Both the position numbers and the translations under genes were made by a program. From assembly GCA_017512805.1 (NCBI GenBank), contig JAFWES010000060.1, positions 1 to 64,000 of the forward strand: a stretch of 64,000 nucleotides of DNA. Direction: 5' to 3'. Under the pieces are notes generated by a model. It saw only the letters and a program-made list of their open reading frames with translations. It was not told the DNA's origin and made no database searches. Shown here in pieces: positions 1 through 64,000 of this stretch; position 1 is the first letter of the stretch; every line of letters begins with the position of its first letter. This stretch comes from Clostridia bacterium. GTDB taxonomy: Bacteria > Bacillota > Clostridia > Christensenellales > Aristaeellaceae.

Positions 1-386
1 TCCACCGCCTTGGGCTGGCCGCCGGACACCGGCGCGTCCAGCATATCGATGCCGTACTTGGCCAGTTCCGCCGCGATTTCCCGGCTGGCCACGGGGTTGA
101 TGGAGGAGCAGTCGATGAACGCCGCCGTCTTGGGCATCTTCTCCGCCAGCTTGTCGTCCTCCAGCATGACGCTCTTCACATGGGGGCTGTTGGGCAGCAT
201 GGTGATGACCAGATCCACGCCTTCCGCGGTCTCCGCCGAGCTGCCGCACACGGTGGCGCCCGCCGCCTTCATCTCTTCCAGGGTGGCGGTATTGCGGTCA
301 TACACCCGCAGTTCATATCCGGCCTTCAGCAGGTTCTTAGCCATGGGCTTGCCCATAATTCCCAGTCCGATAAACGCGATTTTCAT
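1..386 (-). CDS. Beta-hydroxyacid dehydrogenase (tartronate semialdehyde reductase-like), 3' end cut by window
   Basis: This is the N-terminal 128 residues of an NAD(P)-dependent 3-hydroxyacid dehydrogenase; the rest lies outside the window. The protein opens with the Rossmann motif GLGIMGKPMAKNLLKAG and carries the substrate-side signature DAPVSGG near its visible end. Both are typical of the GarR / 3-hydroxyisobutyrate dehydrogenase family, which reduces tartronate semialdehyde or oxidises 3-hydroxyisobutyrate. The start at 386 is chosen because AGGAGGA (394-400) sits 7 bases upstream. It follows a DapA-family aldolase gene on the same strand, separated only by a dispersed repeat, and a PrpR-type regulator is divergent to that aldolase. 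A role in sugar-acid or hydroxyacid catabolism is inferred; the exact substrate cannot be told from this fragment. Confidence 0.85.
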   Translation of the reverse strand, partial: MKIAFIGLGIMGKPMAKNLLKAGYELRVYDRNTATLEEMKAAGATVCGSSAETAEGVDLVITMLPNSPHVKSVMLEDDKLAEKMPKTAAFIDCSSINPVASREIAAELAKYGIDMLDAPVSGGQPKAV

Positions 387-427
387 TTCATTTTCCTCCT
401 CTTTTTCGTTCGTTTTGCAAAACTAAT

Positions 428-670
428 CAGTCGCTCCGCACTGAGGTATTCCCCTCCTGGGGACGCCTCGCCTGCACGGGGCTGCCGCCCGTTCTCCGCT
501 GAAAACGGTCCACTGGACCGTTTTCCGGGCGCTCCGAACCTCCGTTCGCTTACGCAGCGGTTCTAAGCTCTGTCTTCGGCATTCGCCTCGTCAATCGCTA
601 AGAACCGGCGAGACTCAAGGCCCCCGGAGGGAAACACCTCAGCGCTGCGCTTGCTGGAATGAACAGTTAC
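428..670 (-). repeat. Dispersed palindromic element, copy A (variant core)
   Basis: This element fills the 300-base gap between the dehydrogenase and the aldolase genes. Its ends are inverted repeats: CTGAGGTATTCCCCTCC (441-457) matches the reverse complement of 626-642 at 15 of 17 positions. Its core differs from the 310-bp copies. It holds a 25-nt perfect palindrome (501-525, 12-bp arms GAAAACGGTCCA / TGGACCGTTTTC) that recurs only in copy G. The element ends 17 bases after the aldolase stop codon. Strand is given so that the end nearest the upstream gene reads first. Confidence 0.9.
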
Positions 671-687
671 TCGGAAACGATGTTTGT

Positions 688-1581
688 TTACTGGATCAGC
701 CCCATGCCGACCAGCACCTGGCGCAGCTTCTCCCGCTGATCGTCATGCAGCGGCAGGATCGGCGGCACGCAGTCGCCGCAGTCGTGCCCGATCAGCTTCA
801 GTGCCTCCTTCAGGGTGACCGGGAAGGAGCCCATGTTGGTGGCGATGCGAAGCGCGCTGAGCCGGAACTGGGCCTCCAGCGCGCCCTGGTAATCCTTCGC
901 CTGGAACTTCTCGTAGATGTCCACGGCGATCCGCGGAGCCACGTTGGCGCAGGACGCGATGGCGCCGCTGGCCCCGTAGTGCAGACCCGCCAGGATCAGG
1001 GTGTCCCGGCCCATCATCACGCTGAAATCCATGCCCCGGGTCAGGCGGATGTACTCCTCCGCGTTGGTCATATCCCCGGTGGAATCCTTCGCGGCCACGA
1101 TGTTGTCGATCTCCGCCAGCTTCGCGATGGTGGCGGGCTCCACGGTCACGTTGGTCTTGGGCTTGTTGTTGTAGATGATGATCGGCAGGCTCGTCTCCGC
1201 CGCGATCGCCTTATAGTAGGTATACACTTCCTCCTGGGTCTGGCTGACAAACATGGGAGTCAGCACGCTCAGGGCGTCGATGCCCCCCACCCGTTCCACC
1301 GCTTTCGCGATTTTGATGGCGCCCTTGGTGGTAATGTTGTTGGCGCCGGCGTAAATCTGCATCCGGCCGGCCACGGCGTCCTTGGTCAGCGCCAGCAGGT
1401 CATCGTAAAAGCCCTGGTCGTAGGCATAGAATTCGCCGGTGGTTCCAAAGGGAAACACGCCGTGAATGCCGTTTTCCGCCAGGTAGTCCACCAGGCCGCG
1501 ATAAGCCTTTTCGTTCAGCCTTCCCTCCGCGTCCACCGGGGTCACGATCGGGACGACAATTCCCTGAGGTTTGAATGACAT
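688..1581 (-). CDS. DapA / N-acetylneuraminate lyase family aldolase
   Basis: This 297-residue protein is a class I aldolase-type lyase of the dihydrodipicolinate synthase superfamily. The family signature GTTGE is at residues 46-50. The catalytic tyrosine is Y137 in IIIYNN, and the Schiff-base lysine is K165 in VAAKDSTG. The length is normal for the family. The start is supported by AGGAG 6-10 bases upstream and by a sigma-A type promoter at 1620-1649. True DapA usually clusters with lysine genes. Here the neighbours are a GarR-like dehydrogenase and a PrpR-type regulator, so a catabolic member (for example a keto-deoxy sugar acid aldolase or dehydratase) is more likely than lysine synthesis. 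The substrate is not determined. Confidence 0.85.
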   Translation of the reverse strand: MSFKPQGIVVPIVTPVDAEGRLNEKAYRGLVDYLAENGIHGVFPFGTTGEFYAYDQGFYDDLLALTKDAVAGRMQIYAGANNITTKGAIKIAKAVERVGGIDALSVLTPMFVSQTQEEVYTYYKAIAAETSLPIIIYNNKPKTNVTVEPATIAKLAEIDNIVAAKDSTGDMTNAEEYIRLTRGMDFSVMMGRDTLILAGLHYGASGAIASCANVAPRIAVDIYEKFQAKDYQGALEAQFRLSALRIATNMGSFPVTLKEALKLIGHDCGDCVPPILPLHDDQREKLRQVLVGMGLIQ

Positions 1582-1619
1582 GACTCAACTCTCCTTTCAT
1601 CGCCTTGGCTTCTATGGTA

Positions 1620-1649
1620 AATCTAACACGGTTTTCCCCCATCCGTCAA
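1620..1649 (-). promoter_or_regulatory. Predicted sigma-A promoter of the DapA-family gene
   Basis: On the minus strand TTGACG (1644-1649), an 18-base spacer and TAGATT (1620-1625) lie about 40 bases upstream of the start at 1581. It shares a 200-base divergent intergenic region with the regulator promoter. No TGGCAC-N5-TTGC type -24/-12 sequence was seen. Confidence 0.6.
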
Positions 1650-1715
1650 CGAAGAAATGCGGCTCGATCTGCAACGTTTTCGCACGCTTGAAATGTTTTG
1701 AAATTCATTCGTTCA

Positions 1716-1744
1716 TTGACTTCCCCGCGCCGCGGTGGTATCAT
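1716..1744 (+). promoter_or_regulatory. Predicted sigma-A promoter of the PrpR-type regulator
   Basis: TTGACT (1716-1721), a 17-base spacer and TATCAT (1739-1744) lie about 40 bases upstream of the regulator start at 1785. The arrangement is divergent to the aldolase promoter, as expected for a regulator controlling its neighbour. Confidence 0.7.
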
Positions 1745-1784
1745 GGGATCAGCGCAGAAAAAAAGAAGTGGGAGTTGATGTTGA

Positions 1785-3701
1785 ATGGCGAAAGCCGCGA
1801 TCCTGATGCCCTATCCGGATCTGAAGGATCTGTTTGATTCTCTGATTGAGCATTATCCCCGGCTGCTGCCCATGACCGTGGAGTATGTAGAAACGGACCG
1901 GGTCGCGGAACGGGCCGTATTCCTGGCGAACGAGGGGTGCGAGCTCTTCATTGCCCGGGGGCTGCAGGCCCGGCTGATCCGGGCGGCGGTGGAAGTGCCG
2001 GTCATTGAAATGCGGGCCTCCACCCAGGAGCTGGAAAGCCTGGTTCTGGCCCTGAAACAAAAAACGCGCCCCGCCCCGGGTGAAAAGCCCAGGCTGGGCA
2101 TCATCGGTTTTTTCAACATGTTCCACAGCACGGAGCGGTTCAATTCCCTGCTGGACGTGGATCTGAAGGTCTATACCGCCACGGACATCGAGCAGTACGG
2201 CCTCCTGGTGAATCAGGCGGTGGCAGATGGGTGCCGGGGCGTCATCGGCGGGGAGTTCGTCCTGAAGCAGGCCGCCGTTCACGCGCTGCCCTCCTGCTTC
2301 CTGTCCATGGGGGAGGAAAGCGCCCGGGAAGCCCTCGAATCCGCTTCCCTGGTGGGCTACAGCATCGATCTGCACAAACGGTCCGCCGCGGAAATCAACG
2401 CCATGCTGGATCACACCCCCTACGCCCTCGCCCAGGTGGATGAAACCGGCGCCATCCGGCTGGTCAACCGGCTGTTTCTTTCCCTGGCCGGCAAATCCCC
2501 CCGGGATCTGATCGGCCGCCCCATCCTGGATATCGTTGACGATCTTTCGCCCGTTGAGCTGCGGGACGCGCTGGAAAACAGCCGGGAAATTGAATCCTCC
2601 GTGGTCACCCTGGGGCATCGGAAGGCCCTCCTGAATATCACCCCCGTCCTGGTGGAAAGCCATATCTCCGGCGCGATTCTGACCTTTCAGGAGAGCCAGC
2701 GCGTTTCGGAAATGGACACCACCCTGCGGAAGGACGCCGCCCGCCGGGGGCAGGGCGCCCGATATACCTTTGACCACATTTTCGCGGAAAACCCGGCCTT
2801 CCAGCATACCATCGGCCAGTTAAAGCGCCTTTCCCGCTTCCGCGTTCCGGTCCTCCTGCAGGGGGAATCCGGCACCGGCAAGGGGATTCTGGCGGAATGC
2901 ATCCACAACGAATCCCTGAACCGTGAGGGCGCCTTTGTCGCCCTGGACTGCGGCAGCACCCATCCGGACGATCTGGACGAAAAGCTCTTCGGCCGTTATT
3001 CTTCCCGGAAGGAAGGGGATCTCTCCGCGGTCGAAACCGCCCGCGGCGGAACCCTGTACCTCCGGCAGGTGGACCGGCTTACGCCCGAAACCCAGTTCAA
3101 GGTGCTGCAGCTCGCCCACGGCCAGTACTGCAGCAACGGCAGCAGCCTTTCCATCCCCGTCGATCTGAAGCTGATCCTCACCACCGAGGTCAATCTGCAG
3201 CAGAAAGTGGCGGAAGGCTCTTTCCTGAAGGATCTGTATTACACCCTGAACGCCCTTCGCATCTTCATTCCCCCCCTCCGGAGCCGACGGGAGGATATTC
3301 CCGCCTGGTTTCACGCCCTTCTTCATGACCGATGCCGGGCGCTGGGCCGACAGGTTTATCTGGCCCCGGAAGCGCTCCAGACCCTGTCCGCCTATCCCTG
3401 GCCCGGCAACCTGGACGAGATGATAAGCCTGTGCGACCGCCTGATCCTGCTGTCGGAAAAGCGAACCGTCGAGGAGGATATTCTCCTGCAGCACCTGCAG
3501 GCCATCAGCAGCGAGAGCCCCTCCGAGGACGCGGCCGGGGACGCGGCCATCCTGAATCCCCGGGCGCAGGAGCTGCTGAATCTGCTGAACCGGCACCATG
3601 GCAATCGGGAAAAAGCCGCCGCGGAGCTGGGCGTCAGCAAGACCACCCTCTGGCGGCGGATGAAAAAATACGGCATCGCCCGGGATCTTTCCCTGGAGTG
3701 A
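1785..3701 (+). CDS. PrpR-type regulator with PAS, degenerate sigma-54 AAA+ domain and Fis-type HTH
   Basis: This 638-residue regulator has a PrpR-like sensor at about residues 1-195, a PAS domain at about 205-300, an AAA+ domain at about 330-560, and a Fis-type helix-turn-helix at about 590-632 (KAAAELGVSKTTLWRRMKKYG). The Walker A motif GESGTGKG (360-367) is intact. Other AAA+ elements are lost. No GAFTGA loop follows LFG (401-403). The Walker B DE is replaced by RQ in GTLYLRQVD. The usual FRxDLYYRLN segment reads FLKDLYYTLN, which removes both arginine-finger positions. It is therefore unlikely to remodel sigma-54 polymerase and may act as an ordinary ligand-responsive regulator at sigma-A promoters. 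Its divergent position suggests control of the aldolase and dehydrogenase genes. Confidence 0.88.
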   Translation: MAKAAILMPYPDLKDLFDSLIEHYPRLLPMTVEYVETDRVAERAVFLANEGCELFIARGLQARLIRAAVEVPVIEMRASTQELESLVLALKQKTRPAPGEKPRLGIIGFFNMFHSTERFNSLLDVDLKVYTATDIEQYGLLVNQAVADGCRGVIGGEFVLKQAAVHALPSCFLSMGEESAREALESASLVGYSIDLHKRSAAEINAMLDHTPYALAQVDETGAIRLVNRLFLSLAGKSPRDLIGRPILDIVDDLSPVELRDALENSREIESSVVTLGHRKALLNITPVLVESHISGAILTFQESQRVSEMDTTLRKDAARRGQGARYTFDHIFAENPAFQHTIGQLKRLSRFRVPVLLQGESGTGKGILAECIHNESLNREGAFVALDCGSTHPDDLDEKLFGRYSSRKEGDLSAVETARGGTLYLRQVDRLTPETQFKVLQLAHGQYCSNGSSLSIPVDLKLILTTEVNLQQKVAEGSFLKDLYYTLNALRIFIPPLRSRREDIPAWFHALLHDRCRALGRQVYLAPEALQTLSAYPWPGNLDEMISLCDRLILLSEKRTVEEDILLQHLQAISSESPSEDAAGDAAILNPRAQELLNLLNRHHGNREKAAAELGVSKTTLWRRMKKYGIARDLSLE

Positions 3702-3726
3702 CAGGGAAAAACCCCGGAACGGCATC

Positions 3727-3758
3727 GGGCCCCCGCTTTCCGCGGGGGCCCGTTCTTT
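3727..3758 (+). terminator. Rho-independent terminator after the regulator
   Basis: A perfect 10-bp stem (GGGCCCCCGC / GCGGGGGCCC) with a 5-base loop is followed by GTTCTTT. It lies 25 bases after the regulator stop and before the convergent peptidoglycan-binding gene. Confidence 0.85.
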
Positions 3759-3855
3759 ATGGGTGTTTTCCTTATTTCTTTCCTTTTCCGCCTGACCGGA
3801 TCCGGCAGGCATGAGCCCGGTGTCATTTGCCTTTCCCGAAGAACGCGGAAGGGCT

Positions 3856-6279
3856 TTATTTCATGGCCTGGGTTTCCGCCCAGCCCGCGTCCGCGGCCGC
3901 CTGGTGGGACGTGGCATAGACGCCGATGGATTCCACCTGGGCCTGCGTGCGGGGGAAATGCAGGCAGCTGTGGCCCTCGAAATTGTTATCCGTAATATGG
4001 ATCACCCCGTGGGGCATGGAGTGGGTGGTCGCCATGTAGACGCTTCCGTTGGCAAAAAGCACCCACACCGCCCGGGCGTTCCAGGTGTTTCCGCCGAAAA
4101 CCTTCAGCATTTTGGAGGTGTCGGCGGCGGTCAAGGGCTCGTAGTCCGCGTGGGAGCCCACGGAGAAAATATGCACCTGCCAGGAGATGCCCGTTTTGTA
4201 GTCATACACCGTCGCATAGGGGTACTTCTTGCAGATGTCCTTCACCGTGGTATACCAGTTGGCGTACTGAACCCGGCTGGCCGTCGGCGCGCCGGTGGGC
4301 GCGGCCGCCACCTTGGTGGGCGCCTCCGTCGCGGTGGCTGCCGCCTTCGTCTGATCGGCGCCGGAGGAAGCCGCCACGGCGCTGCCGCTGCTGAGCGTGG
4401 TCAGGGTTTTGCTCCCCGCCACGCCGTCGGCCGTCAGCTTATTCGCCTTTTGAAAAGCCACCAGCGCCTGATAGGTGCTGGTGCCGAATATGCCGTCCGC
4501 CTTGCCCGTCAGATATCCCAGCTTGATCAGCTGCTGCTGCATGGTTTTGACGGCGCTGCCGCTGGTGCCCTTTTTCAGATTGTTCGTCGGTTCCGGCGTG
4601 GGCGTCGCCGCGGCCGCCTTCTTCGGATCCACCGTAGGCGCCGGGGAGGCCTCGCTGCTGTACAGCAGGGTCAGGGTCTGGGTGCCGGCCGTCCCGTCCA
4701 CCCCCAGCTGATTGTTTTTCTGAAAGGCCTTCACGGCCATTTCCGTCTGGGTGCCGTAGTTTCCGTCCGGCTCCCCGGTCAGGTATCCCAGATTGATCAG
4801 CACCTGCTGAAGATAGGCCACATCGCTGCTGCTGGTCCCCTTCCGCAGGGTTTCATAGGAGGCGTCCACCGGAATGCCGGACTCCTCTTCCCCCGGGACC
4901 GGCGTTTCTTCCGGAACGGGGGTGGGGGTGGTGCCCTTTTTCAGGGCCTGATTGCTGAACAGCACCGCGTAGGTCCCCTTTCCGGCGACCCCGTCCGCCT
5001 CCAGGCCGTGATCTTCCTGGAAGGCCTTCAGCGCGGACACGCTGGCGGCGGTAAACTTCCCGTCCACCGTGCCCTTGAAATAGCCCAGCTCCTTCAGGCG
5101 CTTCTGCACGGCTTTGGCGTCGGCGCCGCTGTCATTGCGGCGGACGGTGGTGTCGGGGATGATGTAGGTCGGTTCGGGGGAAGGCGTAGGCGTGGGCGCC
5201 GGGGTGGGCGTATCGGACACGCTCAGCGCCTCCAGGGACCACAGCTTCTTTTGGGTGGCCGCGTCGGCGACGCCGTCCGCCGTCAGGTTGTTCTTTTTCT
5301 GAAAGGCGATGACCGCCTTGCGGGTGGCCAGGTTAAAGGTTCCGGAAACCTCCCCGTCGTAAAAGCCCAGGGTCTGCAGCCGCCGCTGGAGCTCCGCCAC
5401 CTCGTCCCCCGTGTCATGCTGTTTCATGGTCGCCCCCGTCACAGGGCTGACCTGGGTCACCTCTTCCTTTTTGCCGGAGGCGTTCTTCGGCTTCCCGGAA
5501 TAGAGAAAAGCCTGCGTATTGGCGTCCATCACCCCGGTGGTGGGATAGCCGTTCGCCTGCTGGAAAAGAAGCACCGCGTTTTCCGTGGCGGCGCCGAATT
5601 TCCCGTCCGCGGTCCCCTTCAGGTACCCCAGCTGGATCAGGGCGTTTTGCAGGGCCTTGACCTCCGCCCCTTCGCTGCCCCGTTCCAGGATCACATACTC
5701 CGCTTCGCTCTCCTCCGGGCTCAGGGTCGGCACGGGGGTGGGCGTGGGGGTCACCTTGACCTTTTTCACGTCCTTCAGGGTGATGAACTCGTTCTTCACA
5801 TAGCCCCGGATCCCGGCGTATTCCACCTCGGCCCAGGTCTGCCCGTTGGAGAGAACGCTGATTTCCGCGCCCTTGGGGATCTTTTTCAGCAGTTCGCCCC
5901 GGACCGAGCGGGAGGCCCGCAGGTTCACCTTTTCCAGGGTCACGGTGGTATAGGGGTACTCCCCGACCACCTCCCGGGGCACCGCCGTGATCTGCACCAT
6001 CTGATCCTTTTCGGTGCTGACGTATTTGGTCTGGACATAGCCCTTCCGGTTATTGTACAGAACCTGATAATAACCGCCGGTTTTCCCCAGCACTTCGACC
6101 TGCGCCCCGGCGGGAATGGTTTCCAGCACCGTGGCGCTGCCCGACGCGCTGCGCCGCATACGGACGGAATCCGTCGTCGTGGACAGGAAGGGATAGGTCA
6201 GCGCCATGGCCGCCCCGCACAGGGCGACCAGCAGCGCGGTCACCAGCAGGGCCCGCAGCATCTTTTTCCGGATGGACAT
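3856..6279 (-). CDS. Secreted SH3 / peptidoglycan-binding repeat protein with conserved C-terminal domain
   Basis: This 807-residue envelope protein begins with an N-terminal signal or anchor helix at about residues 6-26. Two bacterial SH3-like domains follow (about 37-88 and 112-168). Then come five peptidoglycan-binding domain-1 repeats (about 195-262, 286-350, 380-445, 478-542 and 568-632), each of the type LQxxLxxLGYxxGxxDGxFGxxTxxAVxxFQ, separated by Thr-Pro-rich linkers. The last 138 residues form a compact domain with GVIHITD and GHSCLHF motifs that could hold a Cys/His active site or metal site. I recognise similar GHxCxHF tails in clostridial wall proteins but know no function for them. 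The start at 6279 is preferred over 6327 because GGAGG lies 7 bases upstream of it. A wall-anchored hydrolase or structural role is inferred. Confidence 0.88.
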   Translation of the reverse strand: MSIRKKMLRALLVTALLVALCGAAMALTYPFLSTTTDSVRMRRSASGSATVLETIPAGAQVEVLGKTGGYYQVLYNNRKGYVQTKYVSTEKDQMVQITAVPREVVGEYPYTTVTLEKVNLRASRSVRGELLKKIPKGAEISVLSNGQTWAEVEYAGIRGYVKNEFITLKDVKKVKVTPTPTPVPTLSPEESEAEYVILERGSEGAEVKALQNALIQLGYLKGTADGKFGAATENAVLLFQQANGYPTTGVMDANTQAFLYSGKPKNASGKKEEVTQVSPVTGATMKQHDTGDEVAELQRRLQTLGFYDGEVSGTFNLATRKAVIAFQKKNNLTADGVADAATQKKLWSLEALSVSDTPTPAPTPTPSPEPTYIIPDTTVRRNDSGADAKAVQKRLKELGYFKGTVDGKFTAASVSALKAFQEDHGLEADGVAGKGTYAVLFSNQALKKGTTPTPVPEETPVPGEEESGIPVDASYETLRKGTSSSDVAYLQQVLINLGYLTGEPDGNYGTQTEMAVKAFQKNNQLGVDGTAGTQTLTLLYSSEASPAPTVDPKKAAAATPTPEPTNNLKKGTSGSAVKTMQQQLIKLGYLTGKADGIFGTSTYQALVAFQKANKLTADGVAGSKTLTTLSSGSAVAASSGADQTKAAATATEAPTKVAAAPTGAPTASRVQYANWYTTVKDICKKYPYATVYDYKTGISWQVHIFSVGSHADYEPLTAADTSKMLKVFGGNTWNARAVWVLFANGSVYMATTHSMPHGVIHITDNNFEGHSCLHFPRTQAQVESIGVYATSHQAAADAGWAETQAMK

Positions 6280-6303
6280 ACTCTCGACCTCCAATACCTT
6301 GAA

Positions 6304-6322
6304 AGCAGGAAAAAATCCTGCT
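6304..6322 (-). other. Stem-loop in the leader of the SH3/peptidoglycan-binding gene
   Basis: Perfect 7-bp arms AGCAGGA / TCCTGCT flank a 5-base loop between the promoter and the ribosome binding site. It is followed by no T-run, so it is more likely a leader stem than a terminator. Confidence 0.5.
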
Positions 6323-6334
6323 GACATACTGATA

Positions 6335-6359
6335 CACGATTACATTTTACGTAATCGTG
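6335..6359. promoter_or_regulatory. Candidate operator palindrome over the promoter
   Basis: Perfect 9-bp arms CACGATTAC / GTAATCGTG with a 7-base centre overlap the spacer and -10 box of the promoter at 6344-6372. This is the expected position for a repressor site. A weaker inverted repeat, TTGTAA / TTACAA, lies at 6389-6408. No cognate regulator gene is visible nearby. Confidence 0.6.
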
Positions 6360-6372
6360 ATGAATTTGTCAA
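6344..6372 (-). promoter_or_regulatory. Predicted sigma-A promoter of the SH3/peptidoglycan-binding gene
   Basis: On the minus strand a consensus TTGACA (6367-6372), a 17-base spacer and TAAAAT (6344-6349) lie about 65 bases upstream of the start at 6279. Confidence 0.8.
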
Positions 6373-6411
6373 CAGGATTTTCATCTTTTTGTAATATTTC
6401 TGTTACAACCT

Positions 6412-7080
6412 TCACACTTCCGGCTTTTTCAGCTTCTTCAGCGCCGCCAGCGCCGCTTCCTGCTCCGCGTGCTTCTTGGTATGTCCGCTGCCCACGGCCA
6501 GGGGGGTTCCCCTGTCATACACCGTCGCCTCAAACCAGGGATCGTGGGCCGGGCCGCTCTGGCCGGTGATCCGGTACTCCGGCGGGTTCCCGCCGTCCCG
6601 CTGCAGATACTCCTGCAGGGCGCCCTTGCTGTCCTGGGTGGGCCGCTGCACGTCCTCCGGCGAAGGCCAGCAGCGGTCGATGATCCCCCGGGCCGCTTCC
6701 AGGCCCCCGTCCAGATACACCGCCGCCAGAATCGCTTCCATGGCGTCGCACAGAACGCTGGCCTTTTCCCGGCCTCCGGTCAGCTCCTCCCCCCGATCCA
6801 TGATCAGGGCCTCCCCGACCCCCAGGCCGGCCGCCACCTGGCTCAGCGCGGCCTCGCAGACCAGCAGCGCCCGAAGATGGGTCAGCTCCCCTTCCCGGAT
6901 GTGGGAATAGGCCCGATACAGCTTGTCGCTCATCAGGTACTGGAGCACCGCGTCCCCCAGAAATTCCATGCGCTGGTTATCCTGCTTGCCCATGGAAGGA
7001 TGGGTCAGCGCCTGCCGCAAAAGGGCCCGATTTTGGAACCGGTAGCCCAGCTTTTTTTCCAGTTCACTCGTGTCGCTCAT
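6412..7080 (-). CDS. rnc: Ribonuclease III
   Basis: This 222-residue double-stranded-RNA endonuclease matures rRNA and processes mRNAs. The family signature NQRMEFLGDAVL (35-46) supplies E39 and D43. A second acidic set is in DAMEAILAAVYLDGG near residue 115. The C-terminal third (about 150-220) is the dsRNA-binding domain, ending in the expected HTKKHAEQEAALAAL helix. It starts 9 bases after the acpP stop and is the last gene of a plsX-acpP-rnc run, an order common in Gram-positive bacteria. No clear terminator follows. The next gene on the strand has its own promoter. Confidence 0.96.
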   Translation of the reverse strand: MSDTSELEKKLGYRFQNRALLRQALTHPSMGKQDNQRMEFLGDAVLQYLMSDKLYRAYSHIREGELTHLRALLVCEAALSQVAAGLGVGEALIMDRGEELTGGREKASVLCDAMEAILAAVYLDGGLEAARGIIDRCWPSPEDVQRPTQDSKGALQEYLQRDGGNPPEYRITGQSGPAHDPWFEATVYDRGTPLAVGSGHTKKHAEQEAALAALKKLKKPEV

Positions 7081-7089
7081 CGATCCTTC

Positions 7090-7317
7090 TTACTGCAGGC
7101 TGTCAATATATCTGACCACGTCGCCCACGGTCTTCAGCTTCATGATCTGGTCGTCCTCCACGGTGATGCCGAAACGGTCTTCCAGGTCCATGATCATGAC
7201 CATCACGTTCGCGGAATCCGCCTTCAGATCCTCCACCAGGCGGCTGTCCTCGGTAATGGTGGAAGCATCCACCCGCAGCTGGCTGGCAATCATTTCCTTC
7301 ACGGTATCCAGTGTCAT
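7090..7317 (-). CDS. acpP: Acyl carrier protein
   Basis: This 75-residue carrier holds growing acyl chains on a phosphopantetheine attached to S35. The sequence around it is ADSANV, not the common DSLD/DSLE, so the residue after the modified serine is alanine. The rest of helix 2 (MDLEDRFGI) is typical. The start at 7317 is set by GGAGGAGG immediately upstream; a longer in-frame start at 7383 would add 22 residues without homology. It lies between plsX and rnc, fitting a role in fatty acid and phospholipid synthesis. Confidence 0.93.
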   Translation of the reverse strand: MTLDTVKEMIASQLRVDASTITEDSRLVEDLKADSANVMVMIMDLEDRFGITVEDDQIMKLKTVGDVVRYIDSLQ

Positions 7318-7361
7318 TTTTGTCCTCCTCCTGTCGCTTCTGTTCTGATTCCTGTATGAAG

Positions 7362-7376
7362 CCGGGGAAACCCCGG
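7362..7376 (-). other. Short GC stem-loop between plsX and acpP
   Basis: CCGGGG and CCCCGG pair around an AAA loop in the 78-base gap. There is no T-run after it on the minus strand, so it is more likely a processing or stability element than a terminator. Confidence 0.35.
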
Positions 7377-7395
7377 GATTCATCCTTGCTGGGGC

Positions 7396-8397
7396 TCAGG
7401 CCTCCGGCATTTTGCCGACGCCTTCCTCAATGATCTTCACCACGCCGCCGTCCACCATCTTCACGCACTGGCCGATGGCGCAGGCGAAGGCATGGGCGTT
7501 GCTGGAGCCGTGGGCCTTGACCACCGCGCCGCGAACGCCCAGCAACGGCGCGCCGCCCACTTCGGTGTAGTCCATCACCTTTTTGACCCGCCGGAAAGCG
7601 GGCTTGGCAATCAGGCCGCCGATCTTCCCCCGAAGATCCGCCATCATTTCCTTCTTGATGATTCCCATCAACGTCCCGGCCACGCCCTCCATGAACTTCA
7701 GCACCAGATTGCCGCTGAAGCCGTCCGCCACCAGCACGTCCGCCTGGTCCCCGGTGATCTCCCGGGCTTCCACGTTGCCCACGAAGCGGTAGGGGGCTTT
7801 TTCCATCAGGGGATAGGTCTCCTTCACCAGCGCATTGCCCTTTTCCGCTTCCGCGCCGATATTGATCAGCCCCACCCGGGGGTTTTTCATCCCCATGACG
7901 CCCCGCATATAGGCCTCGCCCATGAGCCCGAACTGCACCAGGTACGCCGGCTGGCAGTCCACATTGGCTCCGCAGTCGATCAGCAGGAAGTGCCCCTTCC
8001 CGTTGGGGAGCAGCGGGGCCAGCGCCGGCCGGTCGATGCCGGGGATCCGCCCCAGCCGCAGCATGCCGCCCAGCAGCACCGCCCCGGTGCTGCCCGCGGA
8101 CACGAAGCCGTCGCACGCGCCGGACCGGACCGCCAGCATACCCTTCACGATGGCGCTGTCCTTCTTGGTCCGGATCGCCATGGCCGGATGCTCATGGTTG
8201 GTGATGATTTCCGGCGCGTCGTCCAGGGTGATCCGGCCGCGGACGTCCCCCGCCTCCTTCAGCAGGGGCTCCACCTCCGACACCGGTCCGCCCAGGGTCA
8301 CCTCCAGGGAAGCGTTCTTCCGCAGGGCTTCCAGCGCGCCTTCCACAATGGCCTGAGGAGCGTTGTCGCCCCCCATGGCGTCCACATAAATCTTCAT
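7396..8397 (-). CDS. plsX: Phosphate acyltransferase PlsX
   Basis: This 333-residue soluble enzyme makes acyl-phosphate from acyl-ACP, feeding PlsY for phosphatidic acid synthesis. It opens with the family start motif KIYVDAMGGDNAP. It also shows the conserved segments SAGSTGAVLLGGMLRLGRIPGI, split here as SAGSTGA and GRIPG, and VADGFSGN. The length is normal. Its ribosome binding site is AGGAGG, 6 bases upstream. It is followed by acpP, its substrate carrier, and lies 30 bases after proS on the same strand. Confidence 0.96.
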   Translation of the reverse strand: MKIYVDAMGGDNAPQAIVEGALEALRKNASLEVTLGGPVSEVEPLLKEAGDVRGRITLDDAPEIITNHEHPAMAIRTKKDSAIVKGMLAVRSGACDGFVSAGSTGAVLLGGMLRLGRIPGIDRPALAPLLPNGKGHFLLIDCGANVDCQPAYLVQFGLMGEAYMRGVMGMKNPRVGLINIGAEAEKGNALVKETYPLMEKAPYRFVGNVEAREITGDQADVLVADGFSGNLVLKFMEGVAGTLMGIIKKEMMADLRGKIGGLIAKPAFRRVKKVMDYTEVGGAPLLGVRGAVVKAHGSSNAHAFACAIGQCVKMVDGGVVKIIEEGVGKMPEA

Positions 8398-8427
8398 CGG
8401 TTCCTCCTGTCCTCCGCCGAAGGCGAA

Positions 8428-9873
8428 TTAATAAGCCTTCGCGAAGTACATGACCTTCTTCGCCTTTTTCCCGCAGCAAACGCAGGTGTCCCCAAAGCGC
8501 TCCCCTTCCTGATCGAAGGGCATATTCCGGGAGGAGGCGTTAAACTTCTCCTTGATTTCGTCCTCGCAGGCCTGCTCCCCGCACCACATGGCTTTGGCGA
8601 ACCCGTTCTGCACGGCGGCCTCCAGCTCCTCCATATTGTGGACGGTCTTTGTCCGTTCGTCCCGGAAGGCTTTCGCCTGTGCCAGCAGGGTCTTCTGGAT
8701 ATCCTCCAGCAGGTCTCCCAGCTTCTCGGCCAGCCCGTCCAGGGGCAGGGTGAACTTTTCCAGGGTATCCCGGCGGAAGACCGTCACCACGCCGTTTTCC
8801 AGATCCCGGGGGCCGACTTCCAGCCGCACGGGCACGCCCTTGAGCTCCCAGTCGTTGAATTTGTATCCGGCGGACACGGTGTCCCGGTCATCCAGCTTCA
8901 CCCTGTAGCCCGCCTGCTTCAAATCCGCGTACATCTTTTCGCAGGCTTCCATGACCCCGCCCTTGTGGGCCGCGATCGGCAGAATCACCACCTGGATCGG
9001 CGCCACTTTGGGGGGAAGCCGCAGCCCCCGCTCGTCCCCGTGGGTCATGATGATGGCCCCGATCAGCCGGGTGCTGGTGCCCCAGGAGGTCTCGTGCACG
9101 TAGGTCAGCTTGCCCTCCTTGTTCTGATACTGGATATTGTATGCTTCGGCGAAGTTGGTGCCGAAGTTATGGCTGGTGCCGGCCTGCAGCGCCTTCCCGT
9201 CCTGCATCATGGCTTCCATCGAATAGGTTGCCCGGGCGCCGGCAAACTTTTCCTTGTCGCTCTTCCGGCCCACGTAGACCGGCAGGGCCAGCACGTTTTC
9301 CGCGACCTCCCGGTACACCTCCAGCATCCGCAGGGTTTCCTCCTCCGCCTCCTCGGGGGTGGCGTGAATGGTATGCCCCTCCTGCCACAGGAACTCGCTG
9401 GTCCGCAGGAAGGGCCGGGTGGCCTTTTCCCACCGCATGACGGAGCACCACTGGTTATACATCATGGGCAGATCCCGCCAGGTCTGCACCCACTTGGCGT
9501 ACATGGTGCAGAAAATGGTTTCGCTGGTGGGCCGGATCGCCAGCCGCTCCTGCAGCTGTTCGCCGCCCCCCTGGGTGACCCAGGCCACTTCCGGCGCGAA
9601 CCCTTCCACATGCTCCGCTTCCTTCAGCAGCAGGCTTTCCGGAATCAGCATGGGGAAATACACGTTTTCCGCTCCGGTTTCCTTGAAGCGGATATCCATT
9701 TCCGCCTGAATCCGTTCCCAGATGGCGTACCCGTAGGGCCGAATGATCATGCAGCCCCGGACCGGCGCGTAGTCGCACAGCTCCGTCTGCTTGATCACAT
9801 CCGTATACCACTGGGAAAAGTCCTCGCTCCTGGGGGTGATGTGGGTTACAAATTCCTGTTTGTCCTTGGCCAT
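8428..9873 (-). CDS. proS: Prolyl-tRNA synthetase (short, ProS type 3)
   Basis: This 481-residue class II aminoacyl-tRNA synthetase charges tRNA-Pro. The length and the absence of an inserted editing domain place it in the short archaeal/eukaryotic-like ProS group found in many Clostridia. Class II features are present: the motif 2 region FLRTSEFLWQEGHT, the RPTSE segment in the catalytic core, an HGDERGLRLPP motif 3 region, an anticodon-binding domain at about 290-390, and a C-terminal zinc-like Cys cluster (CVCCGKKAKK). GGAGG lies 8 bases before the ATG. It sits in a minus-strand run between a DUF5711-like gene and plsX. Confidence 0.96.
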   Translation of the reverse strand: MAKDKQEFVTHITPRSEDFSQWYTDVIKQTELCDYAPVRGCMIIRPYGYAIWERIQAEMDIRFKETGAENVYFPMLIPESLLLKEAEHVEGFAPEVAWVTQGGGEQLQERLAIRPTSETIFCTMYAKWVQTWRDLPMMYNQWCSVMRWEKATRPFLRTSEFLWQEGHTIHATPEEAEEETLRMLEVYREVAENVLALPVYVGRKSDKEKFAGARATYSMEAMMQDGKALQAGTSHNFGTNFAEAYNIQYQNKEGKLTYVHETSWGTSTRLIGAIIMTHGDERGLRLPPKVAPIQVVILPIAAHKGGVMEACEKMYADLKQAGYRVKLDDRDTVSAGYKFNDWELKGVPVRLEVGPRDLENGVVTVFRRDTLEKFTLPLDGLAEKLGDLLEDIQKTLLAQAKAFRDERTKTVHNMEELEAAVQNGFAKAMWCGEQACEDEIKEKFNASSRNMPFDQEGERFGDTCVCCGKKAKKVMYFAKAY

Positions 9874-9934
9874 GATCTTTTCCTCCGTCCCTTTTCTGAG
9901 GTTCGTCTGTTTTCGGTTCCCCTTCCCCCGTCCC

Positions 9935-11107
9935 TTACCGGGGCAGATTCAGGGAGTAGACCGTATCCCCGGCGGACAGAATCGCGTGCCCGTCGGAGGT
10001 AATTCCGTGGAAGGCCGTGATGGCGGCCCCGTCCGGCACGGGGATGCCCGTGACAAAGAAACGCTGGCTGTTCACATCCGCCCGGTACAGGTAGTCCCCG
10101 CTGAAGGCGTAGATGTTCCCCTGCCAGATGCAGGCGCCCACACAGGCGGTCGGCAGGGTGTAGCGCTTTTCCGTGCTCCCCTCCAGCACCCGCAGCTCCA
10201 TAATGGACTGGGCGCTGCTGGTCTGGCTGGTGGGCGCCAGCAACATCTTCGCCGCGCCCCGCTCGGGAATTTCGTAGTCGATCAGCTTCCATCCGTATAC
10301 CAGCATGGTGGCGTTGGTATCCTGGACGCATTTATAGTCGTAGGTGTAGCACTGCTGGGTGGTAAAAACCCGCAGCTTCGCGCTTTCGTAGATCACCTTG
10401 TAGGTCAGCGCCGATCCCAGGCTCACTTCGCCGGTATTCATCTTGCCCACCTGGAAGGTGTTCATGATGGTGTTGGCCGCCGTCCCGAACACATCCAGGC
10501 TCAGGGTCCAGAGATATTCTCCCTGATCCCCGTAAAAGCCCGTATCCAGGATCATGAGGCCGCTGAAGGCTTCCTGTTCCACGTCGATCTGGGCTCCCTG
10601 CAGGTCCTTGACGATGAGCTTGGATTCCGTGTCCGCGCCGACCACCACCGCGCAGTACCGGTCCCCCACCCGGACGAACTGCACCTGCCCCTCCATGCTC
10701 TCGTTATAGGTGGAGTGGCCGTTCTGATCCACCAGGAACATCTGCATACCGCTCCAGATCGCCACATGCCGGGGCCCGGCATAGAAGGAGGCGCCTTCCC
10801 CCGCCGGAAAGCTCCAGCGGATGGTTCCGGAGGAGGACAGGCAGTGAAGGTTGACGCCGTCGTAGTACAGGATCCCGTCCCCGAAGGCGGTCACGTTCTG
10901 ATTGGCGTAGCAGGGCAGCCGGGTGGCCGTGGATTCCCGGACGGCCCCGCCCCGCAGAAAATGATACCCCAGCAGCCCCGCCACCGCCAGGGACACCAGG
11001 ATCACCCAGCTGCGGATCTGCCGGCGGCGGCGTTCCTCCTCCGTCGGGCCCTGCCGGTTCGCCTGGCCCCTGGTCCGGGACCGGCGCAGCTGATCCCGTT
11101 GTTCCAC
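9935..11107 (-). CDS. DUF5711-like membrane-anchored beta-propeller protein
   Basis: This 390-residue protein has an Arg-rich cytoplasmic N-terminus (about 1-30), one membrane helix (about 32-50, SWVILVSLAVAGLLGYHFL), and a large extracytoplasmic part. That part shows repeated short beta-strand segments (ILYYDGVNLHCLSSSG, YAGPRHVAIWSG), suggesting a PQQ-like propeller. It resembles DUF5711 proteins of Clostridia, which have no assigned activity. The GTG at 11107 is the first start in the open frame, but the nearest good ribosome binding site (AAGGAGGG) lies more than 20 bases upstream, so the start is uncertain. It is cotranscribed with the Mrp-type gene upstream and proS downstream. Confidence 0.75.
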   Translation of the reverse strand: MEQRDQLRRSRTRGQANRQGPTEEERRRRQIRSWVILVSLAVAGLLGYHFLRGGAVRESTATRLPCYANQNVTAFGDGILYYDGVNLHCLSSSGTIRWSFPAGEGASFYAGPRHVAIWSGMQMFLVDQNGHSTYNESMEGQVQFVRVGDRYCAVVVGADTESKLIVKDLQGAQIDVEQEAFSGLMILDTGFYGDQGEYLWTLSLDVFGTAANTIMNTFQVGKMNTGEVSLGSALTYKVIYESAKLRVFTTQQCYTYDYKCVQDTNATMLVYGWKLIDYEIPERGAAKMLLAPTSQTSSAQSIMELRVLEGSTEKRYTLPTACVGACIWQGNIYAFSGDYLYRADVNSQRFFVTGIPVPDGAAITAFHGITSDGHAILSAGDTVYSLNLPR

Positions 11108-11159
11108 CGTATCTCTGGGCGTTGCCGGTCCCTCCTTTCATCCGTTCATGCGCGGAGCA

Positions 11160-11999
11160 TTAACCCACCCTGCGGGTGGGGCAGTGTTCCACCGCCGCCA
11201 GGACGCCGTCCATATAGCTTTCGTTAAACAGCTCGATCACCCCGGTGTCGCATTCCCGGGCCAGGGCCGGATCGATGGGGATCTGGGCCAGCAGGGGCAG
11301 GGAATGCCTCTGGGCAATCTCCAGGGCCTTGCCCTCACCAAAGGGATAGAGCTTTTTCCCGCAGTCCGGGCAGGGCATGTAGCTCATGTTCTCGATCAGC
11401 CCCAGCACCGGGATATCCATCATCTTGGCCATATTCAGCGCCTTTTCCACAATGACCCCCACCAGCTCCTGGGGGCTGGTGACGATGAGGATGCCGTCCA
11501 CGGGCAGGCTCTGGAACACGGTCAGCGGCACATCCCCCGTTCCCGGAGGCATGTCCACAAACATGTAGTCCACGTCGCCCCAGACCACGTCGGTCCAGAA
11601 CTGTTTGACCGTCCCGCTGATCAGGCTTCCCCGCCAGACCACCGGATCCGTCTCGTTTTCCAGCAGCAGGTTCACGCTCATCATCCGGATCCCCGTGCGG
11701 CTTTCCGCCGGCAGGATTCCCTCGTCGCTGCCCATGGCCGGATCATGAATCCCGAACATCTTTGGGATGCTGGGCCCGGTAATGTCCCCGTCCAGGATAG
11801 CGGCCTGGAACCCGTTGCGCTGTGCCAGAACGGCCGTCAGCCCGGTCACCAGGCTTTTGCCCACGCCGCCCTTGCCGCTGACCACTGCGATCACCTTTTT
11901 CACCCGGCTGCCGGCATTCAGGGGCGCCAGCAGGCTTTCCTGGGTGCGGCTGGAGCAGTCCACCCCACAGGAGGAGCAGTCATGCGTACATTCAGACAT
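11160..11999 (-). CDS. Mrp/NBP35-type Fe-S cluster carrier ATPase
   Basis: This 279-residue P-loop ATPase is predicted to carry or insert iron-sulfur clusters. The deviant Walker A motif SGKGGVGKS is at residues 41-49. A CPDC pair near residue 215 is the usual bridging cluster site. An additional N-terminal cysteine set (C4, C8, C11, C15) resembles the ferredoxin-like end of NBP35-type proteins. Other family blocks are visible (LDGDITGPS, VDMPPGTGD). It heads a minus-strand run toward proS. A GAGG site lies about 10 bases before the ATG. Between this start and repeat copy B (12000-12133) I see no clear promoter. Confidence 0.92.
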   Translation of the reverse strand: MSECTHDCSSCGVDCSSRTQESLLAPLNAGSRVKKVIAVVSGKGGVGKSLVTGLTAVLAQRNGFQAAILDGDITGPSIPKMFGIHDPAMGSDEGILPAESRTGIRMMSVNLLLENETDPVVWRGSLISGTVKQFWTDVVWGDVDYMFVDMPPGTGDVPLTVFQSLPVDGILIVTSPQELVGVIVEKALNMAKMMDIPVLGLIENMSYMPCPDCGKKLYPFGEGKALEIAQRHSLPLLAQIPIDPALARECDTGVIELFNESYMDGVLAAVEHCPTRRVG

Positions 12000-12133
12000 C
12001 CATCGTTCACCTCGTTCTCTTGATCGGGGAGCCCGCTTTTCTCATTCCGACTCCCAAAAGATAATTTATTCGACCCTTCCGCCTGTTTATCCTCTTTTTC
12101 CGTCCGAAAGCGGTCATTTCCGATTGTAAAATC

Positions 12134-12443
12134 GTAACTGTTCATTCGCTCCGCTCTCTGAGGTATTCCCCTCCGTGTGACGGCTCGCGCCTCCGTTCGC
12201 TTACGCAGCGGTTCTAAGCTCTGTCTTCGGCATTCGCCTCTCCGTTCGCTCAATGGTCGTTCAGAGCCCTTGGGGCGGGCTCTTAACTCCCTTTCGCGCT
12301 AACAAACTCAGCTTCCTTTCGCCTTCGGCGAACTGCCCACTGGGCAGACGGTCGCTTCGTTAGCCAATCGCTAAGAACCGGCGAGACTCAAGGCACCCGG
12401 AGGGAAACACCTCAGCGCTGCGCTTTCACAACTGAATAGCAAC
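12134..12443 (-). repeat. Dispersed palindromic element, copy B (full length, 310 bp)
   Basis: This full-length copy ends 6 bases after the stop of the peptidoglycan-binding lipoprotein gene. It has the CTGAGGT-N2-TCCCTCC-type inverted ends and a 15-nt palindrome CTGCCCACTGGGCAG. It also has a hairpin with GAGCCC / GGGCTC arms and the outer pair GGTTCTTAGC / GCTTAGAACC. Its internal sequence is nearly the same as copies C and I. The remaining gap bases 12000-12133 hold nothing that I recognise. Confidence 0.93.
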
Positions 12444-12449
12444 ATAGAA

Positions 12450-14597
12450 TCAATACCCGAAAAGCATTTCCAGGGTTCTCTCTCCCGCCACGCCATCGGG
12501 CGTCAGGCCGTGTTCCCTCTGGAAGGTCCGGATGGCTTCCGTGGTTTCCTCGTCATATCGGCCGGTCACCTTTCCCAGATAGCCCATCTGAACCAGGCAG
12601 TCCTGGATTTCCGCCACCAGTTCCCCCCGGTCCCCTTCCCGGCTGGATTCGTAGCTGACCTCCGCCGCCGAGGCGGAAACCGCCTCCGGGGAATAGAGCC
12701 TGGCCAGGGTCGCGCTGCCGGCCACCCCGTCCACCGGACTCAGCTTGTTTTGAATCTGGAAGGCCCGGACCGCGTCCGCCGTGGTCTCTCCGTAGGTCCC
12801 GTCCACCTTTCCGGTATAGTATCCCAGCTCGTACAGGGTATACTGCAGGTTCCGGACGGCCGTTCCCTCTTCCCCCACCCGCAGGGCGGAATAGGCGACC
12901 TGGTTGCCGCTGCGGTACAGGGACCGCTGGGTGGCGGGGCCGGCCTTGCCGTCCACCGTCAGGTTGTTGCGCAGCTGATAGGCCATGACCGCGGCCACCG
13001 TTCCTTCCCCGTAGCGGCCGTCCACATTTCCGTTGTAATACCCAAGGCGCTTCAGTTCCGTCTGCAGGCGTCTGACGTCCTCCCCGGCGGAATCCCGCTC
13101 CAGGGTCACATACCCGGTGGACGAAATGCCCGCGGTATTTTGCCCAACCGCGGCCGAAGCGCCGCTTTCCGGGGCGGCGGAGGCGCCGATGCTCACCGGC
13201 GAGCCTCCGTTTTTGATGGCCTCGCTGCTGTACAGGCGGCCCAGCGTCGCCGTTCCGGCTTTGCCGTCCGGCGTCAGGCCGTTGCGCTGCTGGAAGGCGA
13301 TGACCGCCGCTTCGGTGGCGATGCCGTAGCTGCCGTCCACGGTTCCGCTCAGGTATCCCAGCTCCTTCAGCCGCCGCTGCAGCGCCCGGACCGCCTCCCC
13401 TTCGCTGCCCCGCTCCAGGGTTTCCCCGGTGCTCGCCGCCATGGAAGAGGCTTTCGCCGCACTATCGGAATACAGGGCGTTCAGGGTGTCCGGTCCGGCC
13501 ACCCCATCCTCCCAGAGGCCTTTGGTTTTTTTCTGGAAGGCGCGAACCGCCGCCTCCGTCGCCTCGTCATATTCCCCGGTCGCCTTCCCGCCCAGGTATC
13601 CCAGCTGAATCAACCGGTTTTGCAGGGTACGGACCCGTTTCCCGCTGGCCCCCGCCTGCAGGTAATACTCCTTGCTCAGGTTGGGCGTGGCCGTGGGGCG
13701 CGGGGTGTTGGTCACCTTCGCCGTGGGCTTCGCGGTCGCTTTCGCCGTCGGTTTGGGCGTCGCGTTGGCTTCCTTCTGCGAGATGGCGTCGGAGCTGTTC
13801 AGCTTTTCCAGCGTCTTCTCGCCGGCCTTGCCGTCCGCCGTCAGCCCGTTGGCCCGCTGGAAGGCTTTCACCGCCGCTTCCGTTCCGGGGCCGAAATCCC
13901 CGTCGGCGCTGCCCGTATAATACCCCAGCTGCCGCAAGCGTTTCTGCAGCGCCCGCACCTCGTCGGACCCGGTGAATCCCCGCTGCAGGCTCTTGGGCGT
14001 GGGCGTGGGCGTCGCCGGCGGCCGGGTGACCACCTGAATGGTCTCCTTCGGCGCGGCGGTCGCCTCGTTCTGGGCGGACGTATCCGTCCCGCCCGGTTTG
14101 GGCGTCGGGGTATCAAAGACGATGGTACTGCTCTGGGGGGTCTGATCCGGCAATACCGAAACCGTCAGCCCCGGCGAAGAGGCCTCCGTGACCTCCGGCA
14201 CCGTGCCCCATTCGTTCCATCCTACGCTGCCCGGGGGCATGGTGGGCGTGGGGGTCGGGGTCGGCCCCGCCGGCTGCTGCGCCTGCCCCGGATCCGGGGT
14301 GGCCGTGGCGCCGGAATGGGTCAGCGCGATGGTGGCGGCCGGTCCGAACAGGTTCTGGGTCTGGATCACCACCGTATCCGGGGTCACCTCCACCGTCGCC
14401 GTGGGCGCCAGCGTCTGGAAGGGGAGGCTGCCGCCGCCGGTCGAATAGCTCCCGGTATTGCTGATGTCGTCCGGCGCGATGTAGCACCCGGTCAGCAGCA
14501 GGCACAGCCCCAGGCTGACCGACAGCTCCGCCGCGCGGCGCAGGGGGCTCCGCCCGGCCGGGGCCTGATTTCCTGTCTTTCGTTCATTGCGTTTCAA
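12450..14597 (-). CDS. Lipoprotein with six peptidoglycan-binding repeats
   Basis: This 715-residue protein has a basic N-terminus, a hydrophobic helix and the lipobox LLTGC at about residues 34-38, so it is predicted to be a lipoprotein on the outer membrane face. A Thr/Pro-rich region (about 60-200) leads into six peptidoglycan-binding domain-1 repeats, each carrying LxxLGYxxGxxDGxxGxxTxxAV and closing with DGxAGxxT. No catalytic domain is visible, so it probably links membrane and wall. The TTG start is chosen because GGAGG sits 8 bases upstream; the nearby ATG at 14587 is out of frame. It follows the barnase-type gene by 42 bases on the same strand, and repeat copy B follows its stop. Confidence 0.88.
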   Translation of the reverse strand: MKRNERKTGNQAPAGRSPLRRAAELSVSLGLCLLLTGCYIAPDDISNTGSYSTGGGSLPFQTLAPTATVEVTPDTVVIQTQNLFGPAATIALTHSGATATPDPGQAQQPAGPTPTPTPTMPPGSVGWNEWGTVPEVTEASSPGLTVSVLPDQTPQSSTIVFDTPTPKPGGTDTSAQNEATAAPKETIQVVTRPPATPTPTPKSLQRGFTGSDEVRALQKRLRQLGYYTGSADGDFGPGTEAAVKAFQRANGLTADGKAGEKTLEKLNSSDAISQKEANATPKPTAKATAKPTAKVTNTPRPTATPNLSKEYYLQAGASGKRVRTLQNRLIQLGYLGGKATGEYDEATEAAVRAFQKKTKGLWEDGVAGPDTLNALYSDSAAKASSMAASTGETLERGSEGEAVRALQRRLKELGYLSGTVDGSYGIATEAAVIAFQQRNGLTPDGKAGTATLGRLYSSEAIKNGGSPVSIGASAAPESGASAAVGQNTAGISSTGYVTLERDSAGEDVRRLQTELKRLGYYNGNVDGRYGEGTVAAVMAYQLRNNLTVDGKAGPATQRSLYRSGNQVAYSALRVGEEGTAVRNLQYTLYELGYYTGKVDGTYGETTADAVRAFQIQNKLSPVDGVAGSATLARLYSPEAVSASAAEVSYESSREGDRGELVAEIQDCLVQMGYLGKVTGRYDEETTEAIRTFQREHGLTPDGVAGERTLEMLFGY

Positions 14598-14639
14598 GCG
14601 GCTTCCCTCCTTCCGCCGTTGGTTTGATTCGTTTCCCCC

Positions 14640-15215
14640 TTACGGGACCGTGGGAAACAGCTCCGTAAAGGTTTTATAGTGATCCTCGGTGTACCAGACC
14701 CGCCCGTCGCTGGAAAAAATGATCCGGTACGCGTTCCGCTTTCCGCCCTCATAATAGCAGTCCGCTTCCTTGTAGGTGATCCCCTTCCCCGTGGGCAGGA
14801 GTCCCTCGTAGTTGCCGAACCGGTCTCCGCCGATGCTCATGCCCGGGGCCACATCGCTGACGTAGTTCCAACGGCTGTCCCACCCCAGGGCCTGGGCTTC
14901 CTTCTTGGTGATGAAGTTCTCCGGCAGCTCCCCGTGGGCAAAGAGATAGTCCGCGATGCTCTGGGGGTCAATGATGGGGCCCTCGGGCACCGGGGTGGGG
15001 GTCATCACCCCCGCCGTCTCCGCCGGGGCCGGGGTCTCGGTGGGCTGAACCTTCACCGTTGGCGTGGGCGTGTTTTTCTTCTTTTTGCTCTTGGCCAGCA
15101 GCTCCGCCTGAACGCGGTTCTCCGCTCCTCCGACGGCCAGCGCCGGAGCCGCTTCCCCCAGCAGCAGGCCCAGCGCCAGGACCAGCGCCAGCAGCATCCG
15201 CATCATCTTTTTCAT
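14640..15215 (-). CDS. Secreted barnase-type ribonuclease
   Basis: This 191-residue protein has a signal peptide (about 1-27, ending ALA before VGG), a basic and Thr-Pro linker (about 40-78), and a C-terminal barnase-like guanyl-specific ribonuclease domain (about 80-188). The catalytic set is complete with barnase spacing: K104, E150, R160, R164 and H179 correspond to barnase K27, E73, R83, R87 and H102. Other shared segments are LPENFITKKEAQALGW, DVAPGMSIGGD and DHYKTF. The start at 15215 is preferred over 15245 because GGAGGG lies about 9 bases upstream and the signal peptide then begins properly. No barstar-like inhibitor gene is visible beside it. It may act outside the cell in RNA scavenging or competition. 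Confidence 0.92.
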   Translation of the reverse strand: MKKMMRMLLALVLALGLLLGEAAPALAVGGAENRVQAELLAKSKKKKNTPTPTVKVQPTETPAPAETAGVMTPTPVPEGPIIDPQSIADYLFAHGELPENFITKKEAQALGWDSRWNYVSDVAPGMSIGGDRFGNYEGLLPTGKGITYKEADCYYEGGKRNAYRIIFSSDGRVWYTEDHYKTFTELFPTVP

Positions 15216-15278
15216 GCCATTTTTCCCTCCTGTTCCTCCATCCATATGCGCAACCCTGTCTTCCGTTGTGGCGATTTC

Positions 15279-15308
15279 GTCGCTCCGCTCTCTGAGGTAT
15301 TCCCCTCC
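15279..15308 (-). repeat. Dispersed palindromic element, fragment F
   Basis: Only the end sequence remains (GTCGCTCCGC then CTGAGGTATTCCCCTCC). It lies 1 base after the rlmH stop and ahead of the barnase-type gene. It matches the stop-distal end of the full copies. Confidence 0.85.
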
Positions 15309-15309
15309 G

Positions 15310-15789
15310 CTATTTATGATACCTTTCCCCTGCCAGAATCTTCTCCGCCCGGTACAGCTGCTCCAGCAGCATGACCCGGGCCAGCTGGTGGGGGAAGGTC
15401 ATCCGGCTCATGCTCATCTCCCCGTCCGCCCGGGACAGGACGTTCTGTCCCAGCCCCAGGCTTCCGCCGATGACGAACACCAGCCGCCCCTGTCCCCGGT
15501 TTTTGGCCTCCGCCAGTTCCCGGGCCAGCTCCTCGCTGCTGCGCTGCCGGCCGGGGATCGTCAGGGCGATGACCCGGTCCTCCGGGCGAATCCTTTTCAG
15601 GATATCCTCCCCCTCCCGGGTTTTCAGCTTCTCCTCCTCCGCCGGGGAGGCTCCTTCCCGTTCCGGCAGGTCGCTGAGCTCTATCTCCTGGTACTTGCCG
15701 TACCGGCTCAGCCGCTTCAGATACTCATCCGCCATCTCCCGGTAGGGCTTTTCCTTCAGCTTTCCGACGGAAATCACCGCCACATTCAT
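15310..15789 (-). CDS. rlmH: 23S rRNA pseudouridine-1915 N3-methyltransferase RlmH
   Basis: This 159-residue SPOUT methyltransferase modifies helix 69 of 23S rRNA using S-adenosylmethionine. The knot region FVIGGSLGLG (about 108-117) and the C-terminal blocks SRMTFPHQLARVMLLEQLYRA, seen as SRMTFPHQL and LLEQLYRA, and YHK at the extreme C-terminus are diagnostic. The length is standard. It is the first gene of a short minus-strand run into the barnase-type and lipoprotein genes. Full repeat copy C lies just upstream and fragment F just downstream. Confidence 0.96.
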   Translation of the reverse strand: MNVAVISVGKLKEKPYREMADEYLKRLSRYGKYQEIELSDLPEREGASPAEEEKLKTREGEDILKRIRPEDRVIALTIPGRQRSSEELARELAEAKNRGQGRLVFVIGGSLGLGQNVLSRADGEMSMSRMTFPHQLARVMLLEQLYRAEKILAGERYHK

Positions 15790-15827
15790 TCTTCCGTCCT
15801 TCCCTTCGGCGTTCGCGCCCCGCCGCC

Positions 15828-16134
15828 GTAACTATTCAGTCGCTCCGCACTGAGGTATTCCCCTCCTGGGGACGCCTCGCGGCTCCGTTCGCTTACGCAG
15901 CGGTTCTAAGCTCTGTCTGCGCCATTCGGCTCTCCGTTCGCTCAATGGTCGTTCAGAGCCCATGGGGCGGGCTCTGAACTCCCTTTCGCGCTAACTAACT
16001 CAGCTTCCTTTCGCCTTCAGCGAACTGCCCACTGGGCAGACGGTCGCTTCGTTAGCCAATCGCTAAGAACCGGCGAGACTCAAGGCCCCCGGATGGAAAC
16101 ACCTCAGCGCTCCGCTTTCTCGACCGAAGAGTTA
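15828..16134 (-). repeat. Dispersed palindromic element, copy C (full length)
   Basis: This near-full copy (307 bp) is almost the same as copies B and I, including the CTGCCCACTGGGCAG palindrome. Its edge reaches into the DUF2142-like gene: the stop TAA of that gene (16132-16134) is part of the terminal TAACT-like sequence of the element. Confidence 0.92.
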
Positions 16135-17958
16135 TCCCGCGCTGAAGGTCCGCAGATGGATGAGCGCGTTTTCGAGATTGGCCCCGGCGCACAGCAGCAG
16201 CGTCAGCAGGGTCATCACATTTCCCGCCGGCCGGGCCTTTTCCCGGACAGCCCCGGGGAACATCAGCAGCATCAGCGCCGGCGCCCACAGGGGCATGAAG
16301 TAGCGAGGCTGCATGCCGGTCACCGCGCCGCCCACCGGGCTGGAGGCGATGTACTGGGCATAGATCAGCGCCGTTTCCGCCAGGAAGGCGATGGCGCCGA
16401 AGGTCAGCCGCCGGGAGGGCCGGAGCAGATCCCGGGGCGCTTCCGGCTCCCCGCCGCACACGCACAGCGGCGCCACCAGCAGCAGCAGGATCATGTACAT
16501 TTCGCCCAGGTGCGGAAAGCCATAATTTGCATACGCCCAGAAGTCCAGCCATTCACATGTCAGGAACCGCAGATTCTCAAAGAAGTACCGGACCGGCTTC
16601 AGCCCGCTGCCCAGGGGGTCCGCCAGCATGCCCTGGATCTGCGCCCCGGCGTCGGTGTCGGAAAAGCGCATATCCCCGCCCAGGACGTTTTCATAGGCCC
16701 CGGGCATGATCATGGCCAGGAAGCACCAGGCCGTCATCAGCAGCGCCATCCCCCGGAAGAGCCATTTCTCCGTTTTGCCGCCGAACTTTTCTTCCGGAAT
16801 CAGCAGCAGGGACAGCAGCGCCAGCCCGTAGGCCGGCTTCGCCACCGTCCCCAGGGACAGAAGCGCCAGCAGCGTGATGCCCCGCAGGCCGCTCATCCGC
16901 CCGGGCGCCGCGGCCGTTTCCAGCACCAGCGCCGTTCCCAGCAGCACCGCGCCGGTGACGGCCGTATCGTAGGTCAGGCTGGTGGCCTGGAAGATCATCA
17001 TGGGAATGGTCCCCGCCACCAGAAAGGTCATCTTGAATTTCGGCGCGTGCTTCACGGCCAGGGCTACCATCGCCGCGTAGCAGATCGTGCCGGCCACGGC
17101 CGCGCAGCGGTAGGGCAGATCCGGGCTCTTCATCCCCAGCAGGTTCAGCACTTCCCCCACGTTGTAGCCGATGCCCAGGGGAAGATATCCCGGATGCCAG
17201 GTGATCACGCTGTTCAGGCAGGCCCGCAGCCCCCCGCCGGAGATCAGGGCAAAGGTCCCCACCCAATAGGAATGGGTGTCCTCATCCCAGGTGGACCAGT
17301 TTGGATCCATCACGGGCTTTTTCAGGGCCACCAGCAGCCCCGTCCCCAGGATGATGGCCAGCGCCGCCCAGGGCAGCGCGTCGGACAGGTAAGCCCTGCG
17401 CTTTTTCCGCGGCGCCGGGGCGGGATCCGGCCCCGTCACCGGCGTCAGGCTCAGCAGCAGCATGCCCGCCGCGAAGTACAGCAGCACCGGGTTGCGGGTG
17501 ACCACGACGCCCGTCTCCCCCAGGGCGGGAAAGAAGTTCCCCTCCTCATCCTCGTCCCCCCGGAGGGTGATCGTCCCCTCCCCGGCGGCCGAAACGGTCA
17601 GCGTATAGGCCGTTCCCTTCTGAAACGCGCCCGTCAGCACCGGGCCGCCGTCCTCCGGCAAGTCGTCGATGGGCTGGACGGTCCGGGCCGCTTCCGCCCC
17701 GTTCCCGTCGGTCAGCACCGCCGTCAGGGTCATCCCTGCCGCCTTTTTCAGGCTCCGAAGCTCCAGCCCCAGCTCGCTGCTGCCGTCCATTTCCGGCGAC
17801 CAGGACCAGGAGGCGCTTTCCCCGTCCGTCAGGGCCAGCTTCCCGTGCCCTCCGCCGGAGGGGACGCTCCGCTCCTCCCGGCCCGGCAGCAGCCAGTATC
17901 CCAGCGCCAGCAGCAGCGCCAGGGCCAGCGCGGCCGCGCGCGCGATCTTTCCTTTCAT
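16132..17958 (-). CDS. DUF2142-like polytopic membrane protein (GT-C type)
   Basis: This 608-residue protein has one N-terminal helix (about 5-25), an extracytoplasmic beta-rich region (about 30-160), and then many membrane helices from about 165 to the end. Segments such as TWDEDTHSYW after the first long loop, LTYDTAVTG, and PRYFMPLWAPALML near the C-terminus fit the DUF2142 family. That family looks like a GT-C glycosyltransferase fold with unknown donor and acceptor. A second DUF2142-like protein lies at 46951-48804. It has its own promoter at 18017-18045. A function in surface glycan assembly is inferred from the family and region only. Confidence 0.8.
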   Translation of the reverse strand: MKGKIARAAALALALLLALGYWLLPGREERSVPSGGGHGKLALTDGESASWSWSPEMDGSSELGLELRSLKKAAGMTLTAVLTDGNGAEAARTVQPIDDLPEDGGPVLTGAFQKGTAYTLTVSAAGEGTITLRGDEDEEGNFFPALGETGVVVTRNPVLLYFAAGMLLLSLTPVTGPDPAPAPRKKRRAYLSDALPWAALAIILGTGLLVALKKPVMDPNWSTWDEDTHSYWVGTFALISGGGLRACLNSVITWHPGYLPLGIGYNVGEVLNLLGMKSPDLPYRCAAVAGTICYAAMVALAVKHAPKFKMTFLVAGTIPMMIFQATSLTYDTAVTGAVLLGTALVLETAAAPGRMSGLRGITLLALLSLGTVAKPAYGLALLSLLLIPEEKFGGKTEKWLFRGMALLMTAWCFLAMIMPGAYENVLGGDMRFSDTDAGAQIQGMLADPLGSGLKPVRYFFENLRFLTCEWLDFWAYANYGFPHLGEMYMILLLLVAPLCVCGGEPEAPRDLLRPSRRLTFGAIAFLAETALIYAQYIASSPVGGAVTGMQPRYFMPLWAPALMLLMFPGAVREKARPAGNVMTLLTLLLCAGANLENALIHLRTFSAG

Positions 17959-17990
17959 TGCGATGGTTTACCCTTTCCGATCCGATGTCG

Positions 17991-18015
17991 TACCCCGCGC
18001 AGGCGGGGATTTTTT
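17991..18015 (+). other. Terminator-like hairpin upstream of the DUF2142-like gene
   Basis: CCCCGC and GCGGGG pair around GCAG and are followed by ATTTTTT on the plus strand. No plus-strand gene ends here, so on the minus strand it is simply a stem in the leader of the DUF2142-like gene. Confidence 0.4.
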
Positions 18016-18016
18016 C

Positions 18017-18045
18017 AGTTTATGCCTGCCTTCCCTCTTTGTCAA
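18017..18045 (-). promoter_or_regulatory. Predicted sigma-A promoter of the DUF2142-like gene
   Basis: On the minus strand a consensus TTGACA (18040-18045), a 17-base spacer and TAAACT (18017-18022) lie about 60 bases upstream of the start at 17958. The TAA of the -10 box is also the stop codon of the upstream methyltransferase gene. Confidence 0.7.
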
Positions 18046-18760
18046 GAAACGCGTATATCCCGATTCCCGCGGCGATGGCCAGATTCAGGGAATCCACCCG
18101 GTCATTGCTGGGGATCCGGACCGGCTGGCCTACCTTCGAAAACGCCGGCGGCAGCCCCCGCCCCTCGTTCCCGAAAACCAGGGTGCGCCTCGCCCGGACG
18201 GGCTTTTCCAGCGCCTCGGCCAGGGGGACGGAGGCGTCCAGCATGAAGGGGTAGTAGTCCCGGTCCCCCATGGCCTCCCGGTAGTCCTCGAACCGGTCAT
18301 ACATCCGAACCCGCAGGCGGAACAGGCTCCCCATGCTGGCCCGCACGGTCCGGGGATCGAACAGATCCACGCAGGGGCGGATCAGCGCCACGTCCTCGAT
18401 CCCGAAGCCCAGCGCCGTGCGCAGGATGGTTCCCACATTGCCGCTGTCCCCCGGCTCGTGCAGAAGGACCTGGGGCTTTTCCGGATCCAGCGCATCCTCC
18501 CGTTTTTCGAACACCGCCGCGGCGTAGCAGTTTTCCTTGCCGCTGATCCGGGAAAGCACCCGCTCCGCCGTCTCCACCCGGATCCGGTGCTCCTCCGCCA
18601 GGGCGATCAGCCGGTCCGCCCCCTCCCGGCCATGCGCCGCCGGGTGAATCAGCAGCCGCCGCACCTGCTCCGGCCGGTATTTCAGGCATTCCATGCTGGG
18701 GAAAATCCCCGGGGCATAGCTGTAATCCAGGTCCGATTTATATCCGCTTAAGGATGGCAT
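18020..18760 (-). CDS. SpoU/TrmH-family RNA 2'-O-methyltransferase
   Basis: This 246-residue SPOUT-class enzyme methylates ribose 2'-OH in rRNA or tRNA using S-adenosylmethionine. All three SpoU motifs are visible: motif 1 PGDSGNVGTILRTA, motif 2 GNEGRGL, and motif 3 IPSNDRVDSLNLAIAAGIGIY, here IPSNDRVDSLN followed by the knot helix. The N-terminal third is the less conserved substrate-binding region. It starts just after the terminator of the radical SAM gene. No promoter was found for it, so it may be expressed by read-through. Its exact RNA target is unknown. Confidence 0.93.
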   Translation of the reverse strand: MPSLSGYKSDLDYSYAPGIFPSMECLKYRPEQVRRLLIHPAAHGREGADRLIALAEEHRIRVETAERVLSRISGKENCYAAAVFEKREDALDPEKPQVLLHEPGDSGNVGTILRTALGFGIEDVALIRPCVDLFDPRTVRASMGSLFRLRVRMYDRFEDYREAMGDRDYYPFMLDASVPLAEALEKPVRARRTLVFGNEGRGLPPAFSKVGQPVRIPSNDRVDSLNLAIAAGIGIYAFLDKEGRQA

Positions 18761-18777
18761 CCTTCATCCTCCTTCTC

Positions 18778-18807
18778 AAAAAAACAGGCGGCTTATTCCG
18801 CCTGTTT
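18778..18807 (-). terminator. Rho-independent terminator after the radical SAM gene
   Basis: On the minus strand a 10-bp perfect stem (AAACAGGCGG / CCGCCTGTTT, 6-base loop) runs into a row of seven T. It lies 16 bases after the stop at 18824 and ends the long glycan block that starts near 32013. Confidence 0.92.
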
Positions 18808-18823
18808 CCTTCCCGCGTTCGCT

Positions 18824-19822
18824 TTATCGCCGGTCCTTCAGGCGGTTCTTTTCGTCCCCGCCGGCCCGGTCGGCCGCCTCCTGGTTCCCCTCCAGAATGT
18901 GCTTCACCATCGTCATCCGGAAGCCCGCGTCGATAAAGTCACAGTGCTTGCAGAAGGGGTAGCTCTGCCGACCGTCGGCAATGGCCTCCCGCACCGCCCG
19001 CATCTTCGGGCTGTTCCAGCATTCCTTCAGGGGGGTGGTGGTCAGGTCTCCGAAGTCCGTCACCTCAAAGTTGTCGCAGCAGCAGAGCCCGACCTTTCCG
19101 TTGGGCATGATCCACATGTCGGTAAAGGGCAGGAGGCAGGTCTCCTCGACCACCTTTTCGGTGGCCTGCTTGTTGGGGGCGGAGCCCGCCCGGTTGGTCA
19201 GCACCTCCTGCAGATACCGCATCTGGATCACGATATCGATGTCCTCGAATTCGTCCGGGTGCTCCTTCGCGTAATCGTAAATCTGCTGAATGTTCCGATG
19301 CAGCTTGAACTCGTTGGCGTAATTGTTGATGATCAGCTGATCCAGGTAGGGCTGCAGAGCCTTGAGCTTTTCCATGTTCAGAATCAGCCCGTTGGTGGAC
19401 ATGAAGATGAAGCAGTCCGGCAGTTTTTCCCGGGCATATTTGTGCAGCTCCACGATCCGCTTGTCCAGCAGCGGCTCGTTGTTGCCGTAAAGCGTCAGGT
19501 GGCCTTTATACCCCCAGTCCGCCAGCTGGTCGATGATGGATTTGTACAGATCCAGATCCATCAGCCGGAAGGGGCGCTTTTCCGCGTAAATATTGGCCGT
19601 GCAGAAGGCGCAGGTGGAATTGCACCGGTTGATGGTCTCGATATTGACCACGTTGGGCATGGGCGCTTCCTTCTGGCTCAGAAAATAGGATGTGTAGCGC
19701 TTCTGGGTCTTTCCCCGGGTGATAAACTGAAGCTTCAGATACGCCTCGCTGGACAGGGCCGGAAACTTCACCCGGGCCCAGAAGCCGAATTTCCCCAGAA
19801 AGCTGCTGATGCGAATGGCCAT
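18824..19822 (-). CDS. Radical SAM protein with SPASM-like C-terminus
   Basis: This 332-residue protein carries the radical SAM cluster motif C67-x3-C71-x2-C74 (CNSTCAFC) and a TIM-barrel core (LTLYGNNEPLL, STNGLI). Its C-terminal region has several cysteines, GLCCCDN and PFCKHCDF, of the type that binds an auxiliary cluster in SPASM-type proteins. This gene group includes sugar-, peptide- and lipid-modifying enzymes, so the substrate is open. It is the last gene of block 1, follows the FAD oxidoreductase by 37 bases and ends at a strong terminator, so a role in making or modifying the surface polymer is plausible. AGGAG lies about 10 bases before the ATG. Confidence 0.88.
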   Translation of the reverse strand: MAIRISSFLGKFGFWARVKFPALSSEAYLKLQFITRGKTQKRYTSYFLSQKEAPMPNVVNIETINRCNSTCAFCTANIYAEKRPFRLMDLDLYKSIIDQLADWGYKGHLTLYGNNEPLLDKRIVELHKYAREKLPDCFIFMSTNGLILNMEKLKALQPYLDQLIINNYANEFKLHRNIQQIYDYAKEHPDEFEDIDIVIQMRYLQEVLTNRAGSAPNKQATEKVVEETCLLPFTDMWIMPNGKVGLCCCDNFEVTDFGDLTTTPLKECWNSPKMRAVREAIADGRQSYPFCKHCDFIDAGFRMTMVKHILEGNQEAADRAGGDEKNRLKDRR

Positions 19823-19859
19823 AAATAAGGAATCTCCTTTCGTTGCGCGGAAAGCCGGA

Positions 19860-21431
19860 TCAGGACTTCCCCACCTCGTGGTACTCCTGCTCCGTATTCA
19901 CGTTCCAGATATTGTCCCGGCTGCGCTCCCCGGAGAGGATGTTCTTCACGGTCTCAAAGGAGGTGCACATGCTGTGGTCGATGTTGTTGTAGCGGTGCTG
20001 CCCGTTGCGGCCCACGCAGTACAGGTTCTCAATGGTATTCAGGTAAGCCCGCAGCTCGTCGATCTGGTCGTAGGTGTCGAAATAGGCGGGATACGCTTTT
20101 TTGACCCGCTCCACATGGAAGTCGATGACCTCGTCCTCCCGGTCGATCAGCCCCAGCTGGACCATCTCCCGGATGCCCATCTCGCCGAAGGCCTGATCCG
20201 TCATGGACCACATTTCGTCCCCTTCGTTGCAGAAGTACTCCAGCCCCATCCAGACCGTATGCTCCAGGTCCTTCACCATATAGGGGGACCAGTTGTTGTA
20301 AATCTGGAAGCGGCCCATCTGCACATGCCGGTCGTGGACATACACCCAGTTATCCGGGACGATGTTGCCCACCGTCTTCGTCTTTGTTTTATTCTCCAGC
20401 TTCAGCCGGGGAATCAGCACCCCCACCGTCATGTAATCCCGGTAGGGCAGCCCGTGGGCGATGGCCCGGATCCCGTCGGGAACGTCGTTCATCCCCTCCA
20501 CCAGATCCCGCAGGGGCATGGAGGAAATGACGCAGTCCGCCGGAAGGATTTCTTCCTTCCCACCCTGGCTGATCCGCACCCCGGTGATCCGGTTCCCGTT
20601 TTTCTCCATCCCGACCGCCCGGGTCTCCAGCAGCACCCTGCCGCCCATTTTTTCCACTTCGGCGGCCGTGATTTCCCACAGCTGGCCGGGGCCAAGCTTC
20701 GGATAGGAGAATTCCTCGATCAGAGAGGTTTCCACCTTCCGGTTCCGGACATGGAACATCTTGCCGAAGATGTCCTTCAGGATGGCCCGGATGCTCAGGC
20801 CCTTCACCCGCTGGGCGCCCCAGGACGGGTCAATTTCGCTGGGATGCCGGCCCCACAGGTTCTCCGTATAGTGCTCGAAGAACATGGAGTACAGCTTTTT
20901 CCCGAAGCGGTTGATGTAAAAATCCTCCAGGGACTTTTCCTCCCGCTTGTAAAACACGGTTTTCAGGTAGGAAAAGCCCACCAGGATGGTGGTCCCGAAG
21001 CCCATGTTCCGGATGGTGTCGAATTTCAGGGTGATGGGATAGTCAAAGAACTTTTCCTTGAAGAAGATCCGGCTCAGCCGGTTCCGCCGGAGCATGACCC
21101 GGTCCGTCTTCTCGGGATCGGGCCCGCCGGGCTTCGTCTGGGACGTGCGGCCCAGCGCCCGGTCGTCCCAGGGGAGCGCGCCCTGAACGGGCAGCATGTT
21201 CTCCCACCAGTCGTTGACCTCCGGCACCTTGGAAAAAAACCGGTGCCCGCCCATATCCATGCGGTTCCCGTTATAGTTCACCGTCCGGGAGATGCCGCCC
21301 ACCTGGACGCCCTCCTCCAGCACGGTCACTTCGTATTCATCCGACTGTTTCAGCAGCTCGTAGGCCGCCGTCAGCCCCGCGGGGCCCGCTCCGATGACCA
21401 GCGCTTTCTTCATGCTTTCGATGCGGGACAA
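19860..21431 (-). CDS. FAD-dependent oxidoreductase of the amine oxidase / UDP-galactopyranose mutase-like type
   Basis: This 523-residue flavoprotein starts with the dinucleotide-binding motif [16 protein letters not shown] near residues 12-27 and an FAD-contacting segment [22 protein letters not shown], seen as VGGISRT and GGHRF. The C-terminal FAD motif reads [13 protein letters not shown]. Such proteins occur in polysaccharide loci, where relatives isomerise or oxidise nucleotide or lipid-linked sugars, but the substrate is unknown. The TTG start is chosen because AGGAGG sits 7 bases upstream; an ATG at 21413 is the alternative. Promoter 21658-21686 and repeat copy D lie in front of it. 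Confidence 0.85.
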
Positions 21432-21462
21432 ACCCGCGCCTCCTGTATTGTAACGAATTTGA

Positions 21463-21647
21463 AACTGTTCAGTCCCGCAAGCGCAGCGCTGAGGTGTTTC
21501 CCTCCGGGGGCCTTGAGTCTCGCCGGTTCTTAGCGATTGACAAGCCGTATGGCGCAGACAGAGCTTAGAACCGCTGCGTAAGCGAACGGAGCCGAGAGGC
21601 GTCCCCCGGAGGGGAATACCTCAGAAAGCGGAGCGACTGAATAGCCA
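21463..21647 (+). repeat. Dispersed palindromic element, copy D (internally deleted, inverted)
   Basis: This 185-bp copy keeps both inverted ends and the GGTTCTTAGC / GCTTAGAACC pair but lacks the internal palindrome block. It is the only copy whose orientation is reversed relative to the gene whose stop is nearest (21683). It lies between the predicted promoter and the FAD oxidoreductase start, so it would be transcribed as a 5' leader. Confidence 0.9.
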
Positions 21648-21657
21648 CCCATGTTTT

Positions 21658-21686
21658 AGTTTATCCCCCACTCCCTCGTTTGTCAA
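21658..21686 (-). promoter_or_regulatory. Predicted sigma-A promoter of the FAD oxidoreductase gene
   Basis: On the minus strand a consensus TTGACA (21681-21686), a 17-base spacer and TAAACT (21658-21663) are present. The TGA of the -35 box is also the stop codon of the upstream glycerophosphotransferase-like gene. Confidence 0.7.
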
Positions 21687-23020
21687 GGAAAGCGCGAAGG
21701 CGCGGCGGGAACGGCGCCCTCCCCCAGGGCGTCCCGCTTCAGAATCTCCACGATCTTCCGCGTCGGGGTCTGCCCGTCCGCTCCCTGATATGCCCGGGCG
21801 CATTCCGCCCGGACCTCCCGCAGCGGATCCTCCCCCCGGCGGATCATGTCCAGCGCGTCCCGGACCTCTTCCCAGCTGTTCGTCCAGTACATTCCAGGCC
21901 GCAGGATCTCCGTCACGCTGTCGTTCACCCCGTTGCTGGCGCAGTAAATGATGGGCTTCCCCGTAAAATAGGCGTCAATAATCATGGAGGACGGGTCGGT
22001 GATCAGCACGTCCGCCGTGAAGAGCTGGGGATAGAAATTCTCCGCTTCGTCCAGGTGGAAAGGGCCCCGGGCATATTCCCGCCGCAGCGCCGCCTCCTGC
22101 TCCTCCGTCATTTCCCCGGTGCTCCGCCATTCCTTAAAGGCCTGGGGATGGGGCCGGAGCATGAGCTCGGTTCCTTCCCTCTCCCGGCACCAGGCGGTCA
22201 GCCCCTCCCGGTAGCTGAAGAAATGACAGTTGCCCTCGTGGGTGGTCCACCGGGGCATCCACAGGATTTTAAAGCTCTCCGGGCTGTTCCACAGGTCGCA
22301 TCGGTCCGCCCGGTGCTTTTCCAGCCCCTCCAGGCGGGGATGCCCCGTCACCTCCACCCGGCACAGATGGGGCCCGCCCTTTTCCAGCCGGCCCCGGATG
22401 AACGCCGCGTCCGCCTCGTTCTGGGAGAAGTAGAAGGACAGGTCGTGAAAAAAGTCCACCGGCGTACAGGCTTCCGTCCGGGCGTCCAGATCCACCATAA
22501 CGTAATACGTCAGATAACAGACCTTCGCGTAATCGGAGACCGCCAGGCTCATATATTCATCCGGCCGCGCCACGTTATACGGCTGCTGAAAGAAAACATA
22601 GTCCGGCCTGAGGGTCCTAAGATCCAGCCAGCGCTTCTTTTCCGCATCATATCCGGGGATGCCGCCCAGGGGCGCGAAATAGGCCTCCGCCCCTTCCGAG
22701 GTGTAAACGCTGTTCAGATATCCCCTTCCCTTCACCGGGCTGCGCAGCGGAATCGCCACGATCTGCACGTGAAAGAGCGGGTCCGCCTTCAGCGCCTCAT
22801 ACACGCTCCGGAGCGAAGCCCAGATGGACGGCCGGTGGCAGATGAAGAGCACGTTCACCTTCTCCCCCGCCGCCCGCTTCCGGGCCAGCCGCTCGTCGAT
22901 CTCCTCCCGCGCCCGCAGGAGGCGCTCATATTCCCGCTTCTGGTATCCTTTCAAAAGGCCCGCCTTCCGCAGGGCCTCCCAGATGTAGGGCACCCGGATC
23001 AGTCTTTCCCAACCTCGCAT
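21683..23020 (-). CDS. CDP-glycerol glycerophosphotransferase-like protein
   Basis: This 445-residue protein has a two-domain GT-B-like layout. Its C-terminal half carries RPHPQAF and the acidic/serine block ADVLITDPSSMIIDAYFTGKPIIY, here quoted as ITDPSSMIIDAY. This is the typical site of teichoic-acid polymerases of the TagB/TagF family, which move glycerol phosphate from CDP-glycerol onto a lipid-linked acceptor. The N-terminal half is divergent and lacks a membrane helix. Three adjacent ATG codons (23026, 23023, 23020) follow GGGAG; the last has the best spacing. It follows the MBOAT gene by about 36 bases, with repeat fragment E between them. The actual donor is not known. Confidence 0.82.
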   Translation of the reverse strand: MRGWERLIRVPYIWEALRKAGLLKGYQKREYERLLRAREEIDERLARKRAAGEKVNVLFICHRPSIWASLRSVYEALKADPLFHVQIVAIPLRSPVKGRGYLNSVYTSEGAEAYFAPLGGIPGYDAEKKRWLDLRTLRPDYVFFQQPYNVARPDEYMSLAVSDYAKVCYLTYYVMVDLDARTEACTPVDFFHDLSFYFSQNEADAAFIRGRLEKGGPHLCRVEVTGHPRLEGLEKHRADRCDLWNSPESFKILWMPRWTTHEGNCHFFSYREGLTAWCREREGTELMLRPHPQAFKEWRSTGEMTEEQEAALRREYARGPFHLDEAENFYPQLFTADVLITDPSSMIIDAYFTGKPIIYCASNGVNDSVTEILRPGMYWTNSWEEVRDALDMIRRGEDPLREVRAECARAYQGADGQTPTRKIVEILKRDALGEGAVPAAPSRFP

Positions 23021-23035
23021 CATCATTCTCCCAGA

Positions 23036-23057
23036 GCTCCGCATTCTGAGGTATTCC
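23036..23057 (-). repeat. Dispersed palindromic element, fragment E
   Basis: Only the end sequence GCTCCGCA-N2-CTGAGGTATTCC remains. It abuts the stop codon of the MBOAT gene. It matches the stop-distal end of the full copies. Confidence 0.75.
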
Positions 23058-24493
23058 TAAAAATTAAAATAGATAAACGGATTGTGGGCCCCCATCAGCA
23101 GCGCGCCGACGCTGACCAGGAACAGGGCCATCTGAACGGCCCAGGAAACCGCTTCCACGGCCGCCGCCCGGGGCCCCTCCGCTCCGCCGGCTCCCTTTTC
23201 CTTCAGCCGGGCGAAGAGCGGGGTGGCGCAGAGAAGCCCCGCCAGCATGACGATCCGGTAATCCCGAAGGCAGACCGTCAGCGCGTTGTCCGTCAGGCCC
23301 GCGCCGCCCAGGCCGAACATGGTTCCCAGGTAAGCCCCGGCCTGGGAAAGGCTTTCCGCGCGGAACAGGACCCATCCCAGCAGCACCGCCAGGAGCGTAA
23401 AGGCCCTGTACAGCGCCTTCGCGGCGCCGTGCCCCGGCTCCGCCAGCTTCCGGGGAACGCCCGTAAGCTTTTCCGCCGTAATCAGAATGCCGTACATCAC
23501 GCCCCAGAGGATGAAGGTCCATTCCGCGCCGTGCCAGATCCCGGTCAGCAGCCAGACCACCATCAGGTTCCGGACCAGCAGGCCCCTGGAGCTGACCCGG
23601 GAGCCTCCCAGGGGAATATACACATAATCCCGGAACCAGCTGCCCAGGGAAATATGCCATCTGCGCCAGAATTCCGTCACCGTCCGGGAGATGTAGGGAT
23701 AGTCGAAGTTCTTTTCAAACCGGAAGCCCAGCATCCTTCCCAGTCCGATGGCCATCTCCGAATACCCGCCGAAATCAAAGTAAATCTGCAGCATATAGCA
23801 CAGGGCGCCCAGCCAGGCCATGCCCGTGCTCAGCTCCGAAGCGCCGAAGGCCCGGTCCGCCACCTCCCCCAGCACATTGGCCAGCAGGATCTTTTTGTTG
23901 AATCCCCGAAGGAAGGTCAGTACCCCCTCCGCGAACCCGTCCACGGTGACCGTCCGGTGTTCGATCTGCTCCGCGACGGTGCTGTAGCGGACGATGGGCC
24001 CGGCAATCAGCTGCGGAAAGAGCGAGATATACAGGCCCAGATAGGCGGGATTCTTCTGGGCCGGAGTTCCGCGGTACACATCGATCACATAGCTCAGGGC
24101 CTGGAAGGTGAAAAAGGAGATGCCGATGGGCAGGAGGATGGATGTTTGCGGGATCAGGGGAACCAGCCCCGGAAACCAGCCCCGCAGGGTCCGGGTCACA
24201 AAGTTCAGATATTTGAACACAAACAGCAGTCCCAGATTTCCGGCAACATCCGCCGCCAGCAGGGCCTTTTTTCGTCCTTTCCGTTCCCCGCAGCCGGCGA
24301 TCAGCAGGGCCAGGACATAGTTGAACGCAATGGAGCCCATCATCACGAAGACGAAGGAAGGCTCCCCCCAGGCGTAGAACAGCAGGCTGCAGGCCAGCAG
24401 CCAGTAGTTCTTCGCTTTCCCCGGCAGCAGCAGGTTCACCCCCATCACCGTCGGCAAAAATACGAACACGAACTCCATGCTCGAAAAAAGCAT
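23057..24493 (-). CDS. MBOAT-family O-acyltransferase (AlgI/DltB-like)
   Basis: This 478-residue polytopic membrane protein passes an acyl group across the membrane to an extracytoplasmic acceptor. Family features are the N-terminal MLFSSMEFVFVFLP, the central FWRRWHISLGSWFRDYVYIPLGG block (seen as FWRRWHISLGSWFRDY), and the catalytic histidine in TGIWHGAEWTFILWG. The length is normal for AlgI-type proteins. It follows an AlgJ-like gene by 33 bases, the same pairing as AlgI with AlgJ in alginate acetylation. The pair therefore probably O-acetylates the surface polymer made by this locus. Confidence 0.93.
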   Translation of the reverse strand: MLFSSMEFVFVFLPTVMGVNLLLPGKAKNYWLLACSLLFYAWGEPSFVFVMMGSIAFNYVLALLIAGCGERKGRKKALLAADVAGNLGLLFVFKYLNFVTRTLRGWFPGLVPLIPQTSILLPIGISFFTFQALSYVIDVYRGTPAQKNPAYLGLYISLFPQLIAGPIVRYSTVAEQIEHRTVTVDGFAEGVLTFLRGFNKKILLANVLGEVADRAFGASELSTGMAWLGALCYMLQIYFDFGGYSEMAIGLGRMLGFRFEKNFDYPYISRTVTEFWRRWHISLGSWFRDYVYIPLGGSRVSSRGLLVRNLMVVWLLTGIWHGAEWTFILWGVMYGILITAEKLTGVPRKLAEPGHGAAKALYRAFTLLAVLLGWVLFRAESLSQAGAYLGTMFGLGGAGLTDNALTVCLRDYRIVMLAGLLCATPLFARLKEKGAGGAEGPRAAAVEAVSWAVQMALFLVSVGALLMGAHNPFIYFNF

Positions 24494-24526
24494 TATTTTC
24501 GTTCCTCCCCGTTGGGCCGCTTCGCC

Positions 24527-26083
24527 TTACGGCGCCGCCTCAAACGTCTGAATCCGGATCCCCCGGTAACCCAGCTCCAGGCCCTCCGCGTCCGGGCTGA
24601 TTCCGGCATAGAACCGGAGCTGGTAATTCCCCTCGGCCCCGCCGCTTTCTGGGATCTGGAAGCCCCAGCGGTATCCGAAGGCTCTGCCGTATTCGATGTC
24701 GAAAATCGTCAGGTCCAGCCGGCTGTCCCCGTCATACAGCGCGACCATGGCGCCCTCCGGAGCGCCGTTGCGCACTTCGATGTCCTCCAGCGTCAGCTGA
24801 TAGCTCTTTCCGCTTTCCAGCGCCGCGGGCAGAATCGTATAGTCCGTCTCCCCCGACACCACCGCCGTCAGGTCGCCCCATTCCGCTTCCCCCACCGGGA
24901 CCAGCTCCCGGTCCAGGCCGAAATCCTGGAAGTATCCGTTGGCCAGCGTGCCCGGATAGTTCATCATGAGGACCAGATCCGGCGGATTCAGCCTTACATA
25001 GTCCATTTCGCTCATGGCTCCGTATTCCCGGGGATCCAGCACCTCCACGGACGTAAACTCCGTGCTCAGGAAGCACTCCACCGGCAGCATGAAGCTGTCC
25101 CGGTAGATGAGCAGATTCAGTTGGTTTTCCGCCCGCTGATTGCGGTGCAGCGTCAGCGGGTATCCGCCCCCCAGGTATCGCTGGTAATGATCCATCCGCA
25201 TATAGTCGGACGTCTGCAGGAACCACTCCCGGATATTCGCCTTCCGGAAATCTCCTTTATAGGCCCAGATTCCCGTGGAATAGCGGGCCATCTCGGTTTC
25301 AAACGCCGGCAGGTAATAGTCCAGGTCGTCCACCCCGGCGTAAAGGGGCCCCACCCGCTTGCCGTGGCTGCCCAGCCACCAGTCGGGGAGGACCGTTTTT
25401 TCCCAGAGGGAGCCGTCCGCGAAGGTCGTTTTTGTGTCCGGGAAACGGGCCCGGATCGCCTCCATGATCTGCTGATAGGCGTAGAAGGCTCCTTCCGCGT
25501 TCCAGTGATGGTCGGTCCGGTAAAAATATGTTTCGATCTGTTCCCTGGTCCGGCTCATGGTTTCCCGCAGATCCAGGACGGGGACATTCCGTTCCCGGAG
25601 CATCCGGACCGCTTCGTCGCCGATGTCGTTGGTCCAGTCCGTCACCCCGGGCGGCAGCAGGTTTTCGTCCACCGGCTCCTTGTACGGAGCCAGGATGAAC
25701 AGGAACGGGATCCCTCTGCGCTCCAGGAAACGGTGAAGATGGCTGACATTGTCCGCGAACGGGCTCACATCCGGCATCTCCTCAATCACCGCCGTCAGCA
25801 TCCCGTTGGTCATGGTCTGAATCTTGTTATATTCCGTCCGCCCCTCCGCCCGGGCAAAGCCGCCGTTGAGCGTCAGCAGTTCGTCCTTCCCCCGCAGGCG
25901 GTCCCCCAGCAGATTCGCCTGCAGGTCCCGTTTCATCGTCTGAAAGCTGCCGCCGCGCAGAAAAGCCGCCGCCGGCTCCATGATCAGCGTCCGGTTCAAA
26001 AACGTTATGGCGGCAACCGTCAGGCAAAAGACCGCGCACCCGATGATCCGCTCCACCTGTTTCCCCGTATATCTGAAACGCAT
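24527..26083 (-). CDS. AlgJ/AlgX-like SGNH-type acetyltransferase partner
   Basis: This 518-residue protein has one N-terminal membrane helix (about 8-30) and a large extracytoplasmic domain of the AlgJ/AlgX/DltD-related type. It shows RTDHHWNAEGAFYAY, which provides the D-H pair, and YRDSFMLP with the candidate nucleophilic serine. The C-terminal 150 residues are beta-rich and may bind carbohydrate. The start at 26083 is preferred because an earlier in-frame start would overlap the end of the GtrII-like gene by more than 80 bases. Placed directly before the MBOAT gene, it probably accepts the exported acetyl group and moves it to the polymer. Confidence 0.87.
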   Translation of the reverse strand: MRFRYTGKQVERIIGCAVFCLTVAAITFLNRTLIMEPAAAFLRGGSFQTMKRDLQANLLGDRLRGKDELLTLNGGFARAEGRTEYNKIQTMTNGMLTAVIEEMPDVSPFADNVSHLHRFLERRGIPFLFILAPYKEPVDENLLPPGVTDWTNDIGDEAVRMLRERNVPVLDLRETMSRTREQIETYFYRTDHHWNAEGAFYAYQQIMEAIRARFPDTKTTFADGSLWEKTVLPDWWLGSHGKRVGPLYAGVDDLDYYLPAFETEMARYSTGIWAYKGDFRKANIREWFLQTSDYMRMDHYQRYLGGGYPLTLHRNQRAENQLNLLIYRDSFMLPVECFLSTEFTSVEVLDPREYGAMSEMDYVRLNPPDLVLMMNYPGTLANGYFQDFGLDRELVPVGEAEWGDLTAVVSGETDYTILPAALESGKSYQLTLEDIEVRNGAPEGAMVALYDGDSRLDLTIFDIEYGRAFGYRWGFQIPESGGAEGNYQLRFYAGISPDAEGLELGYRGIRIQTFEAAP

Positions 26084-26112
26084 CTCCCGTTTCCTCTTTT
26101 CCCGTTTCGCAC

Positions 26113-27657
26113 TTAAAACTTTATAACCAGGATATCCCGAATCATCTGAACCGATCCGTCCGCCGGATAGGAGGGCATGGCCTGCACCTCCGGCCACGCC
26201 GCCGGATCCTCCCCCCAGTACCAGTTTCCTTCAAAGCCGCACCACGCCCGCATGAAGAATTCCTTGAACAGGTGGATGTATTCGGTGGTATTGTGTCCGT
26301 ACAGGTTCAGCTGGATAAAGTCCATTTCCGGCAGGTCGTAGATGGTGGGATCCAGGTTCGACCAGTCGTTGACGAAGCAGATTTCCGTCTCCGGCGTATA
26401 TCCCGGAGCGGATTTGATCCGGGTGATCACCGTCGTATAATAGCTCATGGCCTCGGATTGCTGAAGGGTATCCTTCAGGTAGCACTGATGGTCGAAGCGG
26501 GCGTACATGAGCCCCGTCGCGGCCAGCCCCAAAGCGGCCAGCAGGGACACCGCCCGCCGGCCCCGGAAGGGCCTGGTTTCCAGGTCGTCCAGCTGGGCGA
26601 TCAGCAGCACGAAGGGCATCGCCCCGCCGAAAACCATCAGCCCGTGCACTTCTTCGCTCATGACATAGATCATGTTGCTTCCCAGCGGAAAAAGCGCCAG
26701 CAGCAGCGTCAGAAGCACCGCTTTCAGCCCGCTGCGGCGGCCCGTGCGGACGATCCGGAAAAGCGCCAGCAGGATGTTCGCCGCCAGCACGATCCCGTGG
26801 ACCGTGTAAAGGGATCCGGGATACATATCCTCGGCCACATTCCGCGGCGGCCGGAAAAACAGCGCGTACGCCTTTGCGCATCTGTCCAGGAACGTGGAAA
26901 GAGACATCACGCCCATCCGGTCGATCCCCTGATAGGAGGACAGCTGCAGGTTGAATTTCCACAGGAAAAACCGGTTCGCGGCAAAGTAGACGGCCATGAC
27001 GCCGGCCACGCAAAGGATCTGGATCCCCACCCGCTTCAGGAGGGCCCCGTTCTTTTCATCCGCTTCAAGGGTCATGAAATCATAGATCAGGATCACCGAC
27101 AGCAGAACCGGCAGGAACGCCTGATACACCCCGACGGACGCCCCGCCCAGCCCCGCTGCCACCGCCTTGGCCCACCAGGGCGTCTCCCGGCAGATCAGCC
27201 AGGCGGCCAAAACCGCCATCAACAGGCCGATCATGTAGGGATGGCTGGTGAACATATAGGAAAAGAGCGCGGCCATGGTGGGAAAGGCCACCAGCAGGCA
27301 GCCCAGCAGCGCGCAGTAGACCGGATTGCGGATCTTCAGCAGATCCGTCAGGATCGCGCAAACCGCCCCCACGCAAAGGATGGACACGATCCCGTTGTAC
27401 AGCGGGAGGCTGGTGTTCCCCGTCCCGAAGAACAGCCCTTCCAGCCAGCTGAGCAGGTGCAGCATCCACCGGCCGGAGGTAATAGTGGCTCCGAAGCCGA
27501 ACAGGTTGGCGATATCATCCTGATGGGACAGCTTGTTGAACAGCCCCGTTCCGTGGGCAAAGAGGCCGAAAAGCAGCGCGCCCAGCAGGGCCGCCCACAT
27601 CTGCGGGGCTTTGCGAGGATGAAGGTCCCCCCACCGGAAAGAACGCTCCTGCCTCAT
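26113..27657 (-). CDS. GtrII-like polytopic glycosyltransferase, paralog 1
   Basis: This 514-residue membrane protein has about ten hydrophobic segments. An acidic pair in the first outside loop (SHQDDIANLFGFG) is followed by TSGRWMLHLLSWLEG, and the soluble C-terminal end reads EVQAMPSYPADGSVQ. This layout is that of the GtrII (Glucos_trans_II) family, whose phage members move glucose from undecaprenyl-phosphate onto O-antigen outside the membrane. It is one of four paralogs in the window (others at 28773, 36168 and 52477). It overlaps the acyltransferase stop by 4 bases (ATGA), so translation is coupled. The sugar and acceptor are inferred, not shown. Confidence 0.85.
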   Translation of the reverse strand: MRQERSFRWGDLHPRKAPQMWAALLGALLFGLFAHGTGLFNKLSHQDDIANLFGFGATITSGRWMLHLLSWLEGLFFGTGNTSLPLYNGIVSILCVGAVCAILTDLLKIRNPVYCALLGCLLVAFPTMAALFSYMFTSHPYMIGLLMAVLAAWLICRETPWWAKAVAAGLGGASVGVYQAFLPVLLSVILIYDFMTLEADEKNGALLKRVGIQILCVAGVMAVYFAANRFFLWKFNLQLSSYQGIDRMGVMSLSTFLDRCAKAYALFFRPPRNVAEDMYPGSLYTVHGIVLAANILLALFRIVRTGRRSGLKAVLLTLLLALFPLGSNMIYVMSEEVHGLMVFGGAMPFVLLIAQLDDLETRPFRGRRAVSLLAALGLAATGLMYARFDHQCYLKDTLQQSEAMSYYTTVITRIKSAPGYTPETEICFVNDWSNLDPTIYDLPEMDFIQLNLYGHNTTEYIHLFKEFFMRAWCGFEGNWYWGEDPAAWPEVQAMPSYPADGSVQMIRDILVIKF

Positions 27658-28763
27658 GAACCCGGTTCCTCCTTCCCGCGGCCGGCCCCGGTCCTCAGGG
27701 CTTCATAGCCCTTCACCAGCTGGTCCGCCGTATACTTCAGCAGCACCGCCAGGACCAGGGCGGCGGTAAAGACCGTCAGGGAATAGACCACCCCCGTGCT
27801 TTCCGGGGAATGGAACAGCATCGGTTCATGATTGTACAGGCTTTCGTACAGCAGGTAAATCTCCATGGAGTAGGAGCCCATCAGCATGACGGTTTTCGAG
27901 AGGAATCCACGCTTTGGGAAGCGGGAAAAGAACCACCCGTGGCTCAGGGCGATGCACAAAACCAGCAGGAGATAGGCGTAAAACTTGTAAAAGGACGGAA
28001 ACCAACCCGGACGGTCGTTGATCAGGATGATCAGCAGGATGCCCACCGCCGCGGAAAGCGGCGGAACCCAGCCCGGCACCTTCTGATGCCGCAGGCAGAG
28101 CTTGCCGGCATACGCGCCCAGCACAAAGGCCGGAATCCGGCCCAGGAACAGATGCCCCCGCATAAAGAAATAGGTCTCCGCCGCATGGCTGAGAAAAACG
28201 CAGAGCGCCACCGAACCCAGCATGATTGCCGCGGCGCCCCAGAGGCCCCGTTTGCCCCGGATCGCCCGGTGCAGCAGGGGGAACAGCAGATAAAAGACCA
28301 CCGTCGCGGAAAAATACCAGAAATTTCCCCGTTCGAGGGTCGGTGTCAGGAACCCGTATAAGAAGACATAACCCAGCCAGTTGGCCGTATCCTCGACCTC
28401 CATCAGCCCGTATGTCAGCACCGTAACGATCAGGATCGTCGGAAGGATTCGCTTGAAGCGCCGCTGGTAAAAGATTCTGACCGGGTGCTCCGCCTTCTTT
28501 TCCAGCAGGCGGGTATAGGAAAAATACAGGCCCAGGCCGGAAAGGAAGAAGAACAGATCCACCGCGCAGTTGCCGATGGCTTCCACCCGGGTGACCAGGC
28601 CCAGCAGCCGCGTCCGGTTCAGGATCACGGAATCAAACAGGTTCAGGTATTTGCTGTGATACAGCGTCACCCACAGGCAGGCCAGCCCCATCAGGTAGGG
28701 CCGGGCGGCGGAAATGTCATACAGATCGAAAGGCTGGGTTCCCTTTTTCTTCAGATGATTCAT
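27654..28763 (-). CDS. Acyltransferase 3 family membrane protein, paralog 1
   Basis: This 369-residue polytopic protein is predicted to move acetyl or another acyl group from a cytoplasmic donor onto a sugar at the membrane. The family features are the early histidine in VTLYHSKYL, followed by AVDLFFFLSGLGLYFSY and RFYxRRFKRILP, here RRFKRILP. It sits between two GtrII-like genes and overlaps the downstream one. A close paralog is at 42008-43069. A role in O-acylation of the glycan is inferred. Confidence 0.9.
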   Translation of the reverse strand: MNHLKKKGTQPFDLYDISAARPYLMGLACLWVTLYHSKYLNLFDSVILNRTRLLGLVTRVEAIGNCAVDLFFFLSGLGLYFSYTRLLEKKAEHPVRIFYQRRFKRILPTILIVTVLTYGLMEVEDTANWLGYVFLYGFLTPTLERGNFWYFSATVVFYLLFPLLHRAIRGKRGLWGAAAIMLGSVALCVFLSHAAETYFFMRGHLFLGRIPAFVLGAYAGKLCLRHQKVPGWVPPLSAAVGILLIILINDRPGWFPSFYKFYAYLLLVLCIALSHGWFFSRFPKRGFLSKTVMLMGSYSMEIYLLYESLYNHEPMLFHSPESTGVVYSLTVFTAALVLAVLLKYTADQLVKGYEALRTGAGRGKEEPGS

Positions 28764-28772
28764 CGCGCCCCC

Positions 28773-30341
28773 CTAAAACTTCACGACCACCACCGAGTCG
28801 TTCACAATCTGAACAGACCCGTCCGCAGGATAGGACGGCATCGCCTGAACCTCCGGCAGGGACTCCAGATCGTTTCCCCAATGCCAGACGAAATCCGCGC
28901 CGCACCAGATCTTGACAAACTCCTCCCGGGTTTCTCCGTGAATGTACTCCCGGGAATTGTGCCAATAAGGATTCAGGCGGATAAAATCCAGTTCGTCAAT
29001 ATTGTACAGCGTCGGATCCCGCGACTCATCCGCGTTGGTAAAATAGACCTCCAGATCCGGGCGGTATCCGGGCAGGGACTTGATCCTCGTCACGACCGTG
29101 GTGAAATAGCTGATGGCTTCCTGCTGATGCAGCGTATCCTTCAGATAGCATTGATTGTCATACCGGGCATACATCAGGGCCATCGCCGCCAGCGCGCAGG
29201 CGGCCGCCCCGGAAACGGCCCGGTTCAGGCGGACAGCGCGGAAATCCAGCCGGTCAAACAGCCAGATAAAGAGCAGCACCTGCATGACCTGACCGTAGAC
29301 CATCAGGCCATGCACATTCTCCGCCATCACGAAGATCATATTGCACCCCAGGGGAAGCAGCGCAAACAGGATGGCCAGCAGCGCCCCGCGGCCGGCATGG
29401 CGCCGGCCGGTCCGGACGATCAGCCGGAGAGCCAGCGCGCCGTCGGCGGCCAGCATGAGGAAATACAGCGGCCGGAGCGATCCCGGATACATATTCCGGA
29501 AAACGTATTGCTCCTGGGACGGATTGAAAAAGTCACGGTAGGCCGCCGCGATGCGTTCCAGCATCATCGGGACCGTCATCCGGCCCATCTCATCGATGCC
29601 CTGATAGCCGGACAGCTCCACCTGGTATTTGTTCAGGAAGAAGCGGTTCCCCGCCGCGTAAAGGAGCATCACGCCCGCCGTGCACAGAATCTGAATGCCC
29701 ACATGCGTCCAGAAACGCCGCCCGGTTCCTTCTTCCGTTTCCTCGGAGAGGATCCGGATATCATCCAGCAGCAGGATGGTCACAAACACCGGCAGATAGG
29801 CCTGGTAGATCCCGACGGACACCCCGCCCAGGCCAACGCCGATCGCCTTCGCCCACCAGGGCGTCTTCGCGCAGATCAGATACGCGCCCGCCGTCATCAT
29901 CAGAAGGCCGATCATGTACGGGTGGCTGGTAAACATGTAGGCAAACAGCGACGTCACCACGGGGAAGGCGACCATCACGCAGCCCCACAGCCCGCAGAAT
30001 ACGCGATTCCGGATCTTCATCAGATGCGCCGTCAGCCCGGCCACGGCCCCGATGCAAAGGATGGAAACCATCCCGTTATACAGCGGAAGGCTGGTATTCG
30101 GCGTCCCGAAAAACGCGCCTTCAAGCCATTGAAACACCAGCAGGGCCCACCGGCCCGAGCTGAGGGTGGTCCCCAGGTCGAAGAGGCTGGCCGCGTCGTC
30201 ATGGTGGGAAAACTTGTTCAGCAGCCCCGTCCCATGAGCGAACAGCCCGAAAAGGACCGCGCTGAAAAAGGCAATCCGCACCTGCGGCGGAATTTTCCGC
30301 AGCGCGGTCATCACAGGATTCTGGTTCTCCTTCTGTTCCAT
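28773..30341 (-). CDS. GtrII-like polytopic glycosyltransferase, paralog 2
   Basis: This 522-residue protein is closely related to the protein at 26113-27657. It has the same acidic pair (SHHDDAASLFDLG), SSGRWALLVFQWLEG, NTSLPLYNGMVS, and the tail EVQAMPSYPADGSVQIVND. The tail ends VVVKF, like the other three paralogs. It is the second gene of block 1, 28 bases after the gene at 30370-32013, and is followed closely by the acyltransferase. The mix of strong similarity and clear divergence suggests duplication followed by specialisation for different sugars or acceptor positions. This is inference. Confidence 0.85.
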   Translation of the reverse strand: MEQKENQNPVMTALRKIPPQVRIAFFSAVLFGLFAHGTGLLNKFSHHDDAASLFDLGTTLSSGRWALLVFQWLEGAFFGTPNTSLPLYNGMVSILCIGAVAGLTAHLMKIRNRVFCGLWGCVMVAFPVVTSLFAYMFTSHPYMIGLLMMTAGAYLICAKTPWWAKAIGVGLGGVSVGIYQAYLPVFVTILLLDDIRILSEETEEGTGRRFWTHVGIQILCTAGVMLLYAAGNRFFLNKYQVELSGYQGIDEMGRMTVPMMLERIAAAYRDFFNPSQEQYVFRNMYPGSLRPLYFLMLAADGALALRLIVRTGRRHAGRGALLAILFALLPLGCNMIFVMAENVHGLMVYGQVMQVLLFIWLFDRLDFRAVRLNRAVSGAAACALAAMALMYARYDNQCYLKDTLHQQEAISYFTTVVTRIKSLPGYRPDLEVYFTNADESRDPTLYNIDELDFIRLNPYWHNSREYIHGETREEFVKIWCGADFVWHWGNDLESLPEVQAMPSYPADGSVQIVNDSVVVVKF

Positions 30342-30369
30342 CGGTGTATCTTTCTCCCGTATTTTTCAC

Positions 30370-32013
30370 TCAGAATAACCGGGGATTGTGATCGCTCGCA
30401 TAGACGCTGACACTGTCCAGTTCCATCAGCGGGGTAAACTCCGCCAGGATGTGTTCCGGAACCAGCTGCTTTTCCCGGTCAAACACCAGCATCGTGGGGC
30501 CGGTGAAATCCTCATTCTCGTCATAGGTGGTATAATCCCCCCAGTGAATATACCATCCGCCGCTGTCCGGCAGCGCTTTGTAAATCCGGTTGGTATCGCA
30601 GGCCCTCATCGCCCGGCTGACCACCGTCAGGTCGTCCCCCCAGAAGTAGACGATCCCCGCCTGCTGGGATTCGGCCAGGGACTGAATTTCATCGATCTGC
30701 CACTCGTCGTTGGTGGTCGTCAGGTAGTTCACGTCCGAGTGCCCGTCCACCATCAGAATGGATACGGCCATAAACAGGGTCAGCATCCCGGTGGATACTT
30801 TGCTTTCGTCCAACCCGTCGAAGAACAGGGCGGCCACCAGCGCCAGCGCGAAGAAGGTCGTCACCAGATACCGTTCCTCAAAAAAGCTGGCGCCGTACTG
30901 CACGTCAAAGAGGGCAAACACCAGGAAATTCACCAGCACCAGATTGATCAGGAACAGGGCGCTGCCATCCTGCTCCTTCAGGTTCTTGACGGTGCGGCGG
31001 CAGACGGTCACCAGCGCGATCATCATCATGATAAAAAGGCCCAGAGCAAACATTCGCAGCAAGCCGGTGGTGGACATCACATGATGATCCCCCGTGACCG
31101 GCAGCGCCTGCATCAGTTTCATGAGCCCCTGCGCCACGGCGCCGATATTCGTCCAGAGCTTTTCCAGCGTGGTCCAGGAGCGGGTGCTGTCCATCGCCTC
31201 AAACCGGATCACCGTCAGCGCCAGGATTTTTCCGACGACCACCAGCACGCAGCAGGCATAGGCAAACAGGCTCTCCCTGCGGATCAGCTGTTTCCAGTCG
31301 TTGCGAATCATCGCCATCTCGATTTCATACGCGAGATAGGGCACGAACGCGATCACGATCAGATACACGCCGCTGGAGCAGCCGGAAAGGAGGCAGGCCG
31401 GGAACAGGAGCCACCCGACAGCGCCCCACTTCCCCTTCTGCGTCATATTCAGGAACGCGTATATGATCATCAGCACGAACAGAACCCGCATGCTGTAATA
31501 GGACGCGTTGGACAGGACGCAGCTGAAATAGCCCAGATCGTTGTTCCGCGAAAAGCCGGAGGTCAGATAGGGGCAGATCACCAGGTTCCAGGCGATGAAC
31601 CGCCCGGTTGTCCGAACATTCAGCCTGGCCAGTATCTTCCAGACAAACGCGAGCAGCACGACCACCATCAATTGGTTCACAATCCCGAAGGACAGCAGGA
31701 TATTCCCCGAAAGGCCGTACAGCAGGGAGGCGAAGGGCAGAAGGTTGTCCAGGCTCAGATCCGTCGTTTCGTCCCAGTTAGGGCTGAAAAACGCCTTTTC
31801 GTCCCACATCAGGGCCGCCCGCAGATAATTCCATGAAGAATCGTACCCTGTATGATTCCGCATCTGCGTCAGATTAAAATAGCACAGCATGGCAAACTGG
31901 CACACAAAAATCACGATCAGCAGCCACGTAACGGCGCTAAGCTTTTTCTTTCGACGATCTCCCGCCGGCTGTACCGCCGCGATCCCGGGTAATTGCTTCA
32001 TCCGACCGGCCAT
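30370..32013 (-). CDS. Unrecognised polytopic membrane protein, first gene of block 1
   Basis: This 547-residue protein has about ten membrane helices and a C-terminal soluble region of about 130 residues. I do not recognise a named family. An acidic motif after the first helix (GYDSSWNYLRAALMWDE) and the overall shape resemble GT-C glycosyltransferases that use polyprenyl-phosphate sugars. The start at 32013 is chosen because GGAGG lies 4-6 bases upstream; an ATG at 32001 is possible. It is preceded by a near-consensus promoter (32038-32066) and heads the run of eight further genes that ends at the terminator 18778-18807. Confidence 0.72.
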   Translation of the reverse strand: MAGRMKQLPGIAAVQPAGDRRKKKLSAVTWLLIVIFVCQFAMLCYFNLTQMRNHTGYDSSWNYLRAALMWDEKAFFSPNWDETTDLSLDNLLPFASLLYGLSGNILLSFGIVNQLMVVVLLAFVWKILARLNVRTTGRFIAWNLVICPYLTSGFSRNNDLGYFSCVLSNASYYSMRVLFVLMIIYAFLNMTQKGKWGAVGWLLFPACLLSGCSSGVYLIVIAFVPYLAYEIEMAMIRNDWKQLIRRESLFAYACCVLVVVGKILALTVIRFEAMDSTRSWTTLEKLWTNIGAVAQGLMKLMQALPVTGDHHVMSTTGLLRMFALGLFIMMMIALVTVCRRTVKNLKEQDGSALFLINLVLVNFLVFALFDVQYGASFFEERYLVTTFFALALVAALFFDGLDESKVSTGMLTLFMAVSILMVDGHSDVNYLTTTNDEWQIDEIQSLAESQQAGIVYFWGDDLTVVSRAMRACDTNRIYKALPDSGGWYIHWGDYTTYDENEDFTGPTMLVFDREKQLVPEHILAEFTPLMELDSVSVYASDHNPRLF

Positions 32014-32037
32014 CCTTCCTCCACGTTTAACAGACCG

Positions 32038-32066
32038 ATTATATATGAGCCGCCGTGGAAAAGCAA
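32038..32066 (-). promoter_or_regulatory. Predicted sigma-A promoter of glycan block 1
   Basis: On the minus strand TTGCTT (32061-32066), a 17-base spacer and a perfect TATAAT (32038-32043) lie 25 bases upstream of the chosen start. It is divergent to the block 2 promoter. Confidence 0.78.
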
Positions 32067-32110
32067 CCTCGCCGCCCCGAAAAAGCAAAATTCGCGAAAG
32101 GGACAGAGGA

Positions 32111-32140
32111 TTGACGGAACGACCGGGCGCATAGTAAAAT
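32111..32140 (+). promoter_or_regulatory. Predicted sigma-A promoter of glycan block 2
   Basis: TTGACG (32111-32116), an 18-base spacer and TAAAAT (32135-32140) are present. The stretch GCATAGTAAAATA is shared with the promoter at 46811-46839. Confidence 0.75.
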
Positions 32141-32251
32141 AGGGCCGCTGCGGGCCGGCCCGGACGGGTTTTGGGCCGTACACCGGTATCCCATCGGATC
32201 AACAGACGCTGACCGGCGTTGATACAGGAAAAAACGGAAAGGAGACCGGGT

Positions 32252-33832
32252 GTGAAAAAAAGAAGCGGATGGGTTTTGAACACCCTGCTCTACGGATTAT
32301 GGCTGCTGTTCATTCTGGGGGCGGCCCTTTACGCGGATTTCTATGACGCGGAGCTGCACCGGCTGACCGGACGGATGTGGATGCTGGTGCTGCTGGTGGC
32401 GCTGGGCGCGCCTTTCCTGCTGAAAAAAGTCCGGGATTGGGTTCCCGGATCCATCGGATGGGGCAGCCGGCTTTCCCCCCTGGCTTTCCGGGGCATCTGC
32501 CTGGCCTGTTCCCTGCTGGTATTGGGGTTCTGCTTTCTGGCGGTCTGCCCCGGGGGCTTTGACGGGGATCCCGTGAAGCAGCTGCGCCAGGCCGTCAGCG
32601 GGCAGTATAACGATTTTTTCCCGGCGCTGCATACCCTGATCGCCTTCCGGCTCCCCCTGGCGCTGACCGGCGGGTGGTATCCCTCCGTGATCCTGTTTCA
32701 GATTCTGCTGTTTTCCCTGGCGCTGACCTGGGTCTGCGACACGGTGCGGATCGCGTCGGACGCGTTCCGGGGATTTATCGCTCTGGCGGTCATCCTGCTC
32801 AATCCCATTACCCAGTCCTATCTGATGTACGGATACAAGGATGAAACCTTCGGCATCTGCGCCATGGCGCTGGTCTGCATGAACGCCCGGATCCTCTTTT
32901 CCCGGGGAGCCTGGCTGAAAAAGCCGCTGCATCTGGCGCTGTTTTCCGTCATGCTGGCGGTCACCTCCATCATCCGGCATAACGGGTTCCTGTTTGCGAT
33001 CCCCTGCCTGCTGGGAGCGGCGCTGTGCGTCAGCCCGAAGCGGACCCTGGCGGCGGCCGGAGCGGCGGTGGCCGTCTTTATCGGAATCAAGGGGCCGCTG
33101 TATTCCGCCCTGGGGGTGGAAAAAGCGGAGGACCGCAGTTCCCAGACCATGGGGCTTCCCATGGCGGTCATCGGCGGGCCCGTCACCTACCGGCCCGAAA
33201 AGCTGGAATCCGACGTGCTGGATTTTGCCTACGGCGTGGCGCCGGAGGAGGTTTGGCAGGAGAAGTATACCTGGGGCGTGTTCAACTGGGTGGACTGGGA
33301 CGAGCGCAGCAACCATGAGGCCCTGGCGGAAGCGGGGATGGGCGGGGCCCTGAAAATCATGCTCCGCGCCTTCGCGGAGGCTCCCAAGGAAAGCCTGAAG
33401 GCCCTGATCGAAACCACGAAAATCGCCTACACCGTCGTGCCGGATCAGCTGGCGGACGGCGCGGTCTATCTGGCCGGGGAGGATCTGGGCCTGACGGATC
33501 AGGGCATTCCCTGGATGCGGAGCGTCATGGACGGGTACCGCAGGATGATGTATATCATCGCCCCTCACAGCTTTTTGCACAGCGGCGTTACGCTGCTGAT
33601 CCTGCTGACGGTGATCCTGGGGCGCTGGCCCCTGAACCGGAAAGAGAGCTGGCTGCGAATCCTGCCGGTGCTCAGCGTTTTCTGCTACAATCTGGTCACC
33701 ATGCTGGTGCTTTTTTCCTGGTGGGACGGGGCCCGGTTCTTTCACTATTCTCTGTGGGTTCTGCCGGTACTGCTGGTCATGCTGACCCGGAATGGGCCCT
33801 CCGAGGCGGTTGAGGAGGCAAAAGGTGCGTAA
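32252..33832 (+). CDS. Polytopic membrane protein, DUF6020-like (candidate GT-C)
   Basis: This 526-residue protein has many membrane helices. An early outside loop reads CPGGFDGDPVKQLRQA, and another block reads FFPALHTLIAFRL; both patterns fit DUF6020-type proteins of Clostridia and candidate GT-C enzymes. No activity is known. The start is the GTG at 32252 because AAGGAG sits 7 bases upstream; an earlier TTG at 32219 lacks a site. The end overlaps the next gene by 8 bases, so the two are probably coupled. It opens block 2. Confidence 0.72.
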   Translation: MKKRSGWVLNTLLYGLWLLFILGAALYADFYDAELHRLTGRMWMLVLLVALGAPFLLKKVRDWVPGSIGWGSRLSPLAFRGICLACSLLVLGFCFLAVCPGGFDGDPVKQLRQAVSGQYNDFFPALHTLIAFRLPLALTGGWYPSVILFQILLFSLALTWVCDTVRIASDAFRGFIALAVILLNPITQSYLMYGYKDETFGICAMALVCMNARILFSRGAWLKKPLHLALFSVMLAVTSIIRHNGFLFAIPCLLGAALCVSPKRTLAAAGAAVAVFIGIKGPLYSALGVEKAEDRSSQTMGLPMAVIGGPVTYRPEKLESDVLDFAYGVAPEEVWQEKYTWGVFNWVDWDERSNHEALAEAGMGGALKIMLRAFAEAPKESLKALIETTKIAYTVVPDQLADGAVYLAGEDLGLTDQGIPWMRSVMDGYRRMMYIIAPHSFLHSGVTLLILLTVILGRWPLNRKESWLRILPVLSVFCYNLVTMLVLFSWWDGARFFHYSLWVLPVLLVMLTRNGPSEAVEEAKGA

Positions 33833-36026
33833 TAAAGGATCGGCCGCGGCCGTCGTCCGGGCGGTTCTCCCCCGCGTCGCCATTTTCGCCTTTGGGGCGG
33901 CGGCGGCTTACGAAGCGCTCTATGTTTCCTCCCTGGGGAGAATCAACGCGCATATGGAGGAGCCGGCCGGGCTAGCCGGAACGCTGTCAGGCCTGGCGGC
34001 GTCCCTGGGAAGGAACGGCATCGCGGATATGCTCAGCCGCCTGACGGATCCGGACTTTCTGCTGGCGTTTTTGCTGCTGGCGGCCACCTGCTTCTTCGGC
34101 GAAATCTGCCTTCCGGGAAGGAAGAGGGCCGTCCTGCGGGAAAAAGCGTTCAAGCTGCTGCCCCCGGCGCTGATCCTCTTTACGCTGCTCTGGGTTTTTT
34201 TCCGGCTGAACACCACCAGCCTTTTCGCGTGGAGTCACTATATCCGGGGCAACGAAGGATATCCCCTTTTCGGGTCCGCCCGCATCACGCGGCGGGACGA
34301 ATTTGCCATCTGGACGCCCATGGCCCTTTCCCAGGAAGCGCTGGGATGGCCCGGGATCAATCCCCTCATGGGCAACGGGACGGATGTCACCTGGCTCAGC
34401 ATGGGCGGCTTGCCCGCCTGGAACGCGGCGCTGGTGTTTAAACCGTTATACTGGGGCTTTCTGCTGCTGGGTTCCGAGCGGGGGCTCAGTCTGCTGACCG
34501 GCTGCCGGGTGGTGCTGCTGTTCGCCGTTTCGTACATGACCGCCCTGCGCTGTACCGACGGCCGCCGGGGCATGAGCCTCGCGGCGGGCGCGCTGATGGC
34601 GCTCTCGCCCATGGTGCAATGGTTCGTCAGCCAGAGCATCGCCGAGGTGCTGATCTTTGCCCAGGGAATGGTGCTGGCGGTGGACGCCCTGCTGAAAAGC
34701 GACCGCGCCCGGTCCCGGATCCTGTACGGGGTGCTGACGGGATGGCTGCTGGGCTGCTTTGTCATGGTCGGGTATCCCGCGTGGCTGATTCCGGCCATGT
34801 ATCTCGTGCTTGCGGGGTGGATCTATCTGTTCACCCGCCCGGCGGTCGCCCAGCGCGGGCGGAAGCTGGGCTGCCTGCTGCTTGGCCTGCTCCCGGCCCT
34901 GGCCATGCTGGGGGTGGTAATTTACGGAAGCTGGGACACGCTGCAGGCGATCCGTCATTCCGCCTATCCCGGCAGCCGGCTGATCACCGGTGGGCTGGCC
35001 GACAGCGGGGAAATTACCGGGAACCTGTGGAACCCTGCCTTCAAGATTGATCTGGCGGCCCTTTTCTTCCCCCTGAGCCAAATGGAGCTGACCACCTCCA
35101 ATCCGGTGGACGCTTCCGTTTTTCTGACCTTCGCGCCGGCCGGGTTGGTGCTGAGCGTCTATCATCAGATCCGGGACAAAAAGGCGGATCCCCTCGCGCT
35201 GATGGTCACCGGCATCCTGGGTCTTTTCTGGCTGTTCACCTTTGTCCCGCTGCCCGCCTGGCTCTGCAGGCTGACCCTGCTTTCCCAGTGCAGCCGGCCG
35301 GTGTTCCCGATTCAGCTGTGCGAAATTTTCCTGCTGATCCGTTTCCGCGCCAGGGGCGGCATCCGGAATCCCTGGATCGCGGCCGGGGCCGCCGTCGCCA
35401 GCGCCGCTTTGAACCTGGGAAGCATCCTTTATGATCGCAGCGCCTGTCCCACCGCGGCGCAGCTGCTGATCATGGCGGCCCTGTATCTGCTGATTTTCTT
35501 CCTGCTGTATATGGATGTGCGGCAGACAGGAAAGCGGATGCTGGTGTTCTTTCTCTGCTGTGTCATGCTGCTGGCGGGGGGATTTGTCAATCCCGTGCAG
35601 CAGGGGCTGGACATGCTCGACGATTTTGAGCTGATCCATACGCTGAAATCCATTCCCGATGAGCCGGGGGATCTCTACGCCCTGGAAGGGGGATTTCCCT
35701 CCTCCGACGCGCCGCTGCTGGCCGGAAAGCACTGTATCAATACGGATCAGCCCTACGCGGACCTGGACCGTTGGAAAGCCATCGATCCGGAGGGTAAGCA
35801 TACGGACATTTACAACCGTCTGTGCCACGTGGCCGTGACCCTGGCGGAGCCGGGGGAAGAAACCGAATTCCGGGAGGAAGGCAATTACATCCTCCTGAAA
35901 CTGACGCGGGAGGATCTCTCCGCCCTGGGGGTCAATTATCTGATCACCCTGCGGGAGGAGATGGAAAACGCGACCCTCGTCGCCCGGAGCGACGCGGACG
36001 GGCTCAATATCTGGAAGCTGGAGTAA
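33825..36026 (+). CDS. Large polytopic membrane protein (YfhO/DUF7657-like candidate GT-C)
   Basis: This 733-residue protein has about a dozen membrane helices and a final soluble region of about 150 residues. The long first outside loop contains ITRRDEFAIWTPMALSQEALG and NGTDVTWLSMGGLPAWN, here quoted in part as RRDEFAIW and GLPAWN. The layout resembles YfhO-like or DUF7657-like proteins, some of which help glycosylate wall polymers. The match is by eye and not firm. The GTG start has AGGAGG 6 bases upstream and overlaps the previous gene by 8 bases. Repeat copy G begins just after its stop. Confidence 0.7.
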   Translation: MRNKGSAAAVVRAVLPRVAIFAFGAAAAYEALYVSSLGRINAHMEEPAGLAGTLSGLAASLGRNGIADMLSRLTDPDFLLAFLLLAATCFFGEICLPGRKRAVLREKAFKLLPPALILFTLLWVFFRLNTTSLFAWSHYIRGNEGYPLFGSARITRRDEFAIWTPMALSQEALGWPGINPLMGNGTDVTWLSMGGLPAWNAALVFKPLYWGFLLLGSERGLSLLTGCRVVLLFAVSYMTALRCTDGRRGMSLAAGALMALSPMVQWFVSQSIAEVLIFAQGMVLAVDALLKSDRARSRILYGVLTGWLLGCFVMVGYPAWLIPAMYLVLAGWIYLFTRPAVAQRGRKLGCLLLGLLPALAMLGVVIYGSWDTLQAIRHSAYPGSRLITGGLADSGEITGNLWNPAFKIDLAALFFPLSQMELTTSNPVDASVFLTFAPAGLVLSVYHQIRDKKADPLALMVTGILGLFWLFTFVPLPAWLCRLTLLSQCSRPVFPIQLCEIFLLIRFRARGGIRNPWIAAGAAVASAALNLGSILYDRSACPTAAQLLIMAALYLLIFFLLYMDVRQTGKRMLVFFLCCVMLLAGGFVNPVQQGLDMLDDFELIHTLKSIPDEPGDLYALEGGFPSSDAPLLAGKHCINTDQPYADLDRWKAIDPEGKHTDIYNRLCHVAVTLAEPGEETEFREEGNYILLKLTREDLSALGVNYLITLREEMENATLVARSDADGLNIWKLE

Positions 36027-36027
36027 G

Positions 36028-36155
36028 GTTCGGAGCGCCCGGAAAACGGTCCAGTGGACCGTTTTCAGCGGAGAACGGGCGGCAGCCCAGAGGAGCCGCG
36101 AGGCGTCCCCCGGAGGGGAATACCTCGGAAAGCGGAGCAACTGAAAAGCTGCGAG
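36028..36155 (+). repeat. Dispersed palindromic element, partial copy G (variant core)
   Basis: This copy starts 1 base after the stop of the preceding gene and holds only the stop-distal half. That half includes the 25-nt palindrome (36042-36066) shared with copy A and the GGAGGGGAATACCTC end. It separates two genes of the same block. Confidence 0.9.
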
Positions 36156-36167
36156 TAAGGAGAAAAA

Positions 36168-37757
36168 ATGGTTCGGAATCGTACACTGGGGCGGTTGGTT
36201 CGATCTTTGGACGGGAAAGCGGAACAATGGAACGGGATACGGCTGTCCCCCTCCTTCCTGTCCGCGTTCATGGGGGCGCTGGCTTTCGGCCTCCTGGGCC
36301 AGGGGATGGGCCTGTTTAACAAATTCTCCTGGCACGATGATATTTTTTCCCTCTTCATGACCGGCACCGCCATTGAGCTGGGGCGGTGGATGCTGCACGT
36401 GATGGCGGAAGCAGAACGGTGGTTCTACGGCAACGGCTATTTCAGCCTGCCCGTCGTCAATGGGGTGATCTCCCTCCTGTGCGTCGGGCTTTCCGCCGGG
36501 CTGATGACGGACTTTTTCCGGATCCGCTCCCGGTGGCTCAGCCTGCTGCTGGGCGGCGTCATGGCGGTTTTCCCGGTCGTCACTTCCCTGTTCGGCTTCA
36601 TGTATACCGTCCACTACTATATGATCGCCCTGCTGATGGTCACGGGGGGCAGCATCCTTTTCTGCGGGGTCGGCCCCTGGTGGAAAAAAGGGATCGGCGT
36701 GCTGCTGTGCGGATGCGGAATCGGAACCTATCAGGCCTTTATTCCCATCATGCTGATGATCGTCCTGACGGATCAGATTCTGTTCCTGGCCCGGCGGGAA
36801 GAGGACCTTCGCGCGTGGGGAAAACGGGTTCTGATCCGGGCGGCCTGCGTCGCCGGCGCCATGGGCGTCTATTTCGCCGGAAGCGAGCTTTTCCTGCGGA
36901 TCAAAGGGGCGGAGCTGGACAGTTACCTGGGCATCAGCCAGATGGGCGAGGGCGGGTTGAGTGTCTACCTGGCGCGGGTGCTGTTGGCGTACCGGGAGTT
37001 TTTCCTTCCCAGCCGGAACACCCTCTGGGATATGTACCCCCAGGCGCTTCTGAACGTATACCGGCTGATGCTGTGCCTGGACGCGGCGCTGGCCGCGGTC
37101 TGGGTGGCGCGGACGTGGAAAAAGGGCCCGGCGCGGGCGCTGCTGCTGGCGGCCGCCTTTGCGCTGGTCCCCCTGGGATGCAATTTCGTGTTCGTGATGT
37201 CCGACACGGTGCACAGCCTGATGGTCTACGGCCAGGTCATGCAAATGGTTCTGCTGGTCTGCCTGGCGGACGGCGCGGAGCTTCCCTCCCTGTTTTGCCG
37301 AAAGGCCCTGTCCGGCGCGGCGGCCCTGCTGCTGGCCCTCAGCGCCGTGATGTACATCCGCTACGATAACCAATGCTACCTGAAGACCGCTTTCCAGCAG
37401 CAGGAGGCCATTTCCTGGAACACCACCCTGGTCACCCGCATTGAGTCCGCGGAAGGGTTCCGGGACGAGCTGCCCGTCGCCTTTGTCAACCGCCGGGAAA
37501 TGGCGGATCAGAACCTCTATAACCTGACCGAGCTGGATTTCCTGACCTTGGGAACCTACGATACCGATATTCGGGGGTATCTGAACGACTGGGCCTGGTC
37601 GGAATTCCTGGCCCGCTGGTGCGGCTTCCGGCCCCAAACCGTGGATCCGGAGCAGGTCAAAAACTGGCCGGAGGTGCAGGCCATGCCCTCCTACCCGGAC
37701 GACGGGGCCATTCAGATCATCCGGGATGTCATTGTAGTAAAGTTTTCAGAGAGCTGA
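36168..37757 (+). CDS. GtrII-like polytopic glycosyltransferase, paralog 3
   Basis: This 529-residue membrane protein has the family layout seen in the other three paralogs: an acidic pair SWHDDIFSLFMTG, then ELGRWMLHVMAEAE, and the tail EVQAMPSYPDDGAIQ. It carries a four-residue extension (SES) after the usual VVVKF end. It has AAGGAG 6 bases upstream. It is separated from the previous gene by repeat copy G, and a strong hairpin follows. It is the last gene of block 2 and the only GtrII-like gene on the plus strand. Confidence 0.85.
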   Translation: MVRNRTLGRLVRSLDGKAEQWNGIRLSPSFLSAFMGALAFGLLGQGMGLFNKFSWHDDIFSLFMTGTAIELGRWMLHVMAEAERWFYGNGYFSLPVVNGVISLLCVGLSAGLMTDFFRIRSRWLSLLLGGVMAVFPVVTSLFGFMYTVHYYMIALLMVTGGSILFCGVGPWWKKGIGVLLCGCGIGTYQAFIPIMLMIVLTDQILFLARREEDLRAWGKRVLIRAACVAGAMGVYFAGSELFLRIKGAELDSYLGISQMGEGGLSVYLARVLLAYREFFLPSRNTLWDMYPQALLNVYRLMLCLDAALAAVWVARTWKKGPARALLLAAAFALVPLGCNFVFVMSDTVHSLMVYGQVMQMVLLVCLADGAELPSLFCRKALSGAAALLLALSAVMYIRYDNQCYLKTAFQQQEAISWNTTLVTRIESAEGFRDELPVAFVNRREMADQNLYNLTELDFLTLGTYDTDIRGYLNDWAWSEFLARWCGFRPQTVDPEQVKNWPEVQAMPSYPDDGAIQIIRDVIVVKFSES

Positions 37758-37769
37758 GCCCACGCGGAA

Positions 37770-37803
37770 ACGGCCGGAGGACATGGTTTAGTCCTCCGGC
37801 CGT
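37770..37803. terminator. Bidirectional terminator hairpin between convergent genes
   Basis: A perfect 13-bp stem (ACGGCCGGAGGAC / GTCCTCCGGCCGT) with an 8-base loop lies between the plus GtrII-like gene and the minus YdjC-family gene. The YdjC stop codon is in the loop (37788-37790). The T-runs are weak, so the strength is uncertain. Confidence 0.65.
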
Positions 37804-38684
37804 TCTGTCAGCATCCTGTATTCTATATCCCGCCCCGGCGCCAGAAACGCCTTCCGGTCGTCCGGGCCGTATTCCTCGGACAGCTCCTCCGGCAGGCACC
37901 CTCCCGGATGGGTCAGAACCTCCAGGCGGGCGTCTTTCTTCCGGACATATGCTTTCATCTTCGGCATCATCAGACGGACCCGTTTCAAATCCATTTCTCC
38001 GGTCAGGGCCAGGCCAAAGACGTAACCGGTCGGGATATGCGCCGCCCCCAGCTTTTTGCGGACGGAGTGGCTCAATACCCGAAGAATCAGGTTCTTCGTC
38101 AGGTTCACGGGGGAAATCGTCCCTGTCACCCCGGGGGTGGAAAGAAACATCAGCAGCGGTTCCGAGGAACAGCGGATGAACCGCACCCTTTCCCGCAGGC
38201 CCATGCGCTCCAGCGCGTCCATCAGCGCCGCGAACACCAGGGGAATCATATGGGTATGCACGTGGCCGTCGATCCGCAGAGGGAGCGGCTCCCCTTCCTC
38301 CGTCTCCAGATCCTCCGTCCGCCGAAGGAAGGCGCCGATCTGGGCTTCAATCTCGGCGGAAAGCAGCTCCCGCAGGCGCTTCCGCCTGCGGCCCGGCACC
38401 ATGCCGGAGGCCAGCAGTCCCACCCAGGAATTCCGGATGATCTGCCCCTCTTTTTCGGCGCAGAGCCAGTATCCGTCAATCAGGTTGATATGAACCGACA
38501 GCAGCGGTTTCCGGGGGAAACGGGTCCAGTCTGCTCGGAGAAGATCCATACAGGCTTCATAGCAGCCCATGTTTGTGATCACGCTGAAGCTGTCGATCCG
38601 GCCGGACCGCGCCAGCGAGAGGATGCGCTTCGAATTCTCGATGGATGCCGCATAGTCGTCCGCATGAAAATCTATTCCGTACAT
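37788..38684 (-). CDS. ChbG/YdjC-family carbohydrate deacetylase
   Basis: This 298-residue protein begins MYGIDFHADDYAAS and carries an IDGHVHTHMIP motif near residue 130. These provide the Asp/His metal site of YdjC-family deacetylases, which remove N-acetyl groups from oligosaccharides. The start at 38684 is chosen because a purine-rich GGGGGAG sits next to it and the conserved HADD motif then begins at residue 7; longer in-frame extensions have no homology. It is the last gene of block 3, after the PIG-L gene, so this run has two different deacetylases. Confidence 0.86.
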   Translation of the reverse strand: MYGIDFHADDYAASIENSKRILSLARSGRIDSFSVITNMGCYEACMDLLRADWTRFPRKPLLSVHINLIDGYWLCAEKEGQIIRNSWVGLLASGMVPGRRRKRLRELLSAEIEAQIGAFLRRTEDLETEEGEPLPLRIDGHVHTHMIPLVFAALMDALERMGLRERVRFIRCSSEPLLMFLSTPGVTGTISPVNLTKNLILRVLSHSVRKKLGAAHIPTGYVFGLALTGEMDLKRVRLMMPKMKAYVRKKDARLEVLTHPGGCLPEELSEEYGPDDRKAFLAPGRDIEYRMLTERPED

Positions 38685-38848
38685 TTCTCCCCCATAAAGC
38701 CCCCTTCCGGGGCCGTGATTCAGGATTCCTCTTCCGGGGTATTCGGGCGCGGGATCACCGCGGGCCGGCCGGGAACAGGCATGCCTCTGACCGGATGGAT
38801 GGCTTCTCCCCAAACCGCTTCGGGCAAATTCAGCCGCCGGCCGGCTTC

Positions 38849-40864
38849 CTATTTCCGGGCAAAGGGCAGCTTGCTCCAGTAATCCCCGATGATCTGCTGA
38901 AAATAGGCCAGCTGTTCCGCCGGGGAATACAGATCGAAGTTCTTTTCCGCCTCGATCAGCAGGTGAACCCACGCCCGCTCGATCCCCCGGGGATGGCGGA
39001 CGGTGACCAGATCCACCGGTTCCGCCGTTCCTTCCGCGTACAGGGCCAGCTCCGCGGACTGCCCCACCGCGCAGGAAACCGCGAAGGTATCCGCGCCATC
39101 CTGCCGGATGTCAGCCTTTCCGCTGAGCGCCTTCAGGGTATAGCTTTTCGGATGATCCCCCCGGAAGGCCGCCCGGGAATCGTAAACGGTAAAGACTTCT
39201 TCCGCGTCCGTCAGCCAGTAGTCGTATACGAAATCCCCGTTCCGGTCCTGCAGCTTAAACATCTCCGGCACCGCTTCCGCGGGATCGTACGCCCGGTAGG
39301 CTTCCACCTCGCAAAGCCCGGGCCGCTCGCCTTCCGCGTCCAGGATCTGAACCGTAAAACCGGTGATCCGCTTTTCCGCAAACCGGACCCAGGTTCCGCT
39401 GCCGTTGACGGCCAGCGGGCCGCACTCGATTTCGCTGCCGTCGGAGAACAGCAGCCTGACCCGGGTGATATTGTCCGTCAGGGTGGGATGATCGTACAGG
39501 CAGATGCTGTCCACCGCCGTTTCCCTGCCGAAGGCAAAGGCCGCCGTCTTTTCCGGATCGGCCGCTTCCGGCGCCCACAGGTTGTCAAAGGGCAGCCGCT
39601 CCTTATCGTAAATGTTCTGGGAATCCGTCAGCTTGAAATCATTCAGCATGCTTCCGTCCCCGGAGCTGACGGACACATCCGCCCCGTACAGCATCCCCGC
39701 CGTATGCCGGATCCAGAACACCTTGTCCCCGTTGATGATCCAGGGCAGGCTGTCGAAGGCCTGATACAGAAACTCCTGGGACGCGTGGGCGTGCATGGCT
39801 TTATAGAGGCTGCTCGCCCGCAGCGTCCGGGACAGGCTGCATTCCGCGACGGGGAAGCGAATCCGATCCTTCCACAGGTAGATGTTGTTTTCCCCCATGT
39901 ATACCACCGTCTCGCCCCTGGCGTCGGTAAAGGTGCTGCCCGGATAGGGATAGTGCCGCGACCAAGGCACCGTCGAAATGATGTTGTCCGCGTAAAAGTC
40001 ATCCGCGCCCCAATAGGCGGTGGAATAGGCGAAGCCTTTAAAGACGGTGGGGACATACGTGTTTTCTTCCCCGGCGAGGATCTCCCCCATCGCCTCCTCG
40101 AACAGCAGCGAGAGGGCCCGGTGATCATGATGAGAATCGTAATCCAGGCAGAAGACCACATCCGGCCGCAGGTCCAGCAGCAGATCCCGGATATCGTTTT
40201 TCATATGATTGCGGGTATAGGGCGAAACCCTGTAGGGTTCAAAGCCGTAGGCGCCGTAGGTCTGGGAATATCCGGCGTTGGAAACGAAGGGCTCGTCCTC
40301 CGGCAGATTGTACATATGGATCCCGTCCTCGTTGACGCAGCCGTCCCCATAGCCAAGGAAGATCAGATGATCCCGGTCGACCCCCATGGCGGCGGCCGCG
40401 TTCACGGCCTCCCGAAGCCGCTCCTCGGCCTTGACCGCCCAATCGCCGTTGGTTGAAAACAGGATGTACACATCGGACGCATCCCCGAATACCTCGTAAA
40501 GGCCCCCGCAAAGGTTAATCTCGTCATCCTGATGCGGCACCATGACCAGAATCTTCTGTCCCTTATACATATTCCGGTCCATCCCATGTTCGCGGTACCC
40601 CGCGGTATGCACCCCATGCACAACGCACGCGTAAAGGGCGTAGGGGATCAGAAGAAGCAGAAAAACCGTCACGGCGGCCGCACGGCTCCTGATCAGCCTG
40701 CGCCGGGTGCAGAAGAGCGCGCAGGGAACGGCAAAGCAAAGCAGCGCCGCGATGGCCTGGAACATGAAACGGGAAAACCGAAAGCTCAGGCAGATCCATA
40801 CCGCAAGCACCGGGATCCCCCATCGGATCACGCCCATGCCGATTTTCTTTTCCCGGCCGCTCAT
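38849..40864 (-). CDS. Membrane-anchored PIG-L family deacetylase with C-terminal discoidin-like domain
   Basis: This 671-residue protein has two or three N-terminal membrane helices (about 14-80), then a PIG-L/LmbE deacetylase domain (about 104-370). Metal ligands are P-HQDDE (110-115) and the SHHDHRA block near 245. A beta-rich region at about 440-525 (SICLYDHPTLTDN, SGTWVRFAEKRITGFTVQI in part) looks like a galactose-binding discoidin-type fold, and a further unassigned domain ends the protein. The start at 40864 has AAGGAGG 6 bases upstream. Such enzymes de-N-acetylate amino sugars. The outside-facing topology and sugar-binding domain suggest action on the exported polymer. Confidence 0.85.
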   Translation of the reverse strand: MSGREKKIGMGVIRWGIPVLAVWICLSFRFSRFMFQAIAALLCFAVPCALFCTRRRLIRSRAAAVTVFLLLLIPYALYACVVHGVHTAGYREHGMDRNMYKGQKILVMVPHQDDEINLCGGLYEVFGDASDVYILFSTNGDWAVKAEERLREAVNAAAAMGVDRDHLIFLGYGDGCVNEDGIHMYNLPEDEPFVSNAGYSQTYGAYGFEPYRVSPYTRNHMKNDIRDLLLDLRPDVVFCLDYDSHHDHRALSLLFEEAMGEILAGEENTYVPTVFKGFAYSTAYWGADDFYADNIISTVPWSRHYPYPGSTFTDARGETVVYMGENNIYLWKDRIRFPVAECSLSRTLRASSLYKAMHAHASQEFLYQAFDSLPWIINGDKVFWIRHTAGMLYGADVSVSSGDGSMLNDFKLTDSQNIYDKERLPFDNLWAPEAADPEKTAAFAFGRETAVDSICLYDHPTLTDNITRVRLLFSDGSEIECGPLAVNGSGTWVRFAEKRITGFTVQILDAEGERPGLCEVEAYRAYDPAEAVPEMFKLQDRNGDFVYDYWLTDAEEVFTVYDSRAAFRGDHPKSYTLKALSGKADIRQDGADTFAVSCAVGQSAELALYAEGTAEPVDLVTVRHPRGIERAWVHLLIEAEKNFDLYSPAEQLAYFQQIIGDYWSKLPFARK

Positions 40865-40914
40865 CTTTTTCCTCCTTGTATTATTTGCTTTTCCACACGC
40901 CGGAATAACGATTT

Positions 40915-40946
40915 GGTCGCTGCGCTTGCAGGACTGAACAGTCACC
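40915..40946 (-). repeat. Dispersed palindromic element, fragment H
   Basis: Only the stop-proximal end remains, reading on the minus strand as ACTGTTCAGTCCTGCAAGCG. It lies 27 bases after the stop of the GT2 gene at 40974. Confidence 0.75.
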
Positions 40947-40973
40947 CGTCGGCTTTCCTTTCTCCCGAACCGG

Positions 40974-41903
40974 TCACTCGATTCGGGCGGAAATGATCTC
41001 CGAAATCAGATATCTGGGCCTGTTCTTCATTTCCTCATAGATCCGGGCCAGATAGTAGCCGATAATGCCCAGGCTGATCATCAGCAGGCTGCCGATCAGG
41101 AGGATCAGCAGAATCACGGTCGTAAAGCCCTCCACCGCCGTCCCGGAGAAGTAGCGCGCCAGCGTTTGGATTCCGATCACGATGGCCAGCAGCAGCGTCA
41201 CAACCCCCAGGACGGTCACCAGCTGCATGGGAGCGGATGAAAAGGACGAAATGTTCCGAAGCGCGTAGCCCGCCAGGCTGAAAGGGTTCCATTTGGAGGT
41301 GCCGGCCTCCCGGTCCTGCACGTCAAACTCCACCGATGTGGTTTTAAACCCCACCCAGGAAGAGAGGGCCCTGAAAAAGGCATTTTTCTCCGGCAGGGAC
41401 AGGATGGCGTCCACCGCCTTGCGGTCCATGAGCTTGAAATCCGACGCCCGGGACATATCGATCCTGGTGGCGGCGCTCATCATCTTGTAGAACGTACCGG
41501 CCATGAAGCGGTGGGCTTTGCTTTCCGTCCCCCGGCTGCGCTTCACCCCTTCCACGACCTCGTATCCTTCCTGCCACTTGTGCAGCATTTCCACCACCGT
41601 CGCCGGAGGGTGCTGCAGGTCGCAGTCCATCACCACGCAGCAGTCGCCCTTCGCGCAGGCCAGCCCCGCCATGATCGCCGCTTCCTTGCCGAAGTTGCGG
41701 GAGAAGCTGACCCCGGTCACATGCGGATCCTCCGCCGATACCTCCCGGATCCGGTTCCAGGTTTCGTCCTTCGAACCGTCGTTCACGAAAACAAGCTCCC
41801 AGGTCACGCCCTCCGGCGCCAGCACGGCGGCAAGCCGCTCCGCCGCCCGGCGGATGTTTTCCTCTTCGTTGTAGGCGGGCAGGATCACGGAAATCGTTGG
41901 CAT
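40974..41903 (-). CDS. GT2 glycosyltransferase, GtrB/DPM1-like with two C-terminal helices
   Basis: This 309-residue enzyme is predicted to load a sugar onto undecaprenyl phosphate on the inner membrane face. The GT-A domain has ILPAYNEEENI, FVNDGSKDET and VMDCDLQHPP (the D-x-D type site). A conserved SRASDFKLMDRKAV block follows, and two hydrophobic helices lie near residues 225-290, as in GtrB. Lipid-linked sugar made by such an enzyme is the donor that GtrII-type proteins use. The start at 41903 gives the normal family N-terminus; an earlier TTG at 41951 is less likely. Confidence 0.92.
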   Translation of the reverse strand: MPTISVILPAYNEEENIRRAAERLAAVLAPEGVTWELVFVNDGSKDETWNRIREVSAEDPHVTGVSFSRNFGKEAAIMAGLACAKGDCCVVMDCDLQHPPATVVEMLHKWQEGYEVVEGVKRSRGTESKAHRFMAGTFYKMMSAATRIDMSRASDFKLMDRKAVDAILSLPEKNAFFRALSSWVGFKTTSVEFDVQDREAGTSKWNPFSLAGYALRNISSFSSAPMQLVTVLGVVTLLLAIVIGIQTLARYFSGTAVEGFTTVILLILLIGSLLMISLGIIGYYLARIYEEMKNRPRYLISEIISARIE

Positions 41904-42007
41904 CGGTAAGAACCTTCTTTCCTTGAAAGATCGGGGGAAACCTGTTTTCAACGGCCGATGTGCGGACGGAACCGCAAAGCAGTCATCCGCGGCCGGAAAA
42001 GCAGAAA

Positions 42008-43069
42008 CTAAACGCCGTTCCGGGAGGAGGGGCGAAATCCCTCCCGCAGCGTACGGACAACCAGCCGCAGCAGCACGGACAGCACCAGCGCGGCCGCGAA
42101 GACGGTCAGGGCATAGACGATTCCCGCGGGGTCGACCGAGCGGAAGAGCGGCGGATCCATCACATAAAGATTCTCATAGAGCAAATAGATCTCCAGGGAA
42201 CAGGTTCCGACCGCGCATACGCATTTCCACAGAAAGCCCTTCCGTTTCAGGAGGCTGCACAGCAAGCCGGCCGTCAGGACCAGCGCCAGGGTCAGCCCCG
42301 CGTAGGCGTACCGCCGGAGTTCGCTGGCGCCTGAAGGGATCATCGGAATCAGGAACAATCCTCCGACCAGCAGCGGAACGCCCAGCCAGGGAATCCAGCG
42401 GGGAATCCGCTTATGGTTCCGGCACCAGGGGGCGAACTGCACCCCCAGCAGGAACACCGGGATCCGGGTCAGCATGATTTCCGCCCGGGCAAACCAGACC
42501 GGGAACAGCCGGGACGCCGCAAAGGTCAGGATCAAGGACAGCAGGATCGCTCCAACGATTCCGGCAGCCCCTCCTTTCCGTTGAATCAGGTCGATCAGAG
42601 GATACAGCAGATAGAGGACCGACAGCAGGGCGAAATACCAGTATCCCAGCTCCGCCTGGGCCTGAGAGAAGGAGCCGATCAGGAATACCTTCCCCAGCCA
42701 TTCCGAAAGGCTGGCGGTCCCCGACAGGCCGTAATACAGGATGGATACGATCAGCACCGGCGGCAGGATCCTTGCAAAGCGTCGGGCATAAAAGCGCCGG
42801 ATAGGATGCTGCGTCTGCGCCTCCCGCAGGGAGGTCATGGAATAATACAGCCCCAGCCCGGAGAGAAAGAGAAAAACGTCCACCCCGCAGTTGCCCAGCT
42901 CCCGAAGCCGGTTCAGCACCCCGGCCAGACGCAGCTGACTCAGCAGGGGGGAGTCCAGAAAGCGCAGGTGATAGGAGTGAAACAGCGCCACCCACAGGGT
43001 CGCCAGCCCCAGAAGGTGGGACCGGGCCTGCGAAATCTCGTTCAGGTCAAAGCCCGACTCCCTTTCCAT
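42008..43069 (-). CDS. Acyltransferase 3 family membrane protein, paralog 2
   Basis: This 353-residue polytopic protein is closely related to the protein at 27654-28763, sharing the early histidine (VALFHSYHL), VDVFLFLSGLGLYYSM and RRFARILPPVLI. The start at 43069 is supported by GGAGGGAG upstream. It lies between the ThDP-dependent enzyme gene and the GtrB-like gene in block 3. It is predicted to O-acylate the sugar handled by that block. Confidence 0.9.
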   Translation of the reverse strand: MERESGFDLNEISQARSHLLGLATLWVALFHSYHLRFLDSPLLSQLRLAGVLNRLRELGNCGVDVFLFLSGLGLYYSMTSLREAQTQHPIRRFYARRFARILPPVLIVSILYYGLSGTASLSEWLGKVFLIGSFSQAQAELGYWYFALLSVLYLLYPLIDLIQRKGGAAGIVGAILLSLILTFAASRLFPVWFARAEIMLTRIPVFLLGVQFAPWCRNHKRIPRWIPWLGVPLLVGGLFLIPMIPSGASELRRYAYAGLTLALVLTAGLLCSLLKRKGFLWKCVCAVGTCSLEIYLLYENLYVMDPPLFRSVDPAGIVYALTVFAAALVLSVLLRLVVRTLREGFRPSSRNGV

Positions 43070-43105
43070 CCCGGTTCTCCCTCCTTTCCGGTTCACCTGA
43101 CGGTT

Positions 43106-44896
43106 TTATTCCGTAAACGCCTTTGCCATCTCCGCCTTCAGCACGTCCTCGGGCAGGTTGGGATACAGGTTCTCGTAGCTGGGCATGCCAAAGGTTCCGT
43201 CGGGCCTGGCGACCGACTTCAGCCGGGGCTCCACCTCCAGATTCTTGCTGACGAATACCTCGCAGACCGTGGGTCCCTCCGCGGCCAGCGTCTCCCGCAC
43301 GGCATTCTCCAGCATCGCCGGTTCCCGGCAGGACAGATACTTCAGCCCATAGGCCTTCGTCACTTTTTCCATGTCCGGGATCGGCACCCCGTCGGACGCG
43401 TCCGTCCCGAAGGGCGGATTGATATTGTAGCCCCCCTGGCTCATGCGGACAAACTGATATCCGTCATTGGAAACCAGGAAGATCTTCACCGGAATCCGGT
43501 ACGCCGCCAGGGTCGCAAACTCCTGGATGTTCATCTGCAGCGCGCCGTCCCCCACGAAGCAAAGGACCTGCCCCCTGCCCCGGTTGCCTTCCGCCAGCCC
43601 CAGGGATGTCGCCCAGTATCCCATGGCGGAAAGGCCGCCGGAAATCAGCACCCGCTGCTTTCCCCTGACCCGCCAGGCCTGGGCCACGATGCTGCAGGAG
43701 GATCCGGTGTCCGCGATGGCGATATCCTCATCCCCCGCCAGCCGGGTCACCGTATCCACCAGCTGATAGGAATTGATCACGTCCCCCTGAAAATACTTTT
43801 CCTGCACAACGGGATAGCGCGACAGCCAGTCCCGGCATACGGACACCCAGCGGCCGTGGCTGCCCCGGAGTTCCGGTTTCGCCGCCAGCAGCGCTTCCGC
43901 CTTGGCCAGGAAGTCCTTCAGGTCCCCGCGGATGTTTTCGTCGATCTTCACGCCGTACTGGACCAGCTCCGCCGGGTCCACCTCCACGAGGATTTTTTTC
44001 GCCTGTTTCGCGAAATCCGCCACGTTGTACCCCGTGGTATTGGGGGCCAGACGGCTGCCCAGCACCAGCAGCACATCGCAAGTCTGAAGGGCGAAATGGG
44101 CGGAGCGGAAGCCGTGGTTGCCGCAGCGCCCCACATAATACGGATTGTCCGTTTCGATGGTATCGATGCCCATGCGGGCGTTGGTCACCGGCGCGTCGAT
44201 AGCCGGGAGCAGTTTCCGGAACAGATCCGTCATCCCGGACAGCCGCACCCCCTGCCCCGCCAGGATCAGGGGCCGCTTCGCGTTCCTCAGGGCGGTCAGG
44301 ACGCCTTCCACCGTCTCCGCGGGAATCTCCGGCTCCGCCGGCGGCGTCCACACCGGAGGGAACGCGCAGGGGCAGGCCGAGGACTGGATGTCGATAGGCA
44401 CATGCACGCATACGGGACCCGGCCGGCCGTTTTCCGCCAGGTAGAAGGCCTCCGCCAGGACCTCCCCCGTCTTAGCCGGATCTGTCAGCGTATAGACCTT
44501 CTTGGTCACCGGCTCCATGATCCGGTGGGTTTTTACATCCTGCGTGCCGTACTGGCGAAGATCGTGTTCCCCCTCGAAAGCCACATGCCGGCTGTTTGAA
44601 TCCCCGGTAAAGAGCACCACGGGAGAGGAATCCACATAGGCCTGGGCCATGCCGGTGACCGTATTGGTCAATGCCGGCCCGTTGGTCACGAAGGCCACCC
44701 CCGCCTTTCCGGACATTCTGGCATATCCGTCCGCGCCCATGACCGCCGCCTGCTCATGATTCACAAAGGTGAATTTCAGCTTCGACGACTGCCCCAGCGC
44801 TTTGCAGATCCACAGGGCGGCCCCTCCCACGATCACATAGGCGTGTTCTGTCCCCCTGTACTCCACATACCGGACGATGTATTCCGCAACGTTCAT
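43106..44896 (-). CDS. Thiamine diphosphate-dependent enzyme, acetolactate synthase-like
   Basis: This 596-residue protein has the three-domain layout of the acetolactate synthase / pyruvate decarboxylase superfamily. The catalytic glutamate is in FVNHEQAAVMGADGYAR, and the ThDP motif is GDGALQMNIQEFATLAAYRIP in part (GDGALQMN). It is not an obvious branched-chain IlvB because its partner is a cytidylyltransferase, whose stop overlaps its start by 4 bases. Members of this superfamily make branched sugars or decarboxylate 2-keto acids in surface-glycan paths. A role in building a CDP-linked or decarboxylated component is an inference from this coupling. Confidence 0.83.
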   Translation of the reverse strand: MNVAEYIVRYVEYRGTEHAYVIVGGAALWICKALGQSSKLKFTFVNHEQAAVMGADGYARMSGKAGVAFVTNGPALTNTVTGMAQAYVDSSPVVLFTGDSNSRHVAFEGEHDLRQYGTQDVKTHRIMEPVTKKVYTLTDPAKTGEVLAEAFYLAENGRPGPVCVHVPIDIQSSACPCAFPPVWTPPAEPEIPAETVEGVLTALRNAKRPLILAGQGVRLSGMTDLFRKLLPAIDAPVTNARMGIDTIETDNPYYVGRCGNHGFRSAHFALQTCDVLLVLGSRLAPNTTGYNVADFAKQAKKILVEVDPAELVQYGVKIDENIRGDLKDFLAKAEALLAAKPELRGSHGRWVSVCRDWLSRYPVVQEKYFQGDVINSYQLVDTVTRLAGDEDIAIADTGSSCSIVAQAWRVRGKQRVLISGGLSAMGYWATSLGLAEGNRGRGQVLCFVGDGALQMNIQEFATLAAYRIPVKIFLVSNDGYQFVRMSQGGYNINPPFGTDASDGVPIPDMEKVTKAYGLKYLSCREPAMLENAVRETLAAEGPTVCEVFVSKNLEVEPRLKSVARPDGTFGMPSYENLYPNLPEDVLKAEMAKAFTE

Positions 44897-45615
44897 TTCG
44901 TTTCCTCCTCCAGGTTGAACTTGTCCATCACCGCCACCAGCGCCCGGAAGATCATCAGGTCCTCCATGGAGGTAATCTTGAAGTTCAGATCCGACCCCCG
45001 GGAGAACCAGACGGTATATCCGCACTCGATCAGCAGCGTGCAGGTGGCCACCGATCCGGTGATCCCCTTTTCCGCGGCCTCCTGATGCAGCGCCATCATA
45101 TCCTTCAGGGGCATGGTGTGCGGAGTCTGGGTCCGGTACAGAATCTCCCGGTCGATCGAGATGCAGGACTTGATCTTGTCGTCCGTCTGCAGCATGGCTT
45201 CCTTGGTATCGATGGCCGCGATGGCGTTTCCGTGTTCCCGGCAGACCCGTATATTCTCGGTAATCACCCGCTGGGGCAGATAAGGGCGGCTGCCGTCATG
45301 GATCATGACCAGGTCCGTGGGGCTGCATTCCCTGTTCACCACCTCCAGCACCTTCTCGATGGATTCCTGCCCGGTGGCGCCGCCTTTGACGATCCCCTTC
45401 AGCTTGGTAATATGGAACTGCCTGGCATACAGCTCCATGAAGCCCTCCCAGCCTTCCAGGATGGCGACGTAGATGGCGTCGATCTCCGGATGCCGCTGGA
45501 AGCACTCCAGGGTATAGATGATAATCGGCTTGTCGTTCACATTCAGAAACTGCTTGGGCACGATCTGCTTCGTCCGCGTCCCGGTGCCCGCCGCCGTAAT
45601 AATCGCCACGTTCAT
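44893..45615 (-). CDS. IspD/TarI-superfamily cytidylyltransferase
   Basis: This 240-residue nucleotidyltransferase activates a phosphorylated alcohol or sugar with CTP. The N-terminal motif TAAGTGTRTKQIVPKQF binds CTP, and VMIHDGSRPY (usual form HDAARPF) and RTQTPH are also in family positions. The HDGSRP form differs from both classic IspD and TarI, so ribitol phosphate, methylerythritol phosphate and other substrates all remain possible. It is coupled by 4-base overlaps to DUF2304 upstream and the ThDP enzyme downstream. This packing points to a dedicated CDP-activated building block, not isoprenoid synthesis. Confidence 0.87.
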   Translation of the reverse strand: MNVAIITAAGTGTRTKQIVPKQFLNVNDKPIIIYTLECFQRHPEIDAIYVAILEGWEGFMELYARQFHITKLKGIVKGGATGQESIEKVLEVVNRECSPTDLVMIHDGSRPYLPQRVITENIRVCREHGNAIAAIDTKEAMLQTDDKIKSCISIDREILYRTQTPHTMPLKDMMALHQEAAEKGITGSVATCTLLIECGYTVWFSRGSDLNFKITSMEDLMIFRALVAVMDKFNLEEETK

Positions 45616-46007
45616 TCCGCCGCCTGCCTCCCGCTTTCAGCTGTCTCCGGGGCCGCCTGCCCGGCCCTGTTTTCCGTCTCCCGCCGCCGGCGGATGGCCT
45701 CCGCCTGGGCTGTATCCGTCACCTGCCGCTGCAGGGCGGAAATCCGCTGATCCATGAGGAACAGCTTGATAATCAGCAGAAAGATCACAATCAGGAACAC
45801 GAGATTCGCCGCGCTCATCACCCCGATGAATCGGGCCAGGGCGGATACCGCGTTGGGCAGCAGCCCCATCACCACCAGGATCAGGCTGAATACCAGCCAG
45901 AACACCGAATCCTCCGTCCGCATCCGGCTCTTCCGGACCCGGCGAAGCACATACAGCGCCGTCATGATCGAACCGGCGATCAGCAGCGCCCGCATAGCCG
46001 TGGACAT
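45612..46007 (-). CDS. DUF2304-family small membrane protein
   Basis: This 131-residue protein has three predicted membrane helices (about 5-22, 36-53 and 68-87) followed by a short coiled coil and a polar tail. It matches the DUF2304 family, which is often found beside DPM1-type GT2 genes as here (46057-46776). It may be a small partner or flippase component for the lipid-linked sugar, but no activity is established. It overlaps the cytidylyltransferase start by 4 bases. Confidence 0.85.
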   Translation of the reverse strand: MSTAMRALLIAGSIMTALYVLRRVRKSRMRTEDSVFWLVFSLILVVMGLLPNAVSALARFIGVMSAANLVFLIVIFLLIIKLFLMDQRISALQRQVTDTAQAEAIRRRRETENRAGQAAPETAESGRQAAE

Positions 46008-46056
46008 GGCCTATCCTCCCTGTCTGTTCGTGTTCTTATGCCTCGGCCCGCCGGCG

Positions 46057-46776
46057 TCAGGCCGGCCGCCCGGTTTGCTCCCGCCAGGGTTCTTTCTTCA
46101 GAACCCACTGGAGCACGAAGATGTTCATCCCCATCTGAACCATATAGCGAATGGACTTCCCCAGGCTGAGGTAGCTGACCCCCGCTTCCCGTTCCCGCAC
46201 GGAAACAGGGACCTCCCCCGTTTTCGCCCCGCAGCGGATCAGGAAAGCAACCGTGTCCGGCTCCGGCCGGGCCGTCGGGGCGTACGCCATATGCTCCATC
46301 ACCCGCCTGCCGTACACCCGCATGCCGCAGGTGGGATCGGTCAGCCGCCGTCCCGTGGTCAGGCGGACAGCTTCCTCAATCAGGGCGTTCCCCGCCATTC
46401 GCAGGCTTCGGGGCCTCTTTTCGGTCAGGAACCGGGACCCCAGAACCAGGTCCAGATTCTCTTTTTCCATCTTTTCCATCATCGGCCGGATGAACGCCGG
46501 ATCGTGCTGCCCGTCGGCGTCCAGCTGCATCACGGCGTCGTATCCTTCCTCGTAGGCGTACCGGACCCCCGTCTGAAAGGCGCCGGTCAGCCCCAGATTG
46601 GTGGGCAGATCCAGCAAAGGATACCCCTTCGCCCGGCAGATGTCCGCGGTCCGATCCCCGGAGCCGTCGTTCACCACCACAAAATCCACTTCCGGCGCTT
46701 TGAGCCGCAGCTCCCGCACCGTGGAAGGCAGACTTGCTTCTTCATTGTAAGCCGGAATCACCACCAGCAGCCGCAA
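46057..46776 (-). CDS. GT2 glycosyltransferase, dolichyl-phosphate mannosyltransferase-like
   Basis: This 239-residue GT-A enzyme has VVIPAYNEEASL, FVVVNDGSGDRT and a QLDADGQHDP acidic site (D-x-D type), followed by LVLGSRF. It lacks the two C-terminal helices of the GtrB-like enzyme at 40974. The DUF2304 protein that follows may supply membrane attachment. It is the first gene of block 3, under the promoter 46811-46839. It probably makes a polyprenyl-phosphate sugar. Confidence 0.9.
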   Translation of the reverse strand: MRLLVVIPAYNEEASLPSTVRELRLKAPEVDFVVVNDGSGDRTADICRAKGYPLLDLPTNLGLTGAFQTGVRYAYEEGYDAVMQLDADGQHDPAFIRPMMEKMEKENLDLVLGSRFLTEKRPRSLRMAGNALIEEAVRLTTGRRLTDPTCGMRVYGRRVMEHMAYAPTARPEPDTVAFLIRCGAKTGEVPVSVREREAGVSYLSLGKSIRYMVQMGMNIFVLQWVLKKEPWREQTGRPA

Positions 46777-46810
46777 ACCTTCCGCCCTCCTTCACATTCA
46801 AACCCACGAT

Positions 46811-46839
46811 ATTTTACTATGCAAGGGCCTTTCCGTCAA
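46811..46839 (-). promoter_or_regulatory. Predicted sigma-A promoter of glycan block 3
   Basis: On the minus strand TTGACG (46834-46839), a 17-base spacer and TAAAAT (46811-46816) are present. The spacer end and -10 (GCATAGTAAAATA) match the block 2 promoter at 32111-32140. Confidence 0.78.
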
Positions 46840-46842
46840 TCC

Positions 46843-46890
46843 CGCCGCCGGCGGTTGACAAGAAACGCCGCCGGCGGTTGACAAGAAACG
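46843..46890. repeat. Tandem 23-bp duplication carrying a -35 box
   Basis: Two exact copies of a 23-bp unit lie head to tail between the divergent promoters. Each has a GCCGCCGGCGG palindromic part and a consensus TTGACA (46855-46860 and 46878-46883). Only the second TTGACA has a -10 box at the right distance. Confidence 0.9.
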
Positions 46891-46906
46891 GGAATCCCGG
46901 TAAACT
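46878..46906 (+). promoter_or_regulatory. Predicted sigma-A promoter of glycan block 4
   Basis: TTGACA (46878-46883), a 17-base spacer and TAAACT (46901-46906) lie about 45 bases upstream of the start at 46951. The -35 box is in the second copy of a 23-bp tandem repeat. Confidence 0.7.
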
Positions 46907-46950
46907 TGAGGCGTTGCCCGGCCGGATCTCCGGCCGGGGAAAGGAGCAAA

Positions 46951-48804
46951 ATGAAGAAGTTGTTAAACCGGCGAAGCCTGATCCGCGCCGCTGTCCTGGT
47001 GGTGGCCGCCCTGGCCCTGGCCGCGGGGCTGGAATGGGTCATGCAGCGCACGCTGCCCCCGATCTTTACCGACGCGGAGGTGGATATCTCTTCCGATCCG
47101 ACCCTGATCCAGCGGGGGGTCACCTATACGCACCCCTCCGGGCGGTCCGCCCTCGTGGAGGAGTGGCACAGGACCCGGTTTATCGCAACCTTTCTTCTGC
47201 AGCTGGGCATCCTGATCCTGTTTTTCCCCCTCGGGGTGGGCAAAAAGATGGGGGCGGCGGTGAAAAAATCGCTGTCCGGCCTGAAGCAGACGCTGACGGC
47301 GGAAAAGCCCCGAAACCTGAAGCTGCTGCTCTGCTTTGTGCTGACCTTCCTGGCGGTGTATTTCATCGGCCGGGCCTGGGTGATGGATGTGTATCACCGG
47401 GATCACTGGATCGCCCGGGCCGTCTGTCTCTGGAGCGCCGCCGGCGCGGCCTGCCTGACCACCTTCCGCCGCACGCTGGGCAAAAAGCCTGAAGTCTTCT
47501 TCCTGATCCTGACCCTGATCGCCGGGGGGCTGATGGCCTTCTTCCTGCCGGCGGCCACCGGGGTCAGCCTGGACGACGGATATCATTATCAGCACGCCAT
47601 GAACTATTCCACCCTGGGGCGGGTCCGCTTTACGCAGGCGGAATGGGACGCCATGCAGGAGGATAATCAGAAGAATTACGAAATGGATCAATGGGCGTCC
47701 TTCCACGCGGCGGAGGACGCCAAATACGCCCAGGGCGCGGTCTACGTCACCGGCGGATTTCATCTGAGCATCAAGGAATACTGGCTCGCCGCTTCCGGTC
47801 TGGGCCTTTTCCTGGGCCGGGCGCTGGGGCTGCCCTTCTGGGTGACCTGGGGGCTTGGCCGCTTCTTCGGCCTGCTGGCCTACGCGCTGATCGGCTATGT
47901 GGCTCTCCGGCGGCTGAAAAGCGGAAAAATGATTGCGGCGATGGTTCTGATGATGCCCGGAAGCGTGTTCCTGGCCGCCAATTACAGCTATGATCCCGGG
48001 GTCATCGTCGGCATAACCCTCAGCTGCTGCTACTGGGCCGCCCAGTGGCAGGAACCCAAAAAGATCCTGAAAAACGGGGACGTTGCCATCATGATGGCGG
48101 GAATGCTGATCGCCTGCTATGCCAAAGCCATCTATTTCCCCCTCTTTCTGCTGTTCCTTTTCCTGCCGAAAAGCAAATTCCGCGGGCTCAAGCACCGGCG
48201 CGCGTACACCGCCGTTGTGCTGCTGTCCATGGTGATCGTGATGCTGTATATCCTTCTGCCGCTGGGGAAAAGCGGCGGCCAGGGGGACACCCGGGCCGAA
48301 GGAGATGTGAACACCTTCGGCCAGATCCGGTTTATCCTCACTCACCCCCTGCAGTACGCGGAATACCTGTGGCACTTCCTGCGGGAGTATCTGGGCGCCG
48401 GCGGGCTGGACGCCATGGTCACTTCCTACGGCTATCAGGGAGGTGGGCGAAACGGTACGCTGATCCTTCTGCTGATGGTGACCGCCGCCCTGACGGATTA
48501 TCGGGAAGAGGGGACCCAGCCGGCCGCGGGGGTTCGGGTCTTCGGGGAAATCCTGCTCTTCGGGGCCCTGGTGCTGATGATTACCTCCATGTACGTCTGG
48601 TTCACCGCCGTGGGCAGCCCGGAATTCAGGGGCATGCAGCCCCGGTACATGATTCCCTATGTGTATCCCGCCCTGGCGCTGGTGGGCTCCGGCCGCATGC
48701 GGAACCGGCGGAATCCCGCCCTGCATAACGGCGTCCTTTTTGCGGGGATGACGTTTGCCATTGTTTCCGGGTTCCTGTATAACTGCGTGGAATATTATCA
48801 CTGA
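46951..48804 (+). CDS. DUF2142-like polytopic membrane protein, second copy
   Basis: This 617-residue protein has an N-terminal helix, a short outside loop with TDAEVDISSD, and about a dozen later helices. It shows an acidic outside loop LDDGYHYQHAMNYS, and near the C-terminus SPEFRGMQPRYMIPYVYPAL. Both match the layout of DUF2142 proteins, and the PRYM/F-P-Y/L block is shared with the protein at 16132-17958. This suggests a GT-C glycosyltransferase fold, with sugar and acceptor unknown. AAGGAG lies 4 bases before the ATG; an earlier in-frame ATG at 46906 would overlap the -10 box. It opens block 4. Confidence 0.82.
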   Translation: MKKLLNRRSLIRAAVLVVAALALAAGLEWVMQRTLPPIFTDAEVDISSDPTLIQRGVTYTHPSGRSALVEEWHRTRFIATFLLQLGILILFFPLGVGKKMGAAVKKSLSGLKQTLTAEKPRNLKLLLCFVLTFLAVYFIGRAWVMDVYHRDHWIARAVCLWSAAGAACLTTFRRTLGKKPEVFFLILTLIAGGLMAFFLPAATGVSLDDGYHYQHAMNYSTLGRVRFTQAEWDAMQEDNQKNYEMDQWASFHAAEDAKYAQGAVYVTGGFHLSIKEYWLAASGLGLFLGRALGLPFWVTWGLGRFFGLLAYALIGYVALRRLKSGKMIAAMVLMMPGSVFLAANYSYDPGVIVGITLSCCYWAAQWQEPKKILKNGDVAIMMAGMLIACYAKAIYFPLFLLFLFLPKSKFRGLKHRRAYTAVVLLSMVIVMLYILLPLGKSGGQGDTRAEGDVNTFGQIRFILTHPLQYAEYLWHFLREYLGAGGLDAMVTSYGYQGGGRNGTLILLLMVTAALTDYREEGTQPAAGVRVFGEILLFGALVLMITSMYVWFTAVGSPEFRGMQPRYMIPYVYPALALVGSGRMRNRRNPALHNGVLFAGMTFAIVSGFLYNCVEYYH

Positions 48805-48818
48805 GAAGGCGTCTCCTG

Positions 48819-48842
48819 ATGAGTGAAGGGAGTCAGGCATAG
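48819..48842 (+). other. Seven-codon open frame directly before the ArnE/F-like gene
   Basis: ATG AGT GAA and four more codons end in TAG, which is immediately followed by the ATG of the next gene. An AAGG lies about 9 bases upstream. The main gene has a poorly spaced GGGAG inside this frame, so translation of the short frame could aid its start. This may also be chance. Confidence 0.3.
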
Positions 48843-49226
48843 ATGAAGCACGATCGAATCCATGTGACCCTGATGATGCACGGGCTGTTTCTGGTCTATT
48901 CCCTGACCACGGTGATCAGCAAGAAAATCGGCGGTGCGGCGCCTCTGAGCGCCCCGTTTCTGGTCGGTTTGGGGCTGATCTTCCTCTGCCTGGGGATTTA
49001 CGCGCTGGGATGGCAGAAAGTGCTCCAGGCGATGCCGCTGTCCAGGGCCTTTGCCCATAAGGCGGTGGTGGTGATCTGGGGGCTCTTCTGGGGGTGGGTT
49101 CTTTTTGGGGAGACCCTGACCCCCGCGAAAATCGCCGGCGCGGCGGTGATCATCTGCGGCGTGCTGCTTTTTGCCTTCGATGAAAAGGACAGCGGCGGGC
49201 GGAAAGAAGGCGGCGCGCATGGATAA
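48843..49226 (+). CDS. Small EamA/SMR-like membrane protein (ArnE/ArnF-like), first subunit
   Basis: This 127-residue protein has four predicted membrane helices and the C-terminal half typical of EamA/SMR-type transporters (LFGETLTPAKIAGAAVIICGVLLFAF in part, GETLTPAKIAGAAVI). The paired gene that follows is of the same type, as in ArnE/ArnF, which flip undecaprenyl-phosphate-aminoarabinose. A role in moving a lipid-linked sugar across the membrane is inferred. Its last 8 bases overlap the next gene. Confidence 0.75.
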   Translation: MKHDRIHVTLMMHGLFLVYSLTTVISKKIGGAAPLSAPFLVGLGLIFLCLGIYALGWQKVLQAMPLSRAFAHKAVVVIWGLFWGWVLFGETLTPAKIAGAAVIICGVLLFAFDEKDSGGRKEGGAHG

Positions 49227-49566
49227 GGTTTTTCTTTATTCCCTGCTGATCCTGATCAGCACGCTGATCAGCGCGATTTCCCAGGTGCTTTTGAAAAAGG
49301 CCGCCCTGATTCACTATGACACCTGGTACCGCGGATACCTGAATCTGCGGGTCATATCCGCCTATGCCATCTTCTTCCTGGCGACCCTGATGACGGTAAT
49401 CGCCTACCGGGTGGTGGATGTATCCTCCGGAACGCTGCTGGAAACCTCCAGCTATATCTTCGTTTTTGCGTTTGATGTGCTTTTCTTTCACGAAAAGATG
49501 ACCGGGCGAAAGCTGCTGGGAGCCGCTCTGATCCTGATCGGAATCGCCATGACGGTGCTTCTGTAA
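49219..49566 (+). CDS. Small EamA/SMR-like membrane protein (ArnE/ArnF-like), second subunit
   Basis: This 115-residue protein has four predicted helices and ends with EKMTGRKLLGAALILIGIAMTVLL, here EKMTGRKLLGAAL, the usual last-helix pattern of this group. It overlaps the preceding gene by 8 bases, so the two are likely made in equal amounts as a heterodimer. The start at 49219 has GAAGG about 10 bases upstream; an earlier ATG at 49171 lies deep inside the previous gene. Full repeat copy I begins 2 bases after its stop. Confidence 0.77.
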   Translation: MDKVFLYSLLILISTLISAISQVLLKKAALIHYDTWYRGYLNLRVISAYAIFFLATLMTVIAYRVVDVSSGTLLETSSYIFVFAFDVLFFHEKMTGRKLLGAALILIGIAMTVLL

Positions 49567-49568
49567 AC

Positions 49569-49878
49569 GTAACTGTTCCGTCCTGCAAGCGCAGCGCTGA
49601 GGTGTTTCACTCCGGGTGCCTTGAGTCTCGCCGGTTCTTAGCGATTGGCTAACGAAGCGACCGTCTGCCCAGTGGGCAGTTCGCTGAAGGCGAAAGGAAG
49701 CTGAGTTAGTTAGCGCGAAAGGGAGTTCAGAGCCCGCCCCAAGGGCTCTGAACGACCATTGAGCGAACGGAGAGCCGAATGGCGCAGACAGAGCTTAGAA
49801 CCGCTGCGTAAGCGAACGGAGGCGCGAGCCGTCACACGGAGGGGAATACCTCAGAAAGCGGAGCGACTGAATAGTTAC
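49569..49878 (+). repeat. Dispersed palindromic element, copy I (full length, 310 bp)
   Basis: This is the clearest copy and fills the gap between two convergent genes. It begins GTAACTGTTC and ends GAATAGTTAC. Its ends are inverted repeats. The core has CTGCCCAGTGGGCAG, and TTCAGAGCCC pairs with GGGCTCTGAA, while GGTTCTTAGC pairs with GCTTAGAACC. The remaining gap bases (49879-49920) hold nothing that I recognise. Confidence 0.95.
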
Positions 49879-49920
49879 GTATGAACAAATAAACAAAAAA
49901 ACTGTACAACCGTGTTCTTA

Positions 49921-50868
49921 TCATTTGTGATTCATCCGGTTTTTTCGATCATTGCTCCAGCGCTGCAGGCCGGTATAAACAAAGAACGGGAAGTAGCGCA
50001 CCCGATTCAGCAGCCGCGCTCCGGGGGTCAGCTTCTCCCACCGGGCCAGGGCCATATAATAATCGAGCCCCAGCCGCTTCAGGCGGTTGTAGATCCCCTG
50101 CAGCGCACCGTAGCGGTGATCATAGGGAAAGATATATCCCTCATAGATGGTGTACATATCCCGCATAAACATCTCGCTGTAATGCCCGGTGCTGCTGACC
50201 CCGCTGAGCCGGTACAGAACGGTCACCTCGTCCAGATAGACGAACCTGACCCCCTTTCGGGTCAGCTCCAGCCAGAAGGGATAATCCTCGATCAGGCGGA
50301 CCGATTCCGGATACAGGCCGTATTCCTCATACAGCTTCCGGGTTTTCAGCGCGCAGGCGCCGGGCAGGAAATTCCGGGCAAAAAGGCGGTTGCGGGTCTG
50401 CTCCACGGTATAGGACCTAAGCCGCGCATAATCCGATTCGCAGGAAAGCAGATGATCCACATATTCCCCGTCGGGAGTGATCCCCCGCACGCGGCCAAAG
50501 CAAACGTTTTCCCCGCTGTCGGCGAGGTACTGAATCATATGGCTGAGGGCCGATTCATGGGCCAGGGTATCCTCGGAGGCCAGAGCCAGCAGATACTCCC
50601 CGTGGGACGCCCGGATGGCGTCATTGCTGTTCTTCACCGTGCCGCCGTTTGTTTCATGGGGCACCCAGATCACATCCCGGATCCGGGGCGTTCTGTGCGA
50701 TCCGATATAGGCGTCCAGCGCGGGCTGCTTTTCCCGATAGTCCCGGGAAGCGTCATCCGCGATCACCAGTTCGATGTCCGGATAATCCTGGCGAAAAACG
50801 CTGTCCAGCGTATCGTAGAGCCCGTCCAGATTGTTGTAGCTCAGGATCAGAATGCTTGCCAGTTTCAT
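49921..50868 (-). CDS. GT2 family glycosyltransferase
   Basis: This 315-residue cytoplasmic enzyme has a GT-A domain with ILILSYNNLDGL, IADDASRDY and the later conserved EDYPFWLELTRKG block, in which the catalytic acid lies in ED. No membrane helix is seen. It overlaps the HAD gene by 4 bases (ATGA) and is the last gene of block 5. It probably adds one sugar to the lipid-linked repeat unit. The donor is unknown. Confidence 0.9.
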   Translation of the reverse strand: MKLASILILSYNNLDGLYDTLDSVFRQDYPDIELVIADDASRDYREKQPALDAYIGSHRTPRIRDVIWVPHETNGGTVKNSNDAIRASHGEYLLALASEDTLAHESALSHMIQYLADSGENVCFGRVRGITPDGEYVDHLLSCESDYARLRSYTVEQTRNRLFARNFLPGACALKTRKLYEEYGLYPESVRLIEDYPFWLELTRKGVRFVYLDEVTVLYRLSGVSSTGHYSEMFMRDMYTIYEGYIFPYDHRYGALQGIYNRLKRLGLDYYMALARWEKLTPGARLLNRVRYFPFFVYTGLQRWSNDRKNRMNHK

Positions 50869-51542
50869 GGGAAGGAGATCTCCTTTTCCGGCTTGTCCGC
50901 ATTTGAAAAAAGAACGCCGCCCCGCAGTTCCTCCACGGCTGGCAGGTCCTCATGGCTGGGGATCCCCCGCCGGTTCCAATACGCCCTGCTGCGGAAGCCG
51001 GTATTCAGCATCCAGGGCATCACCCCGGTGTCCCGTGTGCTCTCATAATCCGCTTCCGTGTCTCCCACCAGGAGGGCCGGCCCCCGGTCTCCCAGGGATT
51101 TCAGCACCTGCCCTTTCGCTTCGCCCGCGTTCATCGGAGAGACGATGAACAGATCCTCCGGCCCGAGCCAGGGAAACCTGGCCTGGACCATCCGTTTGAT
51201 CCACTCCTGATTCTGCCGGGCGGAAAGAACGATCACCCGACAGCCTGCCGCACGGTAGGTCTCCACTACCGCGCAGCGCTTCTCCATCCATTTGTCCAGC
51301 CGAAGATACGCTTCCTCCTCGATCCGCGCGGCCCACTCCCGGCTGATGCGTTCCCGCTCCTCCGGCGTGACGGGATACCGTTCCCGCAAAAAATCGCGGG
51401 TGCTCCGTCCCTCCCGCTTAAAGGTCAGGTACTCCTCGTCGGCAGGGGGCAGCTCCCGCTCCCGCAAAAGATCGTTCAGCACGGCCAGATGCCGCGGCGC
51501 ACTGTCAATCAGCGTTCCGTCCAGGTCACAGATGATCAGCAT
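50865..51542 (-). CDS. HAD-family phosphatase
   Basis: This 225-residue protein carries the HAD nucleophile motif DLDGTLID (D6 and D8), a helical cap at about 20-85, motif II in VIVLSARQNQ, and the acidic motif VGDTEADYE. The length and cap fit small-phosphosugar phosphatases. It overlaps the ATP-grasp gene upstream by 17 bases and the GT2 gene downstream by 4 bases, so the three are very probably one functional unit. Its substrate may be the phosphorylated form of the compound made by the ATP-grasp enzyme; this is inference. Confidence 0.88.
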   Translation of the reverse strand: MLIICDLDGTLIDSAPRHLAVLNDLLRERELPPADEEYLTFKREGRSTRDFLRERYPVTPEERERISREWAARIEEEAYLRLDKWMEKRCAVVETYRAAGCRVIVLSARQNQEWIKRMVQARFPWLGPEDLFIVSPMNAGEAKGQVLKSLGDRGPALLVGDTEADYESTRDTGVMPWMLNTGFRSRAYWNRRGIPSHEDLPAVEELRGGVLFSNADKPEKEISFP

Positions 51543-52458
51543 GATACACTTTTTCCTCGTAATACCGGGTGACGACGGACTGCCACCGCACGTCCCGGTT
51601 CAGCGTTCCTTCGAAGGGTTTTCCTTCCGCAAAGGACAGCCAGGAATCCAGATAGCCCTCACAGACCGCCAGGGTGGCCGCCCCGCAGCCGGAAAACCGG
51701 GGATTGACCTCCACGAACCAGTACCGGCCCCCTTCATCCCGGATAAACTGCAGATTGGAAAAACCGGGAATCGGATACGCCTCCAGAATTTTCTCCGCCA
51801 GGGCGATGAGGCCGGTCTCTTTTTCCACCAGCACCTTGGTCGCCACGCCGCTCTTGACCTCCAGCCTTTTCCGGGGCACCAGATAGGCCGGTTTCCCAAA
51901 GGGGTCGCAGAGGGCGTCCACCGTATATTCCTCACCGGATACATAGGTTTGGAGCAGGTTTTCCTTCAGGTCGGATTCTGGGCACGGCTCCCCCGGGGCC
52001 AGGATCGTGACGCCCTTGCTTCCCACGGAGATTCTCTTTTTCAGCACCCGGGGCCGGGAGGGATCGTCCCTGTCCAGCCGCGCGGGCACCGGGATCCCGA
52101 TCCTCTCCATCGCCCGGCAGGAATCGATTTTGTCATGGAACAGACGAATGACCGGAGCCTCCGCCAGCAGCATGCCGCAGGGAATTTGTTCCCTTTTATC
52201 CGCCAGGAATACCACTTCTTCGTCATGGACGGGAATCAACAGATCCGCCCCAAACCGCCGGATCGCGCCCAGCAGCGCGGGGAAAAACCCCGGATCCGCC
52301 GCCGGCGGGATTTGCGCAAACGCGTCCGCCATCATGCTGCCGGCGGTATAGCCGTAGGGATTCAGATCCGTTCCCGCCACGGAAATCCCCTTCCTTTTCA
52401 GGAACCGGATCAGATTGACACTGGTGGCCGTTCCCACGGAGGTAATCAGAATGGTCAT
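51526..52458 (-). CDS. ATP-grasp ligase (carbamoyl-phosphate-synthase-like)
   Basis: This 310-residue protein has an N-terminal Rossmann-like part (TILITSVGTATSVNLIRFL) and an ATP-grasp fold. ATP-binding parts are RPRVLKKRISVGSKGV and LLQTYVSGEEYTVD, and the metal-binding EVNPRFSG near residue 255 is diagnostic. ATP-grasp ligases in glycan loci join amino acids or carboxylates to sugars or amines through acyl-phosphates. It is tightly coupled to the HAD and GT2 genes, so an unusual amino-acyl or carboxyl substituent on the polymer is possible. Confidence 0.88.
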   Translation of the reverse strand: MTILITSVGTATSVNLIRFLKRKGISVAGTDLNPYGYTAGSMMADAFAQIPPAADPGFFPALLGAIRRFGADLLIPVHDEEVVFLADKREQIPCGMLLAEAPVIRLFHDKIDSCRAMERIGIPVPARLDRDDPSRPRVLKKRISVGSKGVTILAPGEPCPESDLKENLLQTYVSGEEYTVDALCDPFGKPAYLVPRKRLEVKSGVATKVLVEKETGLIALAEKILEAYPIPGFSNLQFIRDEGGRYWFVEVNPRFSGCGAATLAVCEGYLDSWLSFAEGKPFEGTLNRDVRWQSVVTRYYEEKVYHADHL

Positions 52459-52476
52459 GGGTTTTCATCCTTCCTT

Positions 52477-54033
52477 TCAGAATTTCACCACCAATACATC
52501 ATTGATGACCTGGATGGAACCGGCTTCGGGATAGTGGGGCATGGCAAGCACCTCCGGCAGATCGGAAAGCTCCGGCCCCCAATACGGCTGGGGATAATAG
52601 CCGCACCACCGCTCCATAAAAAGGTCCCAGGAATAGGCGTTCAGATATTCCGTCAGGTTATCCCCATAGGGGTTCAGCTCGATGAAATCCAGTTCATCCA
52701 TATGGTAGATGGAGGGGCTTTCGATTTCCCCCGCGTTCAGGAAAGCCACCGGACGGTCCGGATGGTAATCCGGGGTGGATTGAATCCGGGTAATCAGGGT
52801 GCTGAAGAAGGAGATGGCCTCCTGCTGTTCAAAGGTTGCCCGCATATAGCACTGGTTGTCGAACCGGCAGTACATGACGCCCGTCAGGCCCAGCATGACC
52901 GCGGCCGCCGCCGACAGCATTTTCCGCGGCCGCGGGGCCTGAATCTCGACCCGGTCCAGCAGCCAGATCAGCAGCGCGAACTGCATGACCTGTCCGTAGG
53001 TCATGAGCCCATGCACCCCTTCGCACATGACGAATATAAAATTGCAGCCCAGGGGAAACAGCAGCAGGAGCAGAAAGAGCAGCGCCGCTTTGGCCCGGAG
53101 CCCGCTCATCCAGGTTTTCAGGATCAGGCGGACGCCCAGCGCTGCGTCAATCCCCAGCATCAGCAGATACACATAATGCAGATGCATGGGGTACATATCG
53201 TAGCTGACATTCCGGGCGGGGATGAAAAACTCCCTGTATCCGTCCAGCGCCCGCTGGAGATAGACGCTCAGAGAGGTGGAGGTCACCTGGTTGACGCCCT
53301 TGTAATCGCTCAGCTCCATCTGGAACTTATTCAGGAAAAAGCGGTTGGCGGCGGCATAAAAAACCATGACCCCGGCCACAAACACGATCTGCAGCGCCAC
53401 CTGCCGGAAGAACGCCGGCAGGGATTCTTCCCGCTCGGAAAGGCGGCGCATGTCATGCAGAAGGATGATCGTCAGCAGCATGGGGAGGAAGGCCTGGTAG
53501 GTCCCCACGGAACAGCCCCCCAGGACGATGGCCGGCAGTTTGGCCCACCAGGGAAGATCCCGGCAGATGAGCCACCCGGCCGCAACCATCATCAGCATCG
53601 CCAGCATATAGTAGGGCATGGTATAGTTGAAGCCAAAGTACGCCGTCATCACCGGGAAGACCACCATCAGCCCGCCCAACGCCGCGCAAAGGCCCCTGCG
53701 GCGGATGGACAGCAGATCCGCCAGCAGCATCGCCGCCCCGGCCACACAGAGGATGGAGAAGAATCCGTTCATGATGGGCAGGCTGTAATGCCCGTCCCCG
53801 AAGAGCATGATCTCCAGCACGCCCATAACGTGCAGCATCCAGCGGCCGGAGGTCAGGGTGGTCCCCACCCCGAAAAGAGCCAGGATATCATCATGATAGG
53901 ACAGCTTGTTGAACAGCCCGGTCCCGTGGGCAATCACACCGGAGAGCAGCGCGCAGATCAGAATCGCCCGGCCGCGGGCCTTATTCTCCGCCCAAAGGGG
54001 GGAAAGGGCTTTCGATGCTTTTTCAGGAGCCAT
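52477..54033 (-). CDS. GtrII-like polytopic glycosyltransferase, paralog 4
   Basis: This 518-residue membrane protein has the same layout as the three other paralogs: the acidic pair YHDDILALFGVGT, TSGRWMLHVMGVLE, SLPIMNGFFS and the tail EVLAMPHYPEAGSIQ ending in VVVKF. It is the most divergent of the four in its tail. It sits between a membrane protein gene (54055) and the ATP-grasp gene in block 5, each spaced by about 20 bases, so it is part of that transcript. Confidence 0.85.
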   Translation of the reverse strand: MAPEKASKALSPLWAENKARGRAILICALLSGVIAHGTGLFNKLSYHDDILALFGVGTTLTSGRWMLHVMGVLEIMLFGDGHYSLPIMNGFFSILCVAGAAMLLADLLSIRRRGLCAALGGLMVVFPVMTAYFGFNYTMPYYMLAMLMMVAAGWLICRDLPWWAKLPAIVLGGCSVGTYQAFLPMLLTIILLHDMRRLSEREESLPAFFRQVALQIVFVAGVMVFYAAANRFFLNKFQMELSDYKGVNQVTSTSLSVYLQRALDGYREFFIPARNVSYDMYPMHLHYVYLLMLGIDAALGVRLILKTWMSGLRAKAALLFLLLLLFPLGCNFIFVMCEGVHGLMTYGQVMQFALLIWLLDRVEIQAPRPRKMLSAAAAVMLGLTGVMYCRFDNQCYMRATFEQQEAISFFSTLITRIQSTPDYHPDRPVAFLNAGEIESPSIYHMDELDFIELNPYGDNLTEYLNAYSWDLFMERWCGYYPQPYWGPELSDLPEVLAMPHYPEAGSIQVINDVLVVKF

Positions 54034-54054
54034 GAATTCATTTTCCTTTCCGGA

Positions 54055-55533
54055 TCAGCCGGGTTCCCGGCGGTGTTCGGGGATGCGCAGCCGCTTTTTC
54101 AGCCTTCCCAGAAGCGCATTCAGCCCCATCAGGGACACGGCGGCGTGCATGATCATCATCAGAAACAGGGACGGATAAAAATACCGGAAGTCGAAGGCAG
54201 GGGTATCCAGCAGGTACGCCAGATAATAGAAAACGGCCATCCAGAAAGTGAACGAGTAGGTTTCCCGCAGGGGATGTTTCCGGATCCGCAGAACGACCAC
54301 CGTCAGCAGGGACAGCAGGAAGGAGACCCAGGGCCTGAGGACATAGAAGCCCAGCAGATCGCATAGCCTGATAAAGGAATCATGAAAGGCGTGCCGCTGG
54401 GGGGAATCATTGAAGCCGTACTCCGCCATCCGGTCCCAGCGATTATAGTCATATTCCGAATAGTCCAGCTCCATGCTGATTCCCATGGTCTTTTTGATAA
54501 AATCCCCCTTCAGCCGCAGAAAAGCCCCCGGCTCCCGGAAAAACAGCTCCGCGTATTTTCTGGCCGCCGTCACGGTGGCTCCCGGAGCGGACATTTTCCG
54601 GATTCCCAGGGCGTCGCCCCACATAAAGTTGCCGGCGGTATCCTCGGTACTGGTCTCCAGCGCCAGCCGGGTGCTCCCTTCCCCGCCGATCTCATCCAGG
54701 TAATTCTGATACTCCGGCTGTTTTTCCTCCGGCAGCCGCTGGATGACGGAAAGCATTTCCCACACCAGCCCGGAGGAGGCGGTCGAATAAGAATGGATAT
54801 CAAAAACCCGGGAAGGCACCGCCGTGAACACGATGCCCCCCATCAGGGCCAGGAGCATCGGCCATCTGCGGACAGACCCCCGGGGCGTCCGGAACAGCTG
54901 GAAAACCAGCACCGGCAGCACCGTCAGGGCGTTGGTGCGGTATCCGAAGGCGACGAAAGACGCAAAGAACACCAGAAAAAGCTCCAGCGCCCTGTCCCCC
55001 CTGCTTTTTTCCGCCCCCGCCCGCAGAAACAGCAGCATCAGGCAGACCAGCCCCGCGGCGCAGCCGACTCCCGCCTCATAATAGACCGCCATGCCGTAAA
55101 TCAGAGGACTCAGGCCGAAAAGGACCATCTGGATCCGGGGACAAACCGGGTTCAGCTCCCGGATCAGAAGGAACGCCGCAGCAAAAAAGGCAAACGCCTG
55201 CGCAAAGGTGTATAATCCCACATGGCCGGTCAGCCCCTGGCTGAAGGCCATAAAAAAAGAGGGAATGACCGTAAAGGCGTTATCTGTATTCAAGGGGAAG
55301 CGATGCCCTGTCAGGGTTTTGATCACGGCGTTGAGTACGGCTCCGCCGGTGGTCACCCGGACGTAGGAGTCGGAATACCAGATCCCGGGATAGGAAATAA
55401 AGGTGGCCAGCAGGGCCAGTACGGCGCTCCACAGAAAGAGCCCCCGGTGCGCGGCGGCACGGCTGCCAAAATACCCGCGGGAGGAAAGCGCCCGCCAGCG
55501 GCTGCCGCCCGCGGATGTTTGTTGTCCTGCCAT
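54055..55533 (-). CDS. Unassigned polytopic membrane protein (DUF6020-like)
   Basis: This 492-residue protein has about eleven membrane helices. The first outside loop YPGIWYSDSYVRVTTGGAV, in part YPGIWYSDSYV, resembles the acidic loop motif of the protein at 32252 (CPGGFDGD) and of DUF6020-type proteins, so a GT-C role is possible. It is in block 5 between the Wzx-type flippase and the GtrII-like gene. It has its own predicted promoter (55601-55630) about 65 bases upstream, so it can be expressed apart from the upstream part of the block. Confidence 0.7.
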   Translation of the reverse strand: MAGQQTSAGGSRWRALSSRGYFGSRAAAHRGLFLWSAVLALLATFISYPGIWYSDSYVRVTTGGAVLNAVIKTLTGHRFPLNTDNAFTVIPSFFMAFSQGLTGHVGLYTFAQAFAFFAAAFLLIRELNPVCPRIQMVLFGLSPLIYGMAVYYEAGVGCAAGLVCLMLLFLRAGAEKSRGDRALELFLVFFASFVAFGYRTNALTVLPVLVFQLFRTPRGSVRRWPMLLALMGGIVFTAVPSRVFDIHSYSTASSGLVWEMLSVIQRLPEEKQPEYQNYLDEIGGEGSTRLALETSTEDTAGNFMWGDALGIRKMSAPGATVTAARKYAELFFREPGAFLRLKGDFIKKTMGISMELDYSEYDYNRWDRMAEYGFNDSPQRHAFHDSFIRLCDLLGFYVLRPWVSFLLSLLTVVVLRIRKHPLRETYSFTFWMAVFYYLAYLLDTPAFDFRYFYPSLFLMMIMHAAVSLMGLNALLGRLKKRLRIPEHRREPG

Positions 55534-55600
55534 TCCTTCCGGCTCCCTTCTTTTTCTTCGGCTTCCCGATCCGACCGCGGCCGGCCGGGATGAACAGTTT

Positions 55601-55630
55601 ATTTTACAATAGAAAAAGACGCTCCGTCAA
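55601..55630 (-). promoter_or_regulatory. Predicted internal sigma-A promoter in glycan block 5
   Basis: On the minus strand TTGACG (55625-55630), an 18-base spacer and TAAAAT (55601-55606) are present. The TGA of the -35 box is the stop codon of the Wzx-type gene. Confidence 0.65.
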
Positions 55631-57132
55631 TCCCCGGAGCGTCTCGCTTTTTGCCGGAGCCACCGCTTTTCATCCGCCGTCAGTCCGATCAGCCAGAGCA
55701 GGATCCCATACAGCAGCGCATAGCCGGCCGCCAGCGCCAGCAGGGTGCCCCAGCCGTGAACCGGAATGTTCCGGATCAGGAGCCGGCAGATTCCGCACAG
55801 GCCCGCTGCCGGCAGGGTCCAGCGCAGAAGGGTTTTCCAGAAGGTCACCACATTCAGGCCGATGCGGAAATGGTAATACAGATTCATGAAGACTCCGTGC
55901 CCCGCCAGGACCGCCAGAAGCGTCCCCAGGCTGGTGCCCGTCACCCCCCAGCGGCGGATCAGCAGCACGCTGATCCCCACGTTGGCGCAGGCCACCAGGA
56001 AGTAGATCACCGACCGGGGGCGGTGCATGTTTCTCGCGTTTTGGATGGTCACGCCCAGGGTCTGGACCGATGGGATGTAGGACGCCAGCATCAGAATCAC
56101 CGCCGCGGGATAGGAGGTTTCGTACTCCGGACCCGCCCACAGCGCGATAAAAGGCTTCCCCAGCAGGATAAATCCCGTCAGCACCAGCAGGAGAATCGTG
56201 TTGTTGTACCGGCCGATGCGGGTAAATATGGCCGTCATTCTGTCCGGATCCGCTCCCTCCACGGCGGCGCGGTTCGCCTCCGGGATAAACATCTCCGGCA
56301 CCACCCAGGAGTAAAAGGTGTAATAGGTCTTCAGTTCAAAGGCCACGCTGTATACGGCCACCGCCCCAGTGCCCATCATCCTCCCCAGCAGGAACTTGTC
56401 CACATTGGTATTCAGTTGATCCACCACGTCGCTGAGAAAGATGAAGAAGGTGAAGGTGAAGAGGCTGGCAAACAGCGTTTTGTCAAACCGCCCGAACAAA
56501 AAACGCATGCGCAGTTTTCGCAGGGCATACGTCATGTTCAGGGTCAGCCGCAGCACGGTGAGGCCCAGGGTCACGCTGACCACGCCCACCGAACCCTTCC
56601 CCATGTACAGCAGAGGCAGGCTCAGCAGGGGAATCAGCACATTCAGCAGGATGGTCACGGACTGTTTGAACACAAAGCGTTCGTTGGCGGCAATGTAGAC
56701 CGTAAAGGCGGTGTTGGGGAAGGAGACCGCCAGGTTGGCCACCAGCAGGATCATCAGGATCCGGGCGGTGGCGTAGTCCGCCTCCGTCAGGCGGCTGCCG
56801 AGCAGGTGGATATTCCGGATCATAAACGCTCCCGCGATCACGCACAGCAGGGCAATAAACAAAAACACCCGCAGGAACATGCCGTTCAGCCGGGCGATTC
56901 CGTCCTCGCTGCCCTGGGCCTTCTCCCGGGAATAGAAACTGATATACGCCCCGCTGAACCCGAAGTTCATCAGGTTCAGGTAGTTCACCACCGACTGCAC
57001 CAGCTGATACAGGCCGTATTCGCTCTGGCCCAGGATCCGGATCATCAGCGGGGTATACACCAGATTCACCAGCAGGGCCGTGGCCTGGGCCACGAGCGAG
57101 AGCATGACCCCCCGGCGGATTTGCCTGTTCAT
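55627..57132 (-). CDS. Wzx-type oligosaccharide flippase (MOP superfamily)
   Basis: This 501-residue protein has twelve to fourteen membrane helices and the N-terminal pattern of polysaccharide translocases (GVMLSLVAQATALLVNLVYTPLMI in part, LLVNLVYTPLMIRILG, then EYGLYQLVQS). It is predicted to turn undecaprenyl-diphosphate-linked repeat units from the inside to the outside of the membrane. The ATGA overlap with the upstream GT2 gene indicates coupling. No Wzy polymerase is certain in the window, although one of the unassigned polytopic proteins could be one. Confidence 0.92.
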   Translation of the reverse strand: MNRQIRRGVMLSLVAQATALLVNLVYTPLMIRILGQSEYGLYQLVQSVVNYLNLMNFGFSGAYISFYSREKAQGSEDGIARLNGMFLRVFLFIALLCVIAGAFMIRNIHLLGSRLTEADYATARILMILLVANLAVSFPNTAFTVYIAANERFVFKQSVTILLNVLIPLLSLPLLYMGKGSVGVVSVTLGLTVLRLTLNMTYALRKLRMRFLFGRFDKTLFASLFTFTFFIFLSDVVDQLNTNVDKFLLGRMMGTGAVAVYSVAFELKTYYTFYSWVVPEMFIPEANRAAVEGADPDRMTAIFTRIGRYNNTILLLVLTGFILLGKPFIALWAGPEYETSYPAAVILMLASYIPSVQTLGVTIQNARNMHRPRSVIYFLVACANVGISVLLIRRWGVTGTSLGTLLAVLAGHGVFMNLYYHFRIGLNVVTFWKTLLRWTLPAAGLCGICRLLIRNIPVHGWGTLLALAAGYALLYGILLWLIGLTADEKRWLRQKARRSGD

Positions 57133-58154
57133 GATTTCTTTCCTCCCCCGAAGACCTGGGTCAGCGCGTACAGCACCCGGGGCGGGCTTTCCAGGCAGGC
57201 GGATCGTACAAACGCCCGGATCTTTCTGTGCCAGGCCGCGTCCTGTTCCGGGTAATTGAGCAGCCGGATCCCTTCCTCAAAATCCGCCCGGCGGCAGATA
57301 TTCAGATAGGTTTCGAAGCGTTCCGGCCGAATCTGATCCCGCAGCTTCCTTCGCAGCAGCCAGGCCATGATCACCGCTGTGGCATACCGGGCCGTCAGGT
57401 CTTTTTCCCACGTTTTCCCCATGACGGCCAGAGCGGTTCCCATTCCGGCCACGTTCAGGGCCGCCCGTTCGGAGGGATTGATGCTGTGATACAGGCTGGC
57501 GTCCTCCTGCCGGTAGGCATAGACCGGGCGGTGAATCCGAACCATCTTTCCCGCCGCCAGCGCGTTCAGAATGATTTCGTTATCATCAAAGAAGTTCAGC
57601 CGCTCCAGCAGCGCCAGATTCTCCGGGGTATGAACGCTCCGCCGGTAGACGCAGGCTCCGGCGTGGGTATACTGCCAGCGCAGATACTTTTTCCGGTGCT
57701 CGAACACCGGCGTATGGCTGCCGGAATGCTTGGCCTTCAAAGGCTCCCCTTCCCGCCAGGTCCAGGTGTCAAAGCCCACCACCGTCACCTCGGGATGCGC
57801 CTCCAGAACGCTGATCGCCTCCGGGATAAAGTCCGTTTCCGAATAAAAGTCGTCTCCGTCGATGATGCAATAGCAGTCCCCGGTCGCATGCCGAACCAGG
57901 TTCAGCCGGTTCGCCCCCGCCCGCTCCACCGCCGTATAGGTCTTTTCCGGATCCCGGGGCATCACAAACAGCCGGATATGCTCCGGATCCCGATGGACAT
58001 ATTCCTGTTCCAATTCAATGCTGCCGTCGGTGGAGCCGTCATCCCCGATGAGAATTTCCCAGTCTTCCGGTTTCTCCAGGGCCAGGAGGCTTCCCATGCT
58101 CTGGGGAATACAGCGTTTTTGCTGGTAATAGGTCACGAGGAAGGAGATTTTCAA
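57129..58154 (-). CDS. GT2 family glycosyltransferase
   Basis: This 341-residue cytoplasmic enzyme has a GT-A fold with ISFLVTYYQQKR, IGDDGSTDGSIE and CYCIIDGDDFY (the D-x-D site). The C-terminal third is helical and lacks membrane segments. The TTG start is chosen because GGAGG lies 8 bases upstream. It follows the FdtB-like aminotransferase by 18 bases, so it may add the amino sugar that this group makes, but the donor is not proven. Confidence 0.9.
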   Translation of the reverse strand: MKISFLVTYYQQKRCIPQSMGSLLALEKPEDWEILIGDDGSTDGSIELEQEYVHRDPEHIRLFVMPRDPEKTYTAVERAGANRLNLVRHATGDCYCIIDGDDFYSETDFIPEAISVLEAHPEVTVVGFDTWTWREGEPLKAKHSGSHTPVFEHRKKYLRWQYTHAGACVYRRSVHTPENLALLERLNFFDDNEIILNALAAGKMVRIHRPVYAYRQEDASLYHSINPSERAALNVAGMGTALAVMGKTWEKDLTARYATAVIMAWLLRRKLRDQIRPERFETYLNICRRADFEEGIRLLNYPEQDAAWHRKIRAFVRSACLESPPRVLYALTQVFGGGKKS

Positions 58155-58172
58155 TCCGTCCGCCTCCTCCGT

Positions 58173-59270
58173 TCAGTGCCTGTTCAGGACGCTTGCCACA
58201 TGCAGCACCTGCTCTTCGGTCATTCCGGGGTACAAAGGCAGGCTCAGCTCCGTCGCTGCCAGCATTTCCGCCGCCGGAAAATCCCCCTGACGATACCCCA
58301 GCTCCCGATAGGCTTCCTGCAGATGAATCGGAATCGGATAGTGGATCAGCGTCTGGATTCCCTCCTCCGCCAGCTCCGTCCGCAGGCGCTCCCGGTCGTC
58401 GCAAAGCACCGGAAAAATATGGTATCCGTTCCCGGGGTCTTTTTTTAACAGGCGAATCCGGGGATTCCTGATCTCCCCTGCATAGAGGGCAGCCAGCCGT
58501 CTCCGCTCCGCCGTCCAGGCGTCCAGATGGGGCAGCTTGACCCGCAGCAGCGCCGCCTGCAGCTCGTCCAGCCGGGAGTTGACCCCCTGGGCCTCGTGGC
58601 GGTATTTTTTTTCCGAGCCGTAATTGCCGAGCATGCGAACCCGCCGGGCCAGCTCCGGGTCATCGGTCACCACCGCGCCCGCGTCCCCCATCGCGCCCAG
58701 ATTCTTCCCCGGGTAAAAGGAAAAACCCGCCCCGCCGCCGAAGCTTCCGGCTTTTTTTCCGTTCCGGACCGCGCCGTGGGCCTGGGCGGCATCTTCCAGA
58801 AGGAAAAGCCCGTGCTCCCCTGCCAGCTTTTCAAAGCCTTCCATCTCCGCTATCCGGCCATAGAGATGCACGACCATGATGGCCTTCGTCCGGGACGTAA
58901 TATGCTTCGCCGCCTCCGCCGGCGTTATCAGGGCGGTTTCCGGGTCCGGATCTACCAGCACCGGCGTCGCCCCCACATAGGAAATCGCCAGCACGCTGGC
59001 AATAAAGGTATTGGCCGGAACCAGCACCTCGTCGCCCTCCCCGATCTTCGCCGCCAGCAGAATCAGGCGCAGCGCGTCCAGCCCGTTTCCCACGCCCACA
59101 CAGTATTTCGTTCCGCAATAGGCCGCGAAGGCCTGTTCGAAAGCCTCGTCTTCTTCCCCGCCGATGAACCATTCCCGATCCATCACCCGTTTCCAGGCGG
59201 CGTCCAGCTCCGCCCGCAGGGGATCGTGCATCTTTCCGAAGTCCGTATAGGGCACCCGCATCCCGCTCAT
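58173..59270 (-). CDS. DegT/DnrJ/EryC1 aminotransferase, FdtB/QdtB-like
   Basis: This 365-residue PLP enzyme is predicted to transaminate a dTDP-3-keto-6-deoxyhexose to the 3-amino sugar. The PLP lysine is K189 in [16 protein letters not shown]160 in [10 protein letters not shown] binds the cofactor pyridine, and [11 protein letters not shown] is the substrate side. It overlaps the FdtA-type ketoisomerase gene by 4 bases. That partner is what points to a C3 aminotransferase, not a C4 one. The product would be dTDP-3-amino-3,6-dideoxy-galactose or -glucose; the two cannot be told apart here. Confidence 0.92.
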
Positions 59271-59683
59271 GCTTCTTCCTCCCCGCGTTCCCGGATCCCG
59301 GCCAGAAAAGCGTCATAATCCCGGATATAATCCGATTCATCGTAAAGCTGATCCGCCAGAACCATGAGCACGGCGTCTTCCGAGAAATCCGTCATCACGC
59401 GCCAGATCATGGAAGACAGGTACAGCCCTTTGTTTGGCCGGTCCAGCATGACCTCTGCCTTTTCCTTCCCGTTATCCAGAATGATTTTGCACTGTCCCCG
59501 GACACAGACCAATACCTGCTTCAGGGTTTTGTGGGCATGATATCCCCGGCTGACCCCCGGCTGGGTATTGTACATAAAATAGCAGCGCCGCAGGGTAAAG
59601 GGGATGTTTTTATTTTCCTCCAGAGAGATCAAAATCCCACGTTCATCCCCATGTTCCGCAAATTCAAAGGTTGTAATTTCCAC
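59267..59683 (-). CDS. dTDP-4-keto-6-deoxyglucose 3,4-ketoisomerase, FdtA/QdtA-like
   Basis: This 138-residue cupin moves the keto group of the RmlB product from C4 to C3. The family motif [11 protein letters not shown] (about 46-56) holds the essential histidines, and the whole protein is one cupin barrel of standard length. The GTG start is used because it is the first start after the preceding gene and has AGAAGG next to it. It is directly coupled to the FdtB-like gene. Product stereochemistry (Fuc3N or Qui3N path) is not clear from sequence by eye. Confidence 0.92.
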
Positions 59684-59707
59684 CTTCTCACCCTTTCTGG
59701 CGAATAT

Positions 59708-60154
59708 TTACTCCCCGTTTCCCACTTTCTTTTGAAAAACCAGCAGTTTGCTCAGCACGTAGTTGGCAATGATAATGATGAACTGGGCAACGAGCTTCAC
59801 CGCCTTGTCCGGCAGCCCCAGCACGGAGACCCCCAGCCCCATGATGATCATCTCCATCCCCAGGGTCGTCAGCCGGGAAAGCACAAATTTCCCCGCTTCC
59901 TTCAGCCGGTTCTGTTCCCTGCTGCGGAAGACAAACCGCCGGTTGGTAAAATAGGCGAACGCCACCGCGCAAATCCAGGAAATCACGTTGGCCGCCTGCA
60001 GCTGCAAAGGCTGCTTCGGATCCAGCACGGTATTGACGCTCAGCCAGTAGGTCGCCAGGCTCACCGCCGTGGTCAGCCCGCCGACAATCAGATAGTTGAT
60101 CTGCTCCCGGTATTTCAGATACAGCTCTTTTCCTTTGTTCCAGATTCCGGTCAA
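59708..60154 (-). CDS. GtrA-family membrane protein, paralog 1
   Basis: This 148-residue protein has four membrane helices with the family patterns YLIVGGLTTAVSLATYW and FAYFTNRRFVF. GtrA proteins are thought to flip undecaprenyl-phosphate sugars from the inside to the outside, as donors for GtrII-type enzymes. The TTG start follows GGGGG by 8 bases. It lies between the secreted protein gene and the FdtA-type gene. A second GtrA protein lies in the same block (62670-63140). Confidence 0.9.
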   Translation of the reverse strand: MTGIWNKGKELYLKYREQINYLIVGGLTTAVSLATYWLSVNTVLDPKQPLQLQAANVISWICAVAFAYFTNRRFVFRSREQNRLKEAGKFVLSRLTTLGMEMIIMGLGVSVLGLPDKAVKLVAQFIIIIANYVLSKLLVFQKKVGNGE

Positions 60155-60182
60155 CGGACAGACCCCCTTTCCCGATTCTTCT

Positions 60183-61610
60183 TTATTCGCCCAACAGCAG
60201 GTTCACAACCCCCAGATTCTCCATGTCATCCATGATGGTCTGGCAAGCGGAGGTGGGGATGCCCACCAGGAAGCGCAGGATTCCGGTCAGCATGGGTCTG
60301 AGCATTCCCGGCAGATAGTCCCGAATGGTTCCGTCATTCGCCTCCAGCAGATCCAGGGCGCCCTGCAGGTCCAGCAGCGTAAATTCCTTGATGGTGGCGT
60401 CCGCCGCCAGGGGAGTCATGTCCCCTTCGATGGTCAGCATCACCGCTCCGGGCTCGTAATCAACGGTGGGCTTCCGCACTTCCGCCCGTACATGCCCGTT
60501 GTCCTCCGTGGCCAGGTAAACGGAAAATCCGATATTGGGCAGCAGTCCGCCTGTCAGGCTGACCCCGAAGAGAGACTGGGCATTCACAGGCCAGGTCTCC
60601 GGAAAGGAAGTATAGGAAGCTTCCAGGTTCAGAAGATCCTCCTGCATCCCGTCGGTGTTCAGCAGCTGGAATCTGACCCTGCCGGACTGCCGGTTCTCCT
60701 CATGAATGGTTTCCAGATAGAACACCGGCTGATATCCGCACTGCATTCTCGGCAGATTCAGATCCATGATCCTTCGCGTATCGGTGTTCGTTTCCCGGTA
60801 AAAATCCCCGCTGGCGGCTCGCCAGATCTCCGTATCCCCCTCCCGGAGGACATGAATCTCCTGTTCCTGCGCAACGGTTTTTTCAAAGTACACCGGAGCC
60901 TCAGTCACCACGCCGCGGAAGGCCTCCTCCATGTCGGAATCCTTTGTCAGGGCGCTCTCCAGAATCTGCAAAGGGTCATAGTTGTCCAGCCGGTAGTTCC
61001 AGCAATCCCAAAGGAAATGCACGGCTTCTTTGGAGATCACTCCGTTCTCATCCATGCTCTCCACCATCCCGTTCCAGTCCCGGATCGGGAGCGCCAGATG
61101 AAAAAGCCACGTATACGGCAGCAGGAGCGCCGGATATTGCAGCGGGATCCCCAGATGCTCGGACATTTTGGAGCAGAAATTCAGAAGGGACTGATTCGCC
61201 AGCGCCACCGAACAGTTGTCCCCGAACAAAGACGAATCCAGATACATCAGATCCTGCACCCCGTGCACCCGCAGGGTAATGGGTTCCGCCCGGGAATCCA
61301 CCGGAATGACGGAAAGAGACAGGTCGAACACATCGCTCTCCAGAGACTGGGCATAGGTGCCGTGAAAACGCAGGGCGTTCAGCAGCTCCGCGTATCCCTT
61401 TGCCTTCTCCCCCAGCTCTCCGGACAGATTTTCCGGATGCAGGCGAAGGATAAAGTCAAACTTCATTCCGCCCGCGGGCTCGTCCTTCGGGGGATCCCAA
61501 TCCTCAAACCGGTCCCCCTCCGCTTCCTGATCGGCGTCGCCTTCCGCAAAGGCCGTCAGCAGCCCTGAAAGCACGCACAGCGCCAACAGCAGCGCAATCA
61601 GTTTTCTCAT
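60183..61610 (-). CDS. Secreted protein of unknown function
   Basis: This 475-residue protein has an N-terminal signal peptide (about 1-20, MRKLIALLLALCVLSGLLTAFA in part, ending AFA before EGD) and an acidic mature part without further helices. I recognise no domain. Beta-strand-like segments with a GMKFDFILRLHP start and a hydrophobic C-terminal region are visible. It is embedded in block 5 between rmlA and a GtrA gene, so a role at the outside in polymer processing or sensing is possible. The start at 61610 gives the cleanest signal peptide; 61634 is an alternative. Confidence 0.7.
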   Translation of the reverse strand: MRKLIALLLALCVLSGLLTAFAEGDADQEAEGDRFEDWDPPKDEPAGGMKFDFILRLHPENLSGELGEKAKGYAELLNALRFHGTYAQSLESDVFDLSLSVIPVDSRAEPITLRVHGVQDLMYLDSSLFGDNCSVALANQSLLNFCSKMSEHLGIPLQYPALLLPYTWLFHLALPIRDWNGMVESMDENGVISKEAVHFLWDCWNYRLDNYDPLQILESALTKDSDMEEAFRGVVTEAPVYFEKTVAQEQEIHVLREGDTEIWRAASGDFYRETNTDTRRIMDLNLPRMQCGYQPVFYLETIHEENRQSGRVRFQLLNTDGMQEDLLNLEASYTSFPETWPVNAQSLFGVSLTGGLLPNIGFSVYLATEDNGHVRAEVRKPTVDYEPGAVMLTIEGDMTPLAADATIKEFTLLDLQGALDLLEANDGTIRDYLPGMLRPMLTGILRFLVGIPTSACQTIMDDMENLGVVNLLLGE

Positions 61611-61653
61611 CTTCCTTCGTTCCTTCCCGTTCATTCTGTTCCGGCCGGTCTCC

Positions 61654-62538
61654 TCAGTAGCGCAGTTTTCCCTCGGCCACCGCCGCCAGGTGCGCCCCGT
61701 AGGGGCTCTTTCCGTATCGGGCCGCGGACGCCAGCAGGTGATCCCTGTCAATCCAGCCGTTCTTGTAAGCGATTTCTTCCGGGGCAGAGATCACCACGCT
61801 CTGCCTTTTTTGCACCATGCGAACGAAATCGGCCGCGTCCACGAGGCTGTCCATGGTGCCTGTGTCCAGCCAGGCATATCCCCGGCCCAGCAGCTGTACG
61901 TCCAGGGCTCCCTGTTTCAGGTACAGGTCATTCAGGGTCGTAATTTCCAGTTCTCCCCGGGCGGAAGGCTTCACTTCATGGGCCAGACCGCTGACTCCCC
62001 GGGGATAAAAATACAGCCCGGTAATGCAGTAATTGCTCTTCGGGTGCTTCGGCTTTTCCTCCACCGATATCACACGTCCGCTTTCATCGAATTCCACGAT
62101 TCCAAACCGCTCGGGGTCGGTCACATAGTAGCCGAAGATGGTGGCCCGGCCGTTTTCCGCGTTGGCCGCCGCCTGGCGCAGCGTTTTCCCGAAGCCGTTG
62201 CCGTAAAAGATATTGTCCCCCAGGACCATGGCGCAGGGCTCCTCCCCGATAAACTCCTCTCCCAGCAGGAAGGCCTGCGCCAGCCCATCCGGCGAGGGCT
62301 GTACCTTGTAGCTCAAAGAGAGGCCAAACTGGCTTCCGTCCCCCAGAAGCTGTTCAAACCGGGGGGTATCCACCGGCGTAGAGATAATCAGAATATCCCG
62401 GATCCCCGCCAGCATCAGGGTGGACAGGGGGTAATAGATCATCGGCTTGTCATACACCGGAAGCAGCTGCTTGCTGGTCACCATGGTCAGCGGATACAGC
62501 CGGGTGCCCGCGCCTCCGGCCAGAATAATGCCTTTCAT
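61654..62538 (-). CDS. rmlA: Glucose-1-phosphate thymidylyltransferase
   Basis: This 294-residue enzyme makes dTDP-glucose from glucose-1-phosphate and dTTP. It opens with [17 protein letters not shown], shows the [21 protein letters not shown] block (in part [15 protein letters not shown]), and has the VLGDNIFYG and [10 protein letters not shown] segments. Length and order are standard. It supplies RmlB, whose product then goes to the FdtA/FdtB-like enzymes. It lies between the GtrA gene and the secreted protein gene. Confidence 0.96.
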
Positions 62539-62669
62539 GCTTCTCTCTCCTCGCTCATCGCGCTTTCGAAATCCGATCCGCGGCCGCCCGGCCGGGGCTT
62601 TGCTGTCCCCGCCCGCCTTCCGGGATCCTGCTGCCCCCTGCGGGGCATGCCTTCCCTTGTTACCGTTCC

Positions 62670-63140
62670 TTATTTACGTTCCCATTTCCTGGCCCACCGG
62701 TTCAGCAGGTTCGATTTCAGCACCGCCCGCTTCGTGAAGAAGTTCCAGAACATGACGATCACCGTCGTGATGCAGACGTTCAGCATATACATGGTGATGT
62801 CCTTCCCCAGGAGGGTAAACAGAACCTGCTCCTCCCCCAGGAGCCTGCCCAGCAGCAGCATCAGCAGCTCGTTCCAGGCCAGACCGATCAGGCTCGTCAC
62901 CAGAAAGCCGATTTTGGTCAGGGGGCCGTTTTCCCCCGTCCCGGGCCAGATCCACAGGACGCTGAGGATATAGTTCGCCGCGATGGCCACCAACTCCGCC
63001 AGCAGCACGGAGAGCCAGGTATCATGCCCGAAGCCGAACTTCAGGGCCACCGAGCACACCAGCTTGATCCCGAAGCAGACGCCCCCGGCGATCAGGAATT
63101 TTACAACTTCCCCCAGGGGAGATTCCTTCTTGTTCGACAT
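62670..63140 (-). CDS. GtrA-family membrane protein, paralog 2
   Basis: This 156-residue protein has four membrane helices and the GtrA pattern [19 protein letters not shown], with a charged C-terminal tail. It is related to but clearly different from the protein at 59708. The start at 63140 is set by GGAGG 7 bases upstream; a longer in-frame start at 63233 adds a non-conserved stretch. The 131 bases between this gene and rmlA (62539-62669) hold nothing I recognise. Confidence 0.87.
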
Positions 63141-63329
63141 GCTTTCGCCTCCCTCCTGCGGCGCGTTTTTGCCGCAGGATTCTGACTTGCTGTCCCCCGC
63201 TACGCGCGGGACAGGCTTTGTCTCTATGAGCATCCGGTCATCGCGGCCGGTCCGCCCGGATGACGATCCCCTTTTTCATGAACCGCCCGCCGCCGGAAAT
63301 GGTTCATGCGCATCGCTGATGATCCGTCC

Positions 63330-64000
63330 TTACCGATTCCCGTACATTTTTTCGTAATAGTGCTGGTATTCGCCGCTGATGATGTCCTCCCACCAGTCCC
63401 GATGCTCCAGGTACCAGCGGATGGTCTTTTTAATCCCGTCCTCAAACTTCGTCTCCGGCAGCCAGCCCAGCTCCCGATGGATTTTGGTGGGATCGATGGC
63501 ATATCGCATGTCGTGGCCTTTCCGGTCGGTCACATAGGTAATGAGGCTTTCCGGCTTGCCCAGCTCTTTGCAGATCAGCTTTACAATGTCGATATTGGCC
63601 ATTTCGTTATGGCCGCCCACGTTGTAGACTTCCCCTTCCCGGCCCTTGTGAATGATCAGGTCGATGGCGCGGCAGTGGTCTTCCACATACAGCCAGTCCC
63701 GGACGTTCTTCCCTTCCCCGTATACCGGCAGGGGCTTGTCATTCAGGGCGTTGGCAATCATCAGAGGAATCAGCTTCTCCGGAAAATGATAGGGGCCGTA
63801 GTTATTGGAACAGCGGCTGATGGTACAGGGCAGGCCGTAGGTACGGTGGTAAGCCATCACCAGGAGATCCGCCGAGGCCTTGCTGGAGGAATACGGGGAG
63901 GACGTATGAATGGGGGTTTCCTCCGTAAAGAGCAGATCCGGCCGGTCCAGGGGCAGATCTCCGTACACCTCGTCGGTGCTGACCTGATGATACCGACGGA
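63330..64000 (-). CDS. rmlB: dTDP-glucose 4,6-dehydratase, N-terminal part cut by window
   Basis: This is the C-terminal 222 residues of RmlB, which converts dTDP-glucose to the 4-keto-6-deoxy form. At its cut end it shows [12 protein letters not shown], then the catalytic YSSSKAS (Y-x3-K), [14 protein letters not shown] and [13 protein letters not shown], all typical of the family. The reading frame continues to the right edge without a start, so the N-terminal Rossmann part lies outside. It is the first visible gene of block 5. The 190 bases from this stop to the GtrA start have no gene and only a weak ATGAACC / GGTTCAT inverted repeat. Confidence 0.96.

Follow-up and report, generated by a model that had tools for sequence, protein, structure and literature searches.

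The window (i.e., the whole 64,000-nucleotide stretch analysed here) carries a family of nested palindromic repeats, composed of an outer shell (A) and inner units (B, C or D, E), at the nine places that the earlier note had listed (Table 1). Eight of the nine were recovered by blast followed by merging, and the ninth (23036-23057) was seen in the sequence. The three near-full copies, previously described as almost identical internally, share 92-95% mutual identity, and inverted repeats are present as had been stated, both at the ends and inside. The six longer copies are intergenic with respect to the predicted genes, which they overlap by at most 3 bp.

Table 1. Copies and remnants of the nested repeat family in the window, with the core units C that they contain.
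Feature	Position	Strand	Remarks
Shell A copy with inner B lacking C, and inner E	428-670	+	Loop GATT-GA; E at about 469-541
Full nested copy, shell A + B + C	12134-12443	+	Flanks GTAAAATC / ATAGAATC, 6/8 matching
Core unit C	12241-12365	-	Model R1 match; GG strand is minus
Shell A, left-end fragment	15275-15309	+	
Full nested copy, shell A + B + C	15828-16134	+	Flanks 5/8
Core unit C	15933-16057	-	Model R1 match
Shell A + B, lacking C	21463-21647	-	Loop GATT-GA
Shell A, left-arm fragment	23036-23057	+	Missed by blast at E 1e-3
Half of shell A + inner E	36026-36155	-	Begins where the predicted gene before it ends
Shell A, right-end fragment	40915-40946	+	
Full nested copy, shell A + B + C	49569-49878	-	Flanks 5/8
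Core unit C	49647-49771	+	GG strand is plus; RNA fold -60.4 kcal/mol, z -5.7

Across the host genome, 68 blast pieces fall into about 42 places (34 regions elsewhere plus eight places in the window), and the family, whose copies the earlier note had proposed to count, is thus multi-copy. Judged by eye, the copies vary in content as well as in length, with A, B, C or D, and E as separable modules, and the arrangement of shell A + B + C occurs in five copies of the host genome. Given that the modules vary independently and that C is also found alone in the genus, the reading of the family as a single element was rejected. We consider it probable (about 0.75) that each full copy consists of mobile elements nested in one another, i.e., an IS66 MITE shell and inner units that were mobile separately at GG dinucleotides. 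The shell layer is an ordinary IS66 MITE, and the novelty lies in the inner units. As alternative identities, a structured RNA or a non-autonomous mobile repeat had been offered, and both have a basis, each in a different layer, action of the core as an RNA being a possibility.

Shell A, with the outline GTAACTATTCAG...CTGAACAGTTAC, belongs to the ISBst12 group of the IS66 family as a non-autonomous miniature transposon, with GTAAC at its ends and a duplication of 8 bp at its targets. Among the lengths of direct repeat flanking the shells, 8 alone stands out (0.646 vs. 0.287). The flanking 8-mers match at six or more of eight positions in 11 of 22 distinct shells, where 0.48 would be expected, and none of 100,000 permutations reached the observed mean. 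Target-site duplications, which had been suggested as a check, are accordingly evident at the level of the family and poor for the window's own shell copies, whose flanks match at 1, 4, 5, 5 and, at best, 6 of 8 positions. In genus-mates, the IS66 transposase sits between shell-type ends: shell ends and an 8/8 duplication surround an IS66 reading frame at L305 (2263-3853) and an IS66 frame at L309 (1266-2614), the latter a fragment of 194 aa that scores under the cut-off of the family. The ends GTAACTATTCAGTCG are common to the shell and L305, and GTAACTGTTCAG to the shell and L309, while shell-like ends also adjoin IS66 matches in L303, L304 and L310. By genome, G042 and G024 have matching ends around an IS66 gene, and G029 and G031 have them next to IS66 matches; in the shell-bearing genomes G032 and G037, a search for IS66 with matching ends found none. 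The single IS66 copy in the host assembly, which is 88% complete, is cut by a contig end and has different ends (GTAACCGCTCAATAACTCC). The earlier note had matched the repeats to no named family and had regarded a match to an IS-derived MITE as contrary to its reading. Such a match was found for the outer shell, which can be named as an ISBst12-group MITE; the core layer, in keeping with that note, has no Rfam match. Movement of the shell probably depends on an IS66 transposase supplied in trans, and composites with B and C in place, an arrangement with five copies in the host genome, were probably copied as shells.

The core unit C is about 122 nt long and contains three hairpins. Wherever empty and filled sites are comparable, C lies as GG-unit-GG in one fixed orientation relative to the GGs, and it is found in decayed tRNA and 5S rRNA gene copies as well as in the loops of other palindromes. 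Filled B is 122 nt longer than empty B, the difference lying at GATT^GG; among 16 distinct listed forms of empty B, however, only 10 have GG at the site, the others having GA, GT or TG. Comparison with an intact gene of the same locus placed C at GG for tRNA-Val (L061, and both copies in L062, there within a run of Gs), tRNA-Ser (L078), tRNA-Ala (L120) and 5S (L201 and L204); in the 5S cases the core unit is antisense to 5S. At L208, C forms tandem arrays with a period of 122, in which neighbours share one GG. In total, 104 of 119 core copies begin with GG and end with CGG, a count in which such matches are favoured because the core model includes these ends, and the flanks carry about zero information. 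The base 3' of the right-hand GG is usually A, as against T or C in the intact target, and a simple duplication of 2 bp therefore does not account for the junction.

We propose that the inner units would be mobilised as a folded single strand, ssDNA being likelier than RNA, and that a hypothetical enzyme acting in trans would join the strands at GG. Hairpin loops may be favoured or at least tolerated as targets, and the nesting could result from this. As a tentative suggestion, to which we give somewhat less than even odds, the inner units might represent a new kind of mobile element, i.e., a folded strand of about 122 nt, without an autonomous form, that a putative enzyme inserts at the GG dinucleotides of loops in structured nucleic acids. 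The targets proposed for such an element, which was found here in one family of Clostridia, comprise tRNA D-, V- and T-arms, 5S rRNA and hairpin loops. No gene-carrying (split) core copy was found in 312 sequences (1.41 Mb).

The unit that forms the core layer is mobile in its own right and conserved in its fold, and it or its relatives are present in many copies across the genus. Model matches to the core unit or a relative, frequently numerous, were found in 24 of the 25 genomes of the genus, the count per genome running from 0 to 58; the unit also occurs alone, outside shells. The host genome has 24 matches, 16 of which are listed at 88 bits or more, and G002 has 58, of which 26 reach at least 62 bits and the others are weaker relatives. 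In the branched core fold, 26 of the 37 pairs show changes on both sides, and covariation amounts to 0.534, compared to at most 0.078 in slid controls; the core thus pairs more than by chance, and the compensatory changes that the earlier note had proposed to seek are present in this unit. At gathering score, no Rfam family matches the inner units themselves, while a tRNA match spans a unit at L219 and 5S matches touch the unit ends at L201. A permissive Rfam search of eight loci returned one tRNA, with the remaining matches below gathering scores.

The strong covariation would also be expected if the core were kept for a working RNA, i.e., a structured 3'-end or intergenic element such as an mRNA stabiliser, a terminator-like structure or a tRNA-linked RNA, the spread being incidental. 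Where a predicted gene lies within 100 nt upstream, the core unit is sense to that gene in 19 of 23 cases, and for three copies the RNA fold z is -3.1 to -5.7 on the GG strand vs. -1.3 to -3.2 on the opposite strand. Counted on the GG strand, G.U outnumbers A.C by 59 to 17 (31 to 10 among 68 representatives) in the helices that are better aligned, i.e., P2, P3 and the three hairpins; this result, clearer than that over all helices, depends on the choice of helices, as P1, P4 and P5 are omitted. The first two P1 pairs (143 G.U vs. 1 A.C) and P4 (30 vs. 6) lean the same way, P1 pairs 3-7 (4 vs. 22) and P5 (12 vs. 33) run in the opposite direction, and all pairs minus the first two are near even (105 vs. 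78, p 0.054). Folding of ssDNA, however, accounts for the same covariation and strand bias. Copies within decayed tRNA and 5S copies, within other repeats and in tandem arrays, the antisense orientation of the 5S-linked copies, and numbers of matches that range from 0 to 58 among genus-mates all argue against maintenance as an RNA, which we regard as rather unlikely.

Separate mobility of the inner units raises the question of the mover, and the candidates IS607, IS110, reverse transcriptase and RAYT do not fit. A retroelement with a reverse transcriptase is unsupported, as the gene is missing in six of the seven genomes with at least 24 core matches (95-99% complete); the host genome has one. 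A further candidate explanation is movement of the inner units, as REP/REPIN-like repeats, by resident RAYT-type Y1 transposases. Y1 genes occur in 19 of the 25 genomes and RAYT-like genes in all seven with at least 24 matches, and the number of matches correlates with the RAYT-like count (rho 0.52, n 25; 0.70, n 13). The GG-unit-GG arrangement, with its single polarity and its lack of long terminal inverted repeats, resembles that of Y1 elements. Genome completeness, however, also correlates with the number of matches (rho 0.69), and three genomes with 6-15 matches (G031, G040 and G016) have no RAYT-like gene. When 35 loci (32 Y1, 3 serine recombinase) were scanned for the core, a single weak match was obtained, a 105-nt relative in L276; of 15 RAYT-like genes drawn, most are flanked, as judged by eye, by long palindromes of another sequence. 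The core also lacks the GTAG tag, and each tnpAREP is reported, in an excerpt of PMC6006769, with its own REP family. RAYT as the mover of C is therefore unsupported, and we consider this explanation improbable.

For the copies linked to tRNA and 5S, it could be argued that local duplication of these genes, followed by decay and recombination, rather than transposition was the main route of spread. L062 does consist of two tandem whole-gene copies with C at the same place in each, and several flanks appear by eye to be inverted copies of a tRNA 3' half. That a similar unit lies at unrelated GG sites in the shell/B loop, hairpin triloops, gene ends, D-loop, V-loop, T-stem and 5S makes this quite improbable. 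Least probable of all are non-autonomous relatives of IS607, whose GG core dinucleotide would fit, or of IS110, whose RNA-guided mechanism with a structured RNA and a two-base core is reminiscent of the unit, since an IS607 transposase above cut-off was found in 0 of 25 genomes (weaker serine-recombinase matches in 15) and IS110 is in 10 of 25, including only G002 and G001 of the seven with at least 24 core matches, and is absent from G035, G023, G041, G008 and G000 (24-44 matches).

A pattern scan of a species collection (84,980 genomes) returned 96 stretches. Among the 80 listed, 79 have Clostridia-type titles, many of which name ruminant gut sites, and the remaining one, from Nocardioides, is taken as chance. 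In an order-level sample, with stricter filters and 11 candidates scored per genome, 9 of 297 genomes match, in three genera of one family. Carriage by phages or plasmids is unsupported, as a search of 50,697 phage and 72,556 plasmid records with a nested copy gave no match. An IMG/VR contig (L311) matches the second-domain pattern, bears a related small hairpin there, and has near its end a blast match to the 5' half of the core. The titles and abstract openings listed in searches of the open-access literature contain nothing on the core unit.

The nested palindrome is thus resolved into two testable layers, an IS66 MITE and a genus-wide, covarying, high-copy mobile unit, and each can be compared with known systems. 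The shell shares its GTAAC...CAG ends and 8-bp duplication with the IS66 ISBst12 group and its MITEs; ISDge4, a published element of this group, is reported in an excerpt of PMC12898284 to have the TIRs GTGACTACTCAGCA / GTAACTGCTCAGCA and an 8-bp repeat. The likeness is confined, by eye, to about 30 nt from the ends, and the interior of the shell is made of foreign nested palindromic units instead of an IS interior. The core unit resembles IS607 and IS110 in a two-base core common to both ends, while a matching transposase is missing in most high-copy genomes. Cyanobacterial small dispersed repeats are likewise mobile, nested and very small, and no mover is known for them; compared by description only, the core unit differs from them in its defined GG junction and covarying fold, and its insertion rule is fairly clear (i.e., GG, fixed polarity, loops and tRNA/5S copies). 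Like the inner units, the GTAG- and CGTC-tagged REPs/REPINs are short folded intergenic repeats that lie mostly downstream of genes. REPs, however, measure 20-40 bp, and the core unit, with its three hairpins, has outer ends of GG...CGG without a GTAG or CGTC tag at the hairpin's outer foot and is not located beside RAYT genes. By eye, CGTC is seen at the foot of one core hairpin in most rows of alignment A2. REPs inside other palindromes, and CGTC REPs without a dedicated transposase, are both reported in PMC3733652, and the core unit provides a concrete route into the spread and nesting of such non-autonomous palindromes.

The window shows nested mobile DNA, in which an IS66-family MITE (outer shell A) holds smaller, GG-targeted palindromic units. 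All nine places that the earlier note had claimed for the palindromic family were borne out in the window sequence, and the three near-full copies it had described as almost identical share 92–95% identity; one of them lies on the opposite strand to the other two. The six longer copies are all intergenic relative to predicted genes, and the gene neighbourhood of the window copies is unremarkable (a SPOUT methyltransferase, a DHDPS-family gene, glycosyltransferases and an EamA transporter, among others). Three predicted proteins of the window (repeat families D1 and D2) resemble one another, and no NCBIfam match was found for them. The copy count called for by the earlier note came to 68 blast pieces with one copy as the query against the organism's own assembly (3.07 Mb in 93 contigs, with 88% completeness). 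Merging the pieces leaves about 42 places, of which 8 lie in the window and 34 in other regions. By eye, the 42 places together show a modular architecture with shell A outermost, unit B within A and the core unit C inside the loop of B; elsewhere there is E or D, the latter with the architecture of C and altered stems. A variant shell was also seen by eye in loci L010 and L022–L024.

Target-site duplications, likewise sought at the suggestion of the earlier note, were found at the level of the family (8 bp), whereas the window's own copies are poor in this respect, matching at 1, 4, 5, 5 and 6 of 8 positions. Among 24 rows, in which two places were entered on both strands, direct repeats of exactly 8 bp flank the shells (0.646 matching vs. 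0.287 with the flanks mispaired); of the lengths 2 to 12, 8 alone is conspicuous. With each place counted once, the flanking 8-mers match at 6 or more positions in 11 of 22 places (0.48 expected), and the mean flank match of the 22 shells was reached by none of 100,000 permutations; 8 of the 18 own-genome shells reach at least 6/8. A search of 16 genomes for the IS66 transposase gave matches in 5. Two genus mates, G042 and G024, carry an IS66 gene or gene piece between shell ends (loci L305 and L309; see table), and shell-like ends adjoin IS66 matches in G029 and G031. No IS66 transposase was found in the shell-bearing G032 and G037, and the single IS66 copy of the own genome is cut by a contig end and has ends unlike those of the shell. 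ISDge4 is an ISBst12-group IS66 element reported to transpose in Deinococcus; its ends are almost those of the shell, and it has an 8-bp repeat (PMC12898284). Two Paracoccus IS66 elements are tabulated with a value of 8, taken as repeat length (PMC3281130). Given the 8-bp repeats, the genus-mate IS66 genes with shell ends and the likeness to ISDge4, shell A is an IS66-family MITE and, within these, a previously undescribed member. The shell acquired the GG-targeted units and probably then spread together with them.

Features located by coordinates in the window and in fetched loci (L-numbers)
Sequence	Coordinates	Strand	Feature
Window	26113-27657		Predicted protein, ~520 aa
Window	28773-30341		Predicted protein, ~520 aa
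Window	52477-54033		Predicted protein, ~520 aa
L305 (G042)	2263-3853		IS66 gene flanked by ends that equal or almost equal the shell's; duplication 8/8; frame 231 bits vs. IS66 profile (cut-off 180)
L309 (G024)	1266-2614		IS66 gene piece flanked by ends that equal or almost equal the shell's; duplication 8/8; 110 bits, below cut-off 180
L208	1424-2445		Core units head-to-tail, period 122 nt, one shared GG per junction
L219	2511-2702	+	Rfam tRNA match, 35 bits, spanning inserted core unit
L204	883-964	+	Gut-1 RNA (RF01706) match; locus also holds 5S rRNA with inserted unit

A 310-bp copy matches 30 of 41 genus genomes and, among the matches listed, most genomes match over the middle ~125 nt alone. 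An alignment of 29 copies supports a fold of two domains: a closed stem bearing a pair of hairpins, and a further stem that carries a single long hairpin. The compensatory changes that the earlier note proposed to look for are present, both sides having changed in 26 of 37 pairs, and 96.5% of cells are pairing. Covariation was 0.534 vs. at most 0.078 with slid partners, a comparison tilted towards the fold, since the consensus of the same sequences was in part the source of the structure. In the shuffle control, 0/500 shuffles reached the observed value on four of five measures, and the number of pair types (352/500) gave no separation. The resulting model matches 24 of 25 genus genomes of at least 85% completeness (0–58 hits each, weaker relatives of the core unit included), with 24 hits in the own genome, at least 16 of them at ≥88 bits, and 26 at ≥62 bits in G002. 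Of 297 genomes sampled across the order, 9 had hits, confined to three genera of one family; the relatives' records are Clostridia by title, many naming ruminant guts. A related class of ~105 nt (L128, L130, L141, L181 and similar) combines a long bulged hairpin with the same conserved second domain, and several members lie, by eye, directly at gene 3' ends.

Insertion at GG is seen in unit B, where filled forms, CTTAGCGATT-GG-[unit]-GG-AGAGG, are 122 nt longer than empty ones, CTTAGCGATT-GG-CGAGG. GG is present at the site in just 10 of 16 distinct empty B forms listed, and both empty forms in the window read GA. Filled sites mostly read A after GG where the intact base is T or C, which means that insertion does not simply duplicate the target. 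Unit E lies between two GGs at two distinct sites (the window copy at 428 and L025; L009), but not in L040. A GG start and CGG end were found in 104 of 119 flanked core copies, a figure biased upward because the model contains those ends; the flanks themselves carry almost zero information.

Comparisons within one locus against an intact tRNA-Val(GAC) (L062, two copies), tRNA-Ser(CGA) (L078), tRNA-Ala(CGC) (L120), tRNA-Val(CAC) (L061) or 5S rRNA (L201 and L204) each place the unit at a GG, which belongs to the 5S sequence or, in the tRNAs, to the D-loop, T-stem or variable loop. A T-arm motif lies within 40 nt downstream of 22 of 119 core copies (2 on the other strand; 1/116 in a farther stretch), and 5 of 119 have 5S-like flanks. 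Of 28 loci scanned with ARAGORN, 18 contain an intact tRNA gene (at least one region being present under two ids), and in all ten loci drawn with a tRNA the unit lies within a decayed second copy adjoining the intact one. Such decayed copies adjoin intact tRNA genes and terminators in L062, L078, L083, L100, L198, L200, L202 and others, and several repeat, by eye, the 3' half of the tRNA in inverted orientation. L219 holds a predicted tRNA-like gene whose variable region is interrupted by a core unit.

On the strand reading GG...CGG, helices P2 and P3 and the three hairpins contain 59 G.U vs. 17 A.C pairs, the first two P1 pairs 143 vs. 1, and P4 30 vs. 6. The bias is opposite in P1 pairs 3–7 (4 vs. 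22) and P5 (12 vs. 33), where variant classes are poorly aligned; all pairs minus the first two give 105 vs. 78. This strand folded better than its complement in 3/3 copies. By an ad hoc gene caller, 116 of 119 core copies are intergenic. With related copies counted separately, the unit is sense to a gene ≤100 nt upstream in 19 of 23 cases, and in tandem gene surroundings 19 are sense vs. 7 antisense. Strand bias and context are compatible with the folded strand as the functional form, RNA or ssDNA alike. In L048, L086, L090, L135, L169 and L203, units start in a gene's last codons and appear, by eye, to provide its stop codon.

Regarding a mover of the inner units, Y1 transposases occur in 19 of 25 genomes, and the RAYT-like subset in all seven genomes with at least 24 core hits. 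RAYT-like count correlates with core hit number at rho 0.52, vs. 0.69 for genome completeness. Two RAYT-like proteins scored 70 and 72 bits, just short of the NCBIfam cut-off of 80. Long palindromes of other sequence adjoin most of 15 RAYT-like genes drawn, and a scan of 35 loci gave a single weak match, to a core-unit relative. These palindromes vary from gene to gene, e.g., GGGGACGGTTCTTTTGTC or GTGACAGT...CTGTCCC (L257, L260, L263, L267, L268, L271–L273, L275, L276 and L278). IS110 (10 of 25 genomes) and reverse transcriptase (9 of 25) are missing from 5 and 6, respectively, of the seven hit-rich genomes. No IS607 transposase exceeded the cut-off in the 25 genomes, with weaker serine-recombinase matches in 15. 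Among 312 sequences there was no core copy into which a gene had inserted, and in two near-closed genomes the model hits included no split core pair. The inner units did not fit REP, IS607 or IS110 as a class, which sets them apart from all three; in how they work, the inner units are like REP-type or other hairpin elements.
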